From an uncultured Oscillospiraceae bacterium (GTDB taxonomy: Bacteria; Bacillota; Clostridia; Oscillospirales; Oscillospiraceae), in assembly GCA_944387205.1 (NCBI GenBank), contig CALXDZ010000081.1:1-55315 (forward strand): 55,315 nt of DNA, given 5' to 3'. The notes beneath the pieces are model-generated. The model was given only the letters and a program-made list of their open reading frames with translations, did no database searches and was not told where the DNA came from. The translations under genes and the position numbers were made by a program. Positions 1 to 55,315 of the stretch are shown here, piece after piece (the stretch's first letter is position 1; the number at the start of each line of letters is the position of its first letter).

Positions 1-629
1 ATGGCCAGCCCCGGCACCAGCAGCATAATGGCGCCAATGACGATCTTGTCCAGATGGACGCTGAGGCCCAGATAGACCAGGACCAGTGGCACAAGCACCA
101 GCAGCATGCTGGTACAGACATAGGTGAAGAAGATGTTGGCGTTCATCCGACTCATGGAGCTGACGGTGCGCTTGATGGTCAGGCCGCAGAGAAAGGCGAT
201 GGCCGCGTCCCCGGCGTGGCCGCCCCAGAAGAGAGTGAAGAAGGCGGCGGCAAAGCCGTGGGCCAGATAGCTGATCCAGGCAGGATAGGAGGGTGCCTCC
301 ATCACCTGGCGCAGGCGGGCCTGAGCCTCCTCCACCGACGGCCGCTGGGCGCAGACCAGGCGGCACAGGTCGTTGAGCCGGTCCAGCCGATCCAGGTTAT
401 TGGACGAGCCCCTGATGCGGACCGAGCGAGTGTAGTTGCGCACATCGTCCCGGATGGTGATGATGATGCAGGGGGGAATGGCAAAGACCTCGATGTCCTG
501 GTAGCCGTAGGCAGCCAGCATCCGGGAGGCGGATTCCTCCACCCGATAGATCTCCGCGCCGTTGCGGATCAGCTGGCGGCTCATCTCACTGCAGAAGCTG
601 AGCAGCTGTTCCGTTTCCTCTGGCTTCAT
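1..629 (-). CDS. ThrE-like threonine/serine exporter, N-terminal part (runs off window)
   Basis: The frame is open from an ATG at 627-629 to the window edge, so about 209 residues are visible and the C-terminus is missing. It begins MKPEETEQLLSF. A soluble N-terminal region of about 130 residues (GAEIYRVEES, then VFAIPPCIIITI) is followed by hydrophobic segments starting near AHGFAAAFFTLFWGG. This arrangement is that of the ThrE/DUF1212 family, inner-membrane exporters of threonine and serine; in Firmicutes the family is often split into two neighbouring genes, so a partner gene may lie outside the window. An AAAGGAGG site lies 8-9 bases before the ATG and a good promoter lies further upstream. 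Family assignment rests on memory of the motif pattern; the substrate is inferred. Confidence 0.75.
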   Translation of the reverse strand, partial: MKPEETEQLLSFCSEMSRQLIRNGAEIYRVEESASRMLAAYGYQDIEVFAIPPCIIITIRDDVRNYTRSVRIRGSSNNLDRLDRLNDLCRLVCAQRPSVEEAQARLRQVMEAPSYPAWISYLAHGFAAAFFTLFWGGHAGDAAIAFLCGLTIKRTVSSMSRMNANIFFTYVCTSMLLVLVPLVLVYLGLSVHLDKIVIGAIMLLVPGLA

Positions 630-687
630 GGATGCCACGCCTCCTTTCCGTTTTGGCAGATATAACCGGAGAGCTCCGGCAGACATA

Positions 688-715
688 ATTATAGGGGGCA
701 GGTGGAAAAAGTCAA
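688..715 (-). promoter_or_regulatory. sigma-A-type promoter for the ThrE-like gene
   Basis: On the minus strand TTGACT (710-715) and TATAAT (688-693) are separated by 16 bases, about 60 bases before the ATG at 629. It lies back to back with the promoter of the phosphorelay operon. Confidence 0.65.
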
Positions 716-770
716 CCATTTTACCGGGGCAAAAGAGACAAAAAACCAGCGCCAAAGGGAAGAAAACCGC

Positions 771-807
771 CGGAATGTTGACAATTCCGCCGTTTTTATT
801 CTATACT
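771..807 (+). promoter_or_regulatory. promoter of the phosphorelay operon with a palindrome over the -35
   Basis: TTGACA (778-783) and TATACT (802-807) are 18 bases apart. The -35 box lies in the centre of an inverted repeat, CGGAAT (771-776) and ATTCCG (784-789), which is placed where a repressor could compete with RNA polymerase. The 5' leader to the ATG at 901 is about 90 bases. Confidence 0.6.
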
Positions 808-900
808 GAACCTGTATTTTCATTCCAAATTTCGGTCCTTCGGTGAGGAGGGAAATGACTCTCCTGCCGGCACAGACCTGTAAGCTGAGAAAGGACACCC

Positions 901-2001
901 ATGGAAAGCGAATATCAATATGACCCCCTGTCCCAGGGGCCGAACACGATCCTTATTGTGGATGACGATGAGATGAACCGGGCCATCTTGGAAAACATCT
1001 TTTCCTCCTTTTATGCCGTGGAGGAGGCGGAGAACGGCCGGGAGGGATTGGAAAAACTGACGGCGAATCAGGAGAAGATCTGCGCGGTGCTGCTGGATGT
1101 GGTGATGCCGGAGATGGACGGACTGCAGGTGCTCCACGTGCTGGAACAGCAGGGGCTGCTGGGGAAGATCCCGGTTTTTCTCATCACCGCTGAGGCCAGC
1201 GACACCACCATGCGGGAGGCCTATGAGCTGGGCGTCATGGACGTTATCAGCAAGCCGGTGGTGCCCTATGTGGTCCGGCGGCGGGTCAACTCGGTGGTGG
1301 AGCTGTTCCAGGCCCGGAGACGGCTGGGCAACGTAGTGGAGCGCCAGCAGTCGGAGCTGCTGCGCCAGGCCCAGCAGATCATCCAGCTGAACATGGGCAT
1401 GATCGAGTCGCTGTCCACTGCCATCGAGTTCCGCAGCGGAGAGTCCGGCGAGCACGTCCGCCGCATCCATGACATCACCCGCTTCCTGCTGGAACACACG
1501 GAGCTGGGTCATGGGCTGACAGAGGAGGAGATCACCCACATCTCCCTGGCTGCCATCATGCACGACGTGGGGAAAATCGCTATCCCTGACACCATTTTGA
1601 ACAAGCCCGGCCGTCTGACGGCGGAGGAATTTGAGATCATGAAGACCCACACGGTGCAGGGTGCGCTGCTGCTGGAGCGGATCCCCCAGATGCGGGAGGT
1701 GGCGGCCTATCACTATGCCCGGGACATCGCCCGTCACCATCATGAGCGCTGGGACGGCCGGGGCTACCCCGACGGGCTCAAGGGGGATGAGATCTCCCTG
1801 GGGGCCCAGATCGTGTCATTGGCGGATGTATATGACGCTCTGGTCAGCCGCCGGGTGTATAAGGCGGCCATTCCCCGGCAGGAGGCTCTGGAGATGATCC
1901 GCACCGGGCAGTGCGGCACATTCAACCCGGCTCTGCTCCGGTGCTTTTTCCGGGTGGAGGAGGAGCTGTGGCGGATGTACAGCAAAAAAGAGGAGGCGTA
2001 A
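901..2001 (+). CDS. response regulator with HD-GYP phosphodiesterase output
   Basis: Residues 15-135 form a receiver domain with acidic D21/D22, phospho-acceptor D66 (LLDVVMP), T97 and K118. A helical linker leads to an HD-GYP domain at about 165-345 with HDVGK (H221, D222), the HHHERWDGRGYP segment (279-290) and LADVYDAL. HD-GYP enzymes hydrolyse cyclic di-GMP (some cGAMP) at a di- or tri-iron centre, and the complete signature suggests an active enzyme controlled by phosphorylation. It is the first gene of a three-gene operon with an HPt protein 3 bases downstream and a hybrid kinase, so it is the likely end point of their phosphorelay. The start has AAAGGA upstream. At 366 residues it has the usual RpfG-like length. 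The signal and the cellular response are not visible. Confidence 0.92.
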   Translation: MESEYQYDPLSQGPNTILIVDDDEMNRAILENIFSSFYAVEEAENGREGLEKLTANQEKICAVLLDVVMPEMDGLQVLHVLEQQGLLGKIPVFLITAEASDTTMREAYELGVMDVISKPVVPYVVRRRVNSVVELFQARRRLGNVVERQQSELLRQAQQIIQLNMGMIESLSTAIEFRSGESGEHVRRIHDITRFLLEHTELGHGLTEEEITHISLAAIMHDVGKIAIPDTILNKPGRLTAEEFEIMKTHTVQGALLLERIPQMREVAAYHYARDIARHHHERWDGRGYPDGLKGDEISLGAQIVSLADVYDALVSRRVYKAAIPRQEALEMIRTGQCGTFNPALLRCFFRVEEELWRMYSKKEEA

Positions 2002-2004
2002 CAG

Positions 2005-2364
2005 ATGGACAAGGCGAAAAAGGACCGCCTGACAGCGGCAGACATCGACGTGGACGGCGCTCTGGAGCGCTTTATGAACAACGAGGCGCTGCTGGAGCGC
2101 TTCTTGCGCAAATTTCCGGCGGACCCCAACTATGAAAAGCTGACGGCGGCCTTTGCTGCCGGGGACCGGGAGGAGGCCCTGACTGCCTCCCACACCCTCA
2201 AGGGCGTGTGCGGAAACCTGTCTTTAACGATGCTCTTTTCCCTGCTGAGCCGGCAGGTAGATCTGCTGCGGGCAGAGGACTGGGACGGCGCGGCGGCGCT
2301 GCTGGCGGAGATCGGCCCTGCCCGGAAGGCTGTGCTGGAGGCCATTGAGGAGGTCTGGGGATGA
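2005..2364 (+). CDS. HPt phosphotransfer domain protein
   Basis: A 119-residue all-helical protein with the HPt signature ASHTLKGVCGNL, in which H63 is the phospho-acceptor. HPt proteins shuttle phosphoryl groups between the receiver of a hybrid kinase and a separate response regulator. Its place between an HD-GYP regulator (3-base gap) and a hybrid kinase (4-base ATGA overlap) fits that role exactly. It carries no other domain. Confidence 0.88.
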   Translation: MDKAKKDRLTAADIDVDGALERFMNNEALLERFLRKFPADPNYEKLTAAFAAGDREEALTASHTLKGVCGNLSLTMLFSLLSRQVDLLRAEDWDGAAALLAEIGPARKAVLEAIEEVWG

Positions 2365-4910
2365 GCGGACGCAGACGCCGGTGGCGGCGGGTGCTCCATC
2401 AGATGCGGCCCAATCTTATTGTGCTGGTGCTTTTGGCTCTGTTGGGGGCGGCTAGTTTTGTACTGCTGCGGACCGAACTGCTCAAAAACGCCCAGGATTT
2501 AGGCACCTCCCTGGCCCAGAGCTATGCTTCGGAGGAGCGCAACAACCTGACGGTGTATGAGACGCTGCTGACCTTTGGCATCGAGTCCATCGACAGCCGG
2601 GTCCAGGAAGGCAACACCGCTCAGGAGCTGCAGGAGTGGATCAGCCTCTATTTCGAGAGACTGGAGGCGGTGCTGGGAAAAAACACCGTGGATCCCTACC
2701 TGGTGCTGGACGGAAAGATCATTGCTGTCAACCCCTGGGAAGGGGATGAGGACTTTGACGTGGAGGGGGCCATATGGTACCAGATGGCCTGTGAGGCCGA
2801 CGGCCAGGTGGTCTTTACCGATGCCTATACTGACTCCATCTCCGGAAAGCCGGTCATCACTATGGCCCAAAAAGGCCATACCTCGGGCACTGTGCTGGCT
2901 TTTGAAATCTTTCCGGAGAATCTCCATTTTCACAACAACCCCCTGACGCTGCCAGAGGGGGCATCCTTCTATCTGTGCGATGCCTCCGGCACCGTCCTCT
3001 ACCGTCAGACTGATCTGGATAAGAGTGAGGAAGAGCTGCAAAGTTATGTGGGGGCGCTGGTGGAGAGCATCCAGCGGGGGGAGCATGACCATTACGACTC
3101 TTACGTCTATGATACGAGCGGACAGCAGCGCTCAGTGTATTACAGCATCATGCCCAACGGATGGATCTCTGTCATCACGGTGCCCTATGACACCATTCTT
3201 CAGGAGCTGGAGCAGTTTACAGATGTATTTCTGGCAGTATTGCTGCTGTGCCTGCTGGGCTTTTTGCTGATGACCTGGCGGGATCTTCGCCTGAGCGCCA
3301 AGGTGGAACGGACCAATGAGACGGTCCGGGTCCTGGGCAACTCCTACTATGCCCTCTATCGTGTGGACCTGGATCAGGGCACCTATGAGATGATCAAGGG
3401 CTCAGACTATGTGCGTCAGCGTCTGCCGCAGATAGGCAGCTATGAAGAGCTCACAGAGGTCATCGGTCAGGTCATGGAGAAGGACGCCTATGAGGAGTAT
3501 CGGGAGAGCTTCTCTCTGCCCAATATCCGCAAGCTGGTGGCCAAGCGGATCCGGGACTTTGGCGGGGATTTCCAAAGGATGTTCGGGGGTGTCTACCGCT
3601 GGGTTAGCGTCCGGGTGCTCTTTGATGAGTCCCTGGCCCCCGGTGAGGTGGTGCTGTGCTTCCGGGAGGTTGAGGAAGAAAAGCAGCGTCAGCTCCAGGA
3701 GCGCAAGCTGCTGGAAAACGCTCTGGAGAGCTCCCGCCAGAGCGAAAAGACCAAGCAGGCCTTCTTCAGCAACATGTCCCACGATATGCGCACGCCGCTC
3801 AACGCCATCATTGGGCTGACGGAGCTGGCCCGGCAGCATACAGAGGATCCGCAGCGTACCGACGGATACCTGGAAAAGATCGGTGTGTCCAGCCGGCAGC
3901 TGCTGGAGCTCATCAATGACATTCTGGATATGTCCAGGATAGAGCAGGGGAAGGTGGTGCTGGACTACCGGCAGTTTGATCTGAAGGAGAGCATTCGGAA
4001 GTGCGCCGAGCCCTTCCGCCTTCAGGCGGAGAGAGAGGGCAAGCAGTTCCAGCTGTCCTTTGACGTGTCCAATCCGGTGGTGCTGGGCGATGCCTTCCGC
4101 ATCAGCCAGATCATGAACAATCTGATCTCCAATGCCCTGAAGTTTACCGGACAGGGGGACAGCATCATCGTCAGCGTTACCCAGTTTCAGGAGGACACTC
4201 ACGCCAAATATCAAATCGTGGTCAAGGATACGGGGATCGGTATGTCTGAAGAATTCCTGCCCCAGCTCTTTGAGCCCTATGCCCGGGAGACACGCTTTGC
4301 CGCCCAGAAGATCGCCGGCACAGGTCTGGGCATGCCCATCGTAAAAAACCTGGTGACCCAGATGAGCGGCCAAATCCAGGTGGAAAGCCGCCTGGGGGAG
4401 GGCACCACTTTCACCCTGGTGCTGCCGCTGGAGGCGGTGCGGTCCCAGGAGATGGAAGAGGCAGAGGACCGGGAGACGGACCAGAAGAGCGCTCAGCCGG
4501 CGGCGTCGGGCCTGGCGGGCCGCCGTATCCTGCTGGCGGAGGACAACGAGGTGAATATGGAGATCGCCACGGAGATCCTCACCAGCGCCGGACTGGAGGT
4601 GGCTCAGGCCTGGAACGGCCAGGAGGCAGTGGAGCAGTTTGCCTCCTCCCAGCCCTTCTTCTTTGATGCGATCCTCATGGATATGCAGATGCCCCAGATG
4701 GACGGTTGTACGGCGGCCAAGCAGATCCGCCGCATGTCCCGGTCTGATGCTGAAAAGGTGCCCATCATCGCTGTGACGGCCAATGCCTTCGCTGAGGACA
4801 TTGCTGCTACCACTGCGGCGGGTATGAATGCTCATGTGTCCAAGCCCATCGATTTCCCGGCCCTGTTGGGTAAGCTGGAGGAGTTGATGGAGTGGCCTGA
4901 TAGAGGCTGA
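2361..4910 (+). CDS. hybrid sensor histidine kinase (extracytoplasmic sensor, HisKA, HATPase, receiver)
   Basis: An 849-residue membrane kinase. A first membrane helix (about 18-36) is followed by about 240 residues outside the membrane that look like a double-Cache sensor, a second helix (about 285-305), a PAS-like cytoplasmic region, then HisKA with MSHDMRTPLNAI (H474), an ATPase domain with the N box (MNNLISNALKFT), DTGIGMSEEF and GTGLGMPIVK, and a C-terminal receiver with D774 in ILMDMQMPQMDG. The architecture implies an H-D-H-D relay: H474 to D774 within the protein, then the HPt protein, then the HD-GYP regulator upstream. Its start overlaps the HPt stop by 4 bases. The Cache-like region suggests a small extracellular ligand, which the sequence does not identify. 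Confidence 0.92.
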   Translation: MSGRRRRWRRVLHQMRPNLIVLVLLALLGAASFVLLRTELLKNAQDLGTSLAQSYASEERNNLTVYETLLTFGIESIDSRVQEGNTAQELQEWISLYFERLEAVLGKNTVDPYLVLDGKIIAVNPWEGDEDFDVEGAIWYQMACEADGQVVFTDAYTDSISGKPVITMAQKGHTSGTVLAFEIFPENLHFHNNPLTLPEGASFYLCDASGTVLYRQTDLDKSEEELQSYVGALVESIQRGEHDHYDSYVYDTSGQQRSVYYSIMPNGWISVITVPYDTILQELEQFTDVFLAVLLLCLLGFLLMTWRDLRLSAKVERTNETVRVLGNSYYALYRVDLDQGTYEMIKGSDYVRQRLPQIGSYEELTEVIGQVMEKDAYEEYRESFSLPNIRKLVAKRIRDFGGDFQRMFGGVYRWVSVRVLFDESLAPGEVVLCFREVEEEKQRQLQERKLLENALESSRQSEKTKQAFFSNMSHDMRTPLNAIIGLTELARQHTEDPQRTDGYLEKIGVSSRQLLELINDILDMSRIEQGKVVLDYRQFDLKESIRKCAEPFRLQAEREGKQFQLSFDVSNPVVLGDAFRISQIMNNLISNALKFTGQGDSIIVSVTQFQEDTHAKYQIVVKDTGIGMSEEFLPQLFEPYARETRFAAQKIAGTGLGMPIVKNLVTQMSGQIQVESRLGEGTTFTLVLPLEAVRSQEMEEAEDRETDQKSAQPAASGLAGRRILLAEDNEVNMEIATEILTSAGLEVAQAWNGQEAVEQFASSQPFFFDAILMDMQMPQMDGCTAAKQIRRMSRSDAEKVPIIAVTANAFAEDIAATTAAGMNAHVSKPIDFPALLGKLEELMEWPDRG

Positions 4911-4931
4911 GACAAATCCGATAGAAACATG

Positions 4932-4979
4932 AAAAAAGCAGGCCTGCAGCCAGTGGATTGGCTGCAGGCCTGCTTTTTT
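4932..4979 (+). terminator. rho-independent terminator of the phosphorelay operon
   Basis: A perfect 20-base stem (4932-4951 with 4960-4979) around an 8-base loop ends in TTTTTT. Its A-tract on the other side would let it work in both directions. Confidence 0.92.
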
Positions 4980-4980
4980 G

Positions 4981-5362
4981 TGGCCGGGGAATAGAGGACT
5001 TAATACAGATGATATTTTTTCATGAAAAAGAAATTTAATTATTTTCAAGCGCGAATTTGGAAGCAAAATACTCTGAATTAAGAGGTAATATAGAACCACG
5101 CGGAGCGAACAACAGTCCCCCTTTTTTATTCAGAAAAACTGATATAGAGAAAAAAATAAGCAGATCAGAGCGCAGAATGTGTTTTTTGGAAAAACAAAAA
5201 TTGAGAACGATGTTTGCAGAATAAGGATGCGGAGCAACAGTACAAAATTTCATACCCTATCTGCAAGTTTTGAAAATGAAAAAATTGCATTGCTTTTCCG
5301 ACACTTTCCAAAAGATTTGTGCACATTGTTTAAAAGGTTTACAAGTTTCGTAAAAATATTTG
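4981..5362. other. AT-rich non-coding stretch before the catabolic cluster
   Basis: About 380 bases, visibly far richer in A+T than either flank. Short open frames occur on both strands, but none has a ribosome site or a recognisable product. I see no RNA family. The stretch ends in the promoter of the 23-gene cluster and may hold regulator sites or mark an old insertion junction. Confidence 0.5.
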
Positions 5363-5392
5363 TTGACAGGGGGATAAATCCTCTGATACAAT
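5363..5392 (+). promoter_or_regulatory. sigma-A-type promoter of the catabolic cluster
   Basis: TTGACA (5363-5368) and TACAAT (5387-5392) are 18 bases apart, giving a leader of about 75 bases before the E1alpha start. This is the strongest promoter candidate I found ahead of the 24-kb plus-strand gene run. Confidence 0.75.
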
Positions 5393-5395
5393 CCC

Positions 5396-5410
5396 AGTTG
5401 TAGGACAACT
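5396..5410. promoter_or_regulatory. candidate GntR-type operator at the transcription start
   Basis: AGTTGTAGGACAACT is a perfect palindrome with 6-base arms and a 3-base centre, starting 4 bases after the -10 box and so covering the expected +1. Its core TTGTAGGACAA fits the TnGTnnnACnA pattern described for FadR-type GntR operators. The GntR regulator encoded at 30079 is the obvious candidate to bind it, although that protein is of the UTRA type. Confidence 0.5.
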
Positions 5411-5472
5411 GACATTCATCAAGTCGGCGCAATTTGCCCTCAAATAACTACAAGGATATGGAGGAGAGAAGT

Positions 5473-6453
5473 ATGAATTGCACAGTGGCAAAAGAAACCT
5501 TGCTCGACATCTATACCCGTATGGTGACGATCAGGAAGTTTGAAGAAAAAGCGGGCGCGATTTTTGCCCAGGGACAGCTCAATGGCTTTTTGCACCTGTA
5601 TGTGGGCGAGGAAGCCGTGGGCGCAGGTGTTTGTGCAGCACTGAATGATGATGACTATATCGTCAGCACCCACCGCGGCCATGGCCATCTGATTGCCAAG
5701 GGCGGCGATGTGAACAAGATCATGGCAGAGCTCTACGGAAAGGTCACCGGCTACTGCAAGGGCAAGGGCGGCTCCATGCACGTGGCGGACTTCTCCAAGG
5801 GCATGCTGGGCGCCTGCGGCATCGTGGGCGGCGGCATTCCCATCGCGGTGGGCGCGGCGCTCTCCAGCAAGCTGCAGGGCACCCGGCAGGTGGCGGTCAC
5901 CTTCTTTGGTGACGGCGCCTCCAACGAAGGAAGCTTCCATGAGTCCATCAACTTTGCCGCAGTGCAGAAGCTGCCGGTGATCTTCCTGGTGGAGAACAAC
6001 GGCTATGGTGAATTCACTCCTCAGTGCAGAGCCATGTGCATCGAAGACATCGCCGACCGTGCCAAGGGCTACGGCATCCCCGGCGTGATCGTGGACGGCA
6101 TGGACGCAGTCGCGGTGTATACCACCGTGGCGCAGTGGGTGGAAAAGCTCCGCAACGGCGAGGGCCCTGTGCTGATTGAGGCCAAGACCCACCGCAAGAG
6201 CGGCCACTCCGAAGGTGAAGTTGCCTTCCTGGACGGCCAGCCCTACCGCCTGCCGGAAGAGGAGAAGATCGCCAAGGAAACGGACTGCATCGACAATCTG
6301 CGGCAGTATCTGCTGGCCAATACCGATGCCACCCAGGCTGATCTGGATGCCATCGATCAGGCGGCTGCCAAGAAGATCGAGGATGCTGTGGAATTTGCCA
6401 AGAACAGTCCCTTCCCCACGGCAGAGGATCTGTTTACCGACACTTGGGTTTGA
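5473..6453 (+). CDS. TPP-dependent 2-oxoacid/acetoin dehydrogenase E1, alpha subunit
   Basis: 326 residues of the PDH E1-alpha/AcoA family. The thiamine diphosphate motif GDGASNEGSFH...NN is present, with HRGHGH and the conserved GKGGSMH segment earlier. With E1-beta it decarboxylates a 2-oxoacid, or cleaves a diketone, and passes the acyl group to E2 lipoyl. I chose the ATG at 5473 because GGAGGAG lies 5-9 bases upstream; the frame extends to a TTG at 5434 without a ribosome site. It is the first gene after the cluster promoter. The substrate cannot be read from sequence: acetoin dehydrogenase, PDH and branched-chain enzymes share this architecture. Confidence 0.9.
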   Translation: MNCTVAKETLLDIYTRMVTIRKFEEKAGAIFAQGQLNGFLHLYVGEEAVGAGVCAALNDDDYIVSTHRGHGHLIAKGGDVNKIMAELYGKVTGYCKGKGGSMHVADFSKGMLGACGIVGGGIPIAVGAALSSKLQGTRQVAVTFFGDGASNEGSFHESINFAAVQKLPVIFLVENNGYGEFTPQCRAMCIEDIADRAKGYGIPGVIVDGMDAVAVYTTVAQWVEKLRNGEGPVLIEAKTHRKSGHSEGEVAFLDGQPYRLPEEEKIAKETDCIDNLRQYLLANTDATQADLDAIDQAAAKKIEDAVEFAKNSPFPTAEDLFTDTWV

Positions 6454-6471
6454 GATGAGGGGTGAGATGTC

Positions 6472-7440
6472 ATGAAAAAGTATTATATTCGTGCCATTCA
6501 GGAAGCGCTGTTTGAGGAGATGGAGCGGGACAATTCCGTGTTCCTCATGGGCGAGGACGTTCGGATCGGCTGCTTTGCAGCCACCCGCGGCCTGTGCGCC
6601 AAGTACGGTGAGCAGCGGGTCATCGATACGCCGATCTCGGAGCTGGCAGTGGCCGGCGCCGCAGTGGGCGCCGCTGTTACCGGCAGCCGTCCCATTGTGG
6701 ACCTGATGTTCGGCCAGTTCTTGATGCTGGCCTATGACCAGGTCTCCAGCCAGGCCAACGCCATGCGTTATATGTTCGGCGGTCAGACCAAGGTCCCCCT
6801 GGTGTATCTGGTGCAAAACGGCACCGGCCCCTGCGTGGGTCCCCACCACAGCAATTCCGTCCATCCCCTGTTCATGAACATCCCCCTGGTGAAGGTGGTC
6901 ATGCCCAGCTGCCCGGCGGATGCCAAGGGCCTGCTCAAGTCCGCCATCCGCGACGACAACCCGGTGGTGTTCTTCAACCACACCTCCATCGGCGGTATGA
7001 AGGGCGAGGTACCTGACGAAGAATACCTGATCCCCCTGGGCAAAGGCGACATCAAGAAAGAGGGCAAGGACATCACCCTCTGCGCCGTGGGCATCATGGT
7101 CAACCACTGCCTGAAGGCCGCTGCCCAGCTGGAAAAAGAGGGCATCAGCGCCGAGGTGGTAGACCTGCGCACCCTCAAGCCCTGGGACAAGGAACTGGTG
7201 CTGGAGAGCGTGAAGAAGACCGGCCGGTTCCTGGCCGTGGATGAGAGCTACAAGACCTGCGGTGCCGGCGCCGAGTGGGTGGCCACTGTGGCGGAGGAAG
7301 CCTTCTCTGATCTCAAGTGCCCTGCCTCCCGTCTCTCCGGTGAGGAGATCCCCATCCCCTTCAGCCCTGTGCTGCAGCAGCTGGCAGTACCCAATAAGGA
7401 CACCATCGCGGCCAAGGTCCGTGAGATGGTGAAGAAATAA
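6472..7440 (+). CDS. TPP-dependent 2-oxoacid/acetoin dehydrogenase E1, beta subunit
   Basis: 322 residues of the PDH E1-beta/AcoB family, beginning MKKYYIRAIQEALFEEM with the family's FLMGEDV segment, the internal DLMFGQFLMLAYDQ region and a C-terminal transketolase domain. It forms the alpha2beta2 E1 with the gene 18 bases upstream and is followed 14 bases later by E2. Full length for the family. Confidence 0.92.
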   Translation: MKKYYIRAIQEALFEEMERDNSVFLMGEDVRIGCFAATRGLCAKYGEQRVIDTPISELAVAGAAVGAAVTGSRPIVDLMFGQFLMLAYDQVSSQANAMRYMFGGQTKVPLVYLVQNGTGPCVGPHHSNSVHPLFMNIPLVKVVMPSCPADAKGLLKSAIRDDNPVVFFNHTSIGGMKGEVPDEEYLIPLGKGDIKKEGKDITLCAVGIMVNHCLKAAAQLEKEGISAEVVDLRTLKPWDKELVLESVKKTGRFLAVDESYKTCGAGAEWVATVAEEAFSDLKCPASRLSGEEIPIPFSPVLQQLAVPNKDTIAAKVREMVKK

Positions 7441-7454
7441 AGGAGGAGTAAGCC

Positions 7455-8447
7455 ATGGCAAAGGAACCGGTATACATGCCGAAATTCGGCATGACGATGA
7501 CAGAAGCAGAAATTGTTGAGTGGTACGTAGAGCAGGGCCAGGAGGTAGCCCAGGGCGATCCGCTGCTGGGGATCGAGACGGAAAAGACCTCCGTGGACAT
7601 CGAGGCTCCTGCGGACGGCTTTGTCTGCGCACTGCTCTTTGAGCAGGGTGACTCTGCCGAGGTGGGCAGCATCCTGACTTACATCGCAGAGACGGAAGAG
7701 GAAGCCGCAGAGGACGGCGGGGAGGAGAAGGCTACTGCGCCTGCCGCTCCCGCTGCCGAGTCTGCACCGGCTGCTGCTCCTGCTGGTGACAATGGGGTGC
7801 CTCTTTCCAGAATGCGCCGCATCATTGCCGACAATATGCGCTCGAGCCTGCAGAACACCGCCCAGCTGACCCACTTCCGTGAGGTCTGCATGGACCGTAT
7901 GGTGGCCCTGAAGGAGTCCATGGACGGCATCTCCTACAACGATCTGCTGATGAAGGCCTTTGCGCTGGCAGTGGCCAAGTATCCCAAGGTGCGCAACCAG
8001 CTGGTGAACGGGCTGCTGACGGTGAAGCAGGAGACCGATCTGGGTATGGCTGTGGCTCTGGAGGATGGACTGATCGTTCCTGCCATCCGCGGCGCGGATA
8101 AGCTCTCCCTCCAGGAGATCGCTGCTGAGCGCAAGCGGGTAGTGGCTGCCGCTCGCAGCGGAGGACTGAATCCTCAGGATACCGGCAGCTGCCTGGCCAC
8201 TCTCTCGAGCCTGGGTGCCCAGGGCATTGACGGCTTTACGCCGATCCTCAACAGCCCTGAATCTGTGATCCTGGGCATCGGCCGCATCATCCGCAAGCCC
8301 TGGGTGAAGGATGACGCCATTGTCCCCGCCTATGTGACCACCTTCAGCCTGACCTTCGACCATCAGGTGCTTGACGGCAAGGACGCCGCGGATTTCCTGG
8401 CTGTTTTTGCTGAGATCCTGGAAAATCCGGACGAAATCACCCTGTAA
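7455..8447 (+). CDS. short dihydrolipoamide acyltransferase (E2) without a visible subunit-binding domain
   Basis: 330 residues. A single lipoyl domain occupies about 1-78, with the lipoylated lysine K44 in IETEKTS. A 35-40-residue Glu/Ala/Pro linker follows, then a catalytic chloramphenicol-acetyltransferase-like domain from about 115 with DHQVLDG (usual DHRVxDG) near the C-terminus. It transfers the acyl group from E1 to coenzyme A. The usual 35-residue peripheral subunit-binding domain, which holds E1 or E3, is not recognisable in the linker. E3 is encoded about 19.5 kb downstream at the far end of the same gene run. AGGAGG precedes the ATG. Confidence 0.9.
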   Translation: MAKEPVYMPKFGMTMTEAEIVEWYVEQGQEVAQGDPLLGIETEKTSVDIEAPADGFVCALLFEQGDSAEVGSILTYIAETEEEAAEDGGEEKATAPAAPAAESAPAAAPAGDNGVPLSRMRRIIADNMRSSLQNTAQLTHFREVCMDRMVALKESMDGISYNDLLMKAFALAVAKYPKVRNQLVNGLLTVKQETDLGMAVALEDGLIVPAIRGADKLSLQEIAAERKRVVAAARSGGLNPQDTGSCLATLSSLGAQGIDGFTPILNSPESVILGIGRIIRKPWVKDDAIVPAYVTTFSLTFDHQVLDGKDAADFLAVFAEILENPDEITL

Positions 8448-8494
8448 TTTCGCCGTCTCAAACGCTGAAGTAAGGAGGTCTGTAGGGGGAAGCT

Positions 8495-10024
8495 ATGAAC
8501 GATCATTTGAACGAAGATTTATTGGAAATGCGCCATATCACAAAATCATTTGCCCGTATGGTGGCAAATGACGATGTGAGCTTCAGCATCAAAAAGGGTG
8601 AGATCCGCGCGATCCTTGGCGAAAACGGCGCAGGAAAGTCCACGTTGATGAATGTTCTGTATGGCCTTTATAAAAAAGACGCGGGAACGATCATTTGGAA
8701 AGGACAGGAACTGAATGTCGAATCCCCCGCAGAGGCCATCAAAGCCGGCATCGGCATGATTCACCAGCATTTTCAGCTGGTTGAGAAGTTTACCGTACTG
8801 GAAAACATCATCCTGGGCCTGAAGGAGGGCAAGTTCATCGAGCTTCCGCTGGATCAGGCGGAGAAAAAGGTGATGGCTCTGTCCGAAACCTATGGTTTGA
8901 ATATCCGTCCCAAGGTCAGAGTGGAGGACCTGACGGTGGGCGAGCAGCAGAGAGTGGAGATCGTGAAGGCCCTTTATCGGGAGTCCGACCTGCTCATCAT
9001 GGATGAGCCCACGGCGGTTTTGACGCCCCAGGAGGTCCACAGCCTGTTTGAGGTGCTCAACAAGCTGCGCGCTGAGGGAAAATCCATCATCTTCATCAGC
9101 CACAAGCTGCCGGAGGTTTTGGAGCTGTGCGACAGCATCTCCATCATGCGGGACGGCAGAATGATCCAGACCCTGAAAAATGAACCCGGTCTGGACAGCC
9201 GCACGCTGGCCTCCCTGATGGTGGGCCGCAGCATCGATCTGAACATCACCAAGCCGCCCTGCAAGCCCGGTGAGGTGGTATTGAGCCTTCAGGGCGTTTC
9301 CGCAGACCCGGTGGCGGAGTCCAGCGGCGTGAAAAACGTGACTCTGGATATCCACCGGGGCGAGATCGTGGGCATCGCCGGCGTGGACGGAAACGGCCAG
9401 ACGGATCTTTCCGAGCTCATCATGGGCCTGCGGAAAGCCAGCGGAGGCCGCATGGAGTTCCTGGGTCAGGACATCACCCACAGCGATACCAAGCAGATGC
9501 GCAACCTGCCTATCGGCTATATCCCGGCAGACAGAAACCACGCAGCGGTAGTGCTGGATTTCTCCATCCGCATGAACACGGCGCTGAATCATCCGGATCG
9601 AAAGCCCTATGGTTCCCGGTTCCTGATGGATTTCAAAAATATCGCCCAGATCACAGATCGGAAAATGGAGGAGTTCAATGTCTCTGCTACAGGTTCTGAC
9701 GAACTGGTGGGGAACCTCAGCGGCGGAAACCAGCAAAAGGTGGTCCTGGCCCGGGAAGTGGGCGAAAAGGTGGACCTGATCATTGCTGTGTATCCCACCC
9801 GCGGTCTGGATATTGACGCAACGAACTTCGTCTATGAGACCATGCTCAAAGCGCGTGAACAGGGAACAGCGATCCTCTATATCTCGACAGAGTTGGAGGA
9901 GATCCTGACGCTCAGCGACCGCATTGGTGTTTTGTATGAAGGAGAGTTGGTAGGAATCCTCCCCGGTGAAAATGCCGAGGTGGAGAAAATCGGATTGTTA
10001 ATGGCAGGTGAGCGGGTGAAATGA
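8495..10024 (+). CDS. BMP-family (nucleoside/simple-sugar type) ABC importer, double ATP-binding subunit
   Basis: 509 residues with two ABC cassettes. The first has Walker A GENGAGKST (42-50), VGEQQRVEI in the signature position and LLIMDEPTAVLTP. The second has the degenerate GVDGNGQTDL loop and LSGGNQQKVVLAREV, as is usual in this family. Close relatives (YufO/NupO, RnsB, BmpA systems) import purine and pyrimidine nucleosides. The gene overlaps the next permease by 4 bases. AAGGAGG lies about 18 bases before the ATG, somewhat distant, so the start could be a later codon. Confidence 0.92.
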   Translation: MNDHLNEDLLEMRHITKSFARMVANDDVSFSIKKGEIRAILGENGAGKSTLMNVLYGLYKKDAGTIIWKGQELNVESPAEAIKAGIGMIHQHFQLVEKFTVLENIILGLKEGKFIELPLDQAEKKVMALSETYGLNIRPKVRVEDLTVGEQQRVEIVKALYRESDLLIMDEPTAVLTPQEVHSLFEVLNKLRAEGKSIIFISHKLPEVLELCDSISIMRDGRMIQTLKNEPGLDSRTLASLMVGRSIDLNITKPPCKPGEVVLSLQGVSADPVAESSGVKNVTLDIHRGEIVGIAGVDGNGQTDLSELIMGLRKASGGRMEFLGQDITHSDTKQMRNLPIGYIPADRNHAAVVLDFSIRMNTALNHPDRKPYGSRFLMDFKNIAQITDRKMEEFNVSATGSDELVGNLSGGNQQKVVLAREVGEKVDLIIAVYPTRGLDIDATNFVYETMLKAREQGTAILYISTELEEILTLSDRIGVLYEGELVGILPGENAEVEKIGLLMAGERVK

Positions 10025-11199
10025 TAAAGAAAGAACGAATGGTAAAGAAGGAAAAGAAATCTTTCTTAATGGTTTTGTTGGACTTCAGCCCCATTATCGG
10101 CGCGGTGCTGGGACTTCTCATCGGTTCCCTCTTCGTCATGCTCTGGGGTGTCAGCCCAGTTACATTTTTCAAAGAGCTGTTCAAGGGTGCTTTCGGAAGC
10201 ACCTTGGCTATCGGCAGCACGCTCAACCGTGCTACGCCCCTTTTGATCATCGGCGCAGGCACAGCCATTGCGTTCCGGGCCGGAGCCAATAACATCGGCC
10301 AGGAGGGCCAGCTGTTTGTGGGCGGCATCGCCGCCGGTGCCGTGGCGCTGCTCATGCCGTCCCTGCCCAAGGGGCTGAGCGTTCCCATGATCCTTGTGGT
10401 CGCCATGCTGTTCGGTATGGTCTTTTCCGGCATCGCCGTCTTGTTCCGGGTGCTCAAAGGCGTCAATGAGCTGCTCACCACGCTGCTTTTGAACTATGTG
10501 GGTACGCTGCTTTTGTCGGCGCTGGTCAATGGCCCCATGGCCTCCAGCGAGATCGTCAGCTATCCCCAGACGGACACCTTCGGCAGCCAGTTCCTCCTGA
10601 AGTACTGGCCCAATTTCGGCTATCTCCATTCCGGCATTTTCATTGCGCTTGCCATTATTCTGCTGACCGGCTACTATCTCTGGCTGACGCCCGGGGGCAT
10701 GCGCCTGCGCATGACGGGCTTGTCCCCTCTGGCGGCCCGGACCTCCGGCAACAATCCCACCAAGATCTTTGTCTGGTCCATGCTGATCTCCGGCGGTTTG
10801 TGCGCCGTGGCCGGCGCGGTGGAGGTCATTGGCTGCAATGACTGCCTGCGCCAGGAGTTCGGCTCCAACCTTGGTTTTGACGGCCTGGCCGTTGCTCTGC
10901 TGGGCAACACCAATCCCTTTGGCGTGCTGCCTGCCGGCGTGTTCTTCGGCGCTCTGCGCACGGGCATGCAGGCCATGCAGCGCTCCACCGGCATCCCCAG
11001 TGTGATCCTAGACCTCATCAAGGGCTCCATTATGGTCTTCATCATGGGCGGCGCTGCCTTGAAGCTGTATATCGAGTCCAACGCCAAGAAGAAAGTGGCA
11101 AAGGCAGGGGAAAAGGCCCATACCGAGGCTGTGGAAGCATCCGCCGGTACGGGATCTCCTGAACTGCAGGAAGCAAGTCAAGGAGGTGAGGAGAAGTGA
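10021..11199 (+). CDS. BMP-family ABC importer permease 1
   Basis: 392 residues with about nine membrane helices and the family's RAGANNIGQEGQLFVGG and FGVLPAGVFFGALRTG segments (YufP/NupP type). The C-terminus carries an extra polar tail of about 40 residues. It pairs with the second permease, whose GTG start overlaps its stop by 4 bases. Confidence 0.92.
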   Translation: MIKKERMVKKEKKSFLMVLLDFSPIIGAVLGLLIGSLFVMLWGVSPVTFFKELFKGAFGSTLAIGSTLNRATPLLIIGAGTAIAFRAGANNIGQEGQLFVGGIAAGAVALLMPSLPKGLSVPMILVVAMLFGMVFSGIAVLFRVLKGVNELLTTLLLNYVGTLLLSALVNGPMASSEIVSYPQTDTFGSQFLLKYWPNFGYLHSGIFIALAIILLTGYYLWLTPGGMRLRMTGLSPLAARTSGNNPTKIFVWSMLISGGLCAVAGAVEVIGCNDCLRQEFGSNLGFDGLAVALLGNTNPFGVLPAGVFFGALRTGMQAMQRSTGIPSVILDLIKGSIMVFIMGGAALKLYIESNAKKKVAKAGEKAHTEAVEASAGTGSPELQEASQGGEEK

Positions 11200-12119
11200 G
11201 TGTTGATTTCGTCGTGGAATTCCTGAGCTCCACTATCCGCATCGCTGTTCCGATCATTCTGATCGCTCTGGGCGTGTGCTATTCGGAAAAAGCAGGCGTT
11301 CATGCCATGGGTGCGGAAGGATACATGCTCATTGGTGCTTTCGTCAGCGTGGTGATGACCATCGCTACGGGCAGCCATTTCCTGGGTGTTGTCTTCGGCA
11401 TTCTTGCCGCTGCTCTTTCGTCTGCTGTCTTCTCCGCCTTTGCGGTGTATCTGGGTGCGAACCAGGTCATCTGCGGCCTGGGCTTGAACTTCATCATGCT
11501 GGGCCTGACAAGCGCCCTGCAAAGACTGTTCTGGGGCACCACTGGTGTTCCCCGCATCGAAGCGATGAATCCCATTGAGATCCCCGTTCTCTCGGATATT
11601 CCGCTGATCGGGCCCATGCTGTTCGATCAGCCCATCCTGACCTACATCACCTATTTGCTGATCCCGGTGGCCTGGTGGATCATGTTCAAGAGCACCTGGG
11701 GCCTCCAGCTCCGGGCTGTGGGTGAAAATCCCAGCTGCGCAGATACTCTGGGCATCAATGTGGCCCGGACCCGGTCCATCTCCGCCATCGTCTGCGGTGT
11801 GTTCTGCGGCATGGGCGGCGCCGTGCTGGCTCTCCAGCAGGTGCAGAGCTTTACGGAGAACATCTCCAATGGCCGCGGATGGCTGGGACTGATCGCCGCC
11901 ACCTTCGGCGGATGGAATCCCGTCGGCGCTGCCGGAGCAGGTCTGGTATTCGGTGCCTCGGAGGTGCTGCAGCTGCGGCTGCAGATGCTGGGCAATATCC
12001 AGATCTCCTCCTATGTGATTTTGATGCTGCCTTACCTGGTGGCTCTGGTGTTCATCCTGCTCATCGGCAAGGGACGCAGACACCCCGCCGCCATGGGCAA
12101 GTATTACAGAAAGCAGTGA
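11196..12119 (+). CDS. BMP-family ABC importer permease 2
   Basis: 307 residues, starting at a GTG in a GTGA overlap with permease 1 and preceded by AAGGAGGTGAGG. It carries the YufQ/NupQ features: AGVHAMGAEGYMLIG, LQLRAVGENPSCADTLGI and GWLGLIAATFGGWNP. It forms the membrane channel with permease 1 and probably moves a nucleoside-sized solute, by family analogy. Confidence 0.92.
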   Translation: MSVDFVVEFLSSTIRIAVPIILIALGVCYSEKAGVHAMGAEGYMLIGAFVSVVMTIATGSHFLGVVFGILAAALSSAVFSAFAVYLGANQVICGLGLNFIMLGLTSALQRLFWGTTGVPRIEAMNPIEIPVLSDIPLIGPMLFDQPILTYITYLLIPVAWWIMFKSTWGLQLRAVGENPSCADTLGINVARTRSISAIVCGVFCGMGGAVLALQQVQSFTENISNGRGWLGLIAATFGGWNPVGAAGAGLVFGASEVLQLRLQMLGNIQISSYVILMLPYLVALVFILLIGKGRRHPAAMGKYYRKQ

Positions 12120-12186
12120 CCCCTTTTATTTCGCTGTACCCGTCCCCATACAAGCGCAAAGGAAAAAGGAACCCCCGGTGGATTTG

Positions 12187-12203
12187 AGCAAGTGTCTCTT
12201 GCT
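12187..12203 (+). other. intercistronic hairpin before the first binding protein
   Basis: AGCAAG and CTTGCT pair around a 5-base loop in the 114-base gap between permease 2 and the binding protein. There is no T-tract after it, so it is more likely an RNA-stability element than a terminator. Confidence 0.35.
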
Positions 12204-12233
12204 TGAATAATATTTCAAAACATGGAGGTAAGT

Positions 12234-13292
12234 ATGAAAAAGTTTTTTGCAATGCTCTTAGCGATTTGTATGGTTGCCGTTATGCTTGTGGGCTGCGGTG
12301 ACACGGCGTCTTCCTCTTCCAATGGATCTGACACGCAAAGCAATGCCAGTGATTACAAGGTGGCTCTGCTGCTTCCCGGCAGTGCCAACGACAAGAGCTG
12401 GAACCAGTATGGCTACGATGCCCTGATGAAGGTCAAGGATGAGCTGGGCGTGGAAGTGGCCTACTCCGAGAACGTGACCAATGTGGACCTGCAGCAGGCT
12501 CTGCGGGACTACGCTTCCCAGGGCTATGACATGATCATCGGCCACACCGGCGGCTTTGAGGACGACATGATCAAGGTCTCTGCCGATTTCCTCGACACCA
12601 AGTTCGTCTGCATTGCCGGTTCTACGGGCAATGATGTCAATGTGACCTCTGTGGATACCGCTCCCTGGCAGTATGGCTATGCCTACGGCTGGATGGCCTC
12701 CCAGGTCTCCCAGACCGGCAAGGTGGGCTACATCACTGCCAATGAGGGCACCGGCACCCAGAACAACCTGGTGGGCAGCTGGAAGGACGGCGTCAAGGCC
12801 AACAATCCGGACACCCAGGGTACTGTGGTTTATCTGAGCGACTCCGACGACGTGGCCTCTGCCCGTGAGGCTGCTCTGGCCATGATCTCCGCCGGCTGCG
12901 ACGTGGTCATGCACGAGCTCAACCGCGCTGCCCAGGGCGTTATCGATGTGTGCAAGGAGAAGGGCGTCTATACCATCGGCAGAAGCGCTGAAGATGTTGC
13001 TGCCGCTCCCGACCAGGTCCTGACCTACTGCAACTTCGACTGGGGCCCCAAGTATGTCTATCTGGTGGAGCAGGGCATGTCCGGCGCCCTGGAACCCGGC
13101 TTCCTGTTCTTCGGCTTCAATACTCCCGAGGCTCCGGGCTTCACCTTCACCTATGACGACGCCAACGGCTGGAATCCCAATGTGGTTTCCGAGGAGATCC
13201 TGGCCAAGTTCAAGACCGACGTGGAGGAGATGTTCATCGCCGATCCCGCCCGTTCCTACACTACAGAGCAGGCTGCTGGCGGTACTTTCTAA
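12234..13292 (+). CDS. BMP-family substrate-binding lipoprotein 1
   Basis: 352 residues. The signal peptide MKKFFAMLLAICMVAVMLVGC ends in a lipobox with lipid-modified C21. The mature part is a Bmp/PnrA-type fold with LLPGSANDKSWNQYGYDAL, an aromatic-rich pocket segment APWQYGYAYGWMASQ and ADPARSYTTEQAAGG at the end. Known relatives bind purine nucleosides. I chose the ATG at 12234 because GGAGGT lies 5 bases upstream. A close paralogue follows at 13465, so one importer has two binding proteins. Confidence 0.92.
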   Translation: MKKFFAMLLAICMVAVMLVGCGDTASSSSNGSDTQSNASDYKVALLLPGSANDKSWNQYGYDALMKVKDELGVEVAYSENVTNVDLQQALRDYASQGYDMIIGHTGGFEDDMIKVSADFLDTKFVCIAGSTGNDVNVTSVDTAPWQYGYAYGWMASQVSQTGKVGYITANEGTGTQNNLVGSWKDGVKANNPDTQGTVVYLSDSDDVASAREAALAMISAGCDVVMHELNRAAQGVIDVCKEKGVYTIGRSAEDVAAAPDQVLTYCNFDWGPKYVYLVEQGMSGALEPGFLFFGFNTPEAPGFTFTYDDANGWNPNVVSEEILAKFKTDVEEMFIADPARSYTTEQAAGGTF

Positions 13293-13340
13293 AAAAGAGC
13301 AAGCCCTCAGGTATTTTGCGGGCTGTCTCGCTAGGCGGCA

Positions 13341-13362
13341 GGCCGCTCTATTGAGAGCGGCC
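13341..13362 (+). other. strong hairpin between the two binding-protein genes
   Basis: GGCCGCTCT and AGAGCGGCC form a perfect 9-bp stem around ATTG. It is followed by GC-rich sequence rather than a T-run, so it probably stabilises or processes the mRNA of the first lipoprotein. Confidence 0.45.
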
Positions 13363-13464
13363 GCCGCTGCGACGGGAGAGTCCTTCAGACCCATGATTTG
13401 TTGCTGGAGTCTCTTGAAAAACGATCTTCTCTGGATATCGCTGGCTGAAAGGAAGGAAACGCTT

Positions 13465-14523
13465 ATGAAACGACTCTCTGCACGACTTGTACTGGGTATG
13501 ATCTGCCTTACGCTCCTGGTGGGATGCGGCTCCGCTTCTTCCGGTACCTCAACCTCTTCAGGGGAAAATGAGGGAAAACAGATCCGCGTGGCATGTCTGC
13601 TTCCCGGCAGTGCCAGCGATCGCAGTTGGAGCCAATTTGGCTATGAGGCGTTGATGCAGGTGAAAGAGCAGCTGGGGGCCGATGTGGTGTACAGCGAGAA
13701 CATCGCTGATGCCGATCTGCTGCCGGCACTTCGAGGCTATGCCTCTGATGGCTATGATGTGATCTTTGGCCATGGCGGACAGTTCCAGGATGCCATGGAA
13801 AAGGTGGCGCCTGAGTATCCCGATACGGAGTTTCTGGTGATCTGCGGCGCAAATCCCACCGGCGAAAATGTCACAGCTGCGGACAACGCGCCTTGGCAGT
13901 ACGGCTATGCCTATGGTTGGATGGCCTGCCAGATCAGCCAGACCAAAAAGGTTGGGTATGTGGGAGCTCTGGAGGGTATCGATGTGACCAACAACTTTGT
14001 GGGCAGTATCAAGGATGGCCTGAAAACCAAGGACCCCAACTGTCAAATTTCCGTTATCTATCTGGATGACAACAATGATGTAGCTGCAGCCAGGGAAGCA
14101 GCCAACGCGCTGGCTGCCGCAGGATGTGACGTGATCCTCCATGAGCTCAACAGAGGTGCTCAGGGCGTGGTAGACGTATGCAAGGAGAAAAACATCTACA
14201 CCCTGGGACGAAGTGAAGCCGATGTGGCCTATGCTCCGGACCAGGTGCTGGCGTATTGTGACTATGGATGGAGCTCCAAATATGTGAGCTTGACCAAGAT
14301 GGCCATGAATGGAGAGCTGGAAGGCGGAACCATGTACTTCGGCTATCACACTGCGCCGGAAGCGCCGGGATTTGCATTTGTCTATGACGAGGAGAATTCC
14401 TGGAACCCCAAAGCAGTTACGGAGGAAATGCTGGACAATTTCCAAGTAGAAGTGGTGGATATGTTTGTTGCAGACCCCATCCGCTCCTATACGGTGGAGC
14501 AGGCGGCAGGAGGTACTTTCTGA
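13465..14523 (+). CDS. BMP-family substrate-binding lipoprotein 2 (tandem paralogue)
   Basis: 352 residues, the same length as lipoprotein 1, with lipobox LLVGC (C21) and near-identical landmarks: LLPGSASDRSWSQFGYEAL, APWQYGYAYGWMACQ and ADPIRSYTVEQAAGG. The frame extends upstream to 13054 inside the previous gene, but AAAGGAAGG before the ATG at 13465 and the signal peptide fix the start. The two copies look like a tandem duplication that has diverged at many positions, which suggests different ligands or affinities on one transporter. Confidence 0.9.
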   Translation: MKRLSARLVLGMICLTLLVGCGSASSGTSTSSGENEGKQIRVACLLPGSASDRSWSQFGYEALMQVKEQLGADVVYSENIADADLLPALRGYASDGYDVIFGHGGQFQDAMEKVAPEYPDTEFLVICGANPTGENVTAADNAPWQYGYAYGWMACQISQTKKVGYVGALEGIDVTNNFVGSIKDGLKTKDPNCQISVIYLDDNNDVAAAREAANALAAAGCDVILHELNRGAQGVVDVCKEKNIYTLGRSEADVAYAPDQVLAYCDYGWSSKYVSLTKMAMNGELEGGTMYFGYHTAPEAPGFAFVYDEENSWNPKAVTEEMLDNFQVEVVDMFVADPIRSYTVEQAAGGTF

Positions 14524-14635
14524 TCCCTTGGGCGTAGGGAAAATATTGAGAAAGGGGAGCCTCCTGCTGTAAAAAACATTTTCAAGAAGTTGGACTTCTA
14601 ACAACAAATACATATTTAAAAAAAGAGGGACTGTT

Positions 14636-15391
14636 ATGCGTTTAGAAAACAAAGTTGTCATTGTTACCGGTGCTGGTTCCGGTCTGGGTAAAGCTGTTTC
14701 TCTGAAAATTGCCTCTCAGGGTGCAGACCTTGTGTTGGCAGATATCAATGGCGAGGCCATTGCACAGACCGCCGCAGAAGTGGAGGCAATGGGCCGCAAG
14801 GCACTGCAGTGCGTGGTGGATGTGTGCAACGGTGAGAGCGTCAACAAGATGATCGCCGACGCAGTTGCGGCCTATGGTCAGATCCATGGCCTGGTCAATT
14901 CGGCCGGCATCTTTTCCAGCATTCCCTTCTTGGATCTCACGGAGCGGGACTGGGACCGCATGATCAATATCAATCTGAAAGGCTCTTTCCTTTGCGCACA
15001 GTCCTTCATCAGACAGGCGGTGGAACAAAAGACCGGCGCTTCCATCGTATTTCTCAGCTCCATCAGCGGCTTCATTGGCTTTACCAAGTCCGCTCACTAC
15101 TGCGCCTCCAAGGGTGCGGTCAGACAGCTGAGCAAGGCCATTGCTCTGGAGTTTGGTCCTAACGGCATTCGCTCCAATGTGGTGGCTCCTGGCACCATTG
15201 AGACGCCCATGAACGCCTGGATCATTGATGATCCTGAGATGCACAAGCAGTCTGTGGCCTCTATCCCCATGGGGCGGTTCGGCAAGTCCGAAGAGATCGC
15301 AGATGCCATTGCATTCTTGCTTTCCGATGAGGCCTCCTACTGCACCGGCTCTGAGCTGCTGGTAGATGGCGGCCAGATCACTCACTGCTAA
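14636..15391 (+). CDS. SDR-family NAD(P)-dependent oxidoreductase 1
   Basis: 251 residues of the classical short-chain dehydrogenase type. It has the cofactor motif TGAGSGLGKA (11-20), the structural NSAG, and catalytic S142, Y155 and K159 (YCASK). Asp at the end of beta-2 (LADI) favours NAD over NADP. It probably interconverts a hydroxyl and a carbonyl on a cluster intermediate. FabG is unlikely here because no fatty-acid genes are near. Preceded by an AGAGGGA site. Confidence 0.9.
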   Translation: MRLENKVVIVTGAGSGLGKAVSLKIASQGADLVLADINGEAIAQTAAEVEAMGRKALQCVVDVCNGESVNKMIADAVAAYGQIHGLVNSAGIFSSIPFLDLTERDWDRMININLKGSFLCAQSFIRQAVEQKTGASIVFLSSISGFIGFTKSAHYCASKGAVRQLSKAIALEFGPNGIRSNVVAPGTIETPMNAWIIDDPEMHKQSVASIPMGRFGKSEEIADAIAFLLSDEASYCTGSELLVDGGQITHC

Positions 15392-15427
15392 AGCTCACTT
15401 CTATTACTTTTAAGAAAGGACTCCGTT

Positions 15428-16186
15428 ATGAAAAAGTTTGAGAACAAGGTTGTAGCAATCACTGGTGGCGGTTCCGGACTGGGTAAGCTCTCCTGCGAGA
15501 TGTTTGCCGCGGAGGGTGCCACGGTCTGCGTGATCGATATCAATGCTCAGACGGCAGGCGCTGTGGCAGAGAGCATCGTTTCCGCTGGCGGCAAGGCCAA
15601 GGCCTTTGCTGCGGATATCACCAACGAAAGTGCCATGGAAAAGCTGTTCGCTGAGATCCATGATACCTATGGCCGCCTGGATGTGCTGTTCAACAACGCC
15701 GGCATCAGCCCCATCGGCACGGTTACCACCACTTCCTACGCCGACTTCCGCAAGGTGCTGGCCATTGATATGGAGAGCATCTTCCTGGGCTGCAAGTATG
15801 CGATCCCCTACATGGAAAAGCAGGGCGGCGGCGTGATTTTGAACACCGTGGGCACCTTTGGCCTCAAGCCCATCCCCAACAAGGTGGGGTATGCCTGTGC
15901 CAAGGCCGGCGCCATGAGCCTGACTCGCTCCGTGGCCATCGACTTTGCCCGCAGCAACATCCGCTGCAACGCCATCTGCCCGGGCTTTGTGGATACGCCG
16001 CTGAATAAGGACTTCACCGGCGAGGCCCGGGAGAAGTTCCTGGATTCCTATCAGCCTATGACGCTGAAGATCCAGCCCGAGGACATTGCCAAGACGGCGC
16101 TGTTCCTGGCCAGCGACGACGCCAGAGCCATCACCGGTCAGGCAGTCGTCATCGACGGCGGAACGGAAGCCTGCCTGTACTACTAA
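15428..16186 (+). CDS. SDR-family NAD(P)-dependent oxidoreductase 2
   Basis: 252 residues with ITGGGSGLGK, NNAG and YACAK (Y155, K159), and VIDI suggesting NAD. The stretch that normally supplies the catalytic serine reads ILNTVGTFG: Asn/Thr replaces Ser, and about three extra residues lie between it and the tyrosine. This may change activity or substrate. It is 36 bases after SDR 1 but only moderately similar to it, so this is not a recent duplication. Confidence 0.87.
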   Translation: MKKFENKVVAITGGGSGLGKLSCEMFAAEGATVCVIDINAQTAGAVAESIVSAGGKAKAFAADITNESAMEKLFAEIHDTYGRLDVLFNNAGISPIGTVTTTSYADFRKVLAIDMESIFLGCKYAIPYMEKQGGGVILNTVGTFGLKPIPNKVGYACAKAGAMSLTRSVAIDFARSNIRCNAICPGFVDTPLNKDFTGEAREKFLDSYQPMTLKIQPEDIAKTALFLASDDARAITGQAVVIDGGTEACLYY

Positions 16187-16226
16187 TCATCCATTTACTT
16201 ATTACTAATAAGAGAGGCCGGTTTCA

Positions 16227-17471
16227 ATGAATGTAGATCTCAGCCGGGTCTTGGAGCGCCTGGATACGATTTATGAATGCGGCAAACAGGAGGATGGCTC
16301 CCACAGCCGCCTGGCTTTTTCACCTGAGGATCAAAAGGGCCGGAATCTGTATATGTCCTATTTCCGAGCCCTGGGACTTACCCCCAAGGTAGATGCGGCT
16401 GGAAATATCCGAGTTCGCCTGTCCGGCCGCGACAATACGCTTCCAGCTATTCTGATGGGTTCCCATTTGGATACTGTTCCCAACGGCGGCAAGTACGACG
16501 GAGCACTGGGCTGCGTGGCGGCGCTGGAGGTCTTTGAAGTGCTGCGCCGCAGCGGCATGGAGCTGGAGCATCCCCTGGAAGCCATTGTTTTCACCGATGA
16601 AGAAGGAGCCCGTTTTGGCAAGGGCCTTTTTGGCAGCAACGCCATTTGCGGCCATCCGCTGCCCGTCTCTAAGCAGGATGTGGACGGACAGGGCATGAAC
16701 CAGCTGCAGGTGCTTGAGGAGTTCGGCGTGGACTGCGGTGCGCTGGATCAGGCAGCCATCTCTCCGGAGAACGTCCACTGCTTCCTGGAACTGCATGTGG
16801 AGCAGGGCGCGTCCCTGTGGAGAAATGAGAAGGAGATCGGTGTGGTCACTTCCATCGCTGGCGTGGACCGGTTTGAGATCACATTGGAAGGGCAGGCCAA
16901 CCATGCCGGAAGCACCCTGATGCGGGATCGGAAGGACGCCCTGGTCACAGCGGCAGAGTTCATTGCCGCCGTGCCGCAGACCGTGGATGCCTATGGCGGA
17001 GATTACTCCGTGGCCACGGTGGGCTGCGTGCGTGTGGAACCCAATTCCGTCAACGTGGTGCCTGGAAAATGCGTCATCAGCCTGGAGATCCGGGACCGTG
17101 AGCAGGCTGTTATGGACCTGCTTCTGGAAAAACTGCAGGAAAAGCTGGAGAGCATCTGCAGTGCCCGGGGCGTTGCCTCGGATCTGAAGGTCATTTCCCG
17201 GTGCCCGCCCTCGCCCATGAGCGATTGGGTCATCGACTGTGTGGAGCAGTCCTGCCAGGAGGCGGGCCGGAGCTATGAGAAGATGCCCAGCGGCGCATTC
17301 CACGACTCCCTTTTGATGAGCGCGGTGTTTCCCACCGGCATGATCTTCATCCCCAGCCAGGAGGGCATCAGCCACTCCCCGCTGGAATACTCCGCCCCCA
17401 CAGATATTGAAAACGGCTGCGATGTACTGCTGCGGACCGTTTTGACCATTGACAAGACAAACAGGAGGTAA
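16227..17471 (+). CDS. M20-family N-carbamoyl amino acid / allantoate-type amidohydrolase
   Basis: 414 residues of the hydantoinase/carbamoylase (AmaB, AllC, UAH) branch of metallopeptidase family M20. Metal and catalytic residues are visible: H80 in GSHLDTV, D91 in YDGALG, E125/E126 in TDEEGARF, His in ELHVEQG, and a C-terminal His in GISHSPLEYS. A dimerisation domain sits near GQANHAGSTLM. These enzymes hydrolyse an N-carbamoyl group, giving CO2, ammonia and an amino acid or ureidoglycine. With the cyclic amidase at 20892 and the racemase-like gene at 20156 it forms a ureide-opening set. Choice between allantoate and carbamoyl amino acids cannot be made here. Confidence 0.87.
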   Translation: MNVDLSRVLERLDTIYECGKQEDGSHSRLAFSPEDQKGRNLYMSYFRALGLTPKVDAAGNIRVRLSGRDNTLPAILMGSHLDTVPNGGKYDGALGCVAALEVFEVLRRSGMELEHPLEAIVFTDEEGARFGKGLFGSNAICGHPLPVSKQDVDGQGMNQLQVLEEFGVDCGALDQAAISPENVHCFLELHVEQGASLWRNEKEIGVVTSIAGVDRFEITLEGQANHAGSTLMRDRKDALVTAAEFIAAVPQTVDAYGGDYSVATVGCVRVEPNSVNVVPGKCVISLEIRDREQAVMDLLLEKLQEKLESICSARGVASDLKVISRCPPSPMSDWVIDCVEQSCQEAGRSYEKMPSGAFHDSLLMSAVFPTGMIFIPSQEGISHSPLEYSAPTDIENGCDVLLRTVLTIDKTNRR

Positions 17472-17474
17472 CTT

Positions 17475-18662
17475 ATGCAGGCATTTAACTTTACCATGCC
17501 CACCAAGTTCTATGTGGGCTGTGGACAGGTCAATCAGCTCAAGGAACTGGCACCCCAGTACGGAAAGAAAGCCATGGTCTGCGCGGCCAAGGACACCATG
17601 CGTCAGCTGGGTATTCTGGACCGGGTGGTCGGTTTGCTGAAGGACGCCGGTCTGGAAGTGTCCATCATCGACGACGTAGAGCCCAATCCCCGGGACGTGG
17701 ACATCGATCGCCAGGTGCAGTTCTTCCTCAGCGAGGGTTGTGATTTCACCATCGGTCTGGGCGGCGGAAGCGCCCTGGATACCGCCAAGGCAGTGGCCTT
17801 CATGGCTGCTCAGAACCCCGGCGATTCTGTGCGGGACTATCTGGCCGGCGGCAGCAAGTCCGACCTGGCGGATGTGAAGAAGCCCTATCCCGTGATCTGC
17901 ATCACCACCACCGCGGGCACCGGCTCTGAAGCCACCAAGTGGTTCGTCATCACCAACACCATCAATCATGACAAGCCCGGCGTGGGCCATGACCTGCTGA
18001 TGCCCTCCGTGTCCATTGTGGACCCGGATCTGATGATGACCATGCCCCCCAGCGTGACCCGGGCCTGCGGCATCGACGTGCTGTTCCATGCCATGGAGGC
18101 CTATCTGGCCAAGTGCGCCAACGCCTTTACCGACGCCTGCGCCCTGGAGGCCATTCGTCTGGTCATCAAGTATCTGGGCCGGGCCATTGAAAACGGCGCC
18201 AATGACAAGGAAGCCAGAGAGTATATGGCCTGGGCCAACACCTTGGGCGGCATCGTCATCGGCGAGGGCAACTCCGGTACCGTGGCTATCCATGCGCTGG
18301 GTCACAGCGTAGGCGGCCAGACCAATACCGCCCACGGCCTGACCATGTGCCCCCTGGCCGTCCCCTATCTGGAGATGACCTGGGACGCCGACATCGAGCG
18401 TCATGCCAAGCTGACCCGCCTGTTCGGCTACGGGGACGACACCATGACCCAGCAGCAGCTGGCAGAGCTGTGCCCCAAGGCTATGAAGGGCGTTCTGGAG
18501 AGATTCGGCTGCGACATCACTCTGAAGGACCTGGGCGTCACCGAGGAGATGATCGAGCCCATGACCGACTCCGTCTTCCAGACCATGGCGGGCGTTTTGA
18601 ACAACAGCCTCAAGCCCTTTACCCGTGAGGACGTGATCGCTCTGTACAAAAAGTCCATGTAA
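17475..18662 (+). CDS. iron-containing alcohol dehydrogenase
   Basis: 395 residues, full length for group III alcohol dehydrogenases. The NAD motif GGGSALDTAK, the TTAGTGSEAT segment and the metal-site region GIDVLFHAMEAYLAK with HALGHSVGG are intact. It probably oxidises or reduces an alcohol/aldehyde intermediate of the cluster. It begins 3 bases after the carbamoylase stop with AGGAGG upstream, so the two are translationally close. Confidence 0.92.
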   Translation: MQAFNFTMPTKFYVGCGQVNQLKELAPQYGKKAMVCAAKDTMRQLGILDRVVGLLKDAGLEVSIIDDVEPNPRDVDIDRQVQFFLSEGCDFTIGLGGGSALDTAKAVAFMAAQNPGDSVRDYLAGGSKSDLADVKKPYPVICITTTAGTGSEATKWFVITNTINHDKPGVGHDLLMPSVSIVDPDLMMTMPPSVTRACGIDVLFHAMEAYLAKCANAFTDACALEAIRLVIKYLGRAIENGANDKEAREYMAWANTLGGIVIGEGNSGTVAIHALGHSVGGQTNTAHGLTMCPLAVPYLEMTWDADIERHAKLTRLFGYGDDTMTQQQLAELCPKAMKGVLERFGCDITLKDLGVTEEMIEPMTDSVFQTMAGVLNNSLKPFTREDVIALYKKSM

Positions 18663-18677
18663 GTGGTGGAGAAAACC

Positions 18678-20159
18678 ATGGGCACCGTCATATGTGCAGG
18701 CAAGCTCTGGACCGGAGAAGGGCCGCTCCAAGAGGATGCGGCGCTGTACTTCACCGGTGAGAGGATCAAGGACATCGGTCCCCGGGATGAGGTCATCACC
18801 CGGCACCCGGGGGCGCTGGTCCTGGGGAAGAGCGACTGGCTGGTCACGCCTGCTTTTATCGATGCGCACGACCATGGCCGCGGCGTGTCGCCTGTGGCCT
18901 TCGGCGCGGCGGACAGGGCGCTGGAACAGTGGATCCCCACCTTGGGCCGTGTCCGCTCCTCCGCCTATATGGCAGCGCTCTATGATGGGCTGCTGTTGGC
19001 TTCCTCCGGCGTCTCCACCGTGCTTCACAGCCACAATCCCTCCTCCTGGGGAAACATGACTGAGGAGCTGGTGGAGACAGCCAGAGGGTATAACGAGGCG
19101 GGGATCCGCGTGATTCTCTGTCCCCCCTATGTGGATCAGAATAATCAGATCTATTACAGAAGAAAAGAATTTGCAGATGGGCTCCCCCAGGAGCTGCGGG
19201 AGGAATTCCTCTCCGGAATCAGCGACTGCCCCTTTTCTCTTCCCGAGTACTTCCGAATCGTGGAAACCCTCAGGCAGCAGCTGAGCTATTCCATCAGTAC
19301 CGGCATGGTGAGCCTCCAGCTGCACCCGGCGGGACTGCAGTGGTGCAGTGATGAGACTCTCCTGGCCATGCAGGCCTATGCCCAGGAGCATGACCTGGGA
19401 ATCCACATGCACATGCTGGAGACCAAATACCAGAAGATCTACAGTCAGAAGTGGGGCATGAGCAGTGTGGAGCACCTGGACCACCTGGGACTTCTGACGC
19501 CGCGGCTCTCCCTGGCCCACATGGTTTGGGCGGAGGAAAGCGACTGGGCTTTGCTTGCAAAGCGGGGCGTCAAGGTGGTCACCAATCCCTCCTCCAACCT
19601 GCGGCTGCGCAGTGGTGTGATGCCCCTGCAGACTGCGCTGGAGGCCGGTGTTGTCTGTGCCGTGGGTCTGGATGGCTGCGGACTGGATGACGACCAGGAC
19701 TATCTGCGGGAGCTGCGCCTGGCCCGGTTCAATCCGTCCCGCTCCGGCGTGGGTGCTGGGATCTCCCCGGCGCAGATGCTGACCATGGGAACGGCGGCAG
19801 GTGCTGCCGTGGCAAGAGGAGAGGGCGGCGTGCTGCGTAAGGGCAGCTGGGCGGACTTCGTCTGTCTGGACTATAACCGCCTGTGCCATCCCTTTGCTGC
19901 TCCGGCGGCAGACCCGCTGGAGCTGCTTGCGGTGCGGGGGACCCGGGCCGCAATGGATCGGGTGTATGTGGCAGGGGAGTGCATTGTCCGCAATGGACGG
20001 CCCTGCGCCTCCATGTCTCTGGAGGAAGGCGGCGCCCGTCTGAATGAAACGCTTTCGGCGCTGATTGACCCGGACTCGGGCCCGGGCGTCAGCGAGGCGC
20101 TGGTAGAGGCCGTTGGACAGTTCTACAAGCGCTCGGAAGCAGAAGGGAGTTTCCAATGA
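18678..20159 (+). CDS. amidohydrolase of the cytosine/guanine deaminase-like (TrzA/SsnA) class
   Basis: 493 residues. The metal ligands of the amidohydrolase barrel are visible: H64-x-H66 (DAHDHG), H243-x-H245 with E248 (HMHMLET), H281 (LAHM) and D332 (GLDGCGLDDDQ). These resemble deaminases acting on C-N bonds of heterocycles, but the immediate substrate is unknown. SsnA-type proteins occur in gut purine-degradation clusters, a possible though unproven link. I prefer the ATG at 18678 with GGTGGAG upstream to a GTG at 18663. Its stop overlaps the next start by 4 bases, so it may act with the racemase-like protein. Confidence 0.82.
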   Translation: MGTVICAGKLWTGEGPLQEDAALYFTGERIKDIGPRDEVITRHPGALVLGKSDWLVTPAFIDAHDHGRGVSPVAFGAADRALEQWIPTLGRVRSSAYMAALYDGLLLASSGVSTVLHSHNPSSWGNMTEELVETARGYNEAGIRVILCPPYVDQNNQIYYRRKEFADGLPQELREEFLSGISDCPFSLPEYFRIVETLRQQLSYSISTGMVSLQLHPAGLQWCSDETLLAMQAYAQEHDLGIHMHMLETKYQKIYSQKWGMSSVEHLDHLGLLTPRLSLAHMVWAEESDWALLAKRGVKVVTNPSSNLRLRSGVMPLQTALEAGVVCAVGLDGCGLDDDQDYLRELRLARFNPSRSGVGAGISPAQMLTMGTAAGAAVARGEGGVLRKGSWADFVCLDYNRLCHPFAAPAADPLELLAVRGTRAAMDRVYVAGECIVRNGRPCASMSLEEGGARLNETLSALIDPDSGPGVSEALVEAVGQFYKRSEAEGSFQ

Positions 20160-20878
20160 AGATTTTTGTGATCTCCCCCATCCTTCCCCCGGAGGGAGAG
20201 GATTACCGGGAGCAGTACCGGCGCAGAGACAGCGCCCAGATCCCGGCGGAGTTCTCCTTTGCCTATATCGACAAGGGGCCCCGGTTCATCCAGAACGCCT
20301 ATGACGATGCCTGTGCAGCGCCGGATCTGATCCGGAAGATCCAGGCGGCGGAGCGGGACGGAGCGGACGCCGTGGTCATCAACTGCAGCGCGGATACAGC
20401 GCTGCGGGCCTGCCGGGAGGCTGTGTCCATTCCGGTCATCGGCCCCAGTGAGTGTACCATGCTCTATGCCTCCCAGTTGGTGGACAGCTTTACGGTCCTG
20501 ACCTTTGCCAAGCGCATCAACGGCCGTTTTCAACGGATCGCCCAGGAGCTGGGCCTTTCCCACCGCCTGGCGGCAGTGGAATCCGTGGAGATGGACTTTG
20601 ACGACATCAGCAACGGACAGGACAAGGTGGTGGACAAGCTCTATGAGACCATCCGCGCCATCCATGAGCGCACCGGATGCGACGGATATATCCTGGGCTG
20701 CACGGACTTTGAGGACGTGGCACCTGCACTCACCGAGCGCCTCCAGGGCGGCGGGGTGGACGTGATCTTGTTCAAGCCCTATGAGATCGCCGCCTGGCAG
20801 GCCTATATCACTGCAAAAATGGGGCTGCGTCAGGGCAGCGCCAGCTATCCCAAGCCCCTGTTTCCAATATCTGAATGA
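20156..20878 (+). CDS. Asp/Glu/hydantoin racemase superfamily protein
   Basis: 240 residues with the two opposed catalytic cysteines of the superfamily, C77 in INCSAD and C182 in LGCTDF. The superfamily includes hydantoin and allantoin racemases, as well as maleate isomerase and arylmalonate decarboxylase. Because it lies next to a cyclic-amidase gene (14-base gap) in a cluster with a carbamoylase, hydantoin/allantoin racemase is the best guess. The substrate loop after the first cysteine is not the standard CxDPGLxxAR form, so specificity may differ. Confidence 0.8.
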   Translation: MKIFVISPILPPEGEDYREQYRRRDSAQIPAEFSFAYIDKGPRFIQNAYDDACAAPDLIRKIQAAERDGADAVVINCSADTALRACREAVSIPVIGPSECTMLYASQLVDSFTVLTFAKRINGRFQRIAQELGLSHRLAAVESVEMDFDDISNGQDKVVDKLYETIRAIHERTGCDGYILGCTDFEDVAPALTERLQGGGVDVILFKPYEIAAWQAYITAKMGLRQGSASYPKPLFPISE

Positions 20879-20891
20879 AAGAGGTTTGCTT

Positions 20892-22262
20892 ATGAAAGTT
20901 GATCTGCTTATCAAAAACGCGCAAATCGTCAGCGCCCGTGATACAGTGGCCGGCTGCATCGCGGTAAAGGACGGCAAGATCGCCGCCATTGCCGACAGCC
21001 CCGAGGGCTTTGAGGCTGCCCGGGTCATCGATGCCGGCGGAAAGCCGGTGCTGCCCGGCGGCATTGACGTGCATGTCCACTTCCGGGATCCCGGCCTGAC
21101 CTACAAGGAGGATTTCTCCACCGGCTCCATGGCGGCAGCCGCCGGCGGTATCACTACCGTCTACGATATGCCCAATGTGCAGCCCCCCACGCTGAATGTG
21201 GAGAACTTCCAGATCAAGAAGAAGATCGCCGAGGAGAAGTCCTACGTCAACTACGGCATCTACGCCTATCTGGTCAATAACCTGGACCAGATCGACGCCC
21301 TCATCGAGGCCGGCGTGTGCGGCTTCAAGTGGGACCTGAGCACCTTCGACTGGGAGCTGCCCGAGGGCTACTATCTGCCCGATAACAACGAGGCTGCCGA
21401 TATCTTCAAGAAGATCGCGGCCCACGACTATGTGGTCACGGTCCATGCCGAGGACATGGAGCTGGTGAAGAACTACACCGAGCACCTCAAGGAGAGCGGC
21501 CGGGACCCCAAGGACTTCTTCTCCCATGTGGAAGCCCGCCCCGATATCGTGGAGGTCTCCGCCCTGTACCGCACCTTCGTGCTCTCTGAGGTGTCCGGCT
21601 GCCGGGTACATATCACCCACCTGACCTCCAAGCGGGGCCTGGAGCTGATCAAGGAGTTCCAGCACAAGGGCACCCCCGTCACCTCCGACGTGGGCCCGGC
21701 CTGGTTCACCTTCTGCGCCGAGGACTATGAGAAGTTCGGCGGCGGCATCCGCGTCATTCCCGCCATCCGCTATGAGAAGGACCGGGAGGCCCTGTGGAAC
21801 GGCCTGGCCAACGGCGACATCGAGGTGCTGGCCACCGACCACGCCCCCCACTCCAACGATGAGAAGTTCAACCGCAGCTGGTGGGATACCCTGCCCGGCA
21901 CCATCGGCGTCCAGACCAGCCTGCCCATCATGCTGGACCATGTGAACAAGGGCGAGGTGACACTCAACCGCGTGGTGGAGTGCATGGCCGAGAAGCCCGC
22001 CCAGATCTTCAACATCTTCCCCCGCAAGGGTCAGATCGCTGTGGGCGCCGACGCCGACCTGGTGGTCGTGGATATGGACAAGGAGTGGACCGTCACCCAC
22101 GAGGAGATGTACAGCAAGACCAAGTACACCCCCTATGATGGCTTCAAGCTCAAGGGTAAGCCCGTCATGACCATCGTCATGGGCGAAGTGGTCATGGAGG
22201 ACGGCAAGATCGTGGGCAAGCCCGGTGTGGGCCGGATGGTCAATCCCAGAAAGGACTGGTAA
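20892..22262 (+). CDS. allantoinase/dihydropyrimidinase-like cyclic amidohydrolase
   Basis: 456 residues with a complete binuclear-zinc site: H61-x-H63 (HVHFRDPG), K146 in GFKW as the carboxylated bridging lysine, H185, H240 or H243 (HITHL) and D316 (ATDHAPH). The FRDPG and ATDHAPH pattern is nearest to allantoinase and dihydroorotase-type enzymes, which open a cyclic ureide to a carbamoyl product. I moved the start from 20781 to the ATG at 20892, where MKVDLLIKNAQIV begins with GAGG upstream. Allantoin, a 5-substituted hydantoin or a dihydropyrimidine are all possible; no pyrimidine-biosynthesis genes flank it, which argues against PyrC. Confidence 0.87.
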   Translation: MKVDLLIKNAQIVSARDTVAGCIAVKDGKIAAIADSPEGFEAARVIDAGGKPVLPGGIDVHVHFRDPGLTYKEDFSTGSMAAAAGGITTVYDMPNVQPPTLNVENFQIKKKIAEEKSYVNYGIYAYLVNNLDQIDALIEAGVCGFKWDLSTFDWELPEGYYLPDNNEAADIFKKIAAHDYVVTVHAEDMELVKNYTEHLKESGRDPKDFFSHVEARPDIVEVSALYRTFVLSEVSGCRVHITHLTSKRGLELIKEFQHKGTPVTSDVGPAWFTFCAEDYEKFGGGIRVIPAIRYEKDREALWNGLANGDIEVLATDHAPHSNDEKFNRSWWDTLPGTIGVQTSLPIMLDHVNKGEVTLNRVVECMAEKPAQIFNIFPRKGQIAVGADADLVVVDMDKEWTVTHEEMYSKTKYTPYDGFKLKGKPVMTIVMGEVVMEDGKIVGKPGVGRMVNPRKDW

Positions 22263-22265
22263 TCC

Positions 22266-22997
22266 ATGATTATTGATCACCACAACCATGTATGGGAAGG
22301 CGAATCCACCGGAGGCTTTCTGGATGAGAGCATGAGCGTGGGCCGTATCCTGCGGGAGATGGACCAGGCGGGCGTGGATATGTGCGGTGTGTGCACCGTG
22401 GCTCAGGCCATTGACAACGACTATGTGGTCAAGGCCCAGCGGGAGCATCCCGACCGGCTTTTCGGCTACTGCATGGTCAATCCCAGAATGCCCGGCGCCA
22501 GAGACACGCTGAAAAAGTATCTGGACCTGGGGCTCAAGGGCCTCAAGCTCCATCCCCGTCTCCACGGCTACCAGCTGGGAGATCTGGGCATGATCGCCCC
22601 GCTGATGGAGCTGTGCCGGGAGTATAAGGTGCCCATGTTTTCCCACGGCGGGTCCGAGGAAAATGACCACCCGTTCTACTTTGAGGAGATCGCCCGGGCG
22701 TTCCCGGACGTGACGGTGATCCTGGGCCATATGTGTGCACTGAACTACTGCGACGATGCCATCCTGGTGGCCAGCCGCAATGAAAACATCTATCTGGACA
22801 CCTCCACCGCCGAGCTCTTCTCCCTGAAGGCGGCGCTGAAGAAGGTGGGCGCGTCCCGGATCATGATGAGCACTGACTGGCCCGGAAACGATTTCCGCAT
22901 GGAACTTTTGAAAGTCAGGATCGCCACAGAAGGCGACGACGAGGCATACCGCCTGATTGCCGGCGGCAATTATGAGAGGATCCTGAAGGGATACTGA
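22266..22997 (+). CDS. amidohydrolase-2 family TIM-barrel hydrolase/decarboxylase
   Basis: 243 residues, beginning MIIDHHNHVW with the HxH metal pair H6 and H8, KGLKLHPRLHGYQL in the middle, LGHM, and the conserved acidic STDWPGND near the end. This is the PF04909 (amidohydrolase 2) pattern, whose members hydrolyse lactones or decarboxylate small acids. It starts 3 bases after the cyclic amidase stop and is probably co-translated with it. Its place suggests that it acts on the opened product; nothing specifies the bond. Confidence 0.82.
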   Translation: MIIDHHNHVWEGESTGGFLDESMSVGRILREMDQAGVDMCGVCTVAQAIDNDYVVKAQREHPDRLFGYCMVNPRMPGARDTLKKYLDLGLKGLKLHPRLHGYQLGDLGMIAPLMELCREYKVPMFSHGGSEENDHPFYFEEIARAFPDVTVILGHMCALNYCDDAILVASRNENIYLDTSTAELFSLKAALKKVGASRIMMSTDWPGNDFRMELLKVRIATEGDDEAYRLIAGGNYERILKGY

Positions 22998-23031
22998 TTT
23001 ATATAAAACAAACAGAAGGGAATTGAGAGAC

Positions 23032-23700
23032 ATGGATCAGAAACTGGTTGTAATGCTTACCGACAACGACGAGACCGTTGCCACCGCGAAGGCGGACTTC
23101 CTGGCCGCTGCCGACCTGCCGGTGCAGGAGTGGGGCTTCAAGGACGTGGGCCTGCCTCTGGATCAGATGGTGGACCTGGTCAAGACCATGAAGGCCCATG
23201 GCAAGCGCACCAACCTGGAAGTGGTTTCTCTGTCTGAGGAAGAGGGCCTGGCCGGCGCCAAGATCGCCGTGGAGGCTGGCTTTGATGTGCTGATGGGCAC
23301 GGTCTACTATGACTCCATCCGTGACTACCTGGCCGGCACCGGCGTGCAGTACTATCCGTTCTGCGGCAAGGTCTACGGCCATCCCTCCGTGCTGGACGGC
23401 AGCATTGAGGAGATCGTGGCCCACGCCAAGGAGCTGGAGGCCAAGGGCGTGGACGGCATCGACCTGCTGTCCTTCCGTTACACCGGCGACGCCATGGCAC
23501 TGCTGGCCGAGGTGGTCAAGGCTGTGAAGGTTCCCGTTATCTCCGCCGGCAGCGTGGACCGCTATCAGCGCATCGACGATATCGCAGCCACCGGCGCAGC
23601 CGGCCTGACCATGGGCTCTGCCCTGTTCCACAACAAATATGTGGAGGGCGGCTTTGTGGACAACCTCAAGGACGTGTACAACTACATGAGCAACCACTAA
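23032..23700 (+). CDS. unassigned (beta/alpha)8-type protein
   Basis: 222 residues that I cannot place in a named family. Alternating hydrophobic strands (VVMLTDND, TNLEVVSL, FDVLMGTVYY, GIDLLSFRY, VPVISAGSV) and a C-terminal GAAGLTMGSALF suggest a TIM barrel with a phosphate-binding end like HisA, GlpP or thiazole synthase. Such an end would suit a phosphorylated substrate, and an FGGY kinase is encoded 857 bases further on. I use the ATG at 23032 rather than the in-frame TTG at 23023. An aldolase, isomerase or lyase is possible; none is supported directly. Confidence 0.75.
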   Translation: MDQKLVVMLTDNDETVATAKADFLAAADLPVQEWGFKDVGLPLDQMVDLVKTMKAHGKRTNLEVVSLSEEEGLAGAKIAVEAGFDVLMGTVYYDSIRDYLAGTGVQYYPFCGKVYGHPSVLDGSIEEIVAHAKELEAKGVDGIDLLSFRYTGDAMALLAEVVKAVKVPVISAGSVDRYQRIDDIAATGAAGLTMGSALFHNKYVEGGFVDNLKDVYNYMSNH

Positions 23701-23739
23701 ACCACAAAATTCCACAGCAAAATATAAAGGAGGATCATT

Positions 23740-24531
23740 ATGGATATTTCTATGGTCAACGCCAACATGAAATTGGTGGAGAACAACCATCTGAGCATTT
23801 CCCGGGCCGCTCTGGCTCCTGGCGATTCCATTTTGCTGCCCAAGGCTTTCATGCTGGACAGCATTCTGCCTGAGTTCAAGAACACCAAGGTCCACTACTA
23901 TGCCGCTCCCTGCATGGGCGCCAAGTTCCTGGAGTGCAAGCTGATCATCGAGAAGGATGGCGGCAGCAAGGAAGCCATTGTCAACGGCTATGAGAACTTC
24001 ATGTATGTGATCTCCGGTGAGGTGGAAGTGCTGATCTCCGGCAAGAAGCACACCATGGAGGCCGAGGGCTACTTCTGGCTGCCTCCCATGGTGGACTTCG
24101 AGATCTGCAACAAGAAGGACGAGACTGCCAACGTGCTGTGGGTCCGCAAGCGCTATGAGGAGACCAAGTTCTACTCTGTGCCCGATCCCATCATCTCCAG
24201 CGTGCTGGATATTCCCCCTGTGCAGAACATCGCCGAGATCGAGCAGCAGTGCCTGCCCTTCGAGAAGAACTTCGGCTTTGATATGGCCATGAATATGCTG
24301 ACCTTCGCTCCCGGTGTCACCTTCCCCTGCGTGGAGGGCCACATCTTCGAGCACGGCGGCTACTTCCTCAACGGCCGTGGCAACTTCTGGATCAACAACA
24401 CCAACTATGAGATCCACGAGGATGACTTCTGCTACATGGCGCCTTTTACCCCCCACTATGTGGTGGCCTATGGCCCCAAGCCCCTGCGCTATCTGCTCTA
24501 TAAGAACGTGAACCGCGATTTTGCGCTGTAA
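23740..24531 (+). CDS. bicupin, (S)-ureidoglycine aminohydrolase-like (YlbA/AllE family)
   Basis: 263 residues with two cupin domains (about 45-135 and 180-260). The second contains the metal site E199, H201 and H205 in VEGHIFEHG, and the family's end APFTPHYVVAYG...YLLYKNVNR. AllE/UGlyAH releases ammonia from ureidoglycine to give ureidoglycolate in purine degradation. In the Arabidopsis enzyme the fourth Mn ligand, as I recall it, is a glutamine 34 residues after the last histidine; here that position is H239. The family placement is firm, but the substitution may mark another substrate. AAAGGAGG precedes the ATG. Confidence 0.87.
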   Translation: MDISMVNANMKLVENNHLSISRAALAPGDSILLPKAFMLDSILPEFKNTKVHYYAAPCMGAKFLECKLIIEKDGGSKEAIVNGYENFMYVISGEVEVLISGKKHTMEAEGYFWLPPMVDFEICNKKDETANVLWVRKRYEETKFYSVPDPIISSVLDIPPVQNIAEIEQQCLPFEKNFGFDMAMNMLTFAPGVTFPCVEGHIFEHGGYFLNGRGNFWINNTNYEIHEDDFCYMAPFTPHYVVAYGPKPLRYLLYKNVNRDFAL

Positions 24532-24556
24532 GAACTTGAAAACAGGAGGCGGAGAC

Positions 24557-26026
24557 ATGGAAAGAGAAGCATATCTGCTGGCTGTGGACCAGGGAACCTC
24601 TGGAACCATGGTGGCTCTTTTGGATACGAAGGCGCAAATGGTGGATGCTGTGGACATTCCTGTCTCCGTCTCCACTCCCCATTACAGTTTTGTGGAACAG
24701 GACCCGCAGGAACTGATCCGCTCTATCCGGGAGGGGGCCCAGAAGCTGATGGCGGCGCACCCGGACAAGCTGGATGCTCTTTTGGGCGCGGGCTTTGCCA
24801 ACCAGGGAGAGTCTTTCCTCCTTTGGGACTGGGAGACCGGAGAGCCGGTGACCCCGGTGATCAGCTGGCAGGACGGCCGCTGCGAGGCGCTGTGCCAGCA
24901 GTTGGTGGACCAGGGAAAGGACCAGTGGTTCCATCAGCGGACCGGCCTGCACCTGTCCAGCGAGTGGCCCGCCCTCAAGCTCCGGTGGCTGCGGGAAAAT
25001 GAGGCCGGCCTCAAAAAGCTCTGGGACGCTGGCCGGTTGGCTTATGGCCAGCTGGACGCCTGGTTCCTGTATGCGCTCACCGGGGGACGGTGTTATGCCT
25101 CTGACCACAGCACGGCCTGCCGCTCGGGCCTCTGCAATCTGCGTACGCTGGACTGGGATCAGGAGCTGATCGCCGGCTTTGGGGCCGAGGGGCTGCGTCT
25201 GCCGCCTCTGTGCGACAACACCGCCCAGTTTGAGGGAGTGGACCTGGGCATTGGAAAGCGCCTTCCCTGGGTGGCTGGAGGTCTGGATCAATCCATGGCG
25301 CTGCTGGGGCAAAGATGCATCGCCCCTCACACGGCCAAGGTGACCTATGGTACCTGCTGCGCCTGTTGGATGAATATGGGCGACGAAGTGGTACTGGATG
25401 ACCATCTGACCACCAGTGTGGCCTGGAAAGCAGGGCAGAGCCCTGTCTATGCCCTGGCGGCGGAAGGCGGCGCGGCAGGCAGCATCGTCACCTGGCTTCA
25501 GCGCAACTTCAAGCCCGAGTGGAAGACGGGCCAGCTCTCCGATCTGGCGCGGGAGTGCGGAGAGGACAGCGCGGTGGTGTTTGTTCCCGCCTTCAACGGC
25601 CTGGGGGCGCCCTATTGGGATGCTGCGGCTCGAGGGACGCTGTTCGGCGTCACTGCCGGCACTGCGCCTGCTCATATCCTGCGGGCGGGGCTGGATGCGG
25701 TGGCCTACACGGTGAAGGATATCCTCAGCGTCATGCCCCCCTGCAAGGCCCTGGTGGCCGACGGCGGGATGTGCGCCAACGAATACCTCATGGAAAAACA
25801 GGCCAATGTGCTGGGCCAGCCGGTGCTCTGCCCGGAAAACCGGGAGGGGACCATCACTGGCGTGGGGTATCTCATGTGCTTGAGCCTGGGGCTGTTTCGA
25901 TCTTTGGAGGAGATCCCTCAGTCCTTCCGGGACCGCAAGATCGTACCCGGCCGGGAGGATGTGAAGGGCTATGCCCAGTGGAAGCGGGCAGTGAATGCGA
26001 CCATAGACTTTTATAAGCAAAGCTGA
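24557..26026 (+). CDS. FGGY-family carbohydrate kinase (glycerol-kinase-like)
   Basis: 489 residues. The N-terminal phosphate loop LAVDQGTSGT, the GGLDQSMALLGQR region, LGAPYWDAAARGTLFG (very like the glycerol-kinase signature) and DGGMCANEYLMEKQAN are all present, so both ATPase-fold lobes are intact. These kinases phosphorylate glycerol, pentuloses or other polyols. No glycerol facilitator or glycerol-3-phosphate dehydrogenase is nearby, so a cluster-specific polyol or keto sugar is more likely. Start chosen at 24557 with AGGAGG upstream. Confidence 0.87.
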   Translation: MEREAYLLAVDQGTSGTMVALLDTKAQMVDAVDIPVSVSTPHYSFVEQDPQELIRSIREGAQKLMAAHPDKLDALLGAGFANQGESFLLWDWETGEPVTPVISWQDGRCEALCQQLVDQGKDQWFHQRTGLHLSSEWPALKLRWLRENEAGLKKLWDAGRLAYGQLDAWFLYALTGGRCYASDHSTACRSGLCNLRTLDWDQELIAGFGAEGLRLPPLCDNTAQFEGVDLGIGKRLPWVAGGLDQSMALLGQRCIAPHTAKVTYGTCCACWMNMGDEVVLDDHLTTSVAWKAGQSPVYALAAEGGAAGSIVTWLQRNFKPEWKTGQLSDLARECGEDSAVVFVPAFNGLGAPYWDAAARGTLFGVTAGTAPAHILRAGLDAVAYTVKDILSVMPPCKALVADGGMCANEYLMEKQANVLGQPVLCPENREGTITGVGYLMCLSLGLFRSLEEIPQSFRDRKIVPGREDVKGYAQWKRAVNATIDFYKQS

Positions 26027-26088
26027 TTTACCATGCCTTGAAAGTTCAGAATACTGTGAACATCAAAGTAGATAGGAGAATCATCACC

Positions 26089-27384
26089 ATGGACAGACTG
26101 CAAAAAACCAATGCGCTCCAGGAGCGCGCCATGAAGAGTATGCCTCTGGGTGTGAATTCCAACGGCCGTTTCTGGGGCAAGGGCTGCACGCCTTACTTCA
26201 GCCGTGGCAAGGGTTCCCATATGTGGGACGTGGACGGCAATGAGTACATCGACTATCGACTGGGCTTCGGTCCTGTCATCCTGGGCTATGCCTATGATGA
26301 GGTGGACAATGCGGTCATCGAGGCCCTCCACAGCGGCGTGACGCCGGGCATTACCTGCGAACGCGAGGTGGAGGTGGCCGAGGCGGTCATCAATATGTGC
26401 CCCGCGGTGGAAATGGTTCGTCTGGTCAACACCGGCTCCGAAGCCACCATGAATGCCATCCGCGTGGCCAGAGCCTATACCCGCAGAGAGAAGATCATCA
26501 AGCTGGAAGGCGGCTATCACGGCGGATATGACTATGTGCTCTACTCCACCTATGCGCCTCCCACCGCCTACGGCAACCGCCGGGACCCCATCAAGATTCC
26601 TGCCAGCTCCGGCATTCCCAGAGCGCTGGACGATCTGATCATTCCCATCCCCTTCAATGATCCCGAGGTGCTGGAGCTGACGCTCAAGCGCTATGGTCAC
26701 GAGGTGGCCGCCATCATCACCGAGCCCATGCTGGGTAACTTCGGCCTGGCCGATCCCAAGCCCGGTTATATGGACTTCCTGCGCAAGAAGTGCGATGAGT
26801 ATGGCATTTTGTGGATCCTGGACGAGGTCAAGACCGGCTTCCGTGTGGCCAAGGGCGGCGCTCAGGAGCGTTATGGCTATCGTCCCGACCTGTCCACCTT
26901 TGCCAAGTCCATCGGCAACGGCTTCCCCATCGCCGCCTACGGCGGCCGCAAGGAGGTCATGGACATCGTGGGCAAGGGCGTCACCCAGGGCGGTACCTAT
27001 GCGGGCAACGGCGTGGGCACTGCGGCTGCCAAGGCTACCCTCCATATCATGCAGACCCAGGATGTGCACAAGCACATCGATTCCATGGGCACCCGGCTGC
27101 AGAAGGGCCTGGCTCAGGTCTTTTCCGAGGTGGGCATCCCCTGCCTCATCAGCTCCATCCCCTCCATCTTCTCCGTCACCTTCGGCCTGGAGAAAAATGA
27201 GGATGCCCGCGACTGGGGCAAGGCGGACAGCGGCCTTTATAAGAAGCTGGCGGCCAAGGTCTTTGAAAAGGGCGTGCTGATCGACGAAGATCCCAGAGAG
27301 CCCTTCTGCCTGTGCTATTCCCACTCTGAAGCCGACATCGATTTCACCATCGAGGCCTTCCGCCAGGCAGTCAAGGAGCTGTAA
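26089..27384 (+). CDS. class III PLP-dependent aminotransferase
   Basis: 431 residues of the glutamate-1-semialdehyde/omega-aminotransferase type, with NTGSEATMNAIR (PLP phosphate), D245 in DEVKTGFR and the PLP lysine K273 in FAKSIGNGFP. Members move an amino group between an amine or amino acid and an aldehyde or oxoacid. In a ureide cluster it could aminate glyoxylate or another oxo-product, or work on a beta-amino acid. It is not HemL in context, since no haem genes are near. AGGAGA lies before the ATG at 26089. Confidence 0.88.
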   Translation: MDRLQKTNALQERAMKSMPLGVNSNGRFWGKGCTPYFSRGKGSHMWDVDGNEYIDYRLGFGPVILGYAYDEVDNAVIEALHSGVTPGITCEREVEVAEAVINMCPAVEMVRLVNTGSEATMNAIRVARAYTRREKIIKLEGGYHGGYDYVLYSTYAPPTAYGNRRDPIKIPASSGIPRALDDLIIPIPFNDPEVLELTLKRYGHEVAAIITEPMLGNFGLADPKPGYMDFLRKKCDEYGILWILDEVKTGFRVAKGGAQERYGYRPDLSTFAKSIGNGFPIAAYGGRKEVMDIVGKGVTQGGTYAGNGVGTAAAKATLHIMQTQDVHKHIDSMGTRLQKGLAQVFSEVGIPCLISSIPSIFSVTFGLEKNEDARDWGKADSGLYKKLAAKVFEKGVLIDEDPREPFCLCYSHSEADIDFTIEAFRQAVKEL

Positions 27385-27410
27385 GAAACAACAAGGAGGA
27401 TTTTGCTGCT

Positions 27411-27920
27411 ATGAACGCTTACGATATGCTTCTGACCAGAAAGAGCGTGCGCTCCTACACGGGTGCTCACGTGGACGACGAGCTGGTGGAGAAGATCATG
27501 CTGGCCGGCACCCGGGCTCCCTCCGGTATGGCCAACGAGCCCTGGCGCTTTGCCGTGGTGCGTGATCCCAAGGTCAAGGGGGAGATTGCCCAGCTGACCA
27601 AGCACACCAAGGTGCTGGAGGGCGCTGATGTGCTCATCTGCCTGTTTATGGACAATTCCGTGGGCTATAACGCCACCAAGGACGCCAACACCATCGGCGC
27701 CTGCGCGGAGAATATGCTGCTGGCGGCCCACGCTCTGGGCCTGGGTGCAGTGTGGATCGCTGAGATCCTCAAGAACAAGGAGCAGGTGACCGAGCTGTGC
27801 GGCGTGGACGGTTCCCGCTATGACCTGATGGTGGTCATCCCCGTGGGCTACAGCGCGGAGAATGCCGATCCCAACCCCAGAAAGAACTCTGTGGCGGACT
27901 GCATCATCTCCAGAAAGTAA
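27411..27920 (+). CDS. nitroreductase-family flavoprotein
   Basis: 169 residues, single-domain FMN nitroreductase fold: RKSVRSYTG at the N-terminus, APSGMANEPWRFAVV and GLGAVWIAEI later. Members reduce nitro groups, quinones or flavins, dehalogenate or dehydrogenate. Its place between an aminotransferase and E3, and two genes before a flavin reductase, suggests a redox step of the pathway. Preceded by AAGGAGG. Confidence 0.87.
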   Translation: MNAYDMLLTRKSVRSYTGAHVDDELVEKIMLAGTRAPSGMANEPWRFAVVRDPKVKGEIAQLTKHTKVLEGADVLICLFMDNSVGYNATKDANTIGACAENMLLAAHALGLGAVWIAEILKNKEQVTELCGVDGSRYDLMVVIPVGYSAENADPNPRKNSVADCIISRK

Positions 27921-27957
27921 GAGATTTTCTATTTCAACAGACAGGAGCGATTGACCC

Positions 27958-29328
27958 ATGGATCATTCCTTTGACCTAATCGTTCTGGGTGCCGGACCTG
28001 GCGGCTATGTAGCCGCCATCCGGGCATCCCAGCTGGGGCTGAAAACAGCCGTCATTGAAAAAAAGCATGTGGGCGGCGTCTGCCTCAATATCGGCTGCAT
28101 TCCGTCCAAGAACCTGATCCGCAGCGCCAGTCTGCTGACGGAGGCCAAGCAGCTGGAAGCCTTCGGCGTGCAGGTAGACGCTTCCCGGCTGGACTATGCC
28201 GCCGTGCATGCCCAGTCCAGAAAGGTGGCTGAGACCCTCTCCAAGGGCGTCAGCTTCCTGCTCAGCAAGAACAACATCACCCTTGTGGAGGCGGAGGGCG
28301 AGCTGGTGGATGCCCACACGGTCAAGACCTCCGCTGGGGAGACGTTGACGGCAAAGAACATCCTCATTGCCACCGGCTCCTCCCCTCGGGTCATTCCCGG
28401 TCTGGAGTTTGATGGGGAGAAGGTGCTCTCCTCCGACGACATCCTCATGACCAACCAGCTCCCCGGCAGCATCTGCATCATCGGCGGCGGCGCCATCGGC
28501 TGTGAGTTCGCCTATGTGCTGCGCAGCTTCGGTGTTGCGGTGACGCTGGTGGAGATGACCCCCCATCTGCTGCCCTATGAGGATGAGGAGATCGCCAAGG
28601 CTCTGGCCACCTCCTTTAAGAAAAAGGGCATCTCCGTCCACCTGGAGTCCAAGGCGGTCATCACCGCCCGGGAGCCTCAGGTCACAGTGGAGATCGAAAA
28701 CGCCAAGGGCGTGAAGAAAGCCGTTACGGTGGACAAGGTCCTGGCTGTGGTGGGCAGAGCGCCCAACACGGCAGGCATCGGCCTGGAGAATCTGGGCATT
28801 GCCACAGAGCGGGGCTTCATTCCCGTCAACGAGCACTTTGAGACCGCTTGCCCTGGCGTCTATGCCATCGGCGATGTGATCCCCTCTCCCATGCTGGCTC
28901 ATGTGGCCTCCCACGAGGGTGAGATGGCCGTGGAGCACATGGCCGGGATCGCTCACGAGGCCAAAAAGACCTATGTGCCCAACTGCGTCTACTGTGAGCC
29001 CCAGGTGGCAGGCTTCGGCATCACCTCCGCCCAGGCGGAGACTGCCGGCGCAAAGGTCTATTCCTTCCCCTTCCGTGCCATCGGCAAAGCCGTTGCCATT
29101 GGAAAGAGCGAGGGTATGGTGAAGATCCTGGCGGACGGCTCCGGAAAGATTCTGGGCGCCCATATCATCGGCGCTGAGGCCACGGAGCTGATCCACGAGC
29201 TGGCCATTGCGGCCTCCAATGGTGTCCGGATGCAGGATATCGCCGGGGCCATCCATGCCCACCCCACCCTTTCCGAGGCCATCAAAGAGTGCTGCTGCGG
29301 GTTTGAAAATCGGGTCATTCATCTGTGA
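27958..29328 (+). CDS. lpdA: dihydrolipoamide dehydrogenase (E3)
   Basis: 456 residues with FAD motif GAGPGG, the redox-active disulfide C42 and C47 (GGVCLNIGCIPSK), the NAD motif GGGAIGCEFA and the catalytic HAHPTLSE at the C-terminus. There is no N-terminal lipoyl domain. It re-oxidises the E2 lipoyl group and so completes the dehydrogenase encoded at 5473-8447, although it sits at the opposite end of the gene run; that supports one functional unit. Full family length. Confidence 0.93.
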   Translation: MDHSFDLIVLGAGPGGYVAAIRASQLGLKTAVIEKKHVGGVCLNIGCIPSKNLIRSASLLTEAKQLEAFGVQVDASRLDYAAVHAQSRKVAETLSKGVSFLLSKNNITLVEAEGELVDAHTVKTSAGETLTAKNILIATGSSPRVIPGLEFDGEKVLSSDDILMTNQLPGSICIIGGGAIGCEFAYVLRSFGVAVTLVEMTPHLLPYEDEEIAKALATSFKKKGISVHLESKAVITAREPQVTVEIENAKGVKKAVTVDKVLAVVGRAPNTAGIGLENLGIATERGFIPVNEHFETACPGVYAIGDVIPSPMLAHVASHEGEMAVEHMAGIAHEAKKTYVPNCVYCEPQVAGFGITSAQAETAGAKVYSFPFRAIGKAVAIGKSEGMVKILADGSGKILGAHIIGAEATELIHELAIAASNGVRMQDIAGAIHAHPTLSEAIKECCCGFENRVIHL

Positions 29329-29343
29329 CAAGGAGCAACCGTC

Positions 29344-29880
29344 ATGAAAAAGGCAATCGATCTGAAGCGTAAGGCATATCTGTATCCGGCTCCTGCTTTG
29401 GTCATCGGCACGATGGCCGGGGAAAAGGTCAACTGGTCTACCGTTGCTTATCATGGCATTCTGGACAGTCAGACCATTTTGCTTACCATTGAGTCCAGTC
29501 ACCTTACCACAAAGGCAATCCGTGAGGTGGGGCGCTTTTCTGTCAATATTCCCAGCTCAAAGGACGCAAAATGTACGGACTATGTGGGTACCCGCAGCGG
29601 GAATACCTGTGACAAGTCGGAGTATTTCCCCTGCACCCTCTTTGATTCCGCTGTCCCGGTGATCGATACGTTCGCACTGAGCTACATCTGCCGGATGGAA
29701 GAGTGCTATGAGAAAAACGGCAAGACCTATGTGATCGCCACGGTTACAAATGTGCTGGCGGAGGAAGGCTTGGTCCGTGAGGACGGGCTGATCGATCTTC
29801 TTAAGCTGGATCCCTTGCTGTTTGATTGGACGGGCTACTACAAAGTGGGAGGCTATGTGGGGCGGCCATTTTCCAAGTAA
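29344..29880 (+). CDS. flavin reductase-like FMN-binding protein
   Basis: 178 residues of the flavin reductase-like family (PF01613): split-barrel FMN binding with NWSTVAYHG, TTKAIREVGRFSVNIPS and a C-terminal FDWTGYYKVGGYVGR segment. Members either supply reduced flavin or act as ferric or ring reductases with bound FMN. It is the last gene of the run; no clear terminator lies between it and the GntR gene. Confidence 0.87.
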   Translation: MKKAIDLKRKAYLYPAPALVIGTMAGEKVNWSTVAYHGILDSQTILLTIESSHLTTKAIREVGRFSVNIPSSKDAKCTDYVGTRSGNTCDKSEYFPCTLFDSAVPVIDTFALSYICRMEECYEKNGKTYVIATVTNVLAEEGLVREDGLIDLLKLDPLLFDWTGYYKVGGYVGRPFSK

Positions 29881-29976
29881 AAGTATTTATCGGACGGAGT
29901 GCAAGGCTTTCACCGCCTATTTCTAATTACGTAAGGATATTTTTTCCTTTTATGTAAAAGATAGGTACTTTTAGGC

Positions 29977-30005
29977 TTGACACCCTTTGTCACTTATACT
30001 ATGAT
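29977..30005 (+). promoter_or_regulatory. promoter of the GntR regulator gene
   Basis: TTGACA (29977-29982) and TATGAT (30000-30005) are 17 bases apart, 74 bases before the ATG. The surrounding 198-base gap is AT-rich. I see no copy of the palindrome found at 5396-5410, so autoregulation by the same site is not evident. Confidence 0.72.
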
Positions 30006-30078
30006 AAATTTGCTCTAGCCTGTAGAAAATTATGGAATAAGAGCGGAAAACATAGTGAAATTATGGGAGATCTGAAAC

Positions 30079-30852
30079 ATGGCGAGCAATTTCCTCGATT
30101 ATGACAAGGACGTTACGCTGGTCCAACGTATTTGTTCAGCCATGCGTAAGATGATCCGGGAAAACTTTTATGAGGTCGGCAGCAAGCTTCCCAATGAGAT
30201 CGAACTGGCCAAGACTTTCAAAGTCAGCCGCGGCACGATGCGGGCGGCGCTGCAGATTTTGGAGCAATCCGGCATCATTGTCAAACGCAGAGGAATCGGT
30301 ACATTTGTGGCAAAGGAGCCTATGCTGATCAATAATCTGAGCATGAACTTCGGTATCACTCAGGTCATTGAATCCATTGGGGCCAAGGCCGGCACGGACT
30401 ATATGAAAGTCTATACCGCGCCTTTGACAGACCCCAAGATCGGAGAGCGGCTGGAACTTCCTGCAGATGCTACGCTTCTTATCATCGAGCGTGTCCGAAC
30501 GGCAGATGGGAAAAAGGTGGCCTTCACCCAGGATATTTTTGGACTGGACACCTTCTATCGTCTCACCGAGGCGGATTCTCTGAGCGAGCTGGAGGAGTAT
30601 CTGGCAAAGAGCGAGTCTTTGTATACATACCTGCGGGCCCGTCTGGACAAGCCGATCCACCACGCCATCTCTTATATTCTACCCATTAAGTGTGACGAAC
30701 CCAGGATCACGGAGCTGCTGGGGATTTCCGAAAACTCCGTGCTGCTGGAGATCGAACAGGTGGATTATATGACCGACGGGGAACCCATCTGGATGGCCAG
30801 AGAATATCATTTGCCCGATGTATTTACCTTCTCTGTATATCGTATGATGTAA
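30079..30852 (+). CDS. GntR-family transcriptional regulator with UTRA domain
   Basis: 257 residues. A winged helix (about 10-75) has the GntR pattern VGSKLPNEIELAKTFKVSRG...GIGTFV, followed by a UTRA effector domain (about 95-250) with LLIIERVRTADGKKVAFTQDIF and LLEIEQVDY. UTRA proteins bind small metabolites, often sugars, phosphates or histidine-derived ureides (HutC), and generally repress catabolic genes. It sits directly after the 23-gene run with its own promoter and terminator, so it is the likely cluster regulator. Confidence 0.93.
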   Translation: MASNFLDYDKDVTLVQRICSAMRKMIRENFYEVGSKLPNEIELAKTFKVSRGTMRAALQILEQSGIIVKRRGIGTFVAKEPMLINNLSMNFGITQVIESIGAKAGTDYMKVYTAPLTDPKIGERLELPADATLLIIERVRTADGKKVAFTQDIFGLDTFYRLTEADSLSELEEYLAKSESLYTYLRARLDKPIHHAISYILPIKCDEPRITELLGISENSVLLEIEQVDYMTDGEPIWMAREYHLPDVFTFSVYRMM

Positions 30853-30880
30853 AAATTGCCCCAAGGCAAAGAGACGTTCC

Positions 30881-30924
30881 AAAAAAGGACTGATGCAGCT
30901 TAAATGCTGCATCAGTCCTTTTTT
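30881..30924 (+). terminator. terminator after the GntR gene
   Basis: A perfect 19-base stem (30881-30899 with 30906-30924) around TTAAAT ends in TTTTTT. It closes the plus-strand region; the A-run on the left arm could serve the other strand too. Confidence 0.93.
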
Positions 30925-31092
30925 GTTGGCGGCGCTTGATTTTCCGCAGCAAAGAACACCGAAAGAGAGGAAGATCGGCATGTACTGTCCTGTGAGGAAG
31001 CTGCCAAAGAAGGGAAAGAAGGAGACAAGAAGGTGTCCAAACTCGGGAAGTGAGGCGAAGGTGGGGGAGACGGTGTTATGATTAGACAAAGA

Positions 31093-31138
31093 GAGAAGGA
31101 CGAGGTGAACCGGTTTAGCGGCTCACCTCGTCCTTCTC
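31093..31138 (-). terminator. hairpin ending the ETF operon
   Basis: Two 16-base arms (31093-31108 and 31123-31138) pair perfectly, and the stem can continue through CCG/CGG inside the loop. On the minus strand it is followed by TCTTTGTC, a weak T-tract. The 335 bases between 30853 and 31187 hold this, the previous terminator and no gene that I can support. Confidence 0.6.
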
Positions 31139-31187
31139 ACAATTGGGAGGGATGTACCAGGAGGGTTTTCCTTGGGAATAGAAATGG

Positions 31188-32135
31188 TTAATACAGCTGC
31201 AGCAGTGCGCTCAGGATCTCCTTCATATCGGCTGCGACTCCATAATCCGCATAGTCAAAAATCGCAGCCTCTGGGTCCTTGTTGACCGCAATAGTCAGCT
31301 TGGCGTCCCGTACGCCCTCTGTATGCTGGATAGCACCAGACACACCAAAATACAGGCAGATCTTGGGGTGTACGGTGGAACCGGTCTGACCGATCTGGCG
31401 CTCAAAGGGAATCGTGCCGTCGTCCACCAGAGGACGGGTACCGCCGATCATGGCTCCAACTTTTTCTGCAAAGACCTGGGCAAGCTGCAGGTTCTCGCCC
31501 TCCAGGGCGCCACGGCCCAGAGAGAGGATCTTTTCGGCGCCGGTGATGGATTCCTCGGTGCTCTCCACCACTTCCAGGACCTCCACTTGGGAGGAGGCGT
31601 CAGCGGCGGTCAGCTCCTGTACAGCGGGCACCTCACCGCAAAGCGGACAGGGCTCATATACACCTATTTGAATGGTCACCAGCTTGGGCTCGTCGGTTTC
31701 CGCCGTTACCACCATGGCATTGGCGCCGAAAGCGCTCTTTTTCTGCAAAAAGGCACCGTCTTCCCCCAAAAACAGCTCGGAGCAGTCGGCGGTGAGGCCG
31801 GCGTCCAAGCGTACAGCCACCCGGGAGAAAAGAGACCGGGCGGTGCGGTTGGCGGGGATCAGAACGCTGGCAGGAGAAAGATGCTCCAAAGCCTGAGCCA
31901 CAACGGCGCTCAGGGCGTCGTCCTGAAAAGCGCTCAGGCCTGTTTGAACAGCAGCCACCTGGACCCCGGGGAATGCCAGCTGCTTTGCCAGGGCTTGGAT
32001 ATCCTGACCCAGTACCAGCAGCGTGATAGACTGGCCGGTCTGGGCGGCGATGGCTCGGGCGGCAGTGACCAGTTCCCCGGTGCAGGGCTCTACCACGCCG
32101 TCAAACTGCTCAGCATAGATACAGATACCGTTCAT
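31188..32135 (-). CDS. etfA: electron transfer flavoprotein, alpha subunit
   Basis: 315 residues, full length. The C-terminal FAD-binding domain is clear: GGTRPLVDDG, IGQTGSTVHPKICLYFGVSG and NKDPEAAIFDYADYG. The segment CPLCGEVPAV in mid-protein is unusual for the family. ETF accepts electrons from a flavin dehydrogenase and passes them to a quinone reductase, ferredoxin system or bifurcating partner. It overlaps the beta subunit stop by 4 bases, and the presumed electron donor is the FAD enzyme at the head of the operon. Confidence 0.92.
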   Translation of the reverse strand: MNGICIYAEQFDGVVEPCTGELVTAARAIAAQTGQSITLLVLGQDIQALAKQLAFPGVQVAAVQTGLSAFQDDALSAVVAQALEHLSPASVLIPANRTARSLFSRVAVRLDAGLTADCSELFLGEDGAFLQKKSAFGANAMVVTAETDEPKLVTIQIGVYEPCPLCGEVPAVQELTAADASSQVEVLEVVESTEESITGAEKILSLGRGALEGENLQLAQVFAEKVGAMIGGTRPLVDDGTIPFERQIGQTGSTVHPKICLYFGVSGAIQHTEGVRDAKLTIAVNKDPEAAIFDYADYGVAADMKEILSALLQLY

Positions 32136-32917
32136 CTTTCGCCCTCCTCATCCATCAGTTCTTTGATCCGCTTGGCGATCTCCTCCGGCGTGCCGGTGAG
32201 CATTTCTGCCTTACGATGGGAACCTTCCCGAGCCAGAGTATCCGTCACCAGGGACTTGGCACCGGGCATGCCGATGACAGCAGTGTCCAGAGACAGATCC
32301 TGGTTGGTCAGGGTGGGGATCTCCACCTTGTTGGCTTTCATCTGGGAGCGAATGGTGGGCAGAACAGGCTGATTGCTGCCCAGACCCACCGTTGCCATGC
32401 AGGGGAGAGACATGCGCACCCGCACCTTTTGGATCTTCCACTGGCGCAGCACGGAGAGCTTGCCGCCCTCCAGCTCCAGCTTCCGGGCATCTGTGGCGCA
32501 GGGCAGGCCCAGCAGCTCAGCTACCATGGGGCCCACCTGACCGGTGGCGCCGTCGGAAGAGGCGTCGCCGGCCAGGACCAGGTCATAGGGGCCAGTGTGA
32601 GCCAAAGCGGCCTTGAGCACTTTGGCGGTGCCCAGGGTGTCGCCGCCGCCAAAGCACCGGTCAGTCAGCAGCCAGGCTTCGTCGCTTCCCATGGCCAGGG
32701 CGGTGCGAAGAGCCTTGTTGGCGTCAGGGGGACCCATGGTGAGCACGGTGACGGTCCCGCCCGCCTGCTGCTTGAGAGCCAGGGCTGCGGTGATGGCATT
32801 GAGGTCAGAGGGATTCACGGTCATCTCCGCGTTTTCCCGAATGAGGCAGTGGGTCTGGGGATCCACCGTCACATCGTTGGATGCGGGGACCTGCTTAATC
32901 AATACGGCGATCTTCAT
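32132..32917 (-). CDS. etfB: electron transfer flavoprotein, beta subunit
   Basis: 261 residues beginning MKIAVLIKQVP with NPSDLNAITAALALK, VLAGDASSDGATGQVGPMVAELL and the end of the nucleotide-binding fold. Full length. It lies 3 bases after the FAD dehydrogenase and 4 bases into etfA, so the three are one translational unit. Whether this ETF bifurcates electrons cannot be told without aligning the beta-subunit NADH-binding residues. Confidence 0.93.
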   Translation of the reverse strand: MKIAVLIKQVPASNDVTVDPQTHCLIRENAEMTVNPSDLNAITAALALKQQAGGTVTVLTMGPPDANKALRTALAMGSDEAWLLTDRCFGGGDTLGTAKVLKAALAHTGPYDLVLAGDASSDGATGQVGPMVAELLGLPCATDARKLELEGGKLSVLRQWKIQKVRVRMSLPCMATVGLGSNQPVLPTIRSQMKANKVEIPTLTNQDLSLDTAVIGMPGAKSLVTDTLAREGSHRKAEMLTGTPEEIAKRIKELMDEEGER

Positions 32918-32920
32918 GGC

Positions 32921-34084
32921 TTACTTCAGCAGGCGCTTGAACGCCCACTCCTCCAGCAGCATGGTGCTCTCGCCGCGCATGATGAACTTGGCCAGATCGC
33001 GGCTGACGGCAGGAGCCTCGATGACACCGTTTCCGCCGTAACCGGTGGCCAACAGATAATTCTTCACAGGGGTCTCGCCCACGATGGGCAGGAAGTCACG
33101 AGGCTCAGCACGATAAGAGAGCCAGGAGGAGACCAGACCGCTGTCGGCAAGGCCGGGAACGAAGGAATCCATCTGCTCAAACAGGAACTCGATGAAATAG
33201 TCATCGGTGCCGCCGGTCTGAGGCAGCTTGTCGGGATCCCACTGACCCGCGTGCATGGGATCGTCCAGGTTCATGGACAGGTGGGACTTGCAGATGAACA
33301 CATTCTCGCCGGCGCGCAGGGCGTAGAAGGCGGGGTACTTCAAAACGGGGAACACATAGCCGGGACGCTTGGTGGGCGGGCAGAGGAAGAATGCCTCCGC
33401 TTTGGTGTGCCAGATGGGAACGTCCAGACCCACCAGCTCGCCGGTAAAGCGGCTCCAGGGACCGGTGCAGTCCACGATCACGTCGAAGTCCCAGCGGGTG
33501 CCGTCGGCAGTCTTCAGGGCCACAGCGGTGTCACCCTCCCGAATGATCTCGGTGACCTCGGTGCCGATCTTGACGGTGCCGCCGTTGGCCTGCATCTTCT
33601 TGACGAAGGTGTTGGAGATCATGGTGCCGTCAAAATAGCCGTCGTCCTTGGTGTAGCCGGCGCCCAAGATATTGTCGGGGTTGATGTCGGGCAGGATCTC
33701 CTTGATGCGGGCCTTGTCGGTGATGTACTCGCCGGAATAACCAGCGGCCTTTGCCAAAGCGATACCGGCCTTGATACGCTGTTCCTCCTGCTCGTGGGGA
33801 GCCACCACCAGAGTGCCGGTCTGATCGAAGCCGGCGGAACCCTTCTCCTCCTGCTCCATTTTCAGGTAGGTCTCAAAGCCGTACAGGCGGACGTCCCAAT
33901 AGCGGTTATTCAGGGAGTCGTCGAAGAGGCATACGGTGCCCGCGGACTTGGCGGTGGTACCGCAGCCGATGCGTCCCTTTTCAAAGAGGACGATCTCAGC
34001 CTCTCCGGTATAAAGACTCAGGTAGTAGCTCAGCGCCGCACCGGAAATGCCGCCGCCGATGATGCCAATCTTTTTCTTTGCCAT
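32921..34084 (-). CDS. FAD-dependent amine/amino-acid dehydrogenase (DAO family)
   Basis: 387 residues of the D-amino-acid oxidase/glycine-sarcosine oxidase fold: FAD motif GIIGGGISGAALSYYLS (7-23), a second FAD contact TVCLFDD and a C-terminal YLLATGYGGNGV. Such enzymes oxidise C-N bonds of amino or N-methylated amino acids, or hydroxyacids. Genes for both ETF subunits follow immediately, so it is probably a dehydrogenase using ETF rather than an oxygen-dependent oxidase, as suits an anaerobe. It is divergent from the PucR-type gene, its likely regulator. The substrate is unknown; a nitrogenous product of the neighbouring ureide cluster is conceivable. Confidence 0.87.
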   Translation of the reverse strand: MAKKKIGIIGGGISGAALSYYLSLYTGEAEIVLFEKGRIGCGTTAKSAGTVCLFDDSLNNRYWDVRLYGFETYLKMEQEEKGSAGFDQTGTLVVAPHEQEEQRIKAGIALAKAAGYSGEYITDKARIKEILPDINPDNILGAGYTKDDGYFDGTMISNTFVKKMQANGGTVKIGTEVTEIIREGDTAVALKTADGTRWDFDVIVDCTGPWSRFTGELVGLDVPIWHTKAEAFFLCPPTKRPGYVFPVLKYPAFYALRAGENVFICKSHLSMNLDDPMHAGQWDPDKLPQTGGTDDYFIEFLFEQMDSFVPGLADSGLVSSWLSYRAEPRDFLPIVGETPVKNYLLATGYGGNGVIEAPAVSRDLAKFIMRGESTMLLEEWAFKRLLK

Positions 34085-34136
34085 GACGCACTCTCCTTAA
34101 AATTTTTGTAAAGATGGGAAACGCTCTGCCCATCCG

Positions 34137-34217
34137 CTCAAAGAGCAGGTGCTCCCTGATGGATAGTTCAGGGGGTCCTTGCCTAAATATCCGCAGGATA
34201 CAGGCCCGGGGAAGGAC
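34137..34217 (-). promoter_or_regulatory. structured 5' leader of the FAD dehydrogenase-ETF operon
   Basis: Read on the minus strand, the leader of about 145 bases contains nested stems: AAGGAC/GTCCTT (34212-34217 with 34175-34180) enclosing AGGC/GCCT and GGATA/TATCC, then TCAGGG/CCCTGA (34168-34173 with 34154-34159) and a small GAGC/GCTC hairpin near 34137. I could not match it to a riboswitch class I know. It may be an unassigned cis-regulatory RNA or only chance structure. Confidence 0.35.
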
Positions 34218-34235
34218 GTTTCCGTTTGTGAGTTT

Positions 34236-34264
34236 AGTCTATCCAATGGGGAAAAGAGCGTCAA
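34236..34264 (-). promoter_or_regulatory. promoter of the FAD dehydrogenase-ETF operon
   Basis: On the minus strand TTGACG (34259-34264) and TAGACT (34236-34241) are 17 bases apart, about 150 bases before the start codon. Confidence 0.65.
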
Positions 34265-34376
34265 TGAAAAGCGGGAAATGGGGCGTTTTTTTGTGGAGCT
34301 GCACCTGGAAAGTGTGCATACTGCACATAACAAATTTTTAAAAAGAAGAAAATGCTCCGGTGAGGAAGACGGCTAC

Positions 34377-34405
34377 TTTACAAGGCTGTACGTGTATGCT
34401 ATGGT
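34377..34405 (+). promoter_or_regulatory. possible promoter of the PucR-type regulator gene
   Basis: TTTACA (34377-34382) and TATGGT (34400-34405) are 17 bases apart. It would leave a leader of about 250 bases before the ATG at 34664, in which I see no gene. TTGAC-like boxes near 34440 and 34460 lack a good -10, so this is the best but not a certain choice. Confidence 0.45.
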
Positions 34406-34663
34406 AAAATAAAATGGGACGGTCGGAAGCCCCTTGTTTTTGACAAATAGCCAAAATATTTTGACTCATCCCTGTTTTCCTATGTGCGGATATTCCTGTG
34501 CAGTATGAACGGAGTCCTTCCGGAAAACGGAGCGAGATGAGAAAAAGCTGACCTGTATTTCCCAGAAAAAGGCATGCAGCGGAAAGCATACGGCGGGAAT
34601 ATCAGGTGAAAAACCTCGGATATATACGGGGGACGGATGCCATGTGCACAATAAGGAGGAAGT

Positions 34664-36271
34664 ATGAGTACAACGCTTCGGTGGCTGATCGAGGGAAGCT
34701 CTCTGGAGAACCTGCGCTGTGTGGCTTGTTCGGACCAGCTGGATACCCCCATCACCAATGTAAATGTTCTGGACAACCTGGACGTGGTCAAATGGATCAA
34801 ACCCAACGAGTTGGTGCTCTCCAGCGGATACCTCTTTCTGGAGGATGAGCAGCTCCAGCGGCAGCTGATCCGGGACCTGCGCCAGGTGAACTGTGCGGCG
34901 CTGGGTGTCAAGAGCCGCCGCTTCTTTCAGACCATTCCCGAGGCCATGATCCAGGAGGCCTCCAAGGTGGGGCTGCCGCTGATCGAGCTGCCCTTCTTTT
35001 ACTCTTTTTCAGATATCAGCCGAACGGTCTACGGGCATTTGTTCAACCAAAACACCTACCGGACCCGCCGGGAGCAAAAGCTGCTGCTGGCCATGACAGG
35101 GCCGCTGTTTGCCGGCGGAAGCGTCCGGGATATGCTCAGCTGCATCGCCCAGCAGTACCGGACTTCTGTGCTGCTGGTGAACCGGAAGGGCGTGCTTCTG
35201 GAGATGTTCCACTTCCCCGGGGCGGAGCTGGACCCGCCGGATCGGTTCCAGCATTTTTCCATGCCGGACGCCGGGGATGTGGTCCCCCTGCCCATGGCGG
35301 AGAGAAAACAGCTCTTTTTGTGCGTACCGCTGCAGGGGGGATACGGCAGCCTATTTCTCCTGGAAACGCCCAGCCGCTCCCTGCGGGGAGAGTTGATGGT
35401 GCTTCAGCATGCGGCGGCTCTGCTGAGCCTGAAGTTGGAGCAGCGGCGCTTTCAGCGCATCTCCTCGGAGCAGGGGCGCAGCAGCTTTATGAATCTTCTG
35501 ACCACGGATACAGGGGAGATGACCGAGGAGGAGATCCTCCATATCTGTGAAAGCAGCCGCTTTGACTGCCAGCGCAAGCGGATCTGCGGGGCCCTTTTTC
35601 CCCGGGGTAAAATGAACCGTATGGAGATGGAAAGCGCCGCAGAGAAGCTGCGCAAGTGTGCCAGGGACTTTTGCCAGAGGACAGAGCTGGACCTGACCTT
35701 TTTCCTCTGCCGGGATGAGCGGCAGATCTGCCTGTTTCTCCTGGGAAAGCCCTCGGTGAGCAATCCGGAGCTGACCCGGCTGGTCCGGGAGCTGCTGGGG
35801 GATTTTTGGGAGCAGGAAGGGGAGGAAGCCGCCAAACAGCTGGTAGCCGGAGTGGGCCGCTGCCAGCAGGAGATTTCCGCACTGCCGGGTTCTTTGGAGG
35901 AGTGCCGAAAGCTGACCCAGCTGATGTCCCGGGTCTTTTCGGAACGGAGCATTTTCACGGCGCCGGAGATCACCGCCTACCGCCTTTTGGAGCAGCTGCC
36001 GCCGGAGGAGCTGAGGCAGATCTATCTGGACACAGTGGCCGTGCTGGCCCAATTCGACCGGGCCAATCACTCGGAGCTGCTGCAGACGCTGACGGCCTTT
36101 TTTGCCTGCCAGTTCAACGCGGTCCAGGCGGCCAAGGAGCTGTATATCCACCGCAACACCATGCTCCACCGGCTGGAAAAGATCAAGGAGATCCTGCATT
36201 GCGACATGACGGATATGGACCAGGTCATGTCCTTGTATCTGGGGCTGTGCATCTTCAAAATGCTCAACTGA
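34664..36271 (+). CDS. PucR-family transcriptional regulator
   Basis: 535 residues. The N-terminal 120 residues are the PucR domain (LRCVACSDQLDTPITNVNV, WIKPNELVLSSGYLF, AALGVKSRRF, LPLIELPFFYSFSDI). A middle GGDEF-like/CdaR region follows, and the C-terminus ends in the PucR helix-turn-helix (FNAVQAAKELYIHRNTMLHRLEKIKEIL). The founding member controls purine catabolism in Bacillus; others respond to GABA, allantoin or amino acids. It is divergent from the FAD dehydrogenase-ETF operon and 4.8 kb from the ureide cluster, so it may control either or both. A strong AAGGAGG lies before the ATG. Confidence 0.92.
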   Translation: MSTTLRWLIEGSSLENLRCVACSDQLDTPITNVNVLDNLDVVKWIKPNELVLSSGYLFLEDEQLQRQLIRDLRQVNCAALGVKSRRFFQTIPEAMIQEASKVGLPLIELPFFYSFSDISRTVYGHLFNQNTYRTRREQKLLLAMTGPLFAGGSVRDMLSCIAQQYRTSVLLVNRKGVLLEMFHFPGAELDPPDRFQHFSMPDAGDVVPLPMAERKQLFLCVPLQGGYGSLFLLETPSRSLRGELMVLQHAAALLSLKLEQRRFQRISSEQGRSSFMNLLTTDTGEMTEEEILHICESSRFDCQRKRICGALFPRGKMNRMEMESAAEKLRKCARDFCQRTELDLTFFLCRDERQICLFLLGKPSVSNPELTRLVRELLGDFWEQEGEEAAKQLVAGVGRCQQEISALPGSLEECRKLTQLMSRVFSERSIFTAPEITAYRLLEQLPPEELRQIYLDTVAVLAQFDRANHSELLQTLTAFFACQFNAVQAAKELYIHRNTMLHRLEKIKEILHCDMTDMDQVMSLYLGLCIFKMLN

Positions 36272-36288
36272 ACTGCACCGAAAACAAG

Positions 36289-36319
36289 AAAAAGCGGACG
36301 CCAAAGGCGTCCGCTTTTT
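36289..36319. terminator. bidirectional terminator between pucR-like and desulfurase-like genes
   Basis: AAAAAGCGGACGCC (36289-36302) pairs with GGCGTCCGCTTTTT (36306-36319) around AAA. With A-run and T-run on opposite sides it can end transcription from both convergent units. Confidence 0.92.
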
Positions 36320-36348
36320 TGCTTGGCAGAGGATTCCCGGGGCGTGCC

Positions 36349-37482
36349 TCACTGGCTGATCTCCCGCATGGCGGCGATGGCGGCGTCCACTTCCTCCTCC
36401 GTGTTGAACCAGGAGAAGCTAAAGCGCACGGCGCCCAGCTCCGTGGTGCCCAGGGCCTCGTGCATTCGGGGGGCGCAGTGGGCGCCGGGCCGGGTGGCGA
36501 TATCGTAGTCCTGGGAGAGCACGTCGGAGACGGCGCTGGAGTCATAGTCGCCGATGTTCAGAGCTACCACAGCGGCCCGCTCTCCGGAGAAGTCGCCGTA
36601 GACCGTCACGCTGGGGATCTGGGTGACCCCGGCGTAGAACCGGCGCATGAGGGCGTCCTCCTTGGCGTGGATGGTCTCCAGGCCCACCTCCTGGATATAG
36701 TCCAGGGCGGCGGAGAGACCGGCGATGCCGTGGCCATTGAGAGTGCCCGCCTCCAGACGGGTGGGCAGCTGGGGCGGCTGAGAGCGGTTGTAGGTCTGTA
36801 CGCCGCTGCCGCCCACCTTCCAGGGCCGGACCTCCACGCCCTCCCGCAGGCACAGTCCGCCGGGGCCCTGGGGGCCCATGAGGCCCTTGTGGCCGGTGAG
36901 GCAGAGCAGGGCGATGCCCAAGGCCTCCATGACGAGAGGGAACACCCCGGCGGTCTGGGAGGCGTCCACGATGAACAAAAGCCTGTGGGCCTTGGCGATG
37001 GCGCCCACCCGGGCGATGTCCACCAGGTTTCCGGTGAGATTGGAGGCGTGGGTGCAGATGATGGCCCGGGTCTCGGGTCGGATGAGCTGCTCAAAGTCAG
37101 CGTAGTCAATGCAGCCCTGACGGTCCGCCGGTACAAAGCTCACCGCCGTGCCCTTCTCATCCTGCAGGCGATAGAGAGGCCGCAGGACGGAGTTGTGTTC
37201 CAGATCGGTGGTGATCACATGGTCCCCGGCGCCGATGGTGCCGGAAATAGCGATGTTCAGGGCTTCCGTGGAGTTACAGGTGAACACCACGTGGTCCGCC
37301 CGGGGGCAGCCGAAGAACCGGGCCAGCTTTTCCCGGGTGGCGTAAATGGTCCGGGAGGCGGCCAGGCTCCCGCTATGGGTGCCCCGGGAGCTGTTGCCCA
37401 TGGAGCGCATGGCGTCGGCCACCGCTTCGATGACCTGCTCAGGCTTATGCAGCGTAGTCGCCGCGTTGTCCAGATAGATCAT
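36349..37482 (-). CDS. cysteine-desulfurase/selenocysteine-lyase-like PLP enzyme
   Basis: 377 residues of the class V aminotransferase fold. It begins MIYLDNAATTLHKP, with H95 (LEHNS), D173 (VDASQT), PLP lysine K199 (TGHKGLMGPQG) and catalytic C336 in RPGAHCAPRMHEALG. This is the type that removes sulfur or selenium from cysteine or selenocysteine as a persulfide/perselenide. It overlaps yedF by 4 bases; the pair looks like a dedicated S/Se mobilisation and carrier module for the dehydratase-type reductases upstream in the operon. Confidence 0.88.
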   Translation of the reverse strand: MIYLDNAATTLHKPEQVIEAVADAMRSMGNSSRGTHSGSLAASRTIYATREKLARFFGCPRADHVVFTCNSTEALNIAISGTIGAGDHVITTDLEHNSVLRPLYRLQDEKGTAVSFVPADRQGCIDYADFEQLIRPETRAIICTHASNLTGNLVDIARVGAIAKAHRLLFIVDASQTAGVFPLVMEALGIALLCLTGHKGLMGPQGPGGLCLREGVEVRPWKVGGSGVQTYNRSQPPQLPTRLEAGTLNGHGIAGLSAALDYIQEVGLETIHAKEDALMRRFYAGVTQIPSVTVYGDFSGERAAVVALNIGDYDSSAVSDVLSQDYDIATRPGAHCAPRMHEALGTTELGAVRFSFSWFNTEEEVDAAIAAMREISQ

Positions 37483-38099
37483 GGCTTAATGACCTTGGAG
37501 GCCTTGCTGAGGGTCTCCACGATGGAGTACATATTGGTAACGGTGCCCACGGCCAGCTTGTCCTTGAGGCCGTAGAAGTCCAGGCAGGTGCCGCAGGTCA
37601 TGATTTCAACGCCCTGGGCCTCCATGGTCTTCAGGTCCTCCAGGCTGGCGCTGCCCTCAACAGTCAGGTGGGCGCCGCCGTTGTAGAAGAGGATGGTCCG
37701 GGGCAGTTCCTCCAGCTGGGACAGGGCATAGATAAAGCCCTTCATCAGCGCCTTGCCCAGCTCGTCGTTGCCGTGGCCCATGGTAGCGCTGGACACGGCC
37801 ACCACGGTGTTGCCCCGCTGGTCGGGGATGCAGCACACAGGCTCCTCAGCCGCCTCCGTCTCCTGGGCCAGAGGGCTGTCTACAGCCATGGTGATGACAA
37901 AATGATTTTCTCCCAGCTTTTCGCTCTTGGCGGGCAGATTTTTGCCGGAGGCCAGACGCAGCACGTTTTGCACCGCGATCTCGTTGTCCACATGGACCTC
38001 CAGGGTTCCGCTCTCACGTATCTCCTTCAGGGCCTTGGTGGCCTTGACCACAGGGATGGGGCACTGCTCGCCAATGGCGTTTACCACAACGTTTGCCAT
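37479..38099 (-). CDS. yedF: YedF-type selenium/sulfur metabolism protein
   Basis: 206 residues in two parts. A TusA-like N-terminus carries the CPxP motif (IGEQCPIPVVKA, C13), and a DsrE/F-like C-terminus carries TCGTCLDFYGL. This is the YedF arrangement, which tends to occur with selenophosphate synthetase and is thought to carry persulfide or perselenide. The exact reaction is not established. Its gene overlaps the desulfurase-like gene and follows the reductase gene by 18 bases. Confidence 0.9.
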   Translation of the reverse strand: MANVVVNAIGEQCPIPVVKATKALKEIRESGTLEVHVDNEIAVQNVLRLASGKNLPAKSEKLGENHFVITMAVDSPLAQETEAAEEPVCCIPDQRGNTVVAVSSATMGHGNDELGKALMKGFIYALSQLEELPRTILFYNGGAHLTVEGSASLEDLKTMEAQGVEIMTCGTCLDFYGLKDKLAVGTVTNMYSIVETLSKASKVIKP

Positions 38100-38117
38100 A
38101 ATACTGATTCCTCCTGA

Positions 38118-39272
38118 TTATTCCAAGATTTCCAAAAATGCCTCCAGGCGGGTGGACAGCTGTCCGCCGTCCGCCTGGGAGTAGTCCGTTTCCAGCGCCA
38201 GGTAGGGCACGCCTGCCGCCTCCGCTGCCTGCCGGATCCAGAAGGACTCCACGCAGTAGGGGGTGCAGGCCTGAAGGTCGATCTCCACCACGCCGTCCAC
38301 CCGGAAGGTTTGGAGCAGCTCTTTGAGCAGCGCCATGCGGCGGCTGTCCGGGGTCATCACCGCGCAGCCGATGGAGAGGTAGCGCCTGGCGATGGCCTGG
38401 ACGATGTCCTCCGCCTCCGTGTCCACCATCTGATGCATGGCTTTGATGCCGCTGCAGTTTTCAAAGCAGACCGCCACGCCGCCCTTTTCCTCCAGGGCCC
38501 GGACGGTCTTGTCCAGCACGCCGCCGATAGGGCAGCCGGTGACCAGGATCCGCTTGGCATGGGGGGACACGGGCCGCTTGCCTGCATCATAGTCCGCCCG
38601 AAGCTGGGCCGTCAGGCTGCGGACTTTGTCGATGGCCTCCTGCCGGTCAAAGCAGAAGCCCAGGCCCTCCAGGGTCTTGTAGATATCATAGCCGAAAGCC
38701 GGCGGCGGGGTCAAGGCCTGAAGCTCCATCAGCTCCAGGCGGGCCGCCCGCTCCTCGTTGCGCACCCGGGCCGCCTGGCGCAGGGCCGCGTCGGTGAGAC
38801 GGACCTGGAAGCGGTCCTCCAGATAGGTGATGAACCGCCGAAGCTCCCGGGTCCAGAACTCCAGGGCGTCGTCTCCGGCAATGCCCTGGGGCAGGTGGAG
38901 AATGTAGGTGTCCTTGAGCTTGCCCAGCAGCTCGTACATCTTCTTCTTGCCGTCGCAGGTGGTCTCGCCCACGATCAGGTCCGAGAAATAGGTGTAGGGG
39001 CACTTGTCCGACACGGCGAAGCCGTAGCTGGACTTGATGAGGGGGCAGAGGTTCTTGGGCAGGTGGGCCTCCGCCGCCGGGATGGTTTCGTCGCTCATGC
39101 CGCACAGGCTCACGGGCGTGATGCCTGCGGTGTCCAGGATTTCCAGCGGCGTGAAGGTGCAGAACACGCCGGCTACCTTGCCGCCCTGCTCCTTAATCTC
39201 CTTCACCCGCAAAAAGCCCTTTTGACGGGCCTCGCCGAATTCGGCAAAGCTTTCGGGCAGTGACTGTGTCAT
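38118..39272 (-). CDS. 2-hydroxyacyl-CoA dehydratase D-type / double-cubane-cluster reductase subunit A
   Basis: 384 residues from the ATG at 39270-39272, which overlaps the activase stop by 4 bases; a longer frame upstream is antisense-like and lacks a start site. Typical segments are GVFCTFTPLEILDTAGITPV, CPLIKSSYGF, GETTCDGKKKMYELL and VTGCPIGGVLDKTV, with conserved cysteines that hold iron-sulfur clusters. The HgdB-like double-cubane proteins reduce small molecules (acetylene is the known artificial substrate) after activation by an ATP-driven activase. The physiological substrate of the family is unknown. A second, paralogous gene lies at 40428. Confidence 0.88.
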   Translation of the reverse strand: MTQSLPESFAEFGEARQKGFLRVKEIKEQGGKVAGVFCTFTPLEILDTAGITPVSLCGMSDETIPAAEAHLPKNLCPLIKSSYGFAVSDKCPYTYFSDLIVGETTCDGKKKMYELLGKLKDTYILHLPQGIAGDDALEFWTRELRRFITYLEDRFQVRLTDAALRQAARVRNEERAARLELMELQALTPPPAFGYDIYKTLEGLGFCFDRQEAIDKVRSLTAQLRADYDAGKRPVSPHAKRILVTGCPIGGVLDKTVRALEEKGGVAVCFENCSGIKAMHQMVDTEAEDIVQAIARRYLSIGCAVMTPDSRRMALLKELLQTFRVDGVVEIDLQACTPYCVESFWIRQAAEAAGVPYLALETDYSQADGGQLSTRLEAFLEILE

Positions 39273-40051
39273 ACGTTCTTCCCCCTGATCGAAAATGCGC
39301 TCAGCGCGGCGCCCAGGGCGCCGGCGTACCGTCCCTCGGGACAGGCGGCCACCTCCGTGCGCAGCTCGATGCTCAAAGCGTCCCGGACATAGGCGCAGCT
39401 GCACAGGCCCCCGGTCAGGCACACCCGGCCGGGGCTGCCCTCCAGCCGCCGGGCCTGGGAGGCCACCTTCTTGACGATGGAGTCCACCACTGCGTAGGCG
39501 ATGTTCTCCTTTTTCTCGCCCCGGCCAATGAGGCTGATGACCTCCGACTCGGCGAACACCGTGCACATGGAGCTGATGGAGGTGCCGCCGCCCCGGCGGG
39601 CCAGGTCGCACAGCGCGTCGGGCCGCAGGGCCAGGGTGTTGGCCATGACCTCCAGGAAGCGGCCTGTGCCGGCGGAGCACTTGTCGTTCATGACAAAGTC
39701 CTTCACCATGCCGCCCTCCACCCGGATGATCTTGGTGTCCTGGCCGCCGATGTCGATGACCGTCAGCTCCTCTCCGCCGTGGAGCAGCGCGGCGCCCCGG
39801 CCGTGGCAGGTGATCTCCGTCACAGTCTTGTCGGCAAAGGGCACGGAGATGCGGCCGTAGCCGGTGGCCACGCAGGGCAGCTGCTCCGGGTCAAAGCCCG
39901 CTTCCCGCAGCTCCCGCTGGATGGCCAGGGCCGTGTCCACGCTGCTCCACCCGGTGGGCTGGACCAGGTGCAGCAGCAGCGTTTTGTTCTCATCCAGCAC
40001 CACCGTCTTGGCGCAGGTGGAGCCGATGTCGATGCCAATGTAATAGTTCAT
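39269..40051 (-). CDS. 2-hydroxyacyl-CoA dehydratase activase-type ATPase
   Basis: 260 residues of the BadF/HgdC (ASKHA) family, beginning MNYYIGIDIGSTCAKTVV. DIGGQDTKIIR, the cluster cysteine in NDKCSAGTGRFLEVMA and a second in CTVFAESEVISL show the bridging [4Fe-4S] dimer. It would drive one electron at very low potential into the reductases at 38118 and 40428 on ATP hydrolysis. It overlaps the first of them by 4 bases. Confidence 0.92.
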   Translation of the reverse strand: MNYYIGIDIGSTCAKTVVLDENKTLLLHLVQPTGWSSVDTALAIQRELREAGFDPEQLPCVATGYGRISVPFADKTVTEITCHGRGAALLHGGEELTVIDIGGQDTKIIRVEGGMVKDFVMNDKCSAGTGRFLEVMANTLALRPDALCDLARRGGGTSISSMCTVFAESEVISLIGRGEKKENIAYAVVDSIVKKVASQARRLEGSPGRVCLTGGLCSCAYVRDALSIELRTEVAACPEGRYAGALGAALSAFSIRGKNV

Positions 40052-40062
40052 GGGTCCTCACC

Positions 40063-40137
40063 GCCCGCCTTTTTGGGCGGGCCCTTTCCGTGTTGGCGGC
40101 AAGCATCCCCTGCGGCCTTTGTCCCGCAGGGGATGCT
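40063..40137 (-). other. two strong hairpins inside the reductase operon
   Basis: AGCATCCCCTGCGG (40102-40115) and CCGCAGGGGATGCT (40124-40137) form a perfect 14-bp stem. A second stem, GCCCGCC/GGCGGGC (40063-40069 with 40076-40082), lies just before the activase ribosome site. Neither has a T-tract on the minus strand. They may uncouple levels of the upstream genes from the activase. Confidence 0.55.
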
Positions 40138-40148
40138 CCGTTGAGTCT

Positions 40149-40424
40149 TCAGCAGAATTTGTCCCGGCGGGGCTGGATCTGGCAGGGGAGAGGCACAATG
40201 TCGTAATACTCCGCCTGATTCTCCCGGATGCAGGCCCGCACGGCGTCGATGTGCTCAGACTTCACCAGCAGCGACATCCCGCAGGAGAGCTTGCCCTGGA
40301 TGGACCGGGGCGTGGGCGCGATGCGGGAGGGCAGGTGATTGCGGCTGAGCAGCTCCTGCAGAGCCAGACCGTGGGTATAGTTGGCAAATAAGATGTAATA
40401 GTTGATCTCCGGCGTCTGTGCCAT
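40149..40424 (-). CDS. DUF3343 putative S/Se carrier protein
   Basis: 91 residues with the DUF3343 pattern: YYILFANYTHGLALQELL at the start, IAPTPRSIQGKLSCGMSLLV in the middle, and a C-terminal cysteine (RRDKFC). Members are small and often found beside selenium or sulfur genes, and have been proposed as carriers of reactive S or Se. It lies 3 bases after the reductase subunit and so belongs to this operon. The biochemical role is not known. Confidence 0.85.
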   Translation of the reverse strand: MAQTPEINYYILFANYTHGLALQELLSRNHLPSRIAPTPRSIQGKLSCGMSLLVKSEHIDAVRACIRENQAEYYDIVPLPCQIQPRRDKFC

Positions 40425-40427
40425 GGC

Positions 40428-41699
40428 TCAGCCCAGCATCTCCACAAAGGCTTCCACCCGGGTACGCAGCTGTTCGGCATCGGTGTCGGTGTAGTCGGTC
40501 TCGATACCCAGCACCGGGATGCCGGCCTCCTTCAGGGCCTTTTCCACGGTGTAGCCCTCGGTGTCGTAGAGGCAGCAGAACTTCAGATTCACATCGATGA
40601 CGCCGTCCACCTGGTACTCCTTGGCCATGCGCAGGATGTCGTCGATGCGGCCGGTGTTGGGAGTGAAGCAGGCGCAGTTGGTCTTCATGTACCGCTGGGC
40701 CAGGGCCATGAACTGGCCCTCCAGGGTGGTCTGGGACTCGTCCACCAGGTTCTCGAAATACCGGGTGCCGGTGCACATCTCCTCGCACACCACGGCGGCG
40801 CCGCTGGTCTCGATGATGTGGTGGAGCTTCCAGTTGGGGATGGCCAGAGGCGTGCCGGTGAGCAAAATGCGCTTGGTGCCGGCAGGGAACACGGACACGC
40901 CGTCCTGGATGCGCTGCTCCAGTTCGTCGCAGAGCTTGTTGGTCATCTGGGCGCAGCGGACGGGATCGTCAAAGAAAGCGATCTGCATCACCAGCAGCGC
41001 GTCCTTGCCGCTGATGGGCAGCACCTTGGACTTGCGGGCCTCATACATCCGGGCCAGGGCCTTGCGCTTTTCATTGATGGTGTGGATGGCGGCACCCAGG
41101 GTCTCGGGGGTGATGGCGTTGCCAGTGAACTCCTCCACCTTCCGGGCGAAGGCGGCGATCTCCTCGGCCCACTTCTGGATGTCCTTCTCCCGCTTCATCT
41201 GGGGCAGGTCCATGATGTACATGGGCACGTCCTCGCCCAGGATCTCCCAGGCCTTCTTCTTGCCGTCACAGGTGGTCTCGCCCACGTACATATCCGCGAT
41301 GCGGAAGAAGGGGCAGGTCCGGTCCAGCCGGGCGCCCACGGAGGCCTTGATCAGGGGGCAGGTGCTCTTGGGCAGCACCTTTTCGCCGCCGGGCACCCAG
41401 AACTGGGACCCGCCGCAAAGGCCGGTGACGATGCCGTTGGCGGCGATGACCACCTCGTCGGGCACATAGACGCAGAAGGTGCCGAAGACCTTTTGGCCCT
41501 TCTTCTGAGCCTCCAGCAGCTCGGAGGGGCGGATGCCGTGGATCTCAGAGACTACAAAATCCCAGAAATTCATGCCTTCCGGGCGGTTTTCCTGGGAGAG
41601 ATATACGTCGCCGAAGGCGGTGGGCAGCACCTGGCACAGGTTGTCATGGGTCTCCAGATCCATCCCCAGGTCCTTCCACATCTGTACATAATCTGACAT
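40428..41699 (-). CDS. 2-hydroxyacyl-CoA dehydratase D-type / double-cubane-cluster reductase subunit B
   Basis: 423 residues from the ATG at 41697-41699, 6 bases after AGGAGG. It shares the family framework with the 38118 gene: VFGTFCVYVPDEVVIAANG, CPLIKASVGARL, GETTCDGKKKAWEILG and LLTGTPLAIPNWKL. The longer N-terminus and looser similarity indicate an old paralogue. The two may form a heterodimer, as in HgdA/HgdB enzymes, or be separate homodimers sharing one activase. First gene of the operon. Confidence 0.87.
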   Translation of the reverse strand: MSDYVQMWKDLGMDLETHDNLCQVLPTAFGDVYLSQENRPEGMNFWDFVVSEIHGIRPSELLEAQKKGQKVFGTFCVYVPDEVVIAANGIVTGLCGGSQFWVPGGEKVLPKSTCPLIKASVGARLDRTCPFFRIADMYVGETTCDGKKKAWEILGEDVPMYIMDLPQMKREKDIQKWAEEIAAFARKVEEFTGNAITPETLGAAIHTINEKRKALARMYEARKSKVLPISGKDALLVMQIAFFDDPVRCAQMTNKLCDELEQRIQDGVSVFPAGTKRILLTGTPLAIPNWKLHHIIETSGAAVVCEEMCTGTRYFENLVDESQTTLEGQFMALAQRYMKTNCACFTPNTGRIDDILRMAKEYQVDGVIDVNLKFCCLYDTEGYTVEKALKEAGIPVLGIETDYTDTDAEQLRTRVEAFVEMLG

Positions 41700-41745
41700 A
41701 TGCAACCTCCTAAAAAGCCTTTTTTTGTGCTTTTTCTATAAAATT

Positions 41746-41774
41746 AAGATAGCATACGCCTATGGGACATGCAA
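41746..41774 (-). promoter_or_regulatory. promoter of the double-cubane reductase operon
   Basis: Minus strand TTGCAT (41769-41774) and TATCTT (41746-41751) are 17 bases apart, about 45 bases before the start codon. Confidence 0.5.
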
Positions 41775-41795
41775 GCGGAATTCACTCCCTTCCTT

Positions 41796-41848
41796 ATTGG
41801 AATTTCCAATGAATTGCTATTTGTTATTTAAAAAATAGATAACAAATA
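41796..41848. promoter_or_regulatory. two palindromes upstream of the reductase promoter
   Basis: ATTGGAATTTCCAAT (41796-41810) has perfect 7-base arms around one base. TATTTGTTAT (41818-41827) and ATAACAAATA (41839-41848) have perfect 10-base arms 11 bases apart. They lie 20-75 bases before the -35 box, as activator sites would. No regulator gene is adjacent. Confidence 0.5.
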
Positions 41849-41901
41849 CTCGAGGAAAAAACCACACGGGAAAAGGGAGTGAGAGCGAACCAGAGCAGGA
41901 A

Positions 41902-41930
41902 AAAAGCCGCCGCAGAACGCGGCGGCTTTT
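41902..41930 (-). terminator. terminator of the lipid kinase gene
   Basis: AAAAGCCGCCGC (41902-41913) and GCGGCGGCTTTT (41919-41930) pair around AGAAC, starting 4 bases after the lipid kinase stop on the minus strand. Confidence 0.85.
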
Positions 41931-41934
41931 GGAA

Positions 41935-42819
41935 TCAGAGCAGGAGCTTAAGGGCCTTTTGGAGGTTCTGGATCTCTACCACCGGGGCGCCGGGATCGAA
42001 CTCTCCGTCCAGGGACCAGGACAGCTCCTCATCCTCCGCCTCCACCCGCACATGGGAAACATGCCGGAAGATGAGCCCGCCCTGATCATACTGTTGGGAC
42101 AAAAAGGCCATGATCAGATTCTGCAGCTCCATAGGGGTTTTGGGAGAGGGCACCAGCAGCAGCTCAAACTTCCCATCGTCCAGGATCACATGTTCCGGAG
42201 AGAGCTTCATCAGTCCGCCGATGGAGGTGGAGTTGCAGATGGCGCCGAAGAGGAAGCTGCCGTCAAAGACCTCGCCGTCGGCGGTCACCTTGGCCTTATA
42301 GGGCCGCAGGGTGTCCAGATCCTTCATGCCCTCCAGAATATAGGCAAAGTGACCCAGGGCGTTCTTCACATTCTGGGGAGCGGCATAGGAACTGCGGGTG
42401 AAGGCCCCGAAGGAGGCCACATACACGAAATAGCGGTCCTGGAACCGGCCGATGTCCAGGTCCCGGCCCTGGCTGGCCACGATCTGCCGGGCGGCCAGCA
42501 CCGGGGAGGAGGGGATCTTCAGGCTGGCAGCAAAGTCATTGGTGCTGCCGGCGGGCAAATAGCCGATGGGCGGGCGCTCCTCCAGAGCCATGAGCCCGGT
42601 GAGGGTCTCGTTGAGGGTGCCGTCGCCGCCGCTGCATACCACGGCGTCATATTCCTCTGCCTCTTGGGATGCAAAGGCGGTGGCATCGCCCCGGCCGGCA
42701 GTGTAGCGGACCCGCACCAGGTATTCCGCGTCGGAAAAAATATGCACTGCTTCAAACAAGGGAGCGTGGGACTTGCTTTTTCCGGCTCTGGGATTGACAA
42801 TGAACAGCAGCTTTTTCAT
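41935..42819 (-). CDS. diacylglycerol/lipid kinase (YegS/BmrU/DagK family)
   Basis: 294 residues. MKKLLFIVNPRAGKS and CSGGDGTLNETLTGL (the GGDGT nucleotide motif) identify the catalytic domain, followed by IGYLPAGSTNDFA and a beta-sandwich C-terminus. These enzymes phosphorylate diacylglycerol or related lipids at the inner membrane face, recycling lipid from lipoteichoic acid synthesis. I use the ATG at 42817-42819; the upstream TTG at 42828 is too close to GAGAGGAC. Confidence 0.9.
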   Translation of the reverse strand: MKKLLFIVNPRAGKSKSHAPLFEAVHIFSDAEYLVRVRYTAGRGDATAFASQEAEEYDAVVCSGGDGTLNETLTGLMALEERPPIGYLPAGSTNDFAASLKIPSSPVLAARQIVASQGRDLDIGRFQDRYFVYVASFGAFTRSSYAAPQNVKNALGHFAYILEGMKDLDTLRPYKAKVTADGEVFDGSFLFGAICNSTSIGGLMKLSPEHVILDDGKFELLLVPSPKTPMELQNLIMAFLSQQYDQGGLIFRHVSHVRVEAEDEELSWSLDGEFDPGAPVVEIQNLQKALKLLL

Positions 42820-42910
42820 AGCGGACAAGTCCTCTCTTTCCAGCCCGGAGCAGGGCTATATATTGAAAGCGTAAAAATTGCGTAAAATTTTCATTCGAAA
42901 AAGCGGCTGT

Positions 42911-42962
42911 ATTATAGCATAACCAGGTAACTATTGCAATCAGCAAAAAAAACGCTTATGCT
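42911..42962. promoter_or_regulatory. back-to-back promoters sharing one palindromic -35 box
   Basis: TTGCAA at 42934-42939 reads the same on both strands. On the minus strand it is 17 bases from TATAAT (42911-42916), serving the lipid kinase; on the plus strand it is 17 bases from TATGCT (42957-42962), serving the permease gene. RNA polymerase could use only one direction at a time. Confidence 0.6.
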
Positions 42963-43017
42963 AAAAGACGAAAGAAAACTGCGGGCCGTTTCGGCCCTGA
43001 ATTCAGAGGGTACAGGT

Positions 43018-44259
43018 ATGAAACGCAACGGAATTTACTTCAAGTGGGGGCTGACGGCTTTTTGCACCGTCTGCGCCATTTTGCTGGTATATGACACCTT
43101 TTTTGCCGCCGGCGCCAGTTTTGCCGGGCGGCTGATGGTCATTCTGGCGCCGGTGCTTTACGGCGCCTTCATCGCCTATTTGCTGGCGCCGGTGGTGGAC
43201 TTTTTCGAGCGTACGCTGCTGGAACCCATCACCCAACGGATCCCGTTCAAGGGCCGGGGCCGGGGGCTGCTGTGCCGGACGGTGAGTTTGATTCTGACCT
43301 TCCTGGTGGTGTTCATTCTGTTTTATGTGCTGCTGTCCATTTTGCTGCCCGAGCTCTATAAAAGCGTGGTGCAGCTGGTGAACAACGCGGAGAGCTATTA
43401 TAACACCATCTACCACTGGATCAATGATCTGTTGGAAAAGAATCCGGATGTGGAGGCTTGGGTCACTGCCCAGCTGGACACCTCCTACCAGAACCTGCTC
43501 AGCTGGCTGTCCAGCAAGGTGGTTCCCCAGGTCCAGACGCTGCTTTCCGCCGCTGCCGGCGGGGTGATGGAGGTGCTGAACTTCCTGAAGGACATGGTGG
43601 TGGGCCTCATTGTGTCGGTGTATCTGCTGGCCACCAAGGAGCGCTGCGCCGCCTCCTGCCGCCGGCTGCTCTATAGCCTTATGGTGGAGGATCGGGCCCG
43701 CTGGACCCTTCGGGGTATCGCCAAGATCGACTCCATCTTCAGCGGCTTCGTCCGGGGCAAGCTGCTGGACTCCCTCATCATCGGTATTTTGTGCTTCGTG
43801 TGCAGCTCGCTACTGCGCTTCCCCTATACGCCGCTGGTTTCTGTGGTGGTGGGTGTTACCAATATCATCCCCTTCTTCGGCCCCTTCCTGGGCGCCATCC
43901 CCAGCGCCTTTTTGATTTTGCTGGTGAGCCCCAAGCAGTGTCTTATTTTCATCGTCTTTGTCCTTATCCTCCAGCAGCTGGATGGCAACGTTATCGGCCC
44001 CAAGATCCTGGGCGGCTCCACGGGCATCTCCAGCTTCTGGGTCATCGTGGCTATCCTGGTGGGCGGCGGACTGTTCGGTCTGCCGGGCATGTTCTTCGGC
44101 GTGCCCTGCTTTGCCTGCTGCTATACCGCCGTCAATTACTTTGCCGAGAGGCGGCTGCGGAGTCGGGGGATGCCCACGGACATGGCCGCATACAGCGGCA
44201 GTGAGGTCCGCCGCGGGCCTGGGTCGGAGCAGACAGGGCCGCCCCAGGAGAAGAAATAA
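43018..44259 (+). CDS. AI-2E family permease
   Basis: 413 residues with about eight membrane helices in the PF01594 arrangement: two N-terminal helices (GLTAFCTVCAILLVY and LMVILAPVLYGAFIAYLL), a long periplasmic-type amphipathic region, and the conserved GVTNIIPFFGPFLGAIP and LQQLDGNVIGPKILG. Members export AI-2-like molecules or exchange sodium and protons; most are uncharacterised. The ATG at 43018 is preferred because the 28 residues before it are polar and unlike the family; its ribosome site is weak. The C-terminus has a short polar tail. Confidence 0.88.
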   Translation: MKRNGIYFKWGLTAFCTVCAILLVYDTFFAAGASFAGRLMVILAPVLYGAFIAYLLAPVVDFFERTLLEPITQRIPFKGRGRGLLCRTVSLILTFLVVFILFYVLLSILLPELYKSVVQLVNNAESYYNTIYHWINDLLEKNPDVEAWVTAQLDTSYQNLLSWLSSKVVPQVQTLLSAAAGGVMEVLNFLKDMVVGLIVSVYLLATKERCAASCRRLLYSLMVEDRARWTLRGIAKIDSIFSGFVRGKLLDSLIIGILCFVCSSLLRFPYTPLVSVVVGVTNIIPFFGPFLGAIPSAFLILLVSPKQCLIFIVFVLILQQLDGNVIGPKILGGSTGISSFWVIVAILVGGGLFGLPGMFFGVPCFACCYTAVNYFAERRLRSRGMPTDMAAYSGSEVRRGPGSEQTGPPQEKK

Positions 44260-44287
44260 GCTCCTTTCTGACAAGTTCTCGAAAGGC

Positions 44288-44319
44288 AAAGGCGCTCTGC
44301 TGGAGGCAGGGCGCCTTTT
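44288..44319 (+). terminator. terminator of the AI-2E permease gene
   Basis: AAAGGCGC (44288-44295) pairs with GCGCCTTT from 44311, extended by CTGC/GCAG inside, and ends in a T-run. Confidence 0.8.
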
Positions 44320-44351
44320 CTCCCTTTTTCCCGCTTTTGTGAAAAAGAGGG

Positions 44352-44380
44352 TTGCATTTTGCGGGGGAGTGGTGTACAAT
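44352..44380 (+). promoter_or_regulatory. promoter of the Opp/Dpp operon
   Basis: TTGCAT (44352-44357) and TACAAT (44375-44380) are 17 bases apart, about 110 bases before the first ATG. Confidence 0.6.
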
Positions 44381-44489
44381 ACACCCGCGTTAGAAAAATA
44401 ACAATCTCTGACGCCACAAGTGAATAGCGTAGAGTACGCGAAATCTGTGAAAAACACCGACCCGGGATCGGGCGGCGAAAGGAGAACAC

Positions 44490-46055
44490 ATGATGAGAAG
44501 CAAGCGCATTTTGGCTCTTCTTCTCTCGATGGTCCTTCTGAGCACTGCACTCAGCGGCTGCGGAGGCGGTAGCACAGGCACGGATTCGGGAGAAGGCAAT
44601 TCTGTGACAGAGGGCGGCTCTACCGGCGAGCCTGTCCAGGGTGGAGAGATCACCGTGGGCATCGCTCAGGACCTGGACAACAGTCTTGACCCCCACCTAG
44701 CGGTAGCGGCAGGAACTAAAGAGGTCATGTTCAACGTGTTTGAGGGCTTGGTCAAGCCCAATGCCGACGGTGAACTTATTCCCGCAGTTGCTGAACGCTA
44801 TGAGGTTTCCGAGGACAAAACGCAGTATACCTTCACCCTGCGTGACGGTATCACGTTCCACAACGGAGACGCAGTGACTGTGGAAGATATCGTATATTCC
44901 ATCAATCGCTGCGCCGACGACTCGGAGGGAACCCCTCTGGTGCCGGCGCTTTCTGCTGTTCAGACGGTAGAGGCCACTGATGAAAAGACCGTGGTGGTCA
45001 CCATCGACGCCCCCAACAATGAGTTCCTGTCCTATATGACCCTGGCCATTTTGCCGGAGGACTATACGGAGCAAGACACCGCCCCTGTGGGCACCGGCCC
45101 CTTCAAGTTCGTCTCCCGCAGCCCCCAGCAGAACATTGTGCTGGAGCGCTATGAGGGCTACTGGGGCACCCCTGCCTATCTGGACAAGGTCACCTTCCAG
45201 ATCGTGGAGAATCCCGACGCCCTGGTCATGTCCCTCCAGTCCGGCGCTCTGGACCTGGTGGCCCACCTGACCTACAACCAGACCACCCAGCTGGGAGACG
45301 ACTTCAACATCGTGGACGGCCCCATGAACCTGGTCCAGGCTATCTACCTGAACAACAAGGTGGCGCCTTTTGACAACGAGACCGTCCGTCAGGCCCTGTG
45401 CTATGCCATCGACATCCAGCAGATCATGGATCTGACTGCCGGCGGCAGCGGCTATCCCGTGGGCTCCAGCATGTATCCCGCCTTCCAGAAGTATTTTGAC
45501 GACAGCCTCACCAACTATTATAGCTACGACCCGGCGAAGGCCAAGGAACTGCTGGCCCAGGCCGGCTATGCCGATGGCTTTGATATGACCATCACCGTGC
45601 CGTCCAACTACCAGCCCCATCTGGACGCTGCCCAGGTGGTGGAGCAGCAGCTGGAGGCTGTGGGCATCAACGTCACCATTCAGCCGGTGACCTGGACCTC
45701 CTGGCTCAACGATACCTATATCGGCCGTGACTTCCAGGCAACGCTGGTGGGCGTGGACGCCTCCTATCTCACCGCCCGGGCCATGCTGGAGCGGTTTACC
45801 TCCACTGCGGATGACAACTTTATCAATTACAACAACGCTGAGTATGACCAGCTGTTCCAGCAGGCCATCACCAGCACCGACGACGAGACCCAGACGGAGC
45901 TCTATAAGCAGATGGAGCGGGTGCTGACCGAGACTGCCGCCAACGTCTACCTCCAGGATCTGGCCAACTTCGTGGCCATGAACAAGGACCTGGGCGGCCT
46001 GGAGTTCTACCCCGTGTACGTGCTGGATCTGTCCACCGTATACTACACCGCTTAA
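44490..46055 (+). CDS. peptide/nickel-type ABC transporter substrate-binding lipoprotein
   Basis: 521 residues of the SBP_bac_5 family. A signal peptide ends in lipobox ALSGC (C24), followed by a Gly/Ser/Thr-rich tether, then GGEITVGIAQDLDNSLDPH, YTFTLRDGITFHNGDAVT and AIDIQQIMDLTAGGSGYPVG. It captures oligopeptides or another solute outside the membrane for the four genes that follow. AAAGGAG precedes tandem ATGs at 44490 and 44493. Confidence 0.92.
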   Translation: MMRSKRILALLLSMVLLSTALSGCGGGSTGTDSGEGNSVTEGGSTGEPVQGGEITVGIAQDLDNSLDPHLAVAAGTKEVMFNVFEGLVKPNADGELIPAVAERYEVSEDKTQYTFTLRDGITFHNGDAVTVEDIVYSINRCADDSEGTPLVPALSAVQTVEATDEKTVVVTIDAPNNEFLSYMTLAILPEDYTEQDTAPVGTGPFKFVSRSPQQNIVLERYEGYWGTPAYLDKVTFQIVENPDALVMSLQSGALDLVAHLTYNQTTQLGDDFNIVDGPMNLVQAIYLNNKVAPFDNETVRQALCYAIDIQQIMDLTAGGSGYPVGSSMYPAFQKYFDDSLTNYYSYDPAKAKELLAQAGYADGFDMTITVPSNYQPHLDAAQVVEQQLEAVGINVTIQPVTWTSWLNDTYIGRDFQATLVGVDASYLTARAMLERFTSTADDNFINYNNAEYDQLFQQAITSTDDETQTELYKQMERVLTETAANVYLQDLANFVAMNKDLGGLEFYPVYVLDLSTVYYTA

Positions 46056-46135
46056 AGACACTGACCACCTCCGGCTCAGCCGGAGGCGGTGCCCGGAAGG
46101 CGTGACCTCCGGTAAACACAAGGGAGATGATGACC

Positions 46136-47083
46136 ATGAAGCAGGCTTTAAAAAAGCTGGGAGCCTTCCTCCTGACTATGGTCATCGTCTCCTTTGTGAC
46201 GTTTTTGGCCTTTCAGCTCATTCCCGGCGACCCGGTGACCCATATGCTGGGCACCTCCTACACCCCCGAGCGGGCGGATGCTCTGCGGGAGCAGCTGGGT
46301 TTGAAAGGGCCGCTGCTGGTGCGGTATTGGGATTGGCTCCGGGGCTTTGTCACCGGCGCCATGGGTACCTCTTACAGCTATAACCTGCCAGTAAGCCAGC
46401 TGGTGGGGGAGAAGGTGGGCAACACCCTGGCCCTCAATGCGCTGACCTTTGTGCTCATCGTGGCGCTGTCGCTGCCTATCGGCCTGTTTACCGTCCGCCG
46501 TCACGGCGGCGCTGCGGACCGGTGCCTGACGGTGGTCAACCAGGTCATCATGGCCGTGCCCCCTTTCTTCACCGGCATTTTGTTCACCTGGCTCTTCAGC
46601 GTGGTGCTCAGCTGGCTGCCGGGCAAGTTCATCGAATTCTCCGAGGACCCTGTGGGCTATTGGCAATGCCTCTTTTTCCCGGCTCTGGCCCTGGCCCTGC
46701 CCCGGATCGCCATGACGGTGCGGATGCTCCGCAGCACGCTCCTGGAGGAGCTACACCGGGACTATGTGCGCACCGCCATCAGCCGGGGCAATGACAGCCG
46801 CGCGGCCCTCTACCGTCACGCCCTGAAAAACGCCCTGCCCCCGGTGGTCACCTTCCTGGCCCAGACCATGGCTGAGATCGTGGCCAGCAGCATCGTGGTG
46901 GAGCAGGTGTTCTCCATCCCGGGCTTGGGGCGTCTGCTGCTGGCTTCCATTAACTCCAGCGACTGGCCGGTGGTCCAGGCCATCGTGGTGCTGCTGGCCC
47001 TGTGGGTCATGCTGGCGGGCACGGTGGCGGATCTCATCAACCAGCGCATCGATCCCCGTCTGCGGCTTGGGGGTGCGAAATGA
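46136..47083 (+). CDS. Opp/Dpp-type ABC permease B
   Basis: 315 residues with six membrane helices, the N-terminal FQLIPGDPVTHMLG typical of DppB/OppB and the cytoplasmic EAA-like loop RTAISRGNDSRAALYRHALKNALPP split over two helices. The ATG at 46136 is 9 bases from GGAG; three earlier in-frame ATGs are too close to it. Its stop overlaps the next start (ATGA). Confidence 0.93.
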   Translation: MKQALKKLGAFLLTMVIVSFVTFLAFQLIPGDPVTHMLGTSYTPERADALREQLGLKGPLLVRYWDWLRGFVTGAMGTSYSYNLPVSQLVGEKVGNTLALNALTFVLIVALSLPIGLFTVRRHGGAADRCLTVVNQVIMAVPPFFTGILFTWLFSVVLSWLPGKFIEFSEDPVGYWQCLFFPALALALPRIAMTVRMLRSTLLEELHRDYVRTAISRGNDSRAALYRHALKNALPPVVTFLAQTMAEIVASSIVVEQVFSIPGLGRLLLASINSSDWPVVQAIVVLLALWVMLAGTVADLINQRIDPRLRLGGAK

Positions 47084-47916
47084 AAAAGAAAACTGTGCTC
47101 CGCCGCAAGAGCGACGGGTATCTGCGCCTGGGCCTTGCCATCACCGGCATCCTGACGGCCCTGATTCTGGTGGGCTGCTTCTGGACGCCCTATGACCCCA
47201 ACGCCCTGAGTTCCGGGGCGCCCTTTACGCCTCCCTGCCTGAGTCACCTCTTCGGCACGGACCACTTCGGCCGGGACATCTTCAGCCGGGTCCTCAAGGG
47301 CGGAGGCACCACGCTGCTGGTGGCGGTGTCCACCGTGGCCATCGGCGGCATCGCGGGCACCCTCATCGGCGCCCTCACCGGCTACTTCGGCGGCATCGTG
47401 GACGAGGGGCTCATGCGCCTCAACGACGCCATGACCGCTTTCCCCAGCATCTTGCTGGCCCTGGTGCTCATCAGCCTTCTGGGCTATGGCAAGAGCAACC
47501 TGATTTTAGCTCTGGGCCTGGTGTTCATCCCCAGCTTTGCCCGGGTGTCCCGGGGAGCCTTTGCCTCCTGCCGGGACAAGAACTATATCCAAAGCGCCCG
47601 GCTCATGGGCGCCAGCCCCGGCCGCATCCTGCTGGTGCATATCCTGCCCAACACGGCGCCGGTGCTGCTGCCTGCCGTCACCATCGGCTTCAACAACGCC
47701 GTCCTGGCGGAGGCCTCCATGAGCTATCTGAGCATCGGTGTCCAGCCCCCCGACGCCTCCCTGGGCTATATGCTCTCGGAGTCCCAGGGATACCTGGCCT
47801 CCGCGCCCTGGTACGCCCTGTGTACCGGCGGCTTCATCGTGCTGCTGATTTTGGGTGTGGGGCTCATCGGCGAGGGGCTTCAGCGGCGCCAGCGGGAGAG
47901 CGGCAGCCGCCGCTGA
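47080..47916 (+). CDS. Opp/Dpp-type ABC permease C
   Basis: 278 residues: cytoplasmic N-terminus, LFGTDHFGRDIFSRV (the OppC signature), GLMRLNDAMTAFPSILLAL, and the EAA loop SARLMGASPGRILLVHILPN. The ATG lies in a 4-base overlap with permease B; a frame extending back to 47002 has no ribosome site. Confidence 0.93.
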   Translation: MKKKTVLRRKSDGYLRLGLAITGILTALILVGCFWTPYDPNALSSGAPFTPPCLSHLFGTDHFGRDIFSRVLKGGGTTLLVAVSTVAIGGIAGTLIGALTGYFGGIVDEGLMRLNDAMTAFPSILLALVLISLLGYGKSNLILALGLVFIPSFARVSRGAFASCRDKNYIQSARLMGASPGRILLVHILPNTAPVLLPAVTIGFNNAVLAEASMSYLSIGVQPPDASLGYMLSESQGYLASAPWYALCTGGFIVLLILGVGLIGEGLQRRQRESGSRR

Positions 47917-47964
47917 GTTTTCTCTTAGAATTGCCTGCCCCAGGCGAAGAAAGGAGCGGGAGCC

Positions 47965-48750
47965 ATGCTGGAAGTGCGGGACCTGCATGTAAAATTCCAT
48001 AGCCGCCAGCGCCAGGCCGTGGGCGGCGTCAGCTTTTCCATCGCCGATGGAGAGATCCTGGGTTTGGTGGGGGAGTCCGGCTCCGGCAAGAGCGTCACCG
48101 CGCTGACAGTGGCGGGCCTTCTGGACCGTGAGAAGGCGGAGTGCTCCGGGTCAGTGCTGCTGGACGGGGTGGACCTGCTCAAGCTCCAGGAGCCGGAGCT
48201 GCGGCAGCTGCGGGGCAAGCGCATCGGCGTGGTGTTCCAGGAGCCCCAGACCTGCATGGACCCCCTGATGAAGGTGGGCCGGCAGGTGGAGGAGGCCCTG
48301 GCCATCCATACCAACACCTCCCGGGAGGAGCGCCGTCGCCTGGCCATCCAGGCCCTGACGGATGTGGAGCTGCCGGACCCGGAGACGGTCTATGACAAGT
48401 ATCCCCACGAGCTCTCCGGCGGCCAACTCCAGCGAGCCATGATCGCCGCGGCCATTTTGACCCGTCCGGCGCTGCTGCTGCTGGATGAGCCCACCACCGC
48501 CCTGGACGTGACCGTCCAGGCCCAGATCCTGGAGCTGCTGAAAAAGCTCAACCGGGAGCACGGCATCTCCATGCTGTTCATTTCCCATAATCTATATGTA
48601 GTGAAGAAGCTGTGCCGCCGGGTGGCGGTGATGCAGAGGGGGCTTCTGGTGGAGGAGGGGGACACCCAGGAGGTCTTTTACCACCCCCAGCACCCTTATA
48701 CCCAACGGCTCATCGCCGCCATCCCCACCCGGCAGCGGCCCAAGCCCTGA
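47965..48750 (+). CDS. Opp/Dpp-type ABC ATP-binding protein D
   Basis: 261 residues with Walker [11 protein letters not shown] loop [12 protein letters not shown], signature [12 protein letters not shown] and Walker [12 protein letters not shown]. The C-terminal peptide-family extension is short, and the cysteines that form an iron-sulfur cluster in some DppD proteins are not evident. It pairs with the next gene as a heterodimeric motor. Confidence 0.93.
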
Positions 48751-48784
48751 AGGGAGTTCGGCGGAAGGAAAGGAGGAAGCGTCT

Positions 48785-49507
48785 ATGGAAGAAGCACTGG
48801 CCCTGGAGGTGCGCCATGTCTCCAGCAGCTATCGCCGGCGGGGGCGGGCCCAGCAGGAGGTGCTCCACGACGTGTCCTTTACCGTGGGCCAGGGGGAGAT
48901 CCTGGGGCTGGTGGGGGAGTCGGGCTCCGGTAAGTCCACCCTGGCCAAGGTGATCTTGGGCATGGTGCGTCCCGACGCCGGGGAGGTCATCCACCACACC
49001 AAGCGCCCCCAGATGATCTTTCAGGACCCTTACAGCTCCTTGAATCCCGCCTACTCGGTGGAGTGGAGCCTGGAGGAGCCCCTGCGCATCTACGGCAAAT
49101 ATGACCGGGCGGAGCGCAAGCGCCGGGTCCGGGACATTCTGGAGCGGGTGGAGCTGCCGGAGGAGTGCCTGAAAGCTCGGCCCTCGGAGCTCTCCGGCGG
49201 CCAGCGCCAGCGGGTGTCCATCGCCGTGGCCCTGATCCAGCGGCCTCAGTTCCTCATCGCCGACGAGCCGGTCAGCGCCCTGGATGTGACCATTCAGGCC
49301 CAGATCCTGGAGCTGCTGAAAAAGCTCAACCGGGAGCTGGGACTGAGCTATCTGTTCATCTCTCACGACCTGAACGTGGTCTATCAGCTCTGTCACCGGG
49401 TGCTGGTGATGGAGAAGGGCGTCATCGTGGAGCAGGGCGGTGTGGAGGAGATCTACGACCACCCCCAGCATCCCTATACCAAACAGCTGCTGGCGGCAGC
49501 GGAATAA
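48785..49507 (+). CDS. Opp/Dpp-type ABC ATP-binding protein F
   Basis: 240 residues with [38 protein letters not shown] and [11 protein letters not shown], all intact. It completes a five-gene importer. The C-terminal extension typical of OppF is truncated, giving a compact form. GGAGG precedes the ATG. Confidence 0.93.
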
Positions 49508-49517
49508 AAGCGCATGG

Positions 49518-49552
49518 AAAAGCGGTTCGGGAACCTATCCCGAACCGCTTTT
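49518..49552. terminator. bidirectional terminator after the Opp operon
   Basis: A 14-base stem (49518-49531 with 49539-49552) around AACCTAT with A- and T-runs at the ends. It overlaps the last codons of the convergent TauE/SafE-like gene, so the two units share it. Confidence 0.9.
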
Positions 49553-49927
49553 TTTCTCTTTTTGCGGGAGGAAGCTGCGCACCAGAGTGGAGGCTCCGGT
49601 GTAGAGCAGGAAGAGGGCAAAGGGCTTTTTCAGCACCGCCGGGTCCACAAAGGTGGCGATCCAGGCCCCTGCGGCGGCTGCCGCCGCCCCCCAGGGGGCC
49701 GCCTGGCGCACTGTGGGACGATCCAGAAAGCCATTTTTCCGGTGGACGAACAGGGCCGCCGCCGCGGTGGGCAGAAAGAAGAGCAGATTGATGCCCTGGG
49801 CCGTCCGCTGGTCCACCCCCAGCACCAGAGTCATCACCAGCAGCAGCAAGGTCCCGCCGCCTACGCCCCAGGCGGACACCATGCCGGTGAGGGCACCGCA
49901 CAGCAGGGGGATGAGCCATTCCTTCAC
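49535..49927 (-). CDS. TauE/SafE-family membrane protein, half-size, second of a pair
   Basis: 130 residues with about four membrane helices: LIPLLCGALTGMVSAWGVGGGTLLLLVMTLV and DQRTAQGINLLFFLPTAAAAL are typical TauE/SafE repeat motifs. It starts at a GTG overlapping the upstream gene stop by 4 bases; a longer open frame through that gene is an artefact. Full TauE proteins have about eight helices, so this and its partner probably form one transporter of sulfite, sulfonate or another anion. Confidence 0.78.
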   Translation of the reverse strand: MKEWLIPLLCGALTGMVSAWGVGGGTLLLLVMTLVLGVDQRTAQGINLLFFLPTAAAALFVHRKNGFLDRPTVRQAAPWGAAAAAAGAWIATFVDPAVLKKPFALFLLYTGASTLVRSFLPQKEKKSGSG

Positions 49928-50277
49928 AGCAGATACCTCACGCCGCCGTAGAGCACGAAGGCGGCAAAGAGCCGCCGCAGCCATAGAGTGCTCACCTTTC
50001 CGTAGGTCTTTCCCCCCAAAATGCCTCCCAAAGCGCCGCCCACCAGGTAGGGCGCCGCAGCGGCCAGGGGGACGCTGCCCCGGAAAAGGTATACCGCCGC
50101 GGACACGGCGCACACCGGCAAAATCACCGCCACGGAGGTAGCGAAGAGCTGCCGGTCCTTCAATCGACCCTGGCGGGAGAGCACCGGTATCAGTACCATG
50201 CCGCCGCCCCCGCCGAACAGGCCGTTCACCAGTCCGGCTCCGGCGCCGGCCAGACGAGTGCTCCACTGTGCCTGCAT
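49924..50277 (-). CDS. TauE/SafE-family membrane protein, half-size, first of a pair
   Basis: 117 residues with about four helices and AGLVNGLFGGGGGMVLIPVL, RQLFATSVAVILP and YLVGGALGGILGGK. I start it at the ATG at 50275-50277, where the TauE motif begins; the reading frame extends upstream but loses similarity. It represents one repeat of the duplicated fold and is translationally coupled to the other half. Confidence 0.78.
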   Translation of the reverse strand: MQAQWSTRLAGAGAGLVNGLFGGGGGMVLIPVLSRQGRLKDRQLFATSVAVILPVCAVSAAVYLFRGSVPLAAAAPYLVGGALGGILGGKTYGKVSTLWLRRLFAAFVLYGGVRYLL

Positions 50278-50312
50278 GGTTCCTGCCCCCTTTTCCGCGT
50301 ATGTAAAGGGCC

Positions 50313-50355
50313 GGACCCTGTCAAAGGGGCTCCAAGAGCCCTTCTGACAGAGTCC
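50313..50355 (-). other. long imperfect hairpin between DUF1540 and TauE-like genes
   Basis: GGAC-CTGTCA pairs with TGACAG-GTCC around an inner GGGCTC/GAGCCC stem. There is no T-tract, so its role is unclear; a leader or processing element is possible. Confidence 0.35.
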
Positions 50356-50419
50356 GCGGCAGAGCGGTGGGATCACCGGCCTGTGATGCCCTTGTGCCGG
50401 GGGAGGTTTTCCCGGCCTC

Positions 50420-50596
50420 TTACTTCAGCTTGAAGCTCTCGCAGTCGGTGCACTCCACCTTGGTGGGGTTGGTCTCATGGGTGCCCACCTGGATGGAGGA
50501 CAGGCCGCAGTACTGGGAATCCTGGCAGTGATGGGCGCAGTTGCTGACGGTGCACTTGATGCTTTGGTTGGGGGTGCAGTTGCAATCCTTATTCAT
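50420..50596 (-). CDS. DUF1540 small cysteine-rich protein
   Basis: 58 residues with eight cysteines arranged in CNC, KCTVSNCAHHC, QYCG and ECTDCESF, the DUF1540 pattern found in many spore-forming and anaerobic Firmicutes. Metal binding is likely; the function is unknown. AGGAGG lies before the ATG. A longer frame that starts upstream is not supported. Confidence 0.88.
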   Translation of the reverse strand: MNKDCNCTPNQSIKCTVSNCAHHCQDSQYCGLSSIQVGTHETNPTKVECTDCESFKLK

Positions 50597-50682
50597 ATCG
50601 TGATATCCTCCTGGTGAAAATCTTTGGCTTTCGCCGCAGATAGTTTGTGCCGCCAACAGGAGAATATGCAAAAAACGTGCGA

Positions 50683-51156
50683 TCAGGACGGACTGTCCTC
50701 GCTGTCCTGATCCCGGAAACAGGCGGCGCTGCGGATCTCTTCCGTGATCAGGCAGGTGCACACGCTGATCAGGACTGCCAGCAAAATGACGCCGCCGTAC
50801 AGAGGATAAAGAAAACTCTCCCGGGTGCCGCCGCCCACGATGGGCCGAAGCAGCAGTGTCCATATACCGCCGCCAAACGTCATGAACAAGCTAAATACTA
50901 CCAGTACAGCCAGGACGATTTTTCCTGATACAGGGCGGGGGCCGCGCTTTTTGCGGCTGGCGGGATAGAGAAGGCCGTTGGGGTCTGTGTCCAGGACAGC
51001 GCTCAGGGTTATCAGGGTCTCCAGATCGGGGTAAAACTTGTCGGTCTCCCAGCCGGAGACCGCCTGGCGGGTAACATGGAGCTGTTCTGCCAGTTGCAGC
51101 TGAGAGAGGCCTTTTTTTCTGCGCAGACGGCGGATATTTTCGCTGATGTCGCTCAT
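50683..51156 (-). CDS. XRE-family regulator with C-terminal membrane helices
   Basis: 157 residues. An N-terminal helix-turn-helix (IRRLRRKKGLSQLQLAEQLHVTRQAVSGWE) is followed by a basic linker and two hydrophobic segments (IVLAVLVVFSLFMTFGG and YGGVILLAVLISVCTCLI). Membrane-tied XRE proteins of this form are common in Firmicutes; their signals are unknown. I prefer the ATG at 51154-51156, 5-6 bases after GAGG. Its target could be DUF1540 or itself. Confidence 0.85.
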   Translation of the reverse strand: MSDISENIRRLRRKKGLSQLQLAEQLHVTRQAVSGWETDKFYPDLETLITLSAVLDTDPNGLLYPASRKKRGPRPVSGKIVLAVLVVFSLFMTFGGGIWTLLLRPIVGGGTRESFLYPLYGGVILLAVLISVCTCLITEEIRSAACFRDQDSEDSPS

Positions 51157-51181
51157 ACCATCCTCATCTCCTATCACAGAT

Positions 51182-51210
51182 ATCCTACCATGACCGGGTC
51201 AGACAGACAA
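51182..51210 (-). promoter_or_regulatory. promoter of the XRE regulator gene
   Basis: Minus strand TTGTCT (51205-51210) and TAGGAT (51182-51187) are 17 bases apart and 25 bases before the start. Confidence 0.5.
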
Positions 51211-51230
51211 GCAAGCACGACTTGCACGGC

Positions 51231-51264
51231 AAAAAACAGCGGCGGCGCAGATGCGCTGCCGCTG
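51231..51264 (-). terminator. terminator of mgtE
   Basis: CAGCGGC and GCGCA pair with TGCGC and GCCGCTG, with one mismatch, and the minus strand then runs TTTTTT, 7 bases after the mgtE stop. Confidence 0.85.
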
Positions 51265-51270
51265 AAAAAT

Positions 51271-52656
51271 TCAGATACCCAGAATGAGAGTGGCAAACCG
51301 GAAGTAGATGAGCAGGGACAGCGCATCCACGATGGTGGTGATGAAGGGGGAGGCCATCACCGCCGGGTCGAAGTGGAGCTTCTCCGCCAGAATGGGCAGG
51401 GAGGAGCCCACCAGCTTGGCGCAGGCCACGGTGCCCACCAGCGTGGCGCAGACCACCAGGGCTACCTGGGGCGTCACCGAGGGATTGCGCAGCAGCAGAC
51501 GGTCCACCAGCATCATCTTCACAAAGTTGGCTGCTGCCAGACACGCGCCGCAGAAGATGGCCACCCGGCACTCCTTCCACACCACCCGGAGCAGATCAGT
51601 GAAACGCACCTCGCCCAGAGACAATGCGCGGATGACGGCGGTAGAGGCCTGGGTGCCGCTGTTGCCGCCGGTGCCGGAGAGCATGGGGATATAGGAGGTG
51701 AGCACGGCACAGGCTGCCAGGGAGCTTTCAAAGTGGTTGAGGATCATTCCGGTGAAGGTGGCTGAGAGCATCAGCATCAACAGCCAGGGGGTACGGGCCT
51801 TCCAGGTCTCAATGACGCCGGTTTTGAGATAGGGCTTGTCGGAGGGCAGCATGGCCGCCATCTTCTCGATATCCTCGGTGGCCTCCTCCTGCAAGACGTC
51901 CATGGCGTCGTCCACGGTGACGATGCCCACCAGGCGGTTTTCCGTATCCACCACCGGCAGGGCCAGAAAGTCGTATTTGTTCAGGTTCATGGCCACCGTT
52001 TCCTGGTCCTCCAGGGTGTTGGCATAGATGACATTGGTGTCCATGATGTCGCCGATGATGTCGTCCTCCTCCGACAGCAGCAGCGTGCGGATGGAGAGGT
52101 AGCCCAGCAGATGCCGGGCGTCGTCGGTGACATAGCAGATGTTGATGGTCTCCTTGTCCGGGCCGGTGCGGCGGATACGCTTGAGGGCGTCCTCCACGGT
52201 CAGCGAGGCCTTCAAGTCCACGAACTCCGTGGTCATGATGCTGCCGGCGGAGTCCTCGGGGTATTTGAGGATCTCGTTGATGCTCTTGCGCACGTCCGGG
52301 TCCGCGTGGCGCAGGATGCGCTTGACCACGTTGGCAGGCATCTCCTCCACAATATCCACCGTGTCGTCTAGGTACAGCTCGTCCAGCACCTCTTTGAGCT
52401 CGGTATTGGAAAAGCCCTGGATCAGCATCTCCTGCTGGTCGGAGTCCAGTTCCACGAATACCTCCGCCGCCTGCTCCTTGGGCAGCAGTCGGAACACCAG
52501 CGGCAGCTTTTCCTCCTCCAGCTCCTGCATCAAAAGCGCCACGTCCGGGGCTTCCATAGTCACCAGCCGGTCCCGCAGCTGGGTATATCGCTTTCGGCTG
52601 ATCATTTCCTCTATCTCATCCAGCAGCTGCTCCCGGTCATTTTCCCAATCGAACAT
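51271..52656 (-). CDS. mgtE: magnesium transporter MgtE
   Basis: 461 residues. The N-terminal superhelical domain (LLMQELEEEKLPLVFRLLPKEQAAEVF) is followed by a CBS pair (about 135-255; GIVTVDDAMDVLQEEATEDIEKM) and five membrane helices with the pore segment GTGGNSGTQASTAVIRAL. MgtE is an Mg2+ channel closed by Mg2+ bound to its cytoplasmic domains. GAGGAGG precedes the ATG at 52656. Expression is set by the M-box and attenuator upstream. Confidence 0.96.
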   Translation of the reverse strand: MFDWENDREQLLDEIEEMISRKRYTQLRDRLVTMEAPDVALLMQELEEEKLPLVFRLLPKEQAAEVFVELDSDQQEMLIQGFSNTELKEVLDELYLDDTVDIVEEMPANVVKRILRHADPDVRKSINEILKYPEDSAGSIMTTEFVDLKASLTVEDALKRIRRTGPDKETINICYVTDDARHLLGYLSIRTLLLSEEDDIIGDIMDTNVIYANTLEDQETVAMNLNKYDFLALPVVDTENRLVGIVTVDDAMDVLQEEATEDIEKMAAMLPSDKPYLKTGVIETWKARTPWLLMLMLSATFTGMILNHFESSLAACAVLTSYIPMLSGTGGNSGTQASTAVIRALSLGEVRFTDLLRVVWKECRVAIFCGACLAAANFVKMMLVDRLLLRNPSVTPQVALVVCATLVGTVACAKLVGSSLPILAEKLHFDPAVMASPFITTIVDALSLLIYFRFATLILGI

Positions 52657-52701
52657 GCGCGCTCCTCCTCTCTGTACACCCGTGCCCGGGATATTTTGGC
52701 G

Positions 52702-52739
52702 AAAAAAAGCCCAATCGCTCCCGGTGGGTAGCGACTGGG
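52702..52739 (-). terminator. riboswitch-controlled terminator before mgtE
   Basis: Minus strand CCCAGTCGCT pairs with AGCGATTGGG and is followed by CTTTTTTT, between the M-box aptamer and mgtE. Placed this way it is the expected expression platform: with Mg2+ bound, the terminator forms and mgtE is off. Confidence 0.85.
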
Positions 52740-52744
52740 GTCTC

Positions 52745-52931
52745 AAAAAGAAGCCCGCCCGCCTTTGGGGCTCCCTGACCGTTCAAGCTTTAGCTTCACA
52801 AGGCGGTGCAGTTGCGTTAGACGACACCTTGTATTCGATCTCGCCTGTTCAAACCCTCTCATGATGTCTCCATCACTTCGCGGCAGCAACCCATATCCCT
52901 GTGGTAGCCTTACCTACCGGACCTATTTTCT
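52745..52931 (-). promoter_or_regulatory. M-box (ykoK) magnesium riboswitch
   Basis: On the minus strand the leader contains the M-box landmarks in order: GGTAGGTAAGGCTACC, GGGATATGGGTTGCTGCC, a GATGGAGACATC stem, then GAACAGGCGAGATCGAA, ACAAGGTG and TCTAACGC. It lies between a strong promoter and mgtE. M-boxes fold when Mg2+ is plentiful and switch off Mg2+ uptake. The 3' edge is approximate. Confidence 0.88.
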
Positions 52932-52943
52932 CTTTTTAAATTC

Positions 52944-52972
52944 ATACTATGCCACTTTTGTTCCGGTGTCAA
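52944..52972 (-). promoter_or_regulatory. promoter of the M-box-mgtE transcript
   Basis: Minus strand TTGACA (52967-52972) and TAGTAT (52944-52949) are 17 bases apart, just before the aptamer. Confidence 0.8.
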
Positions 52973-53051
52973 CCCTGGGCGGAAAAAATCGGAAGTTTCG
53001 ACAAAGGGGAAAAGAAGGGGGTAGAAGGAATCTTCTGGATCGGAAAAGCCC

Positions 53052-53080
53052 TTGTCAAACATTTGTTCTCGTGGTATAAT
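53052..53080 (+). promoter_or_regulatory. promoter of radC-uvrB
   Basis: TTGTCA (53052-53057) and TATAAT (53075-53080) are 17 bases apart, 60 bases before the radC start. I looked for a LexA/DinR box (GAAC-N4-GTTC) and saw none here. Confidence 0.7.
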
Positions 53081-53139
53081 ATCCTATTCCCGGCCAGTGC
53101 AAAATGAGCGTGTCTGAAGGCGGACGGAGGAGGCGGAAC

Positions 53140-53814
53140 ATGGGCATCCACGACGGGCACAGAGAGAAGAAACGGCAGCAGTTTCTCCAGCATGGACTGG
53201 ATGCCTTTGCCGACCATGAGGTGCTGGAGCTTCTGCTGTTTTACGCCATTCCCCGGAAGGACACCAACCCCATCGCCCACGCTCTGATGGACCGGTTTGG
53301 CTCTTTGGACGCGGTGCTGGCGGCGCCGGTGGAGGAGCTTTGCCGGGTGAAGGGCGTGGGGGAGTCAGCCGCTGCTCTTTTGAAGCTGACGCCCCAGGTC
53401 TATCGCCGGTCCCGCATGGCGGCAGCGGAGCGGGAGCGGGTGCTCAACTCCTCTCAGCGAGCGGGGGACTATCTGCTGGAGCTGTTCACCGGCGAGACCG
53501 CGGAGGTGCTCTATGAGCTGTGCCTGGACCGGAAGGGGAAGCTGCTGGCCTGCCGTCGGGTGGGCGAGGGCGGCGTCAGCTCCATCAATGTGGACCTGCG
53601 CAAGATCGTGGAGAACGCGCTGCTCACCGGCGCCTCCGGCGTGATCTTGTCCCACAACCACCCCAGCGGCATCGCCCTGCCCTCAGCGGACGACTGCGCC
53701 GCCACGGCTCGGGTCAAGGAGGCTCTGGGAACGGTGGGTATTGTACTGGTGGATCATATCGTGGTAGCCGATGGGGACTATGTGTCCATGGCGGACTCGG
53801 GACAACTGCCATAA
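53140..53814 (+). CDS. radC: RadC/JAMM-domain protein
   Basis: 224 residues from the ATG at 53140, which follows GGAGGAGG. A helix-hairpin-helix region (FGSLDAVLAAPVEELCRVKGVGESAA) leads to a JAMM metal site, H172-N-H174-PSG with S182 and D185. The family is named RadC, but a role in recombination repair is doubtful; the domain looks like a metal-dependent isopeptidase or nuclease accessory. It lies 42 bases upstream of uvrB. Confidence 0.93.
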   Translation: MGIHDGHREKKRQQFLQHGLDAFADHEVLELLLFYAIPRKDTNPIAHALMDRFGSLDAVLAAPVEELCRVKGVGESAAALLKLTPQVYRRSRMAAAERERVLNSSQRAGDYLLELFTGETAEVLYELCLDRKGKLLACRRVGEGGVSSINVDLRKIVENALLTGASGVILSHNHPSGIALPSADDCAATARVKEALGTVGIVLVDHIVVADGDYVSMADSGQLP

Positions 53815-53856
53815 GTGCTGCTTGGTACCCTGTACGTTTTGTCAAAGGAGAAGACT

Positions 53857-55315
53857 ATGCCGAAATTTCAAGTGGTATCTGACTATCAGCCTGCCGGCGA
53901 CCAGCCTCAGGCCATTGAAAAGCTGGCCCAGGGCGTGGAGAACGGCTTGGACGAGCAGGTGCTGCTGGGTGTCACCGGCTCCGGCAAGACCTTCACCATG
54001 GCCAAGGTCATCGAGGCCGTCCAGCGGCCCACCCTGGTGCTGGCCCACAACAAGACCCTGGCGGCCCAGCTGTGCGAGGAGTTCAAGGAGTTCTTCCCCC
54101 ACAACGCGGTGGAGTACTTCGTTTCCTATTACGACTACTACCAGCCTGAGGCCTATATCCCACATACCGACACCTATATTGAAAAAGACGCCGCCACCAA
54201 CGAGGAGATCGACCGGCTGCGGTTGAGCGCCACCTGCTCCCTTCTGGAGCGGCGGGACGTGATCGTGGTCTCCTCCGTCAGCTGCATCTACGGCCTGGGC
54301 GAGCCGGAGGACTTCGCCAAGATGATGATCTCCCTGCGCACGGGCATGACCTTCGACCGGGACGAGCTGCTGCGCCGCCTGGTGGAGGACCGGTATGAGC
54401 GCAACGACATCGCCTTTGAGCGCAATATGTTCCGGGTCCGGGGAGACACGGTGGAGATCTACCCGGCCTACTATAAGGCCCGGGCCCTGCGGGTGGAGTT
54501 CTTCGGGGATGAGATCGACCGCATCACCGAGTTCGACCCGGTCACCGGCAAGGCAAACCGCCACCTGGACCATATCGCCATCTACCCCGCCAGCCACTAT
54601 GTTACCACCAAGGACAAGATGGACCGGGCCATCGGGGAGATCCGCAAAGAGCTGGAGGAACGGGTGGCCTACTTCACGGAACAGGAGAAGTTCGTGGAGG
54701 CCCAGCGCATCCGCCAGCGGACGGAATACGATATGGAGATGATGGCGGAGCTGGGCTACTGCTCCGGCATCGAGAACTACTCCCGGGTCATCTCCAACCG
54801 GCCTGTGGGGTCGGCGCCTATGACGCTGCTGGACTTCTTCCCCGACGACTTTCTGCTCTTCGTGGACGAGAGCCATGTGACGCTGCCCCAGGTCCGGGCC
54901 ATGTACAACGGCGACCGGGCCCGGAAGGAGAGCCTGGTTTCCTACGGCTTCCGCCTGCCCTGCGCCTTTGACAACCGCCCGCTGAAGTTCGAGGAGTTCG
55001 AGGACCGGCTCAACCAGATTATCTACGTCTCCGCCACCCCCGCCGAGTATGAGCGGGGCCGGGCGGACCAGGTTGTGGAGCAGGTCATCCGGCCCACGGG
55101 TCTGCTGGATCCCAAAGTGGAGGTGCGGCCGGTGGAGGGCCAGATCGACGACCTCATCGGCGAGATCAACGCCCGCTCCGCCCGGAATGAGCGGGTGCTG
55201 GTGACCACCCTCACCAAGAAGATGGCCGAGGACCTCACCGTCTACCTCACCCAGGCGGGCATCAAGGTCCGCTATATGCACCACGACGTGGAGACCATCG
55301 AGCGCATGGAGATCA
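53857..55315 (+). CDS. uvrB: excinuclease ABC subunit B (5' part, runs off window)
   Basis: 486 residues visible of about 660-680. Walker A GVTGSGKT (38-45), the beta-hairpin [21 protein letters not shown] split at Tyr residues, Walker [11 protein letters not shown] and VSATPAEYE are intact. UvrB opens DNA at lesions and recruits UvrC in nucleotide excision repair. AAAGGAG lies 7 bases before the ATG. The C-terminal UvrC-binding region lies beyond the window. Confidence 0.97.

Follow-up and report, generated by a model that had tools for sequence, protein, structure and literature searches.

A gene island joining ureide-type hydrolases with carbon-chain enzymes in uncultured Clostridia, a candidate route for breakdown of a substituted cyclic ureide

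A run of ureide and carbon-chain genes

Do the ureide-type hydrolases, dehydrogenases and kinase encoded side by side on a contig of an uncultured Oscillospiraceae bacterium, a relative of gut bacteria, form one catabolic unit, and how far does that unit extend? We analyzed the stretch of 55,315 nucleotides that carries them (the window). Pfam and NCBIfam profiles confirmed all 23 plus-strand genes, which follow one another from 5473 to 29880, at the places and in the families named in the original prediction, although its gene list had omitted two inner metal hydrolases (18663–20159 and 22266–22997). The end that it had set at 29880 does not hold: the unit runs at least to 34084 and includes a minus-strand FAD oxidoreductase–EtfBA set (34084–31188), and the PucR-type regulator gene (34664–36271) is probably a further member. 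The island thus defined covers ~31,000 bases and about 27 adjacent genes. Its features are as follows, with identities to relatives' loci.

5363–5392, plus: promoter-like site, sigma-70 type (TTGACA-18-TACAAT), 11/12 matches
5473–6453, plus: E1 alpha, acetoin/pyruvate dehydrogenase type; 81% to L164
6472–7440, plus: E1 beta, above the NF006667 cut-off; 84% to L164
7455–8447, plus: E2, one lipoyl domain (ETEKT) and a catalytic domain (HQVLDG); 61% to L164
8495–10024, plus: ABC importer ATPase, sugar/BMP type, two ATPase domains; 74% to L164
10021–11199, plus: ABC permease 1; 67% to L164
11196–12119, plus: ABC permease 2; 72% to L164
12222–13292, plus: BMP-family substrate-binding protein 1; 57% to the one BMP protein that L164 has
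13465–14523, plus: BMP-family substrate-binding protein 2; 52% to the same L164 protein
14636–15391, plus: SDR dehydrogenase 1; 77% to L164
15428–16186, plus: SDR dehydrogenase 2; 63% to L164
16227–17471, plus: M20 amidase, allantoate amidohydrolase / N-carbamoyl amino acid hydrolase type (NF006771)
17475–18662, plus: Fe-dependent alcohol dehydrogenase; 81% to L164, last 50 residues present in L165
18663–20159, plus: COG0402-like metal-dependent hydrolase/deaminase (AH1); 46% to L164, 49% to an L165 fragment
20156–20878, plus: two-cysteine Asp/Glu/hydantoin racemase, allantoin/hydantoin racemase kind
20892–22262, plus: cyclic-ureide hydrolase, allantoinase/dihydroorotase/hydantoinase superfamily (profile matches)
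22266–22997, plus: Amidohydro_2 protein, ACMSD/isoorotate decarboxylase fold (AH2); 79% and 72%
23023–23700, plus: phosphate-binding-type TIM-barrel protein, ATG start at 23032; 76% and 71%
23740–24531, plus: bicupin, (S)-ureidoglycine aminohydrolase family, with an alteration at one metal ligand; 76% and 53%
24521–26026, plus: FGGY kinase, altered glycerol pocket, ATG start at 24557; 55% and 54%
26038–27384, plus: class III PLP enzyme (aminotransferase), GSAM-like, ATG start at 26089; 73% and 70%
27411–27920, plus: small nitroreductase-family flavoprotein; 67% to L074
27958–29328, plus: E3 dihydrolipoyl dehydrogenase (TIGR01350)
29344–29880, plus: flavin-reductase-like flavoprotein (profile match)
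30079–30852, plus: GntR/UTRA regulator (profile match), own promoter-like site at 29977–30005
about 30881–30924, plus: intrinsic terminator, a G+C-rich hairpin of 13 pairs flanked by runs of A and T
31188–32135, minus: EtfA, electron-transfer flavoprotein alpha; 42% to L251
32132–32917, minus: EtfB, electron-transfer flavoprotein beta; 49% to L251
32921–34084, minus: DAO-family FAD oxidoreductase, dimethylglycine/sarcosine dehydrogenase-like; 73–75% to L074/L251
34664–36271, plus: PucR-family regulator, probable member; a PucR gene precedes E1 alpha in L164

Nineteen of the 23 intergenic gaps from E1 alpha to GntR measure −11 to +47 bases (longest-ORF starts), and the four longer ones lie around the binding-protein genes (102, 172 and 112) and upstream of GntR (198). 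Of the promoter-like sites in this region, the best has its −35 box at position 5363; the start codon of the first gene is ATG 5473. Since seven such sites were observed against 5.7 expected, only 5363–5392 stands out, the remaining six having 9 matches each. The terminator hairpin and its T run lie 3' of the GntR gene and were recognized by eye only, being absent from the pattern-scan listing.

Conservation and exchange of the island

An uncultured Lachnospiraceae genome carries 20 genes, from E1 alpha to the nitroreductase, in the order of the window, on three contigs whose joins were inferred from contig ends. DAO, EtfB, EtfA and E3 come after these, and a single BMP gene stands against two in the window. 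The 24 shared proteins are 42–84% identical, 16 of them above the 64.6% of RpoB. The run, which had been predicted to hold together in relatives, is therefore unbroken in this genome save for the placing of E3 and DAO–EtfBA, and the picture is mixed in a fragmented Clostridiales Family XIII genome, where a rearranged partial copy has its core genes on three contigs or contig ends (53–79% identity). There, the racemase, cyclic hydrolase, AH2, TIM-barrel and FGGY genes lie together, as do those of the PLP enzyme, E3 and the relocated cupin, with E3 between the other two, and the Fe-alcohol dehydrogenase is reduced to its last 50 residues, adjoining ureG. The three core contigs lack E1, E2, importer, SDR, M20, nitroreductase and DAO–ETF genes; genome-wide, we found no close E1 beta, only paralogues elsewhere (48% and 42%) and three weaker matches, and the DAO oxidoreductase was not found at all.

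The cupin had no close match in 36 congeners and E2 had none in 85. Because the 20-gene order is kept, 16 of 24 proteins exceed RpoB and both of these proteins are unmatched in congeners, the 23-gene run and the FAD oxidoreductase–EtfBA set are one unit rather than a chance neighborhood (the original prediction had proposed a unit for the run), and the island has probably been exchanged horizontally between anaerobic Bacillota. Transfer is not demonstrated for the Family XIII copy, as its identities do not exceed that of the RpoB fragment (74% over 444 residues). The genomes are metagenome-assembled, and the bin to which this contig is assigned has a contamination of 4.96%. The claim that the cluster has no known counterpart stands for the searchable literature, in which we found no paper describing it, and fails for sequenced genomes, which hold one near-complete and one partial copy: nearly the same gene set is also carried by a member of another bacterial family.

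Ring-opening enzymes

Family and residue evidence fits ring opening, as proposed earlier, and decarbamoylation, the two together being the likely core chemistry. The racemase (69% and 61% identical in the Lachnospiraceae and Family XIII relatives) retains both cysteines that differ in 3qvk, and its nearest solved relative is 3qvj, an allantoin racemase. The cyclic hydrolase is 83% and 79% identical in the same relatives; the three genomes score 350.2, 342.5 and 329.3 against the allantoinase model TIGR03178, all below its cut-off of 357.85. The M20 enzyme, 51% identical to its L164 counterpart, reaches 440.8 bits against the NF006771 cut-off of 399, which is passed in 2/2 genomes. Likewise, the cupin passes TIGR03214 in 3/3 genomes (204.4 bits in the window, cut-off 200), with His in place of the Gln of Escherichia coli AllE in each. 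The predicted AH2 model has modest confidence (pLDDT 70.5). E. coli AllB, AllC and AllE are only 28–34% identical to their window counterparts (34% for AllC), and ureidoglycolate lyase (PF04115) was found in 0/3 of these incomplete assemblies, the control being positive in 1/14 (E. coli). Taken by themselves, the four ureide enzymes would fit plain allantoin, a point against a substituted ureide.

Import, carbon-chain enzymes and regulators

The predicted BMP-family importer is present, with its ATPase, permeases and two binding proteins. BMP-type binding proteins bind nucleosides or purines, and an atrazine-binding protein and TmpC are among the solved structures closest to the BMP protein.

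The families of the E1–E2–E3 complex and FGGY kinase stand as first assigned, and both could be refined. E1 beta scores 340 against a cut-off of 321 for the pyruvate dehydrogenase E1 beta subfamily (NF006667), the top model of E1 alpha is TIGR03182 (352.5, under the cut-off of 393.85), and its best solved relative is human pyruvate dehydrogenase. E1 is acetoin-dehydrogenase-like or pyruvate-dehydrogenase-like, and it could be a plain pyruvate dehydrogenase, a point against the reading proposed below, because E1 beta passes the subfamily cut-off and the human enzyme is the closest solved structure to E1 alpha. E3 scores 517.7 bits (TIGR01350 cut-off 408.8) and is 70% identical to L251 (231 residues, at a contig end) and 61% to L224. 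The kinase retains Glu84, Trp103, Asp245 and Gln246 in 3/3 genomes, and Arg83, Tyr135 and Phe270 are Gly, Glu and Ala in all three. These seven positions are glycerol contacts, three of which are missing, and the enzyme is by its residues not an ordinary glycerol kinase. The TIM-barrel model (pLDDT 95) has its nearest structures, at modest similarity, among phosphate-binding barrels (KDPG aldolase, ManNAc-6-P epimerase), and an FGGY kinase family is present in 40 of the 83 loci clustered. This kinase and barrel could serve a separate sugar, a point against one substrate.

SDR1 has the butanediol dehydrogenase model BudC among its best matches, under the cut-off (228 vs 270), and the PLP enzyme passes NF041362 in 3/3 genomes. 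Dimethylglycine dehydrogenase and sarcosine oxidase are the closest relatives of the DAO oxidoreductase, and EtfA is co-directional with DAO, EtfB and E3 in L251. Neither the GntR regulator nor the flavin-reductase-like protein is matched in the relatives' loci, L251 stopping inside E3. PucR-family regulators adjoin both main island copies, that of the window being only 24% identical to the L164 protein over 179 residues and 35% over 80.

Proposed pathway and alternatives

We tentatively read the locus as one catabolic island for a cyclic ureide with a hydroxyalkyl or aminoalkyl chain attached, probably horizontally exchanged, a reading that we rate somewhat below even. Judged from the enzyme families, the ring would be of hydantoin or dihydropyrimidine type, a class within which sequence does not name the compound, and the carbon part may be a polyol or hydroxyalkyl group. 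The ureide would be taken up by the BMP/ABC importer, and the COG0402-like hydrolase may strip the ring of an amino or substituted amino group. The racemase would then equilibrate the ring carbon and the cyclic hydrolase open the ring to a carbamoyl acid, from which the M20 enzyme would take off the carbamoyl group, setting free NH3 and CO2; the cupin could hydrolyze an amine or aminal, and AH2 could decarboxylate or hydrolyze. The leftover chain would be oxidized by the SDRs, the Fe-alcohol dehydrogenase and the DAO–ETF set, lose or pass on its amino group on the PLP enzyme, and be phosphorylated by the kinase and then cut or isomerized by the TIM-barrel protein. The resulting hydroxyketone or 2-oxo acid would yield an acyl-CoA through E1–E2–E3.

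Plain allantoin catabolism to ureidoglycolate, with the other genes providing an unusual way to assimilate glyoxylate, the C2 product, is in our view rather unlikely. The racemase, the M20 and cupin scores and the PucR regulators agree with it; the cyclic hydrolase below its allantoinase cut-off, the low identities to the E. coli enzymes, the altered cupin and the missing lyase do not. Window ORFs also have no match to AllD, Gcl, Hyi, GlxR or GlxK (E<=1e-5), and the kinase, TIM barrel, E1–E2–E3, PLP enzyme and DAO–ETF set would be left unexplained. Hydantoin-type amino-acid adducts (methylglyoxal- or 3-deoxyglucosone-derived arginine hydroimidazolones, or creatinine-type compounds) are unlikely substrates. 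Such rings epimerize, which would explain the racemase, and the COG0402-like hydrolase would cleave the amine, the racemase, cyclic hydrolase and M20 enzyme would lead to an amino acid, and the DAO–ETF set, with its kinship to dimethylglycine dehydrogenase and sarcosine oxidase, or the PLP enzyme would deaminate it. The namesake of the NF041362 family transaminates in a cyclic-guanidine pathway, according to PMC10367076. Nothing in the genes points to a glycated substrate, however, the cupin and kinase would be superfluous for methylhydantoin or creatinine, and a literature search on such degradation listed no matching pathway.

Two unrelated operons lying side by side, one for a ureide and one for acetoin or a sugar, are improbable. 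E1 alpha relatives do stand alone in aco or sugar operons, the TIM barrel–FGGY pair is frequent away from ureide genes, and E1–E2 are not found beside the core genes in Family XIII; yet the sets are interleaved, with E1–E2 at the start and E3 near the end, the E1–E2 position is kept in Lachnospiraceae, and E3 sits among core genes in Family XIII. There is a slight chance that the island degrades a pterin or modified nucleoside with a polyol side chain, AH1 being a pterin- or guanine-type deaminase. Purine and pterin deaminases belong to the COG0402 family, and the solved relatives of the BMP protein and the PucR regulators are compatible with this, but nucleosidase, phosphorylase and molybdenum hydroxylase families are absent among the 23 genes, and the cupin and M20 enzyme would have no evident role. 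The chance is slighter still for a variant reductive urate pathway, in which AH1, the cyclic hydrolase and the M20 enzyme would act as SsnA, HyuA and YgeY (roles as given in PMC12507026 and PMC12990295). The three superfamilies are the same and PucR regulators are present, but the cyclic hydrolase is only 28% identical to HyuA and AH1 23% to SsnA, and E. coli YgeX, YgeW, YgfK, YgfM, YqeA, YgeY and the N-terminal part of XdhD are unmatched (E<=1e-5) both in the window and in the ORFs of L164, L074, L251, L075 and L224.

Relationship to known systems

The island shares allantoinase-, allantoate-amidohydrolase- and ureidoglycine-aminohydrolase-family enzymes with the E. coli allantoin (all) set, whereas AllA, AllD, Gcl, GlxR, Hyi and GlxK are unmatched in the window, which adds the kinase, TIM barrel, E1–E2–E3, PLP enzyme, DAO–ETF set and ABC importer. 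With the reductive urate cluster (ssnA-hyuA-ygeY-ygeX-ygfK-xdhD) it has in common an Amidohydro_1 pair and an M20 enzyme, whereas the signature reductases, carbamoyltransferase and diaminopropionate lyase of that cluster are unmatched in the window. Ergothioneine-type hydantoin utilization employs the same hydantoinase and N-carbamoylase families, yet the window scores 295.8 and 283.4 against ErtD cut-offs of 650 and 600, and 393.5 against an ErtE cut-off of 520.

E1 alpha is 51% and 49% identical to that of two aco operons annotated with an acetoin-dehydrogenase E2, and the BudC similarity of SDR1 is a further likeness; unlike in those operons, the families found in the run include neither AcoX nor a sigma-54 regulator, and E2 carries a 2-oxo-acid acyltransferase domain. 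Pyruvate dehydrogenase complexes are approached through the model scores of E1 alpha, E1 beta and E3 and through a 51% Priestia relative labeled pdhA, whereas the identity of E1 alpha is 39% with Leisingera PdhA and about 30% with further pdhA-labeled records. In TIM-barrel loci of Anaerolineae, Clostridia and others, the barrel is 44–61% identical and an FGGY kinase is often nearby, but these kinases are only 20–27% identical to that of the window; close ureide genes occur only in L074 and L075, and L122 has a 30% cyclic-hydrolase match. The Ruminococcus turbiniformis locus L109 differs in its identities of 24–51% and in that an ATP-type hydantoinase/oxoprolinase family replaces the metal-dependent ureide enzymes, yet it too groups E1 alpha, E1 beta, FGGY kinase, TIM barrel and E3, next to which it has a Hydantoinase_A gene in the same stretch.

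Gene content and predicted transcription of the island

The island assembles around a long plus-strand gene run, and all 23 genes of the original prediction were recovered at 5473-29880 as open reading frames with Pfam and NCBIfam matches, including two hydrolases, AH1 and AH2, that its list had left out. No gene of the run is interrupted by a stop codon.

Genes of the island (window positions and strand; families in the run from Pfam and NCBIfam matches)
Start of 5473-29880, plus: E1alpha, E1beta and E2
Within 5473-29880, plus: ABC ATPase, two permeases and two BMP binding proteins
Within 5473-29880, plus: two SDRs, M20 amidase (16227-17471) and Fe-alcohol dehydrogenase
18663-20159, plus: AH1, metal hydrolase matching TRZ/ATZ and deaminase models, which we take to be COG0402-like
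20156-20878, plus: racemase
20892-22262, plus: cyclic-ureide hydrolase
22266-22997, plus: AH2, Amidohydro_2 protein
23023-23700, plus: TIM barrel
23740-24531, plus: bicupin
24521-26026, plus: FGGY kinase
26038-27384, plus: class III PLP enzyme
End of 5473-29880, plus: nitroreductase, E3 and flavin-reductase-like protein
30079-30852, plus: GntR gene, downstream of the run, with its own promoter-like site
34084-31188, minus: DAO (FAD oxidoreductase), EtfB and EtfA
34664-36271, plus: PucR-family gene, following the DAO-ETF set

The promoter-like site at 5363-5392 is the best of its region (11 of 12 matches) and a hairpin terminator, read by eye, lies downstream of GntR; together with gene spacing, these are the predicted signals that bear on a single transcription unit. 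The remaining promoter- and terminator-like sites occur about as often as in shuffled sequence, except for the promoter-like sites in 20001-36500, which number 13 versus 5.5 expected (sd 2.2).

Three further features were observed elsewhere in the window:
36349-41705, minus: row of a Class V aminotransferase, a TusA-domain protein, two HGD-D (2-hydroxyglutaryl-CoA dehydratase type) proteins and a BadF-type ATPase
44490-49507, plus: operon for an oligopeptide-type ABC transporter
51271-52928, minus: M-box magnesium riboswitch (92.5 bits) immediately upstream of an MgtE transporter gene

A nearly complete copy in a Lachnospiraceae genome

A TIM-barrel alignment run against 84,980 species genomes yielded 180 confirmed relatives, and the best 80 were taken further. 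Only two of these relatives exceed 61% identity to the window protein, one in an uncultured Lachnospiraceae (locus L074, 76%) and one in a Clostridiales Family XIII genome (locus L075, 70%), and among the 80 kept loci these are also the only two where the TIM barrel is accompanied by AH2, by the racemase or by a close match of the cyclic hydrolase; a further locus, L122, holds a cyclic-hydrolase match of 30%. The Lachnospiraceae copy spans three contigs, each with every gene on one strand.

Gene order in the Lachnospiraceae copy (protein identity to the window gene)
Contig 1, start: PucR regulator, E1alpha 81%, E1beta 84%, E2 61%
Contig 1, next: ATPase 74%, permeases 67 and 72%, one BMP protein 57%
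Contig 1, next: SDR1 77%, SDR2 63%, M20 51%
Contig 1, end: Fe-alcohol dehydrogenase 81%, AH1 46%, racemase 69%
Contig 2, start: cyclic hydrolase 83%, AH2 79%, TIM barrel 76%, cupin 76%
Contig 2, end: FGGY kinase 55%, PLP enzyme 73%, nitroreductase 67%, DAO 73%
Contig 3: DAO 75%, EtfB 49%, EtfA 42%, E3 70% (partial)

The join of contigs 2 and 3 is firm because one oxidoreductase gene spans both ends, and contigs 1 and 2 presumably adjoin between the racemase and the cyclic hydrolase. Among the 27 window genes compared, 25 have a match in this copy, with both BMP genes matching a single gene, and the flavin-reductase and GntR genes have no counterpart. The two BMP genes of the window (12222-14523), set against the one in the Lachnospiraceae copy, represent a possible duplication.

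Gene order is the same for 20 genes, through the nitroreductase, after which the Lachnospiraceae copy continues with DAO-EtfB-EtfA-E3 whereas the window continues with E3, the flavin reductase and GntR, followed by DAO-EtfB-EtfA on the opposite strand (34084-31188). As the Lachnospiraceae copy includes DAO-EtfB-EtfA, the island extends to at least 34084, and judged by shared gene content and order it appears to form one unit. A reading as two unrelated operons side by side, one for a ureide and one for acetoin or a sugar, was set aside: their genes are interleaved, with E1-E2 at the beginning and E3 towards the end. Membership of the PucR-family gene is only probable because it is just 24% identical to the Lachnospiraceae PucR, over 179 residues.

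A partial, rearranged gene set in the Family XIII genome

L075 carries racemase, hydrolase, AH2, TIM barrel and FGGY kinase in this order, without a cupin separating the last two, and a second Family XIII locus, L224, carries, in sequence, the PLP enzyme (70%), E3 (61%) and the cupin (53%); the set racemase-hydrolase-AH2-TIM-FGGY-PLP-E3-cupin is therefore common to the three genomes. E1-E2, the importer and DAO-ETF were seen in two genomes: the best E1beta matches in the Family XIII genome (48% and 42%) lie in other neighbourhoods, and DAO has no match there. A further locus of this genome, L253 (5707-14758), holds another SDR-E1alpha-E1beta-ABC ATPase set beside E2-E3-SDR, similar in style and 28-48% identical.

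At a fourth locus, L165 (906-1741), an AH1 fragment adjoins what is left of the Fe-alcohol dehydrogenase, its C-terminal 50 residues, the gene being truncated at ureG; this junction is either a rearrangement, marking an island breakpoint, or a misjoined contig. UreG- and UreD-family genes there adjoin the COG0402-like hydrolase. We dropped the link to urease and urea release that this locus raises, as the dehydrogenase is cut at that point and urease alpha exceeds its cut-off in none of the three genomes, the Family XIII genome giving one weak match of 21.6 bits.

Distribution and probable horizontal transfer

RpoB of the window genome is 87.5% identical to that of an Oscillospiraceae MAG, 81.4% to that of an Oscillibacter MAG and 84.7% (partial) to that of a congener, versus 64.6% for the Lachnospiraceae carrier. 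Sixteen of 24 island proteins surpass 64.6% identity between window and Lachnospiraceae, and eight lie at or below it. With most island identities above that of RpoB, this pair is most naturally explained by horizontal transfer, and the island has probably moved between the two hosts. The Family XIII genome, where RpoB is 74% identical over 444 residues and island proteins are at 53-79%, offers no comparable case for transfer.

The cupin search in 36 congeners gave nothing better than E 6.6e-4, and the E2 search in 85 congeners gave some match at E<=0.001 in 46, none of the matches listed exceeding 41% in the catalytic part. In the family of the Lachnospiraceae carrier, AH2 matches at E<=0.001 occur in 113 of 299 genomes, the carrier's own being the only close one (79%; runner-up 36%). 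The scarcity of close matches indicates that the island is rare in the genomes sampled. Judging by their relatives, the carriers presumably inhabit the gut.

Candidate ureide-processing enzymes

The racemase, aligned to 3qvj, keeps both active-site cysteines that are changed in 3qvk. The cyclic hydrolase scores below the allantoinase cut-off in all three genomes (TIGR03178; 350.2, 342.5 and 329.3 bits, cut-off 357.85); by eye, its alignment has an HxH motif and, at the other positions of presumed function, Lys, His, His and Asp. The M20 enzyme is over the cut-off of the NF006771 subfamily (440.8 and 436.6 bits, cut-off 399) and far under that of the AllC equivalog TIGR03176 (261.6 and 278.9 bits, cut-off 597.75).

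The cupin narrowly passes the (S)-ureidoglycine aminohydrolase model TIGR03214 in the three genomes (204.4, 205 and 204.1 bits, cut-off 200) and falls far below the remaining aminohydrolase equivalog models. Of the E. coli AllE residues that we assume to be ligands, E-x-H-x3-H and Lys are kept and Gln is replaced by His in all three genomes. The AH2 model (three sequences, pLDDT 70.5) narrows the predicted fold only to that of ACMSD and isoorotate decarboxylase.

Kinase, TIM barrel and flanking enzymes

All three FGGY kinases replace Arg83, Tyr135 and Phe270, which we take to be the glycerol contacts of glycerol kinase, with Gly, Glu and Ala, and all retain the catalytic Asp and gain one acidic residue; the kinase scores 378.9 bits against the glycerol kinase model (cut-off 590.35). 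The altered pocket and added acidic residue suggest a larger, perhaps cationic substrate.

The TIM barrel is predicted with a pLDDT of 95, its nearest structures being phosphate-binding barrels, aldolases and epimerases of modest similarity. Class I KDPG aldolase carries its Schiff-base Lys in strand 6; the window protein matches this fold, with an invariant Arg152 after strand 6 and an invariant Lys40 closing strand 2. No specific Pfam or NCBIfam function model matches the family, which is widespread, as the 180 confirmed stretches attest. A search of 398 genomes listed 128 with a match, only four of them at E<=1e-49 besides the window's own, the others showing just weak similarity between barrels (E no better than 1.6e-7). 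Single-linkage protein clustering of 83 loci of very unequal lengths placed FGGY kinases at 40, small cupins at 20, flavin-reductase-like proteins at 16 and HAD proteins at 14 (cluster representatives checked by Pfam, except the flavin-reductase label, read by eye). On plasmids of Mesorhizobium, Gemmobacter and Rhizobium (L007, L008 and L009), the family adjoins a four-carbon acid sugar kinase and PdxA, and may there act on a phosphorylated C4 acid.

The PLP enzyme passes the GntE transaminase model NF041362 in the three genomes (579.8, 574.6 and 578.9 bits, cut-off 525); we treat this as a family name only, no other label found suggesting a GntE pathway. DAO is nearest to dimethylglycine dehydrogenase, and the adjoining ETF genes fit a dehydrogenase role.

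The E1-E2-E3 complex

Against 705 plasmid records, the best 60 E1alpha matches share 48.9-51.7% identity with the window protein; two aco operons are among them, as are sugar operons and a single gene with the label pdhA. Identity is 39% to one PdhA and 28-31% to branched-chain E1, and a 14-sequence tree sets E1alpha apart from a PdhA and a branched-chain E1 sequence, the support for other placements being 0.12-0.86. The best NCBIfam model for E1alpha is pyruvate E1 alpha, under its cut-off, and E1beta is over the cut-off of a pyruvate dehydrogenase subfamily model. We read the complex as putatively of acetoin/pyruvate type.

A Ruminococcus turbiniformis locus (L109, 784-14740) carries a Hydantoinase_A gene, E1alpha, E1beta, a B12-binding-domain protein, an FGGY kinase, a TIM barrel and E3; here too, though in a different way, a hydantoinase-type gene is associated with an acyl-CoA complex and the TIM/FGGY pair.

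Proposed pathway and relation to known systems

A nitrogen ring resembling that of a purine or hydantoin is suggested by the four ureide enzymes and by the PucR regulators. As an account of the island, plain allantoin catabolism is unlikely, since it explains neither the kinase and TIM barrel nor the acyl-CoA complex and DAO-ETF, and ureidoglycolate lyase (AllA, PF04115) was found in none of the three genomes, whose assemblies are incomplete (the control was found in E. coli). The reductive urate pathway (PMC12507026 and PMC12990295) was set aside as well, no window ORF matching its signature enzymes YgeX, YgeW, YgfK or XdhD at E<=1e-5 (XdhD query, first 685 bases). In view of these gaps in the plain-allantoin account, and with neither AllA nor the reductive-urate enzymes found, we favor, tentatively but as a real possibility, catabolism of a substituted cyclic ureide whose attached chain is used as well. 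This reading depends neither on E1 being of acetoin type nor on fully identical gene order.

A fuller version of the substituted-ureide reading is plausible, though less likely than not: probably gut-dwelling anaerobes would use an undescribed pathway for a hydantoin- or pyrimidine-like ureide, drawing on both ring nitrogen and a hydroxy- or amino-alkyl chain. Ring hydrolysis would yield an amino-polyol, to be phosphorylated by the acid-rich, non-glycerol FGGY kinase and cleaved or isomerised by the phosphate-binding TIM-barrel enzyme, whose product the acetoin-dehydrogenase-like complex would convert to acyl-CoA, the whole moving between families as one island. Sequence alone points to no single substrate; riboflavin, a pterin, an oxidised nucleoside and a Maillard adduct were weighed on chemical grounds, and no result favors any one.

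The protein families and the logic of ring opening, decarbamoylation and conversion of a chain to acyl-CoA are already known, and searching the open-licence literature by title and abstract opening found no description of the cluster or its combination of genes. The island provides an enzyme set ready for screening (hydrolases, kinase and TIM barrel). If our reading holds, possible substrates include purine products of the host, dietary adducts formed on heating and ureides from plants, and some anaerobes would own a dedicated route for ureides outside the allantoin and reductive urate pathways.
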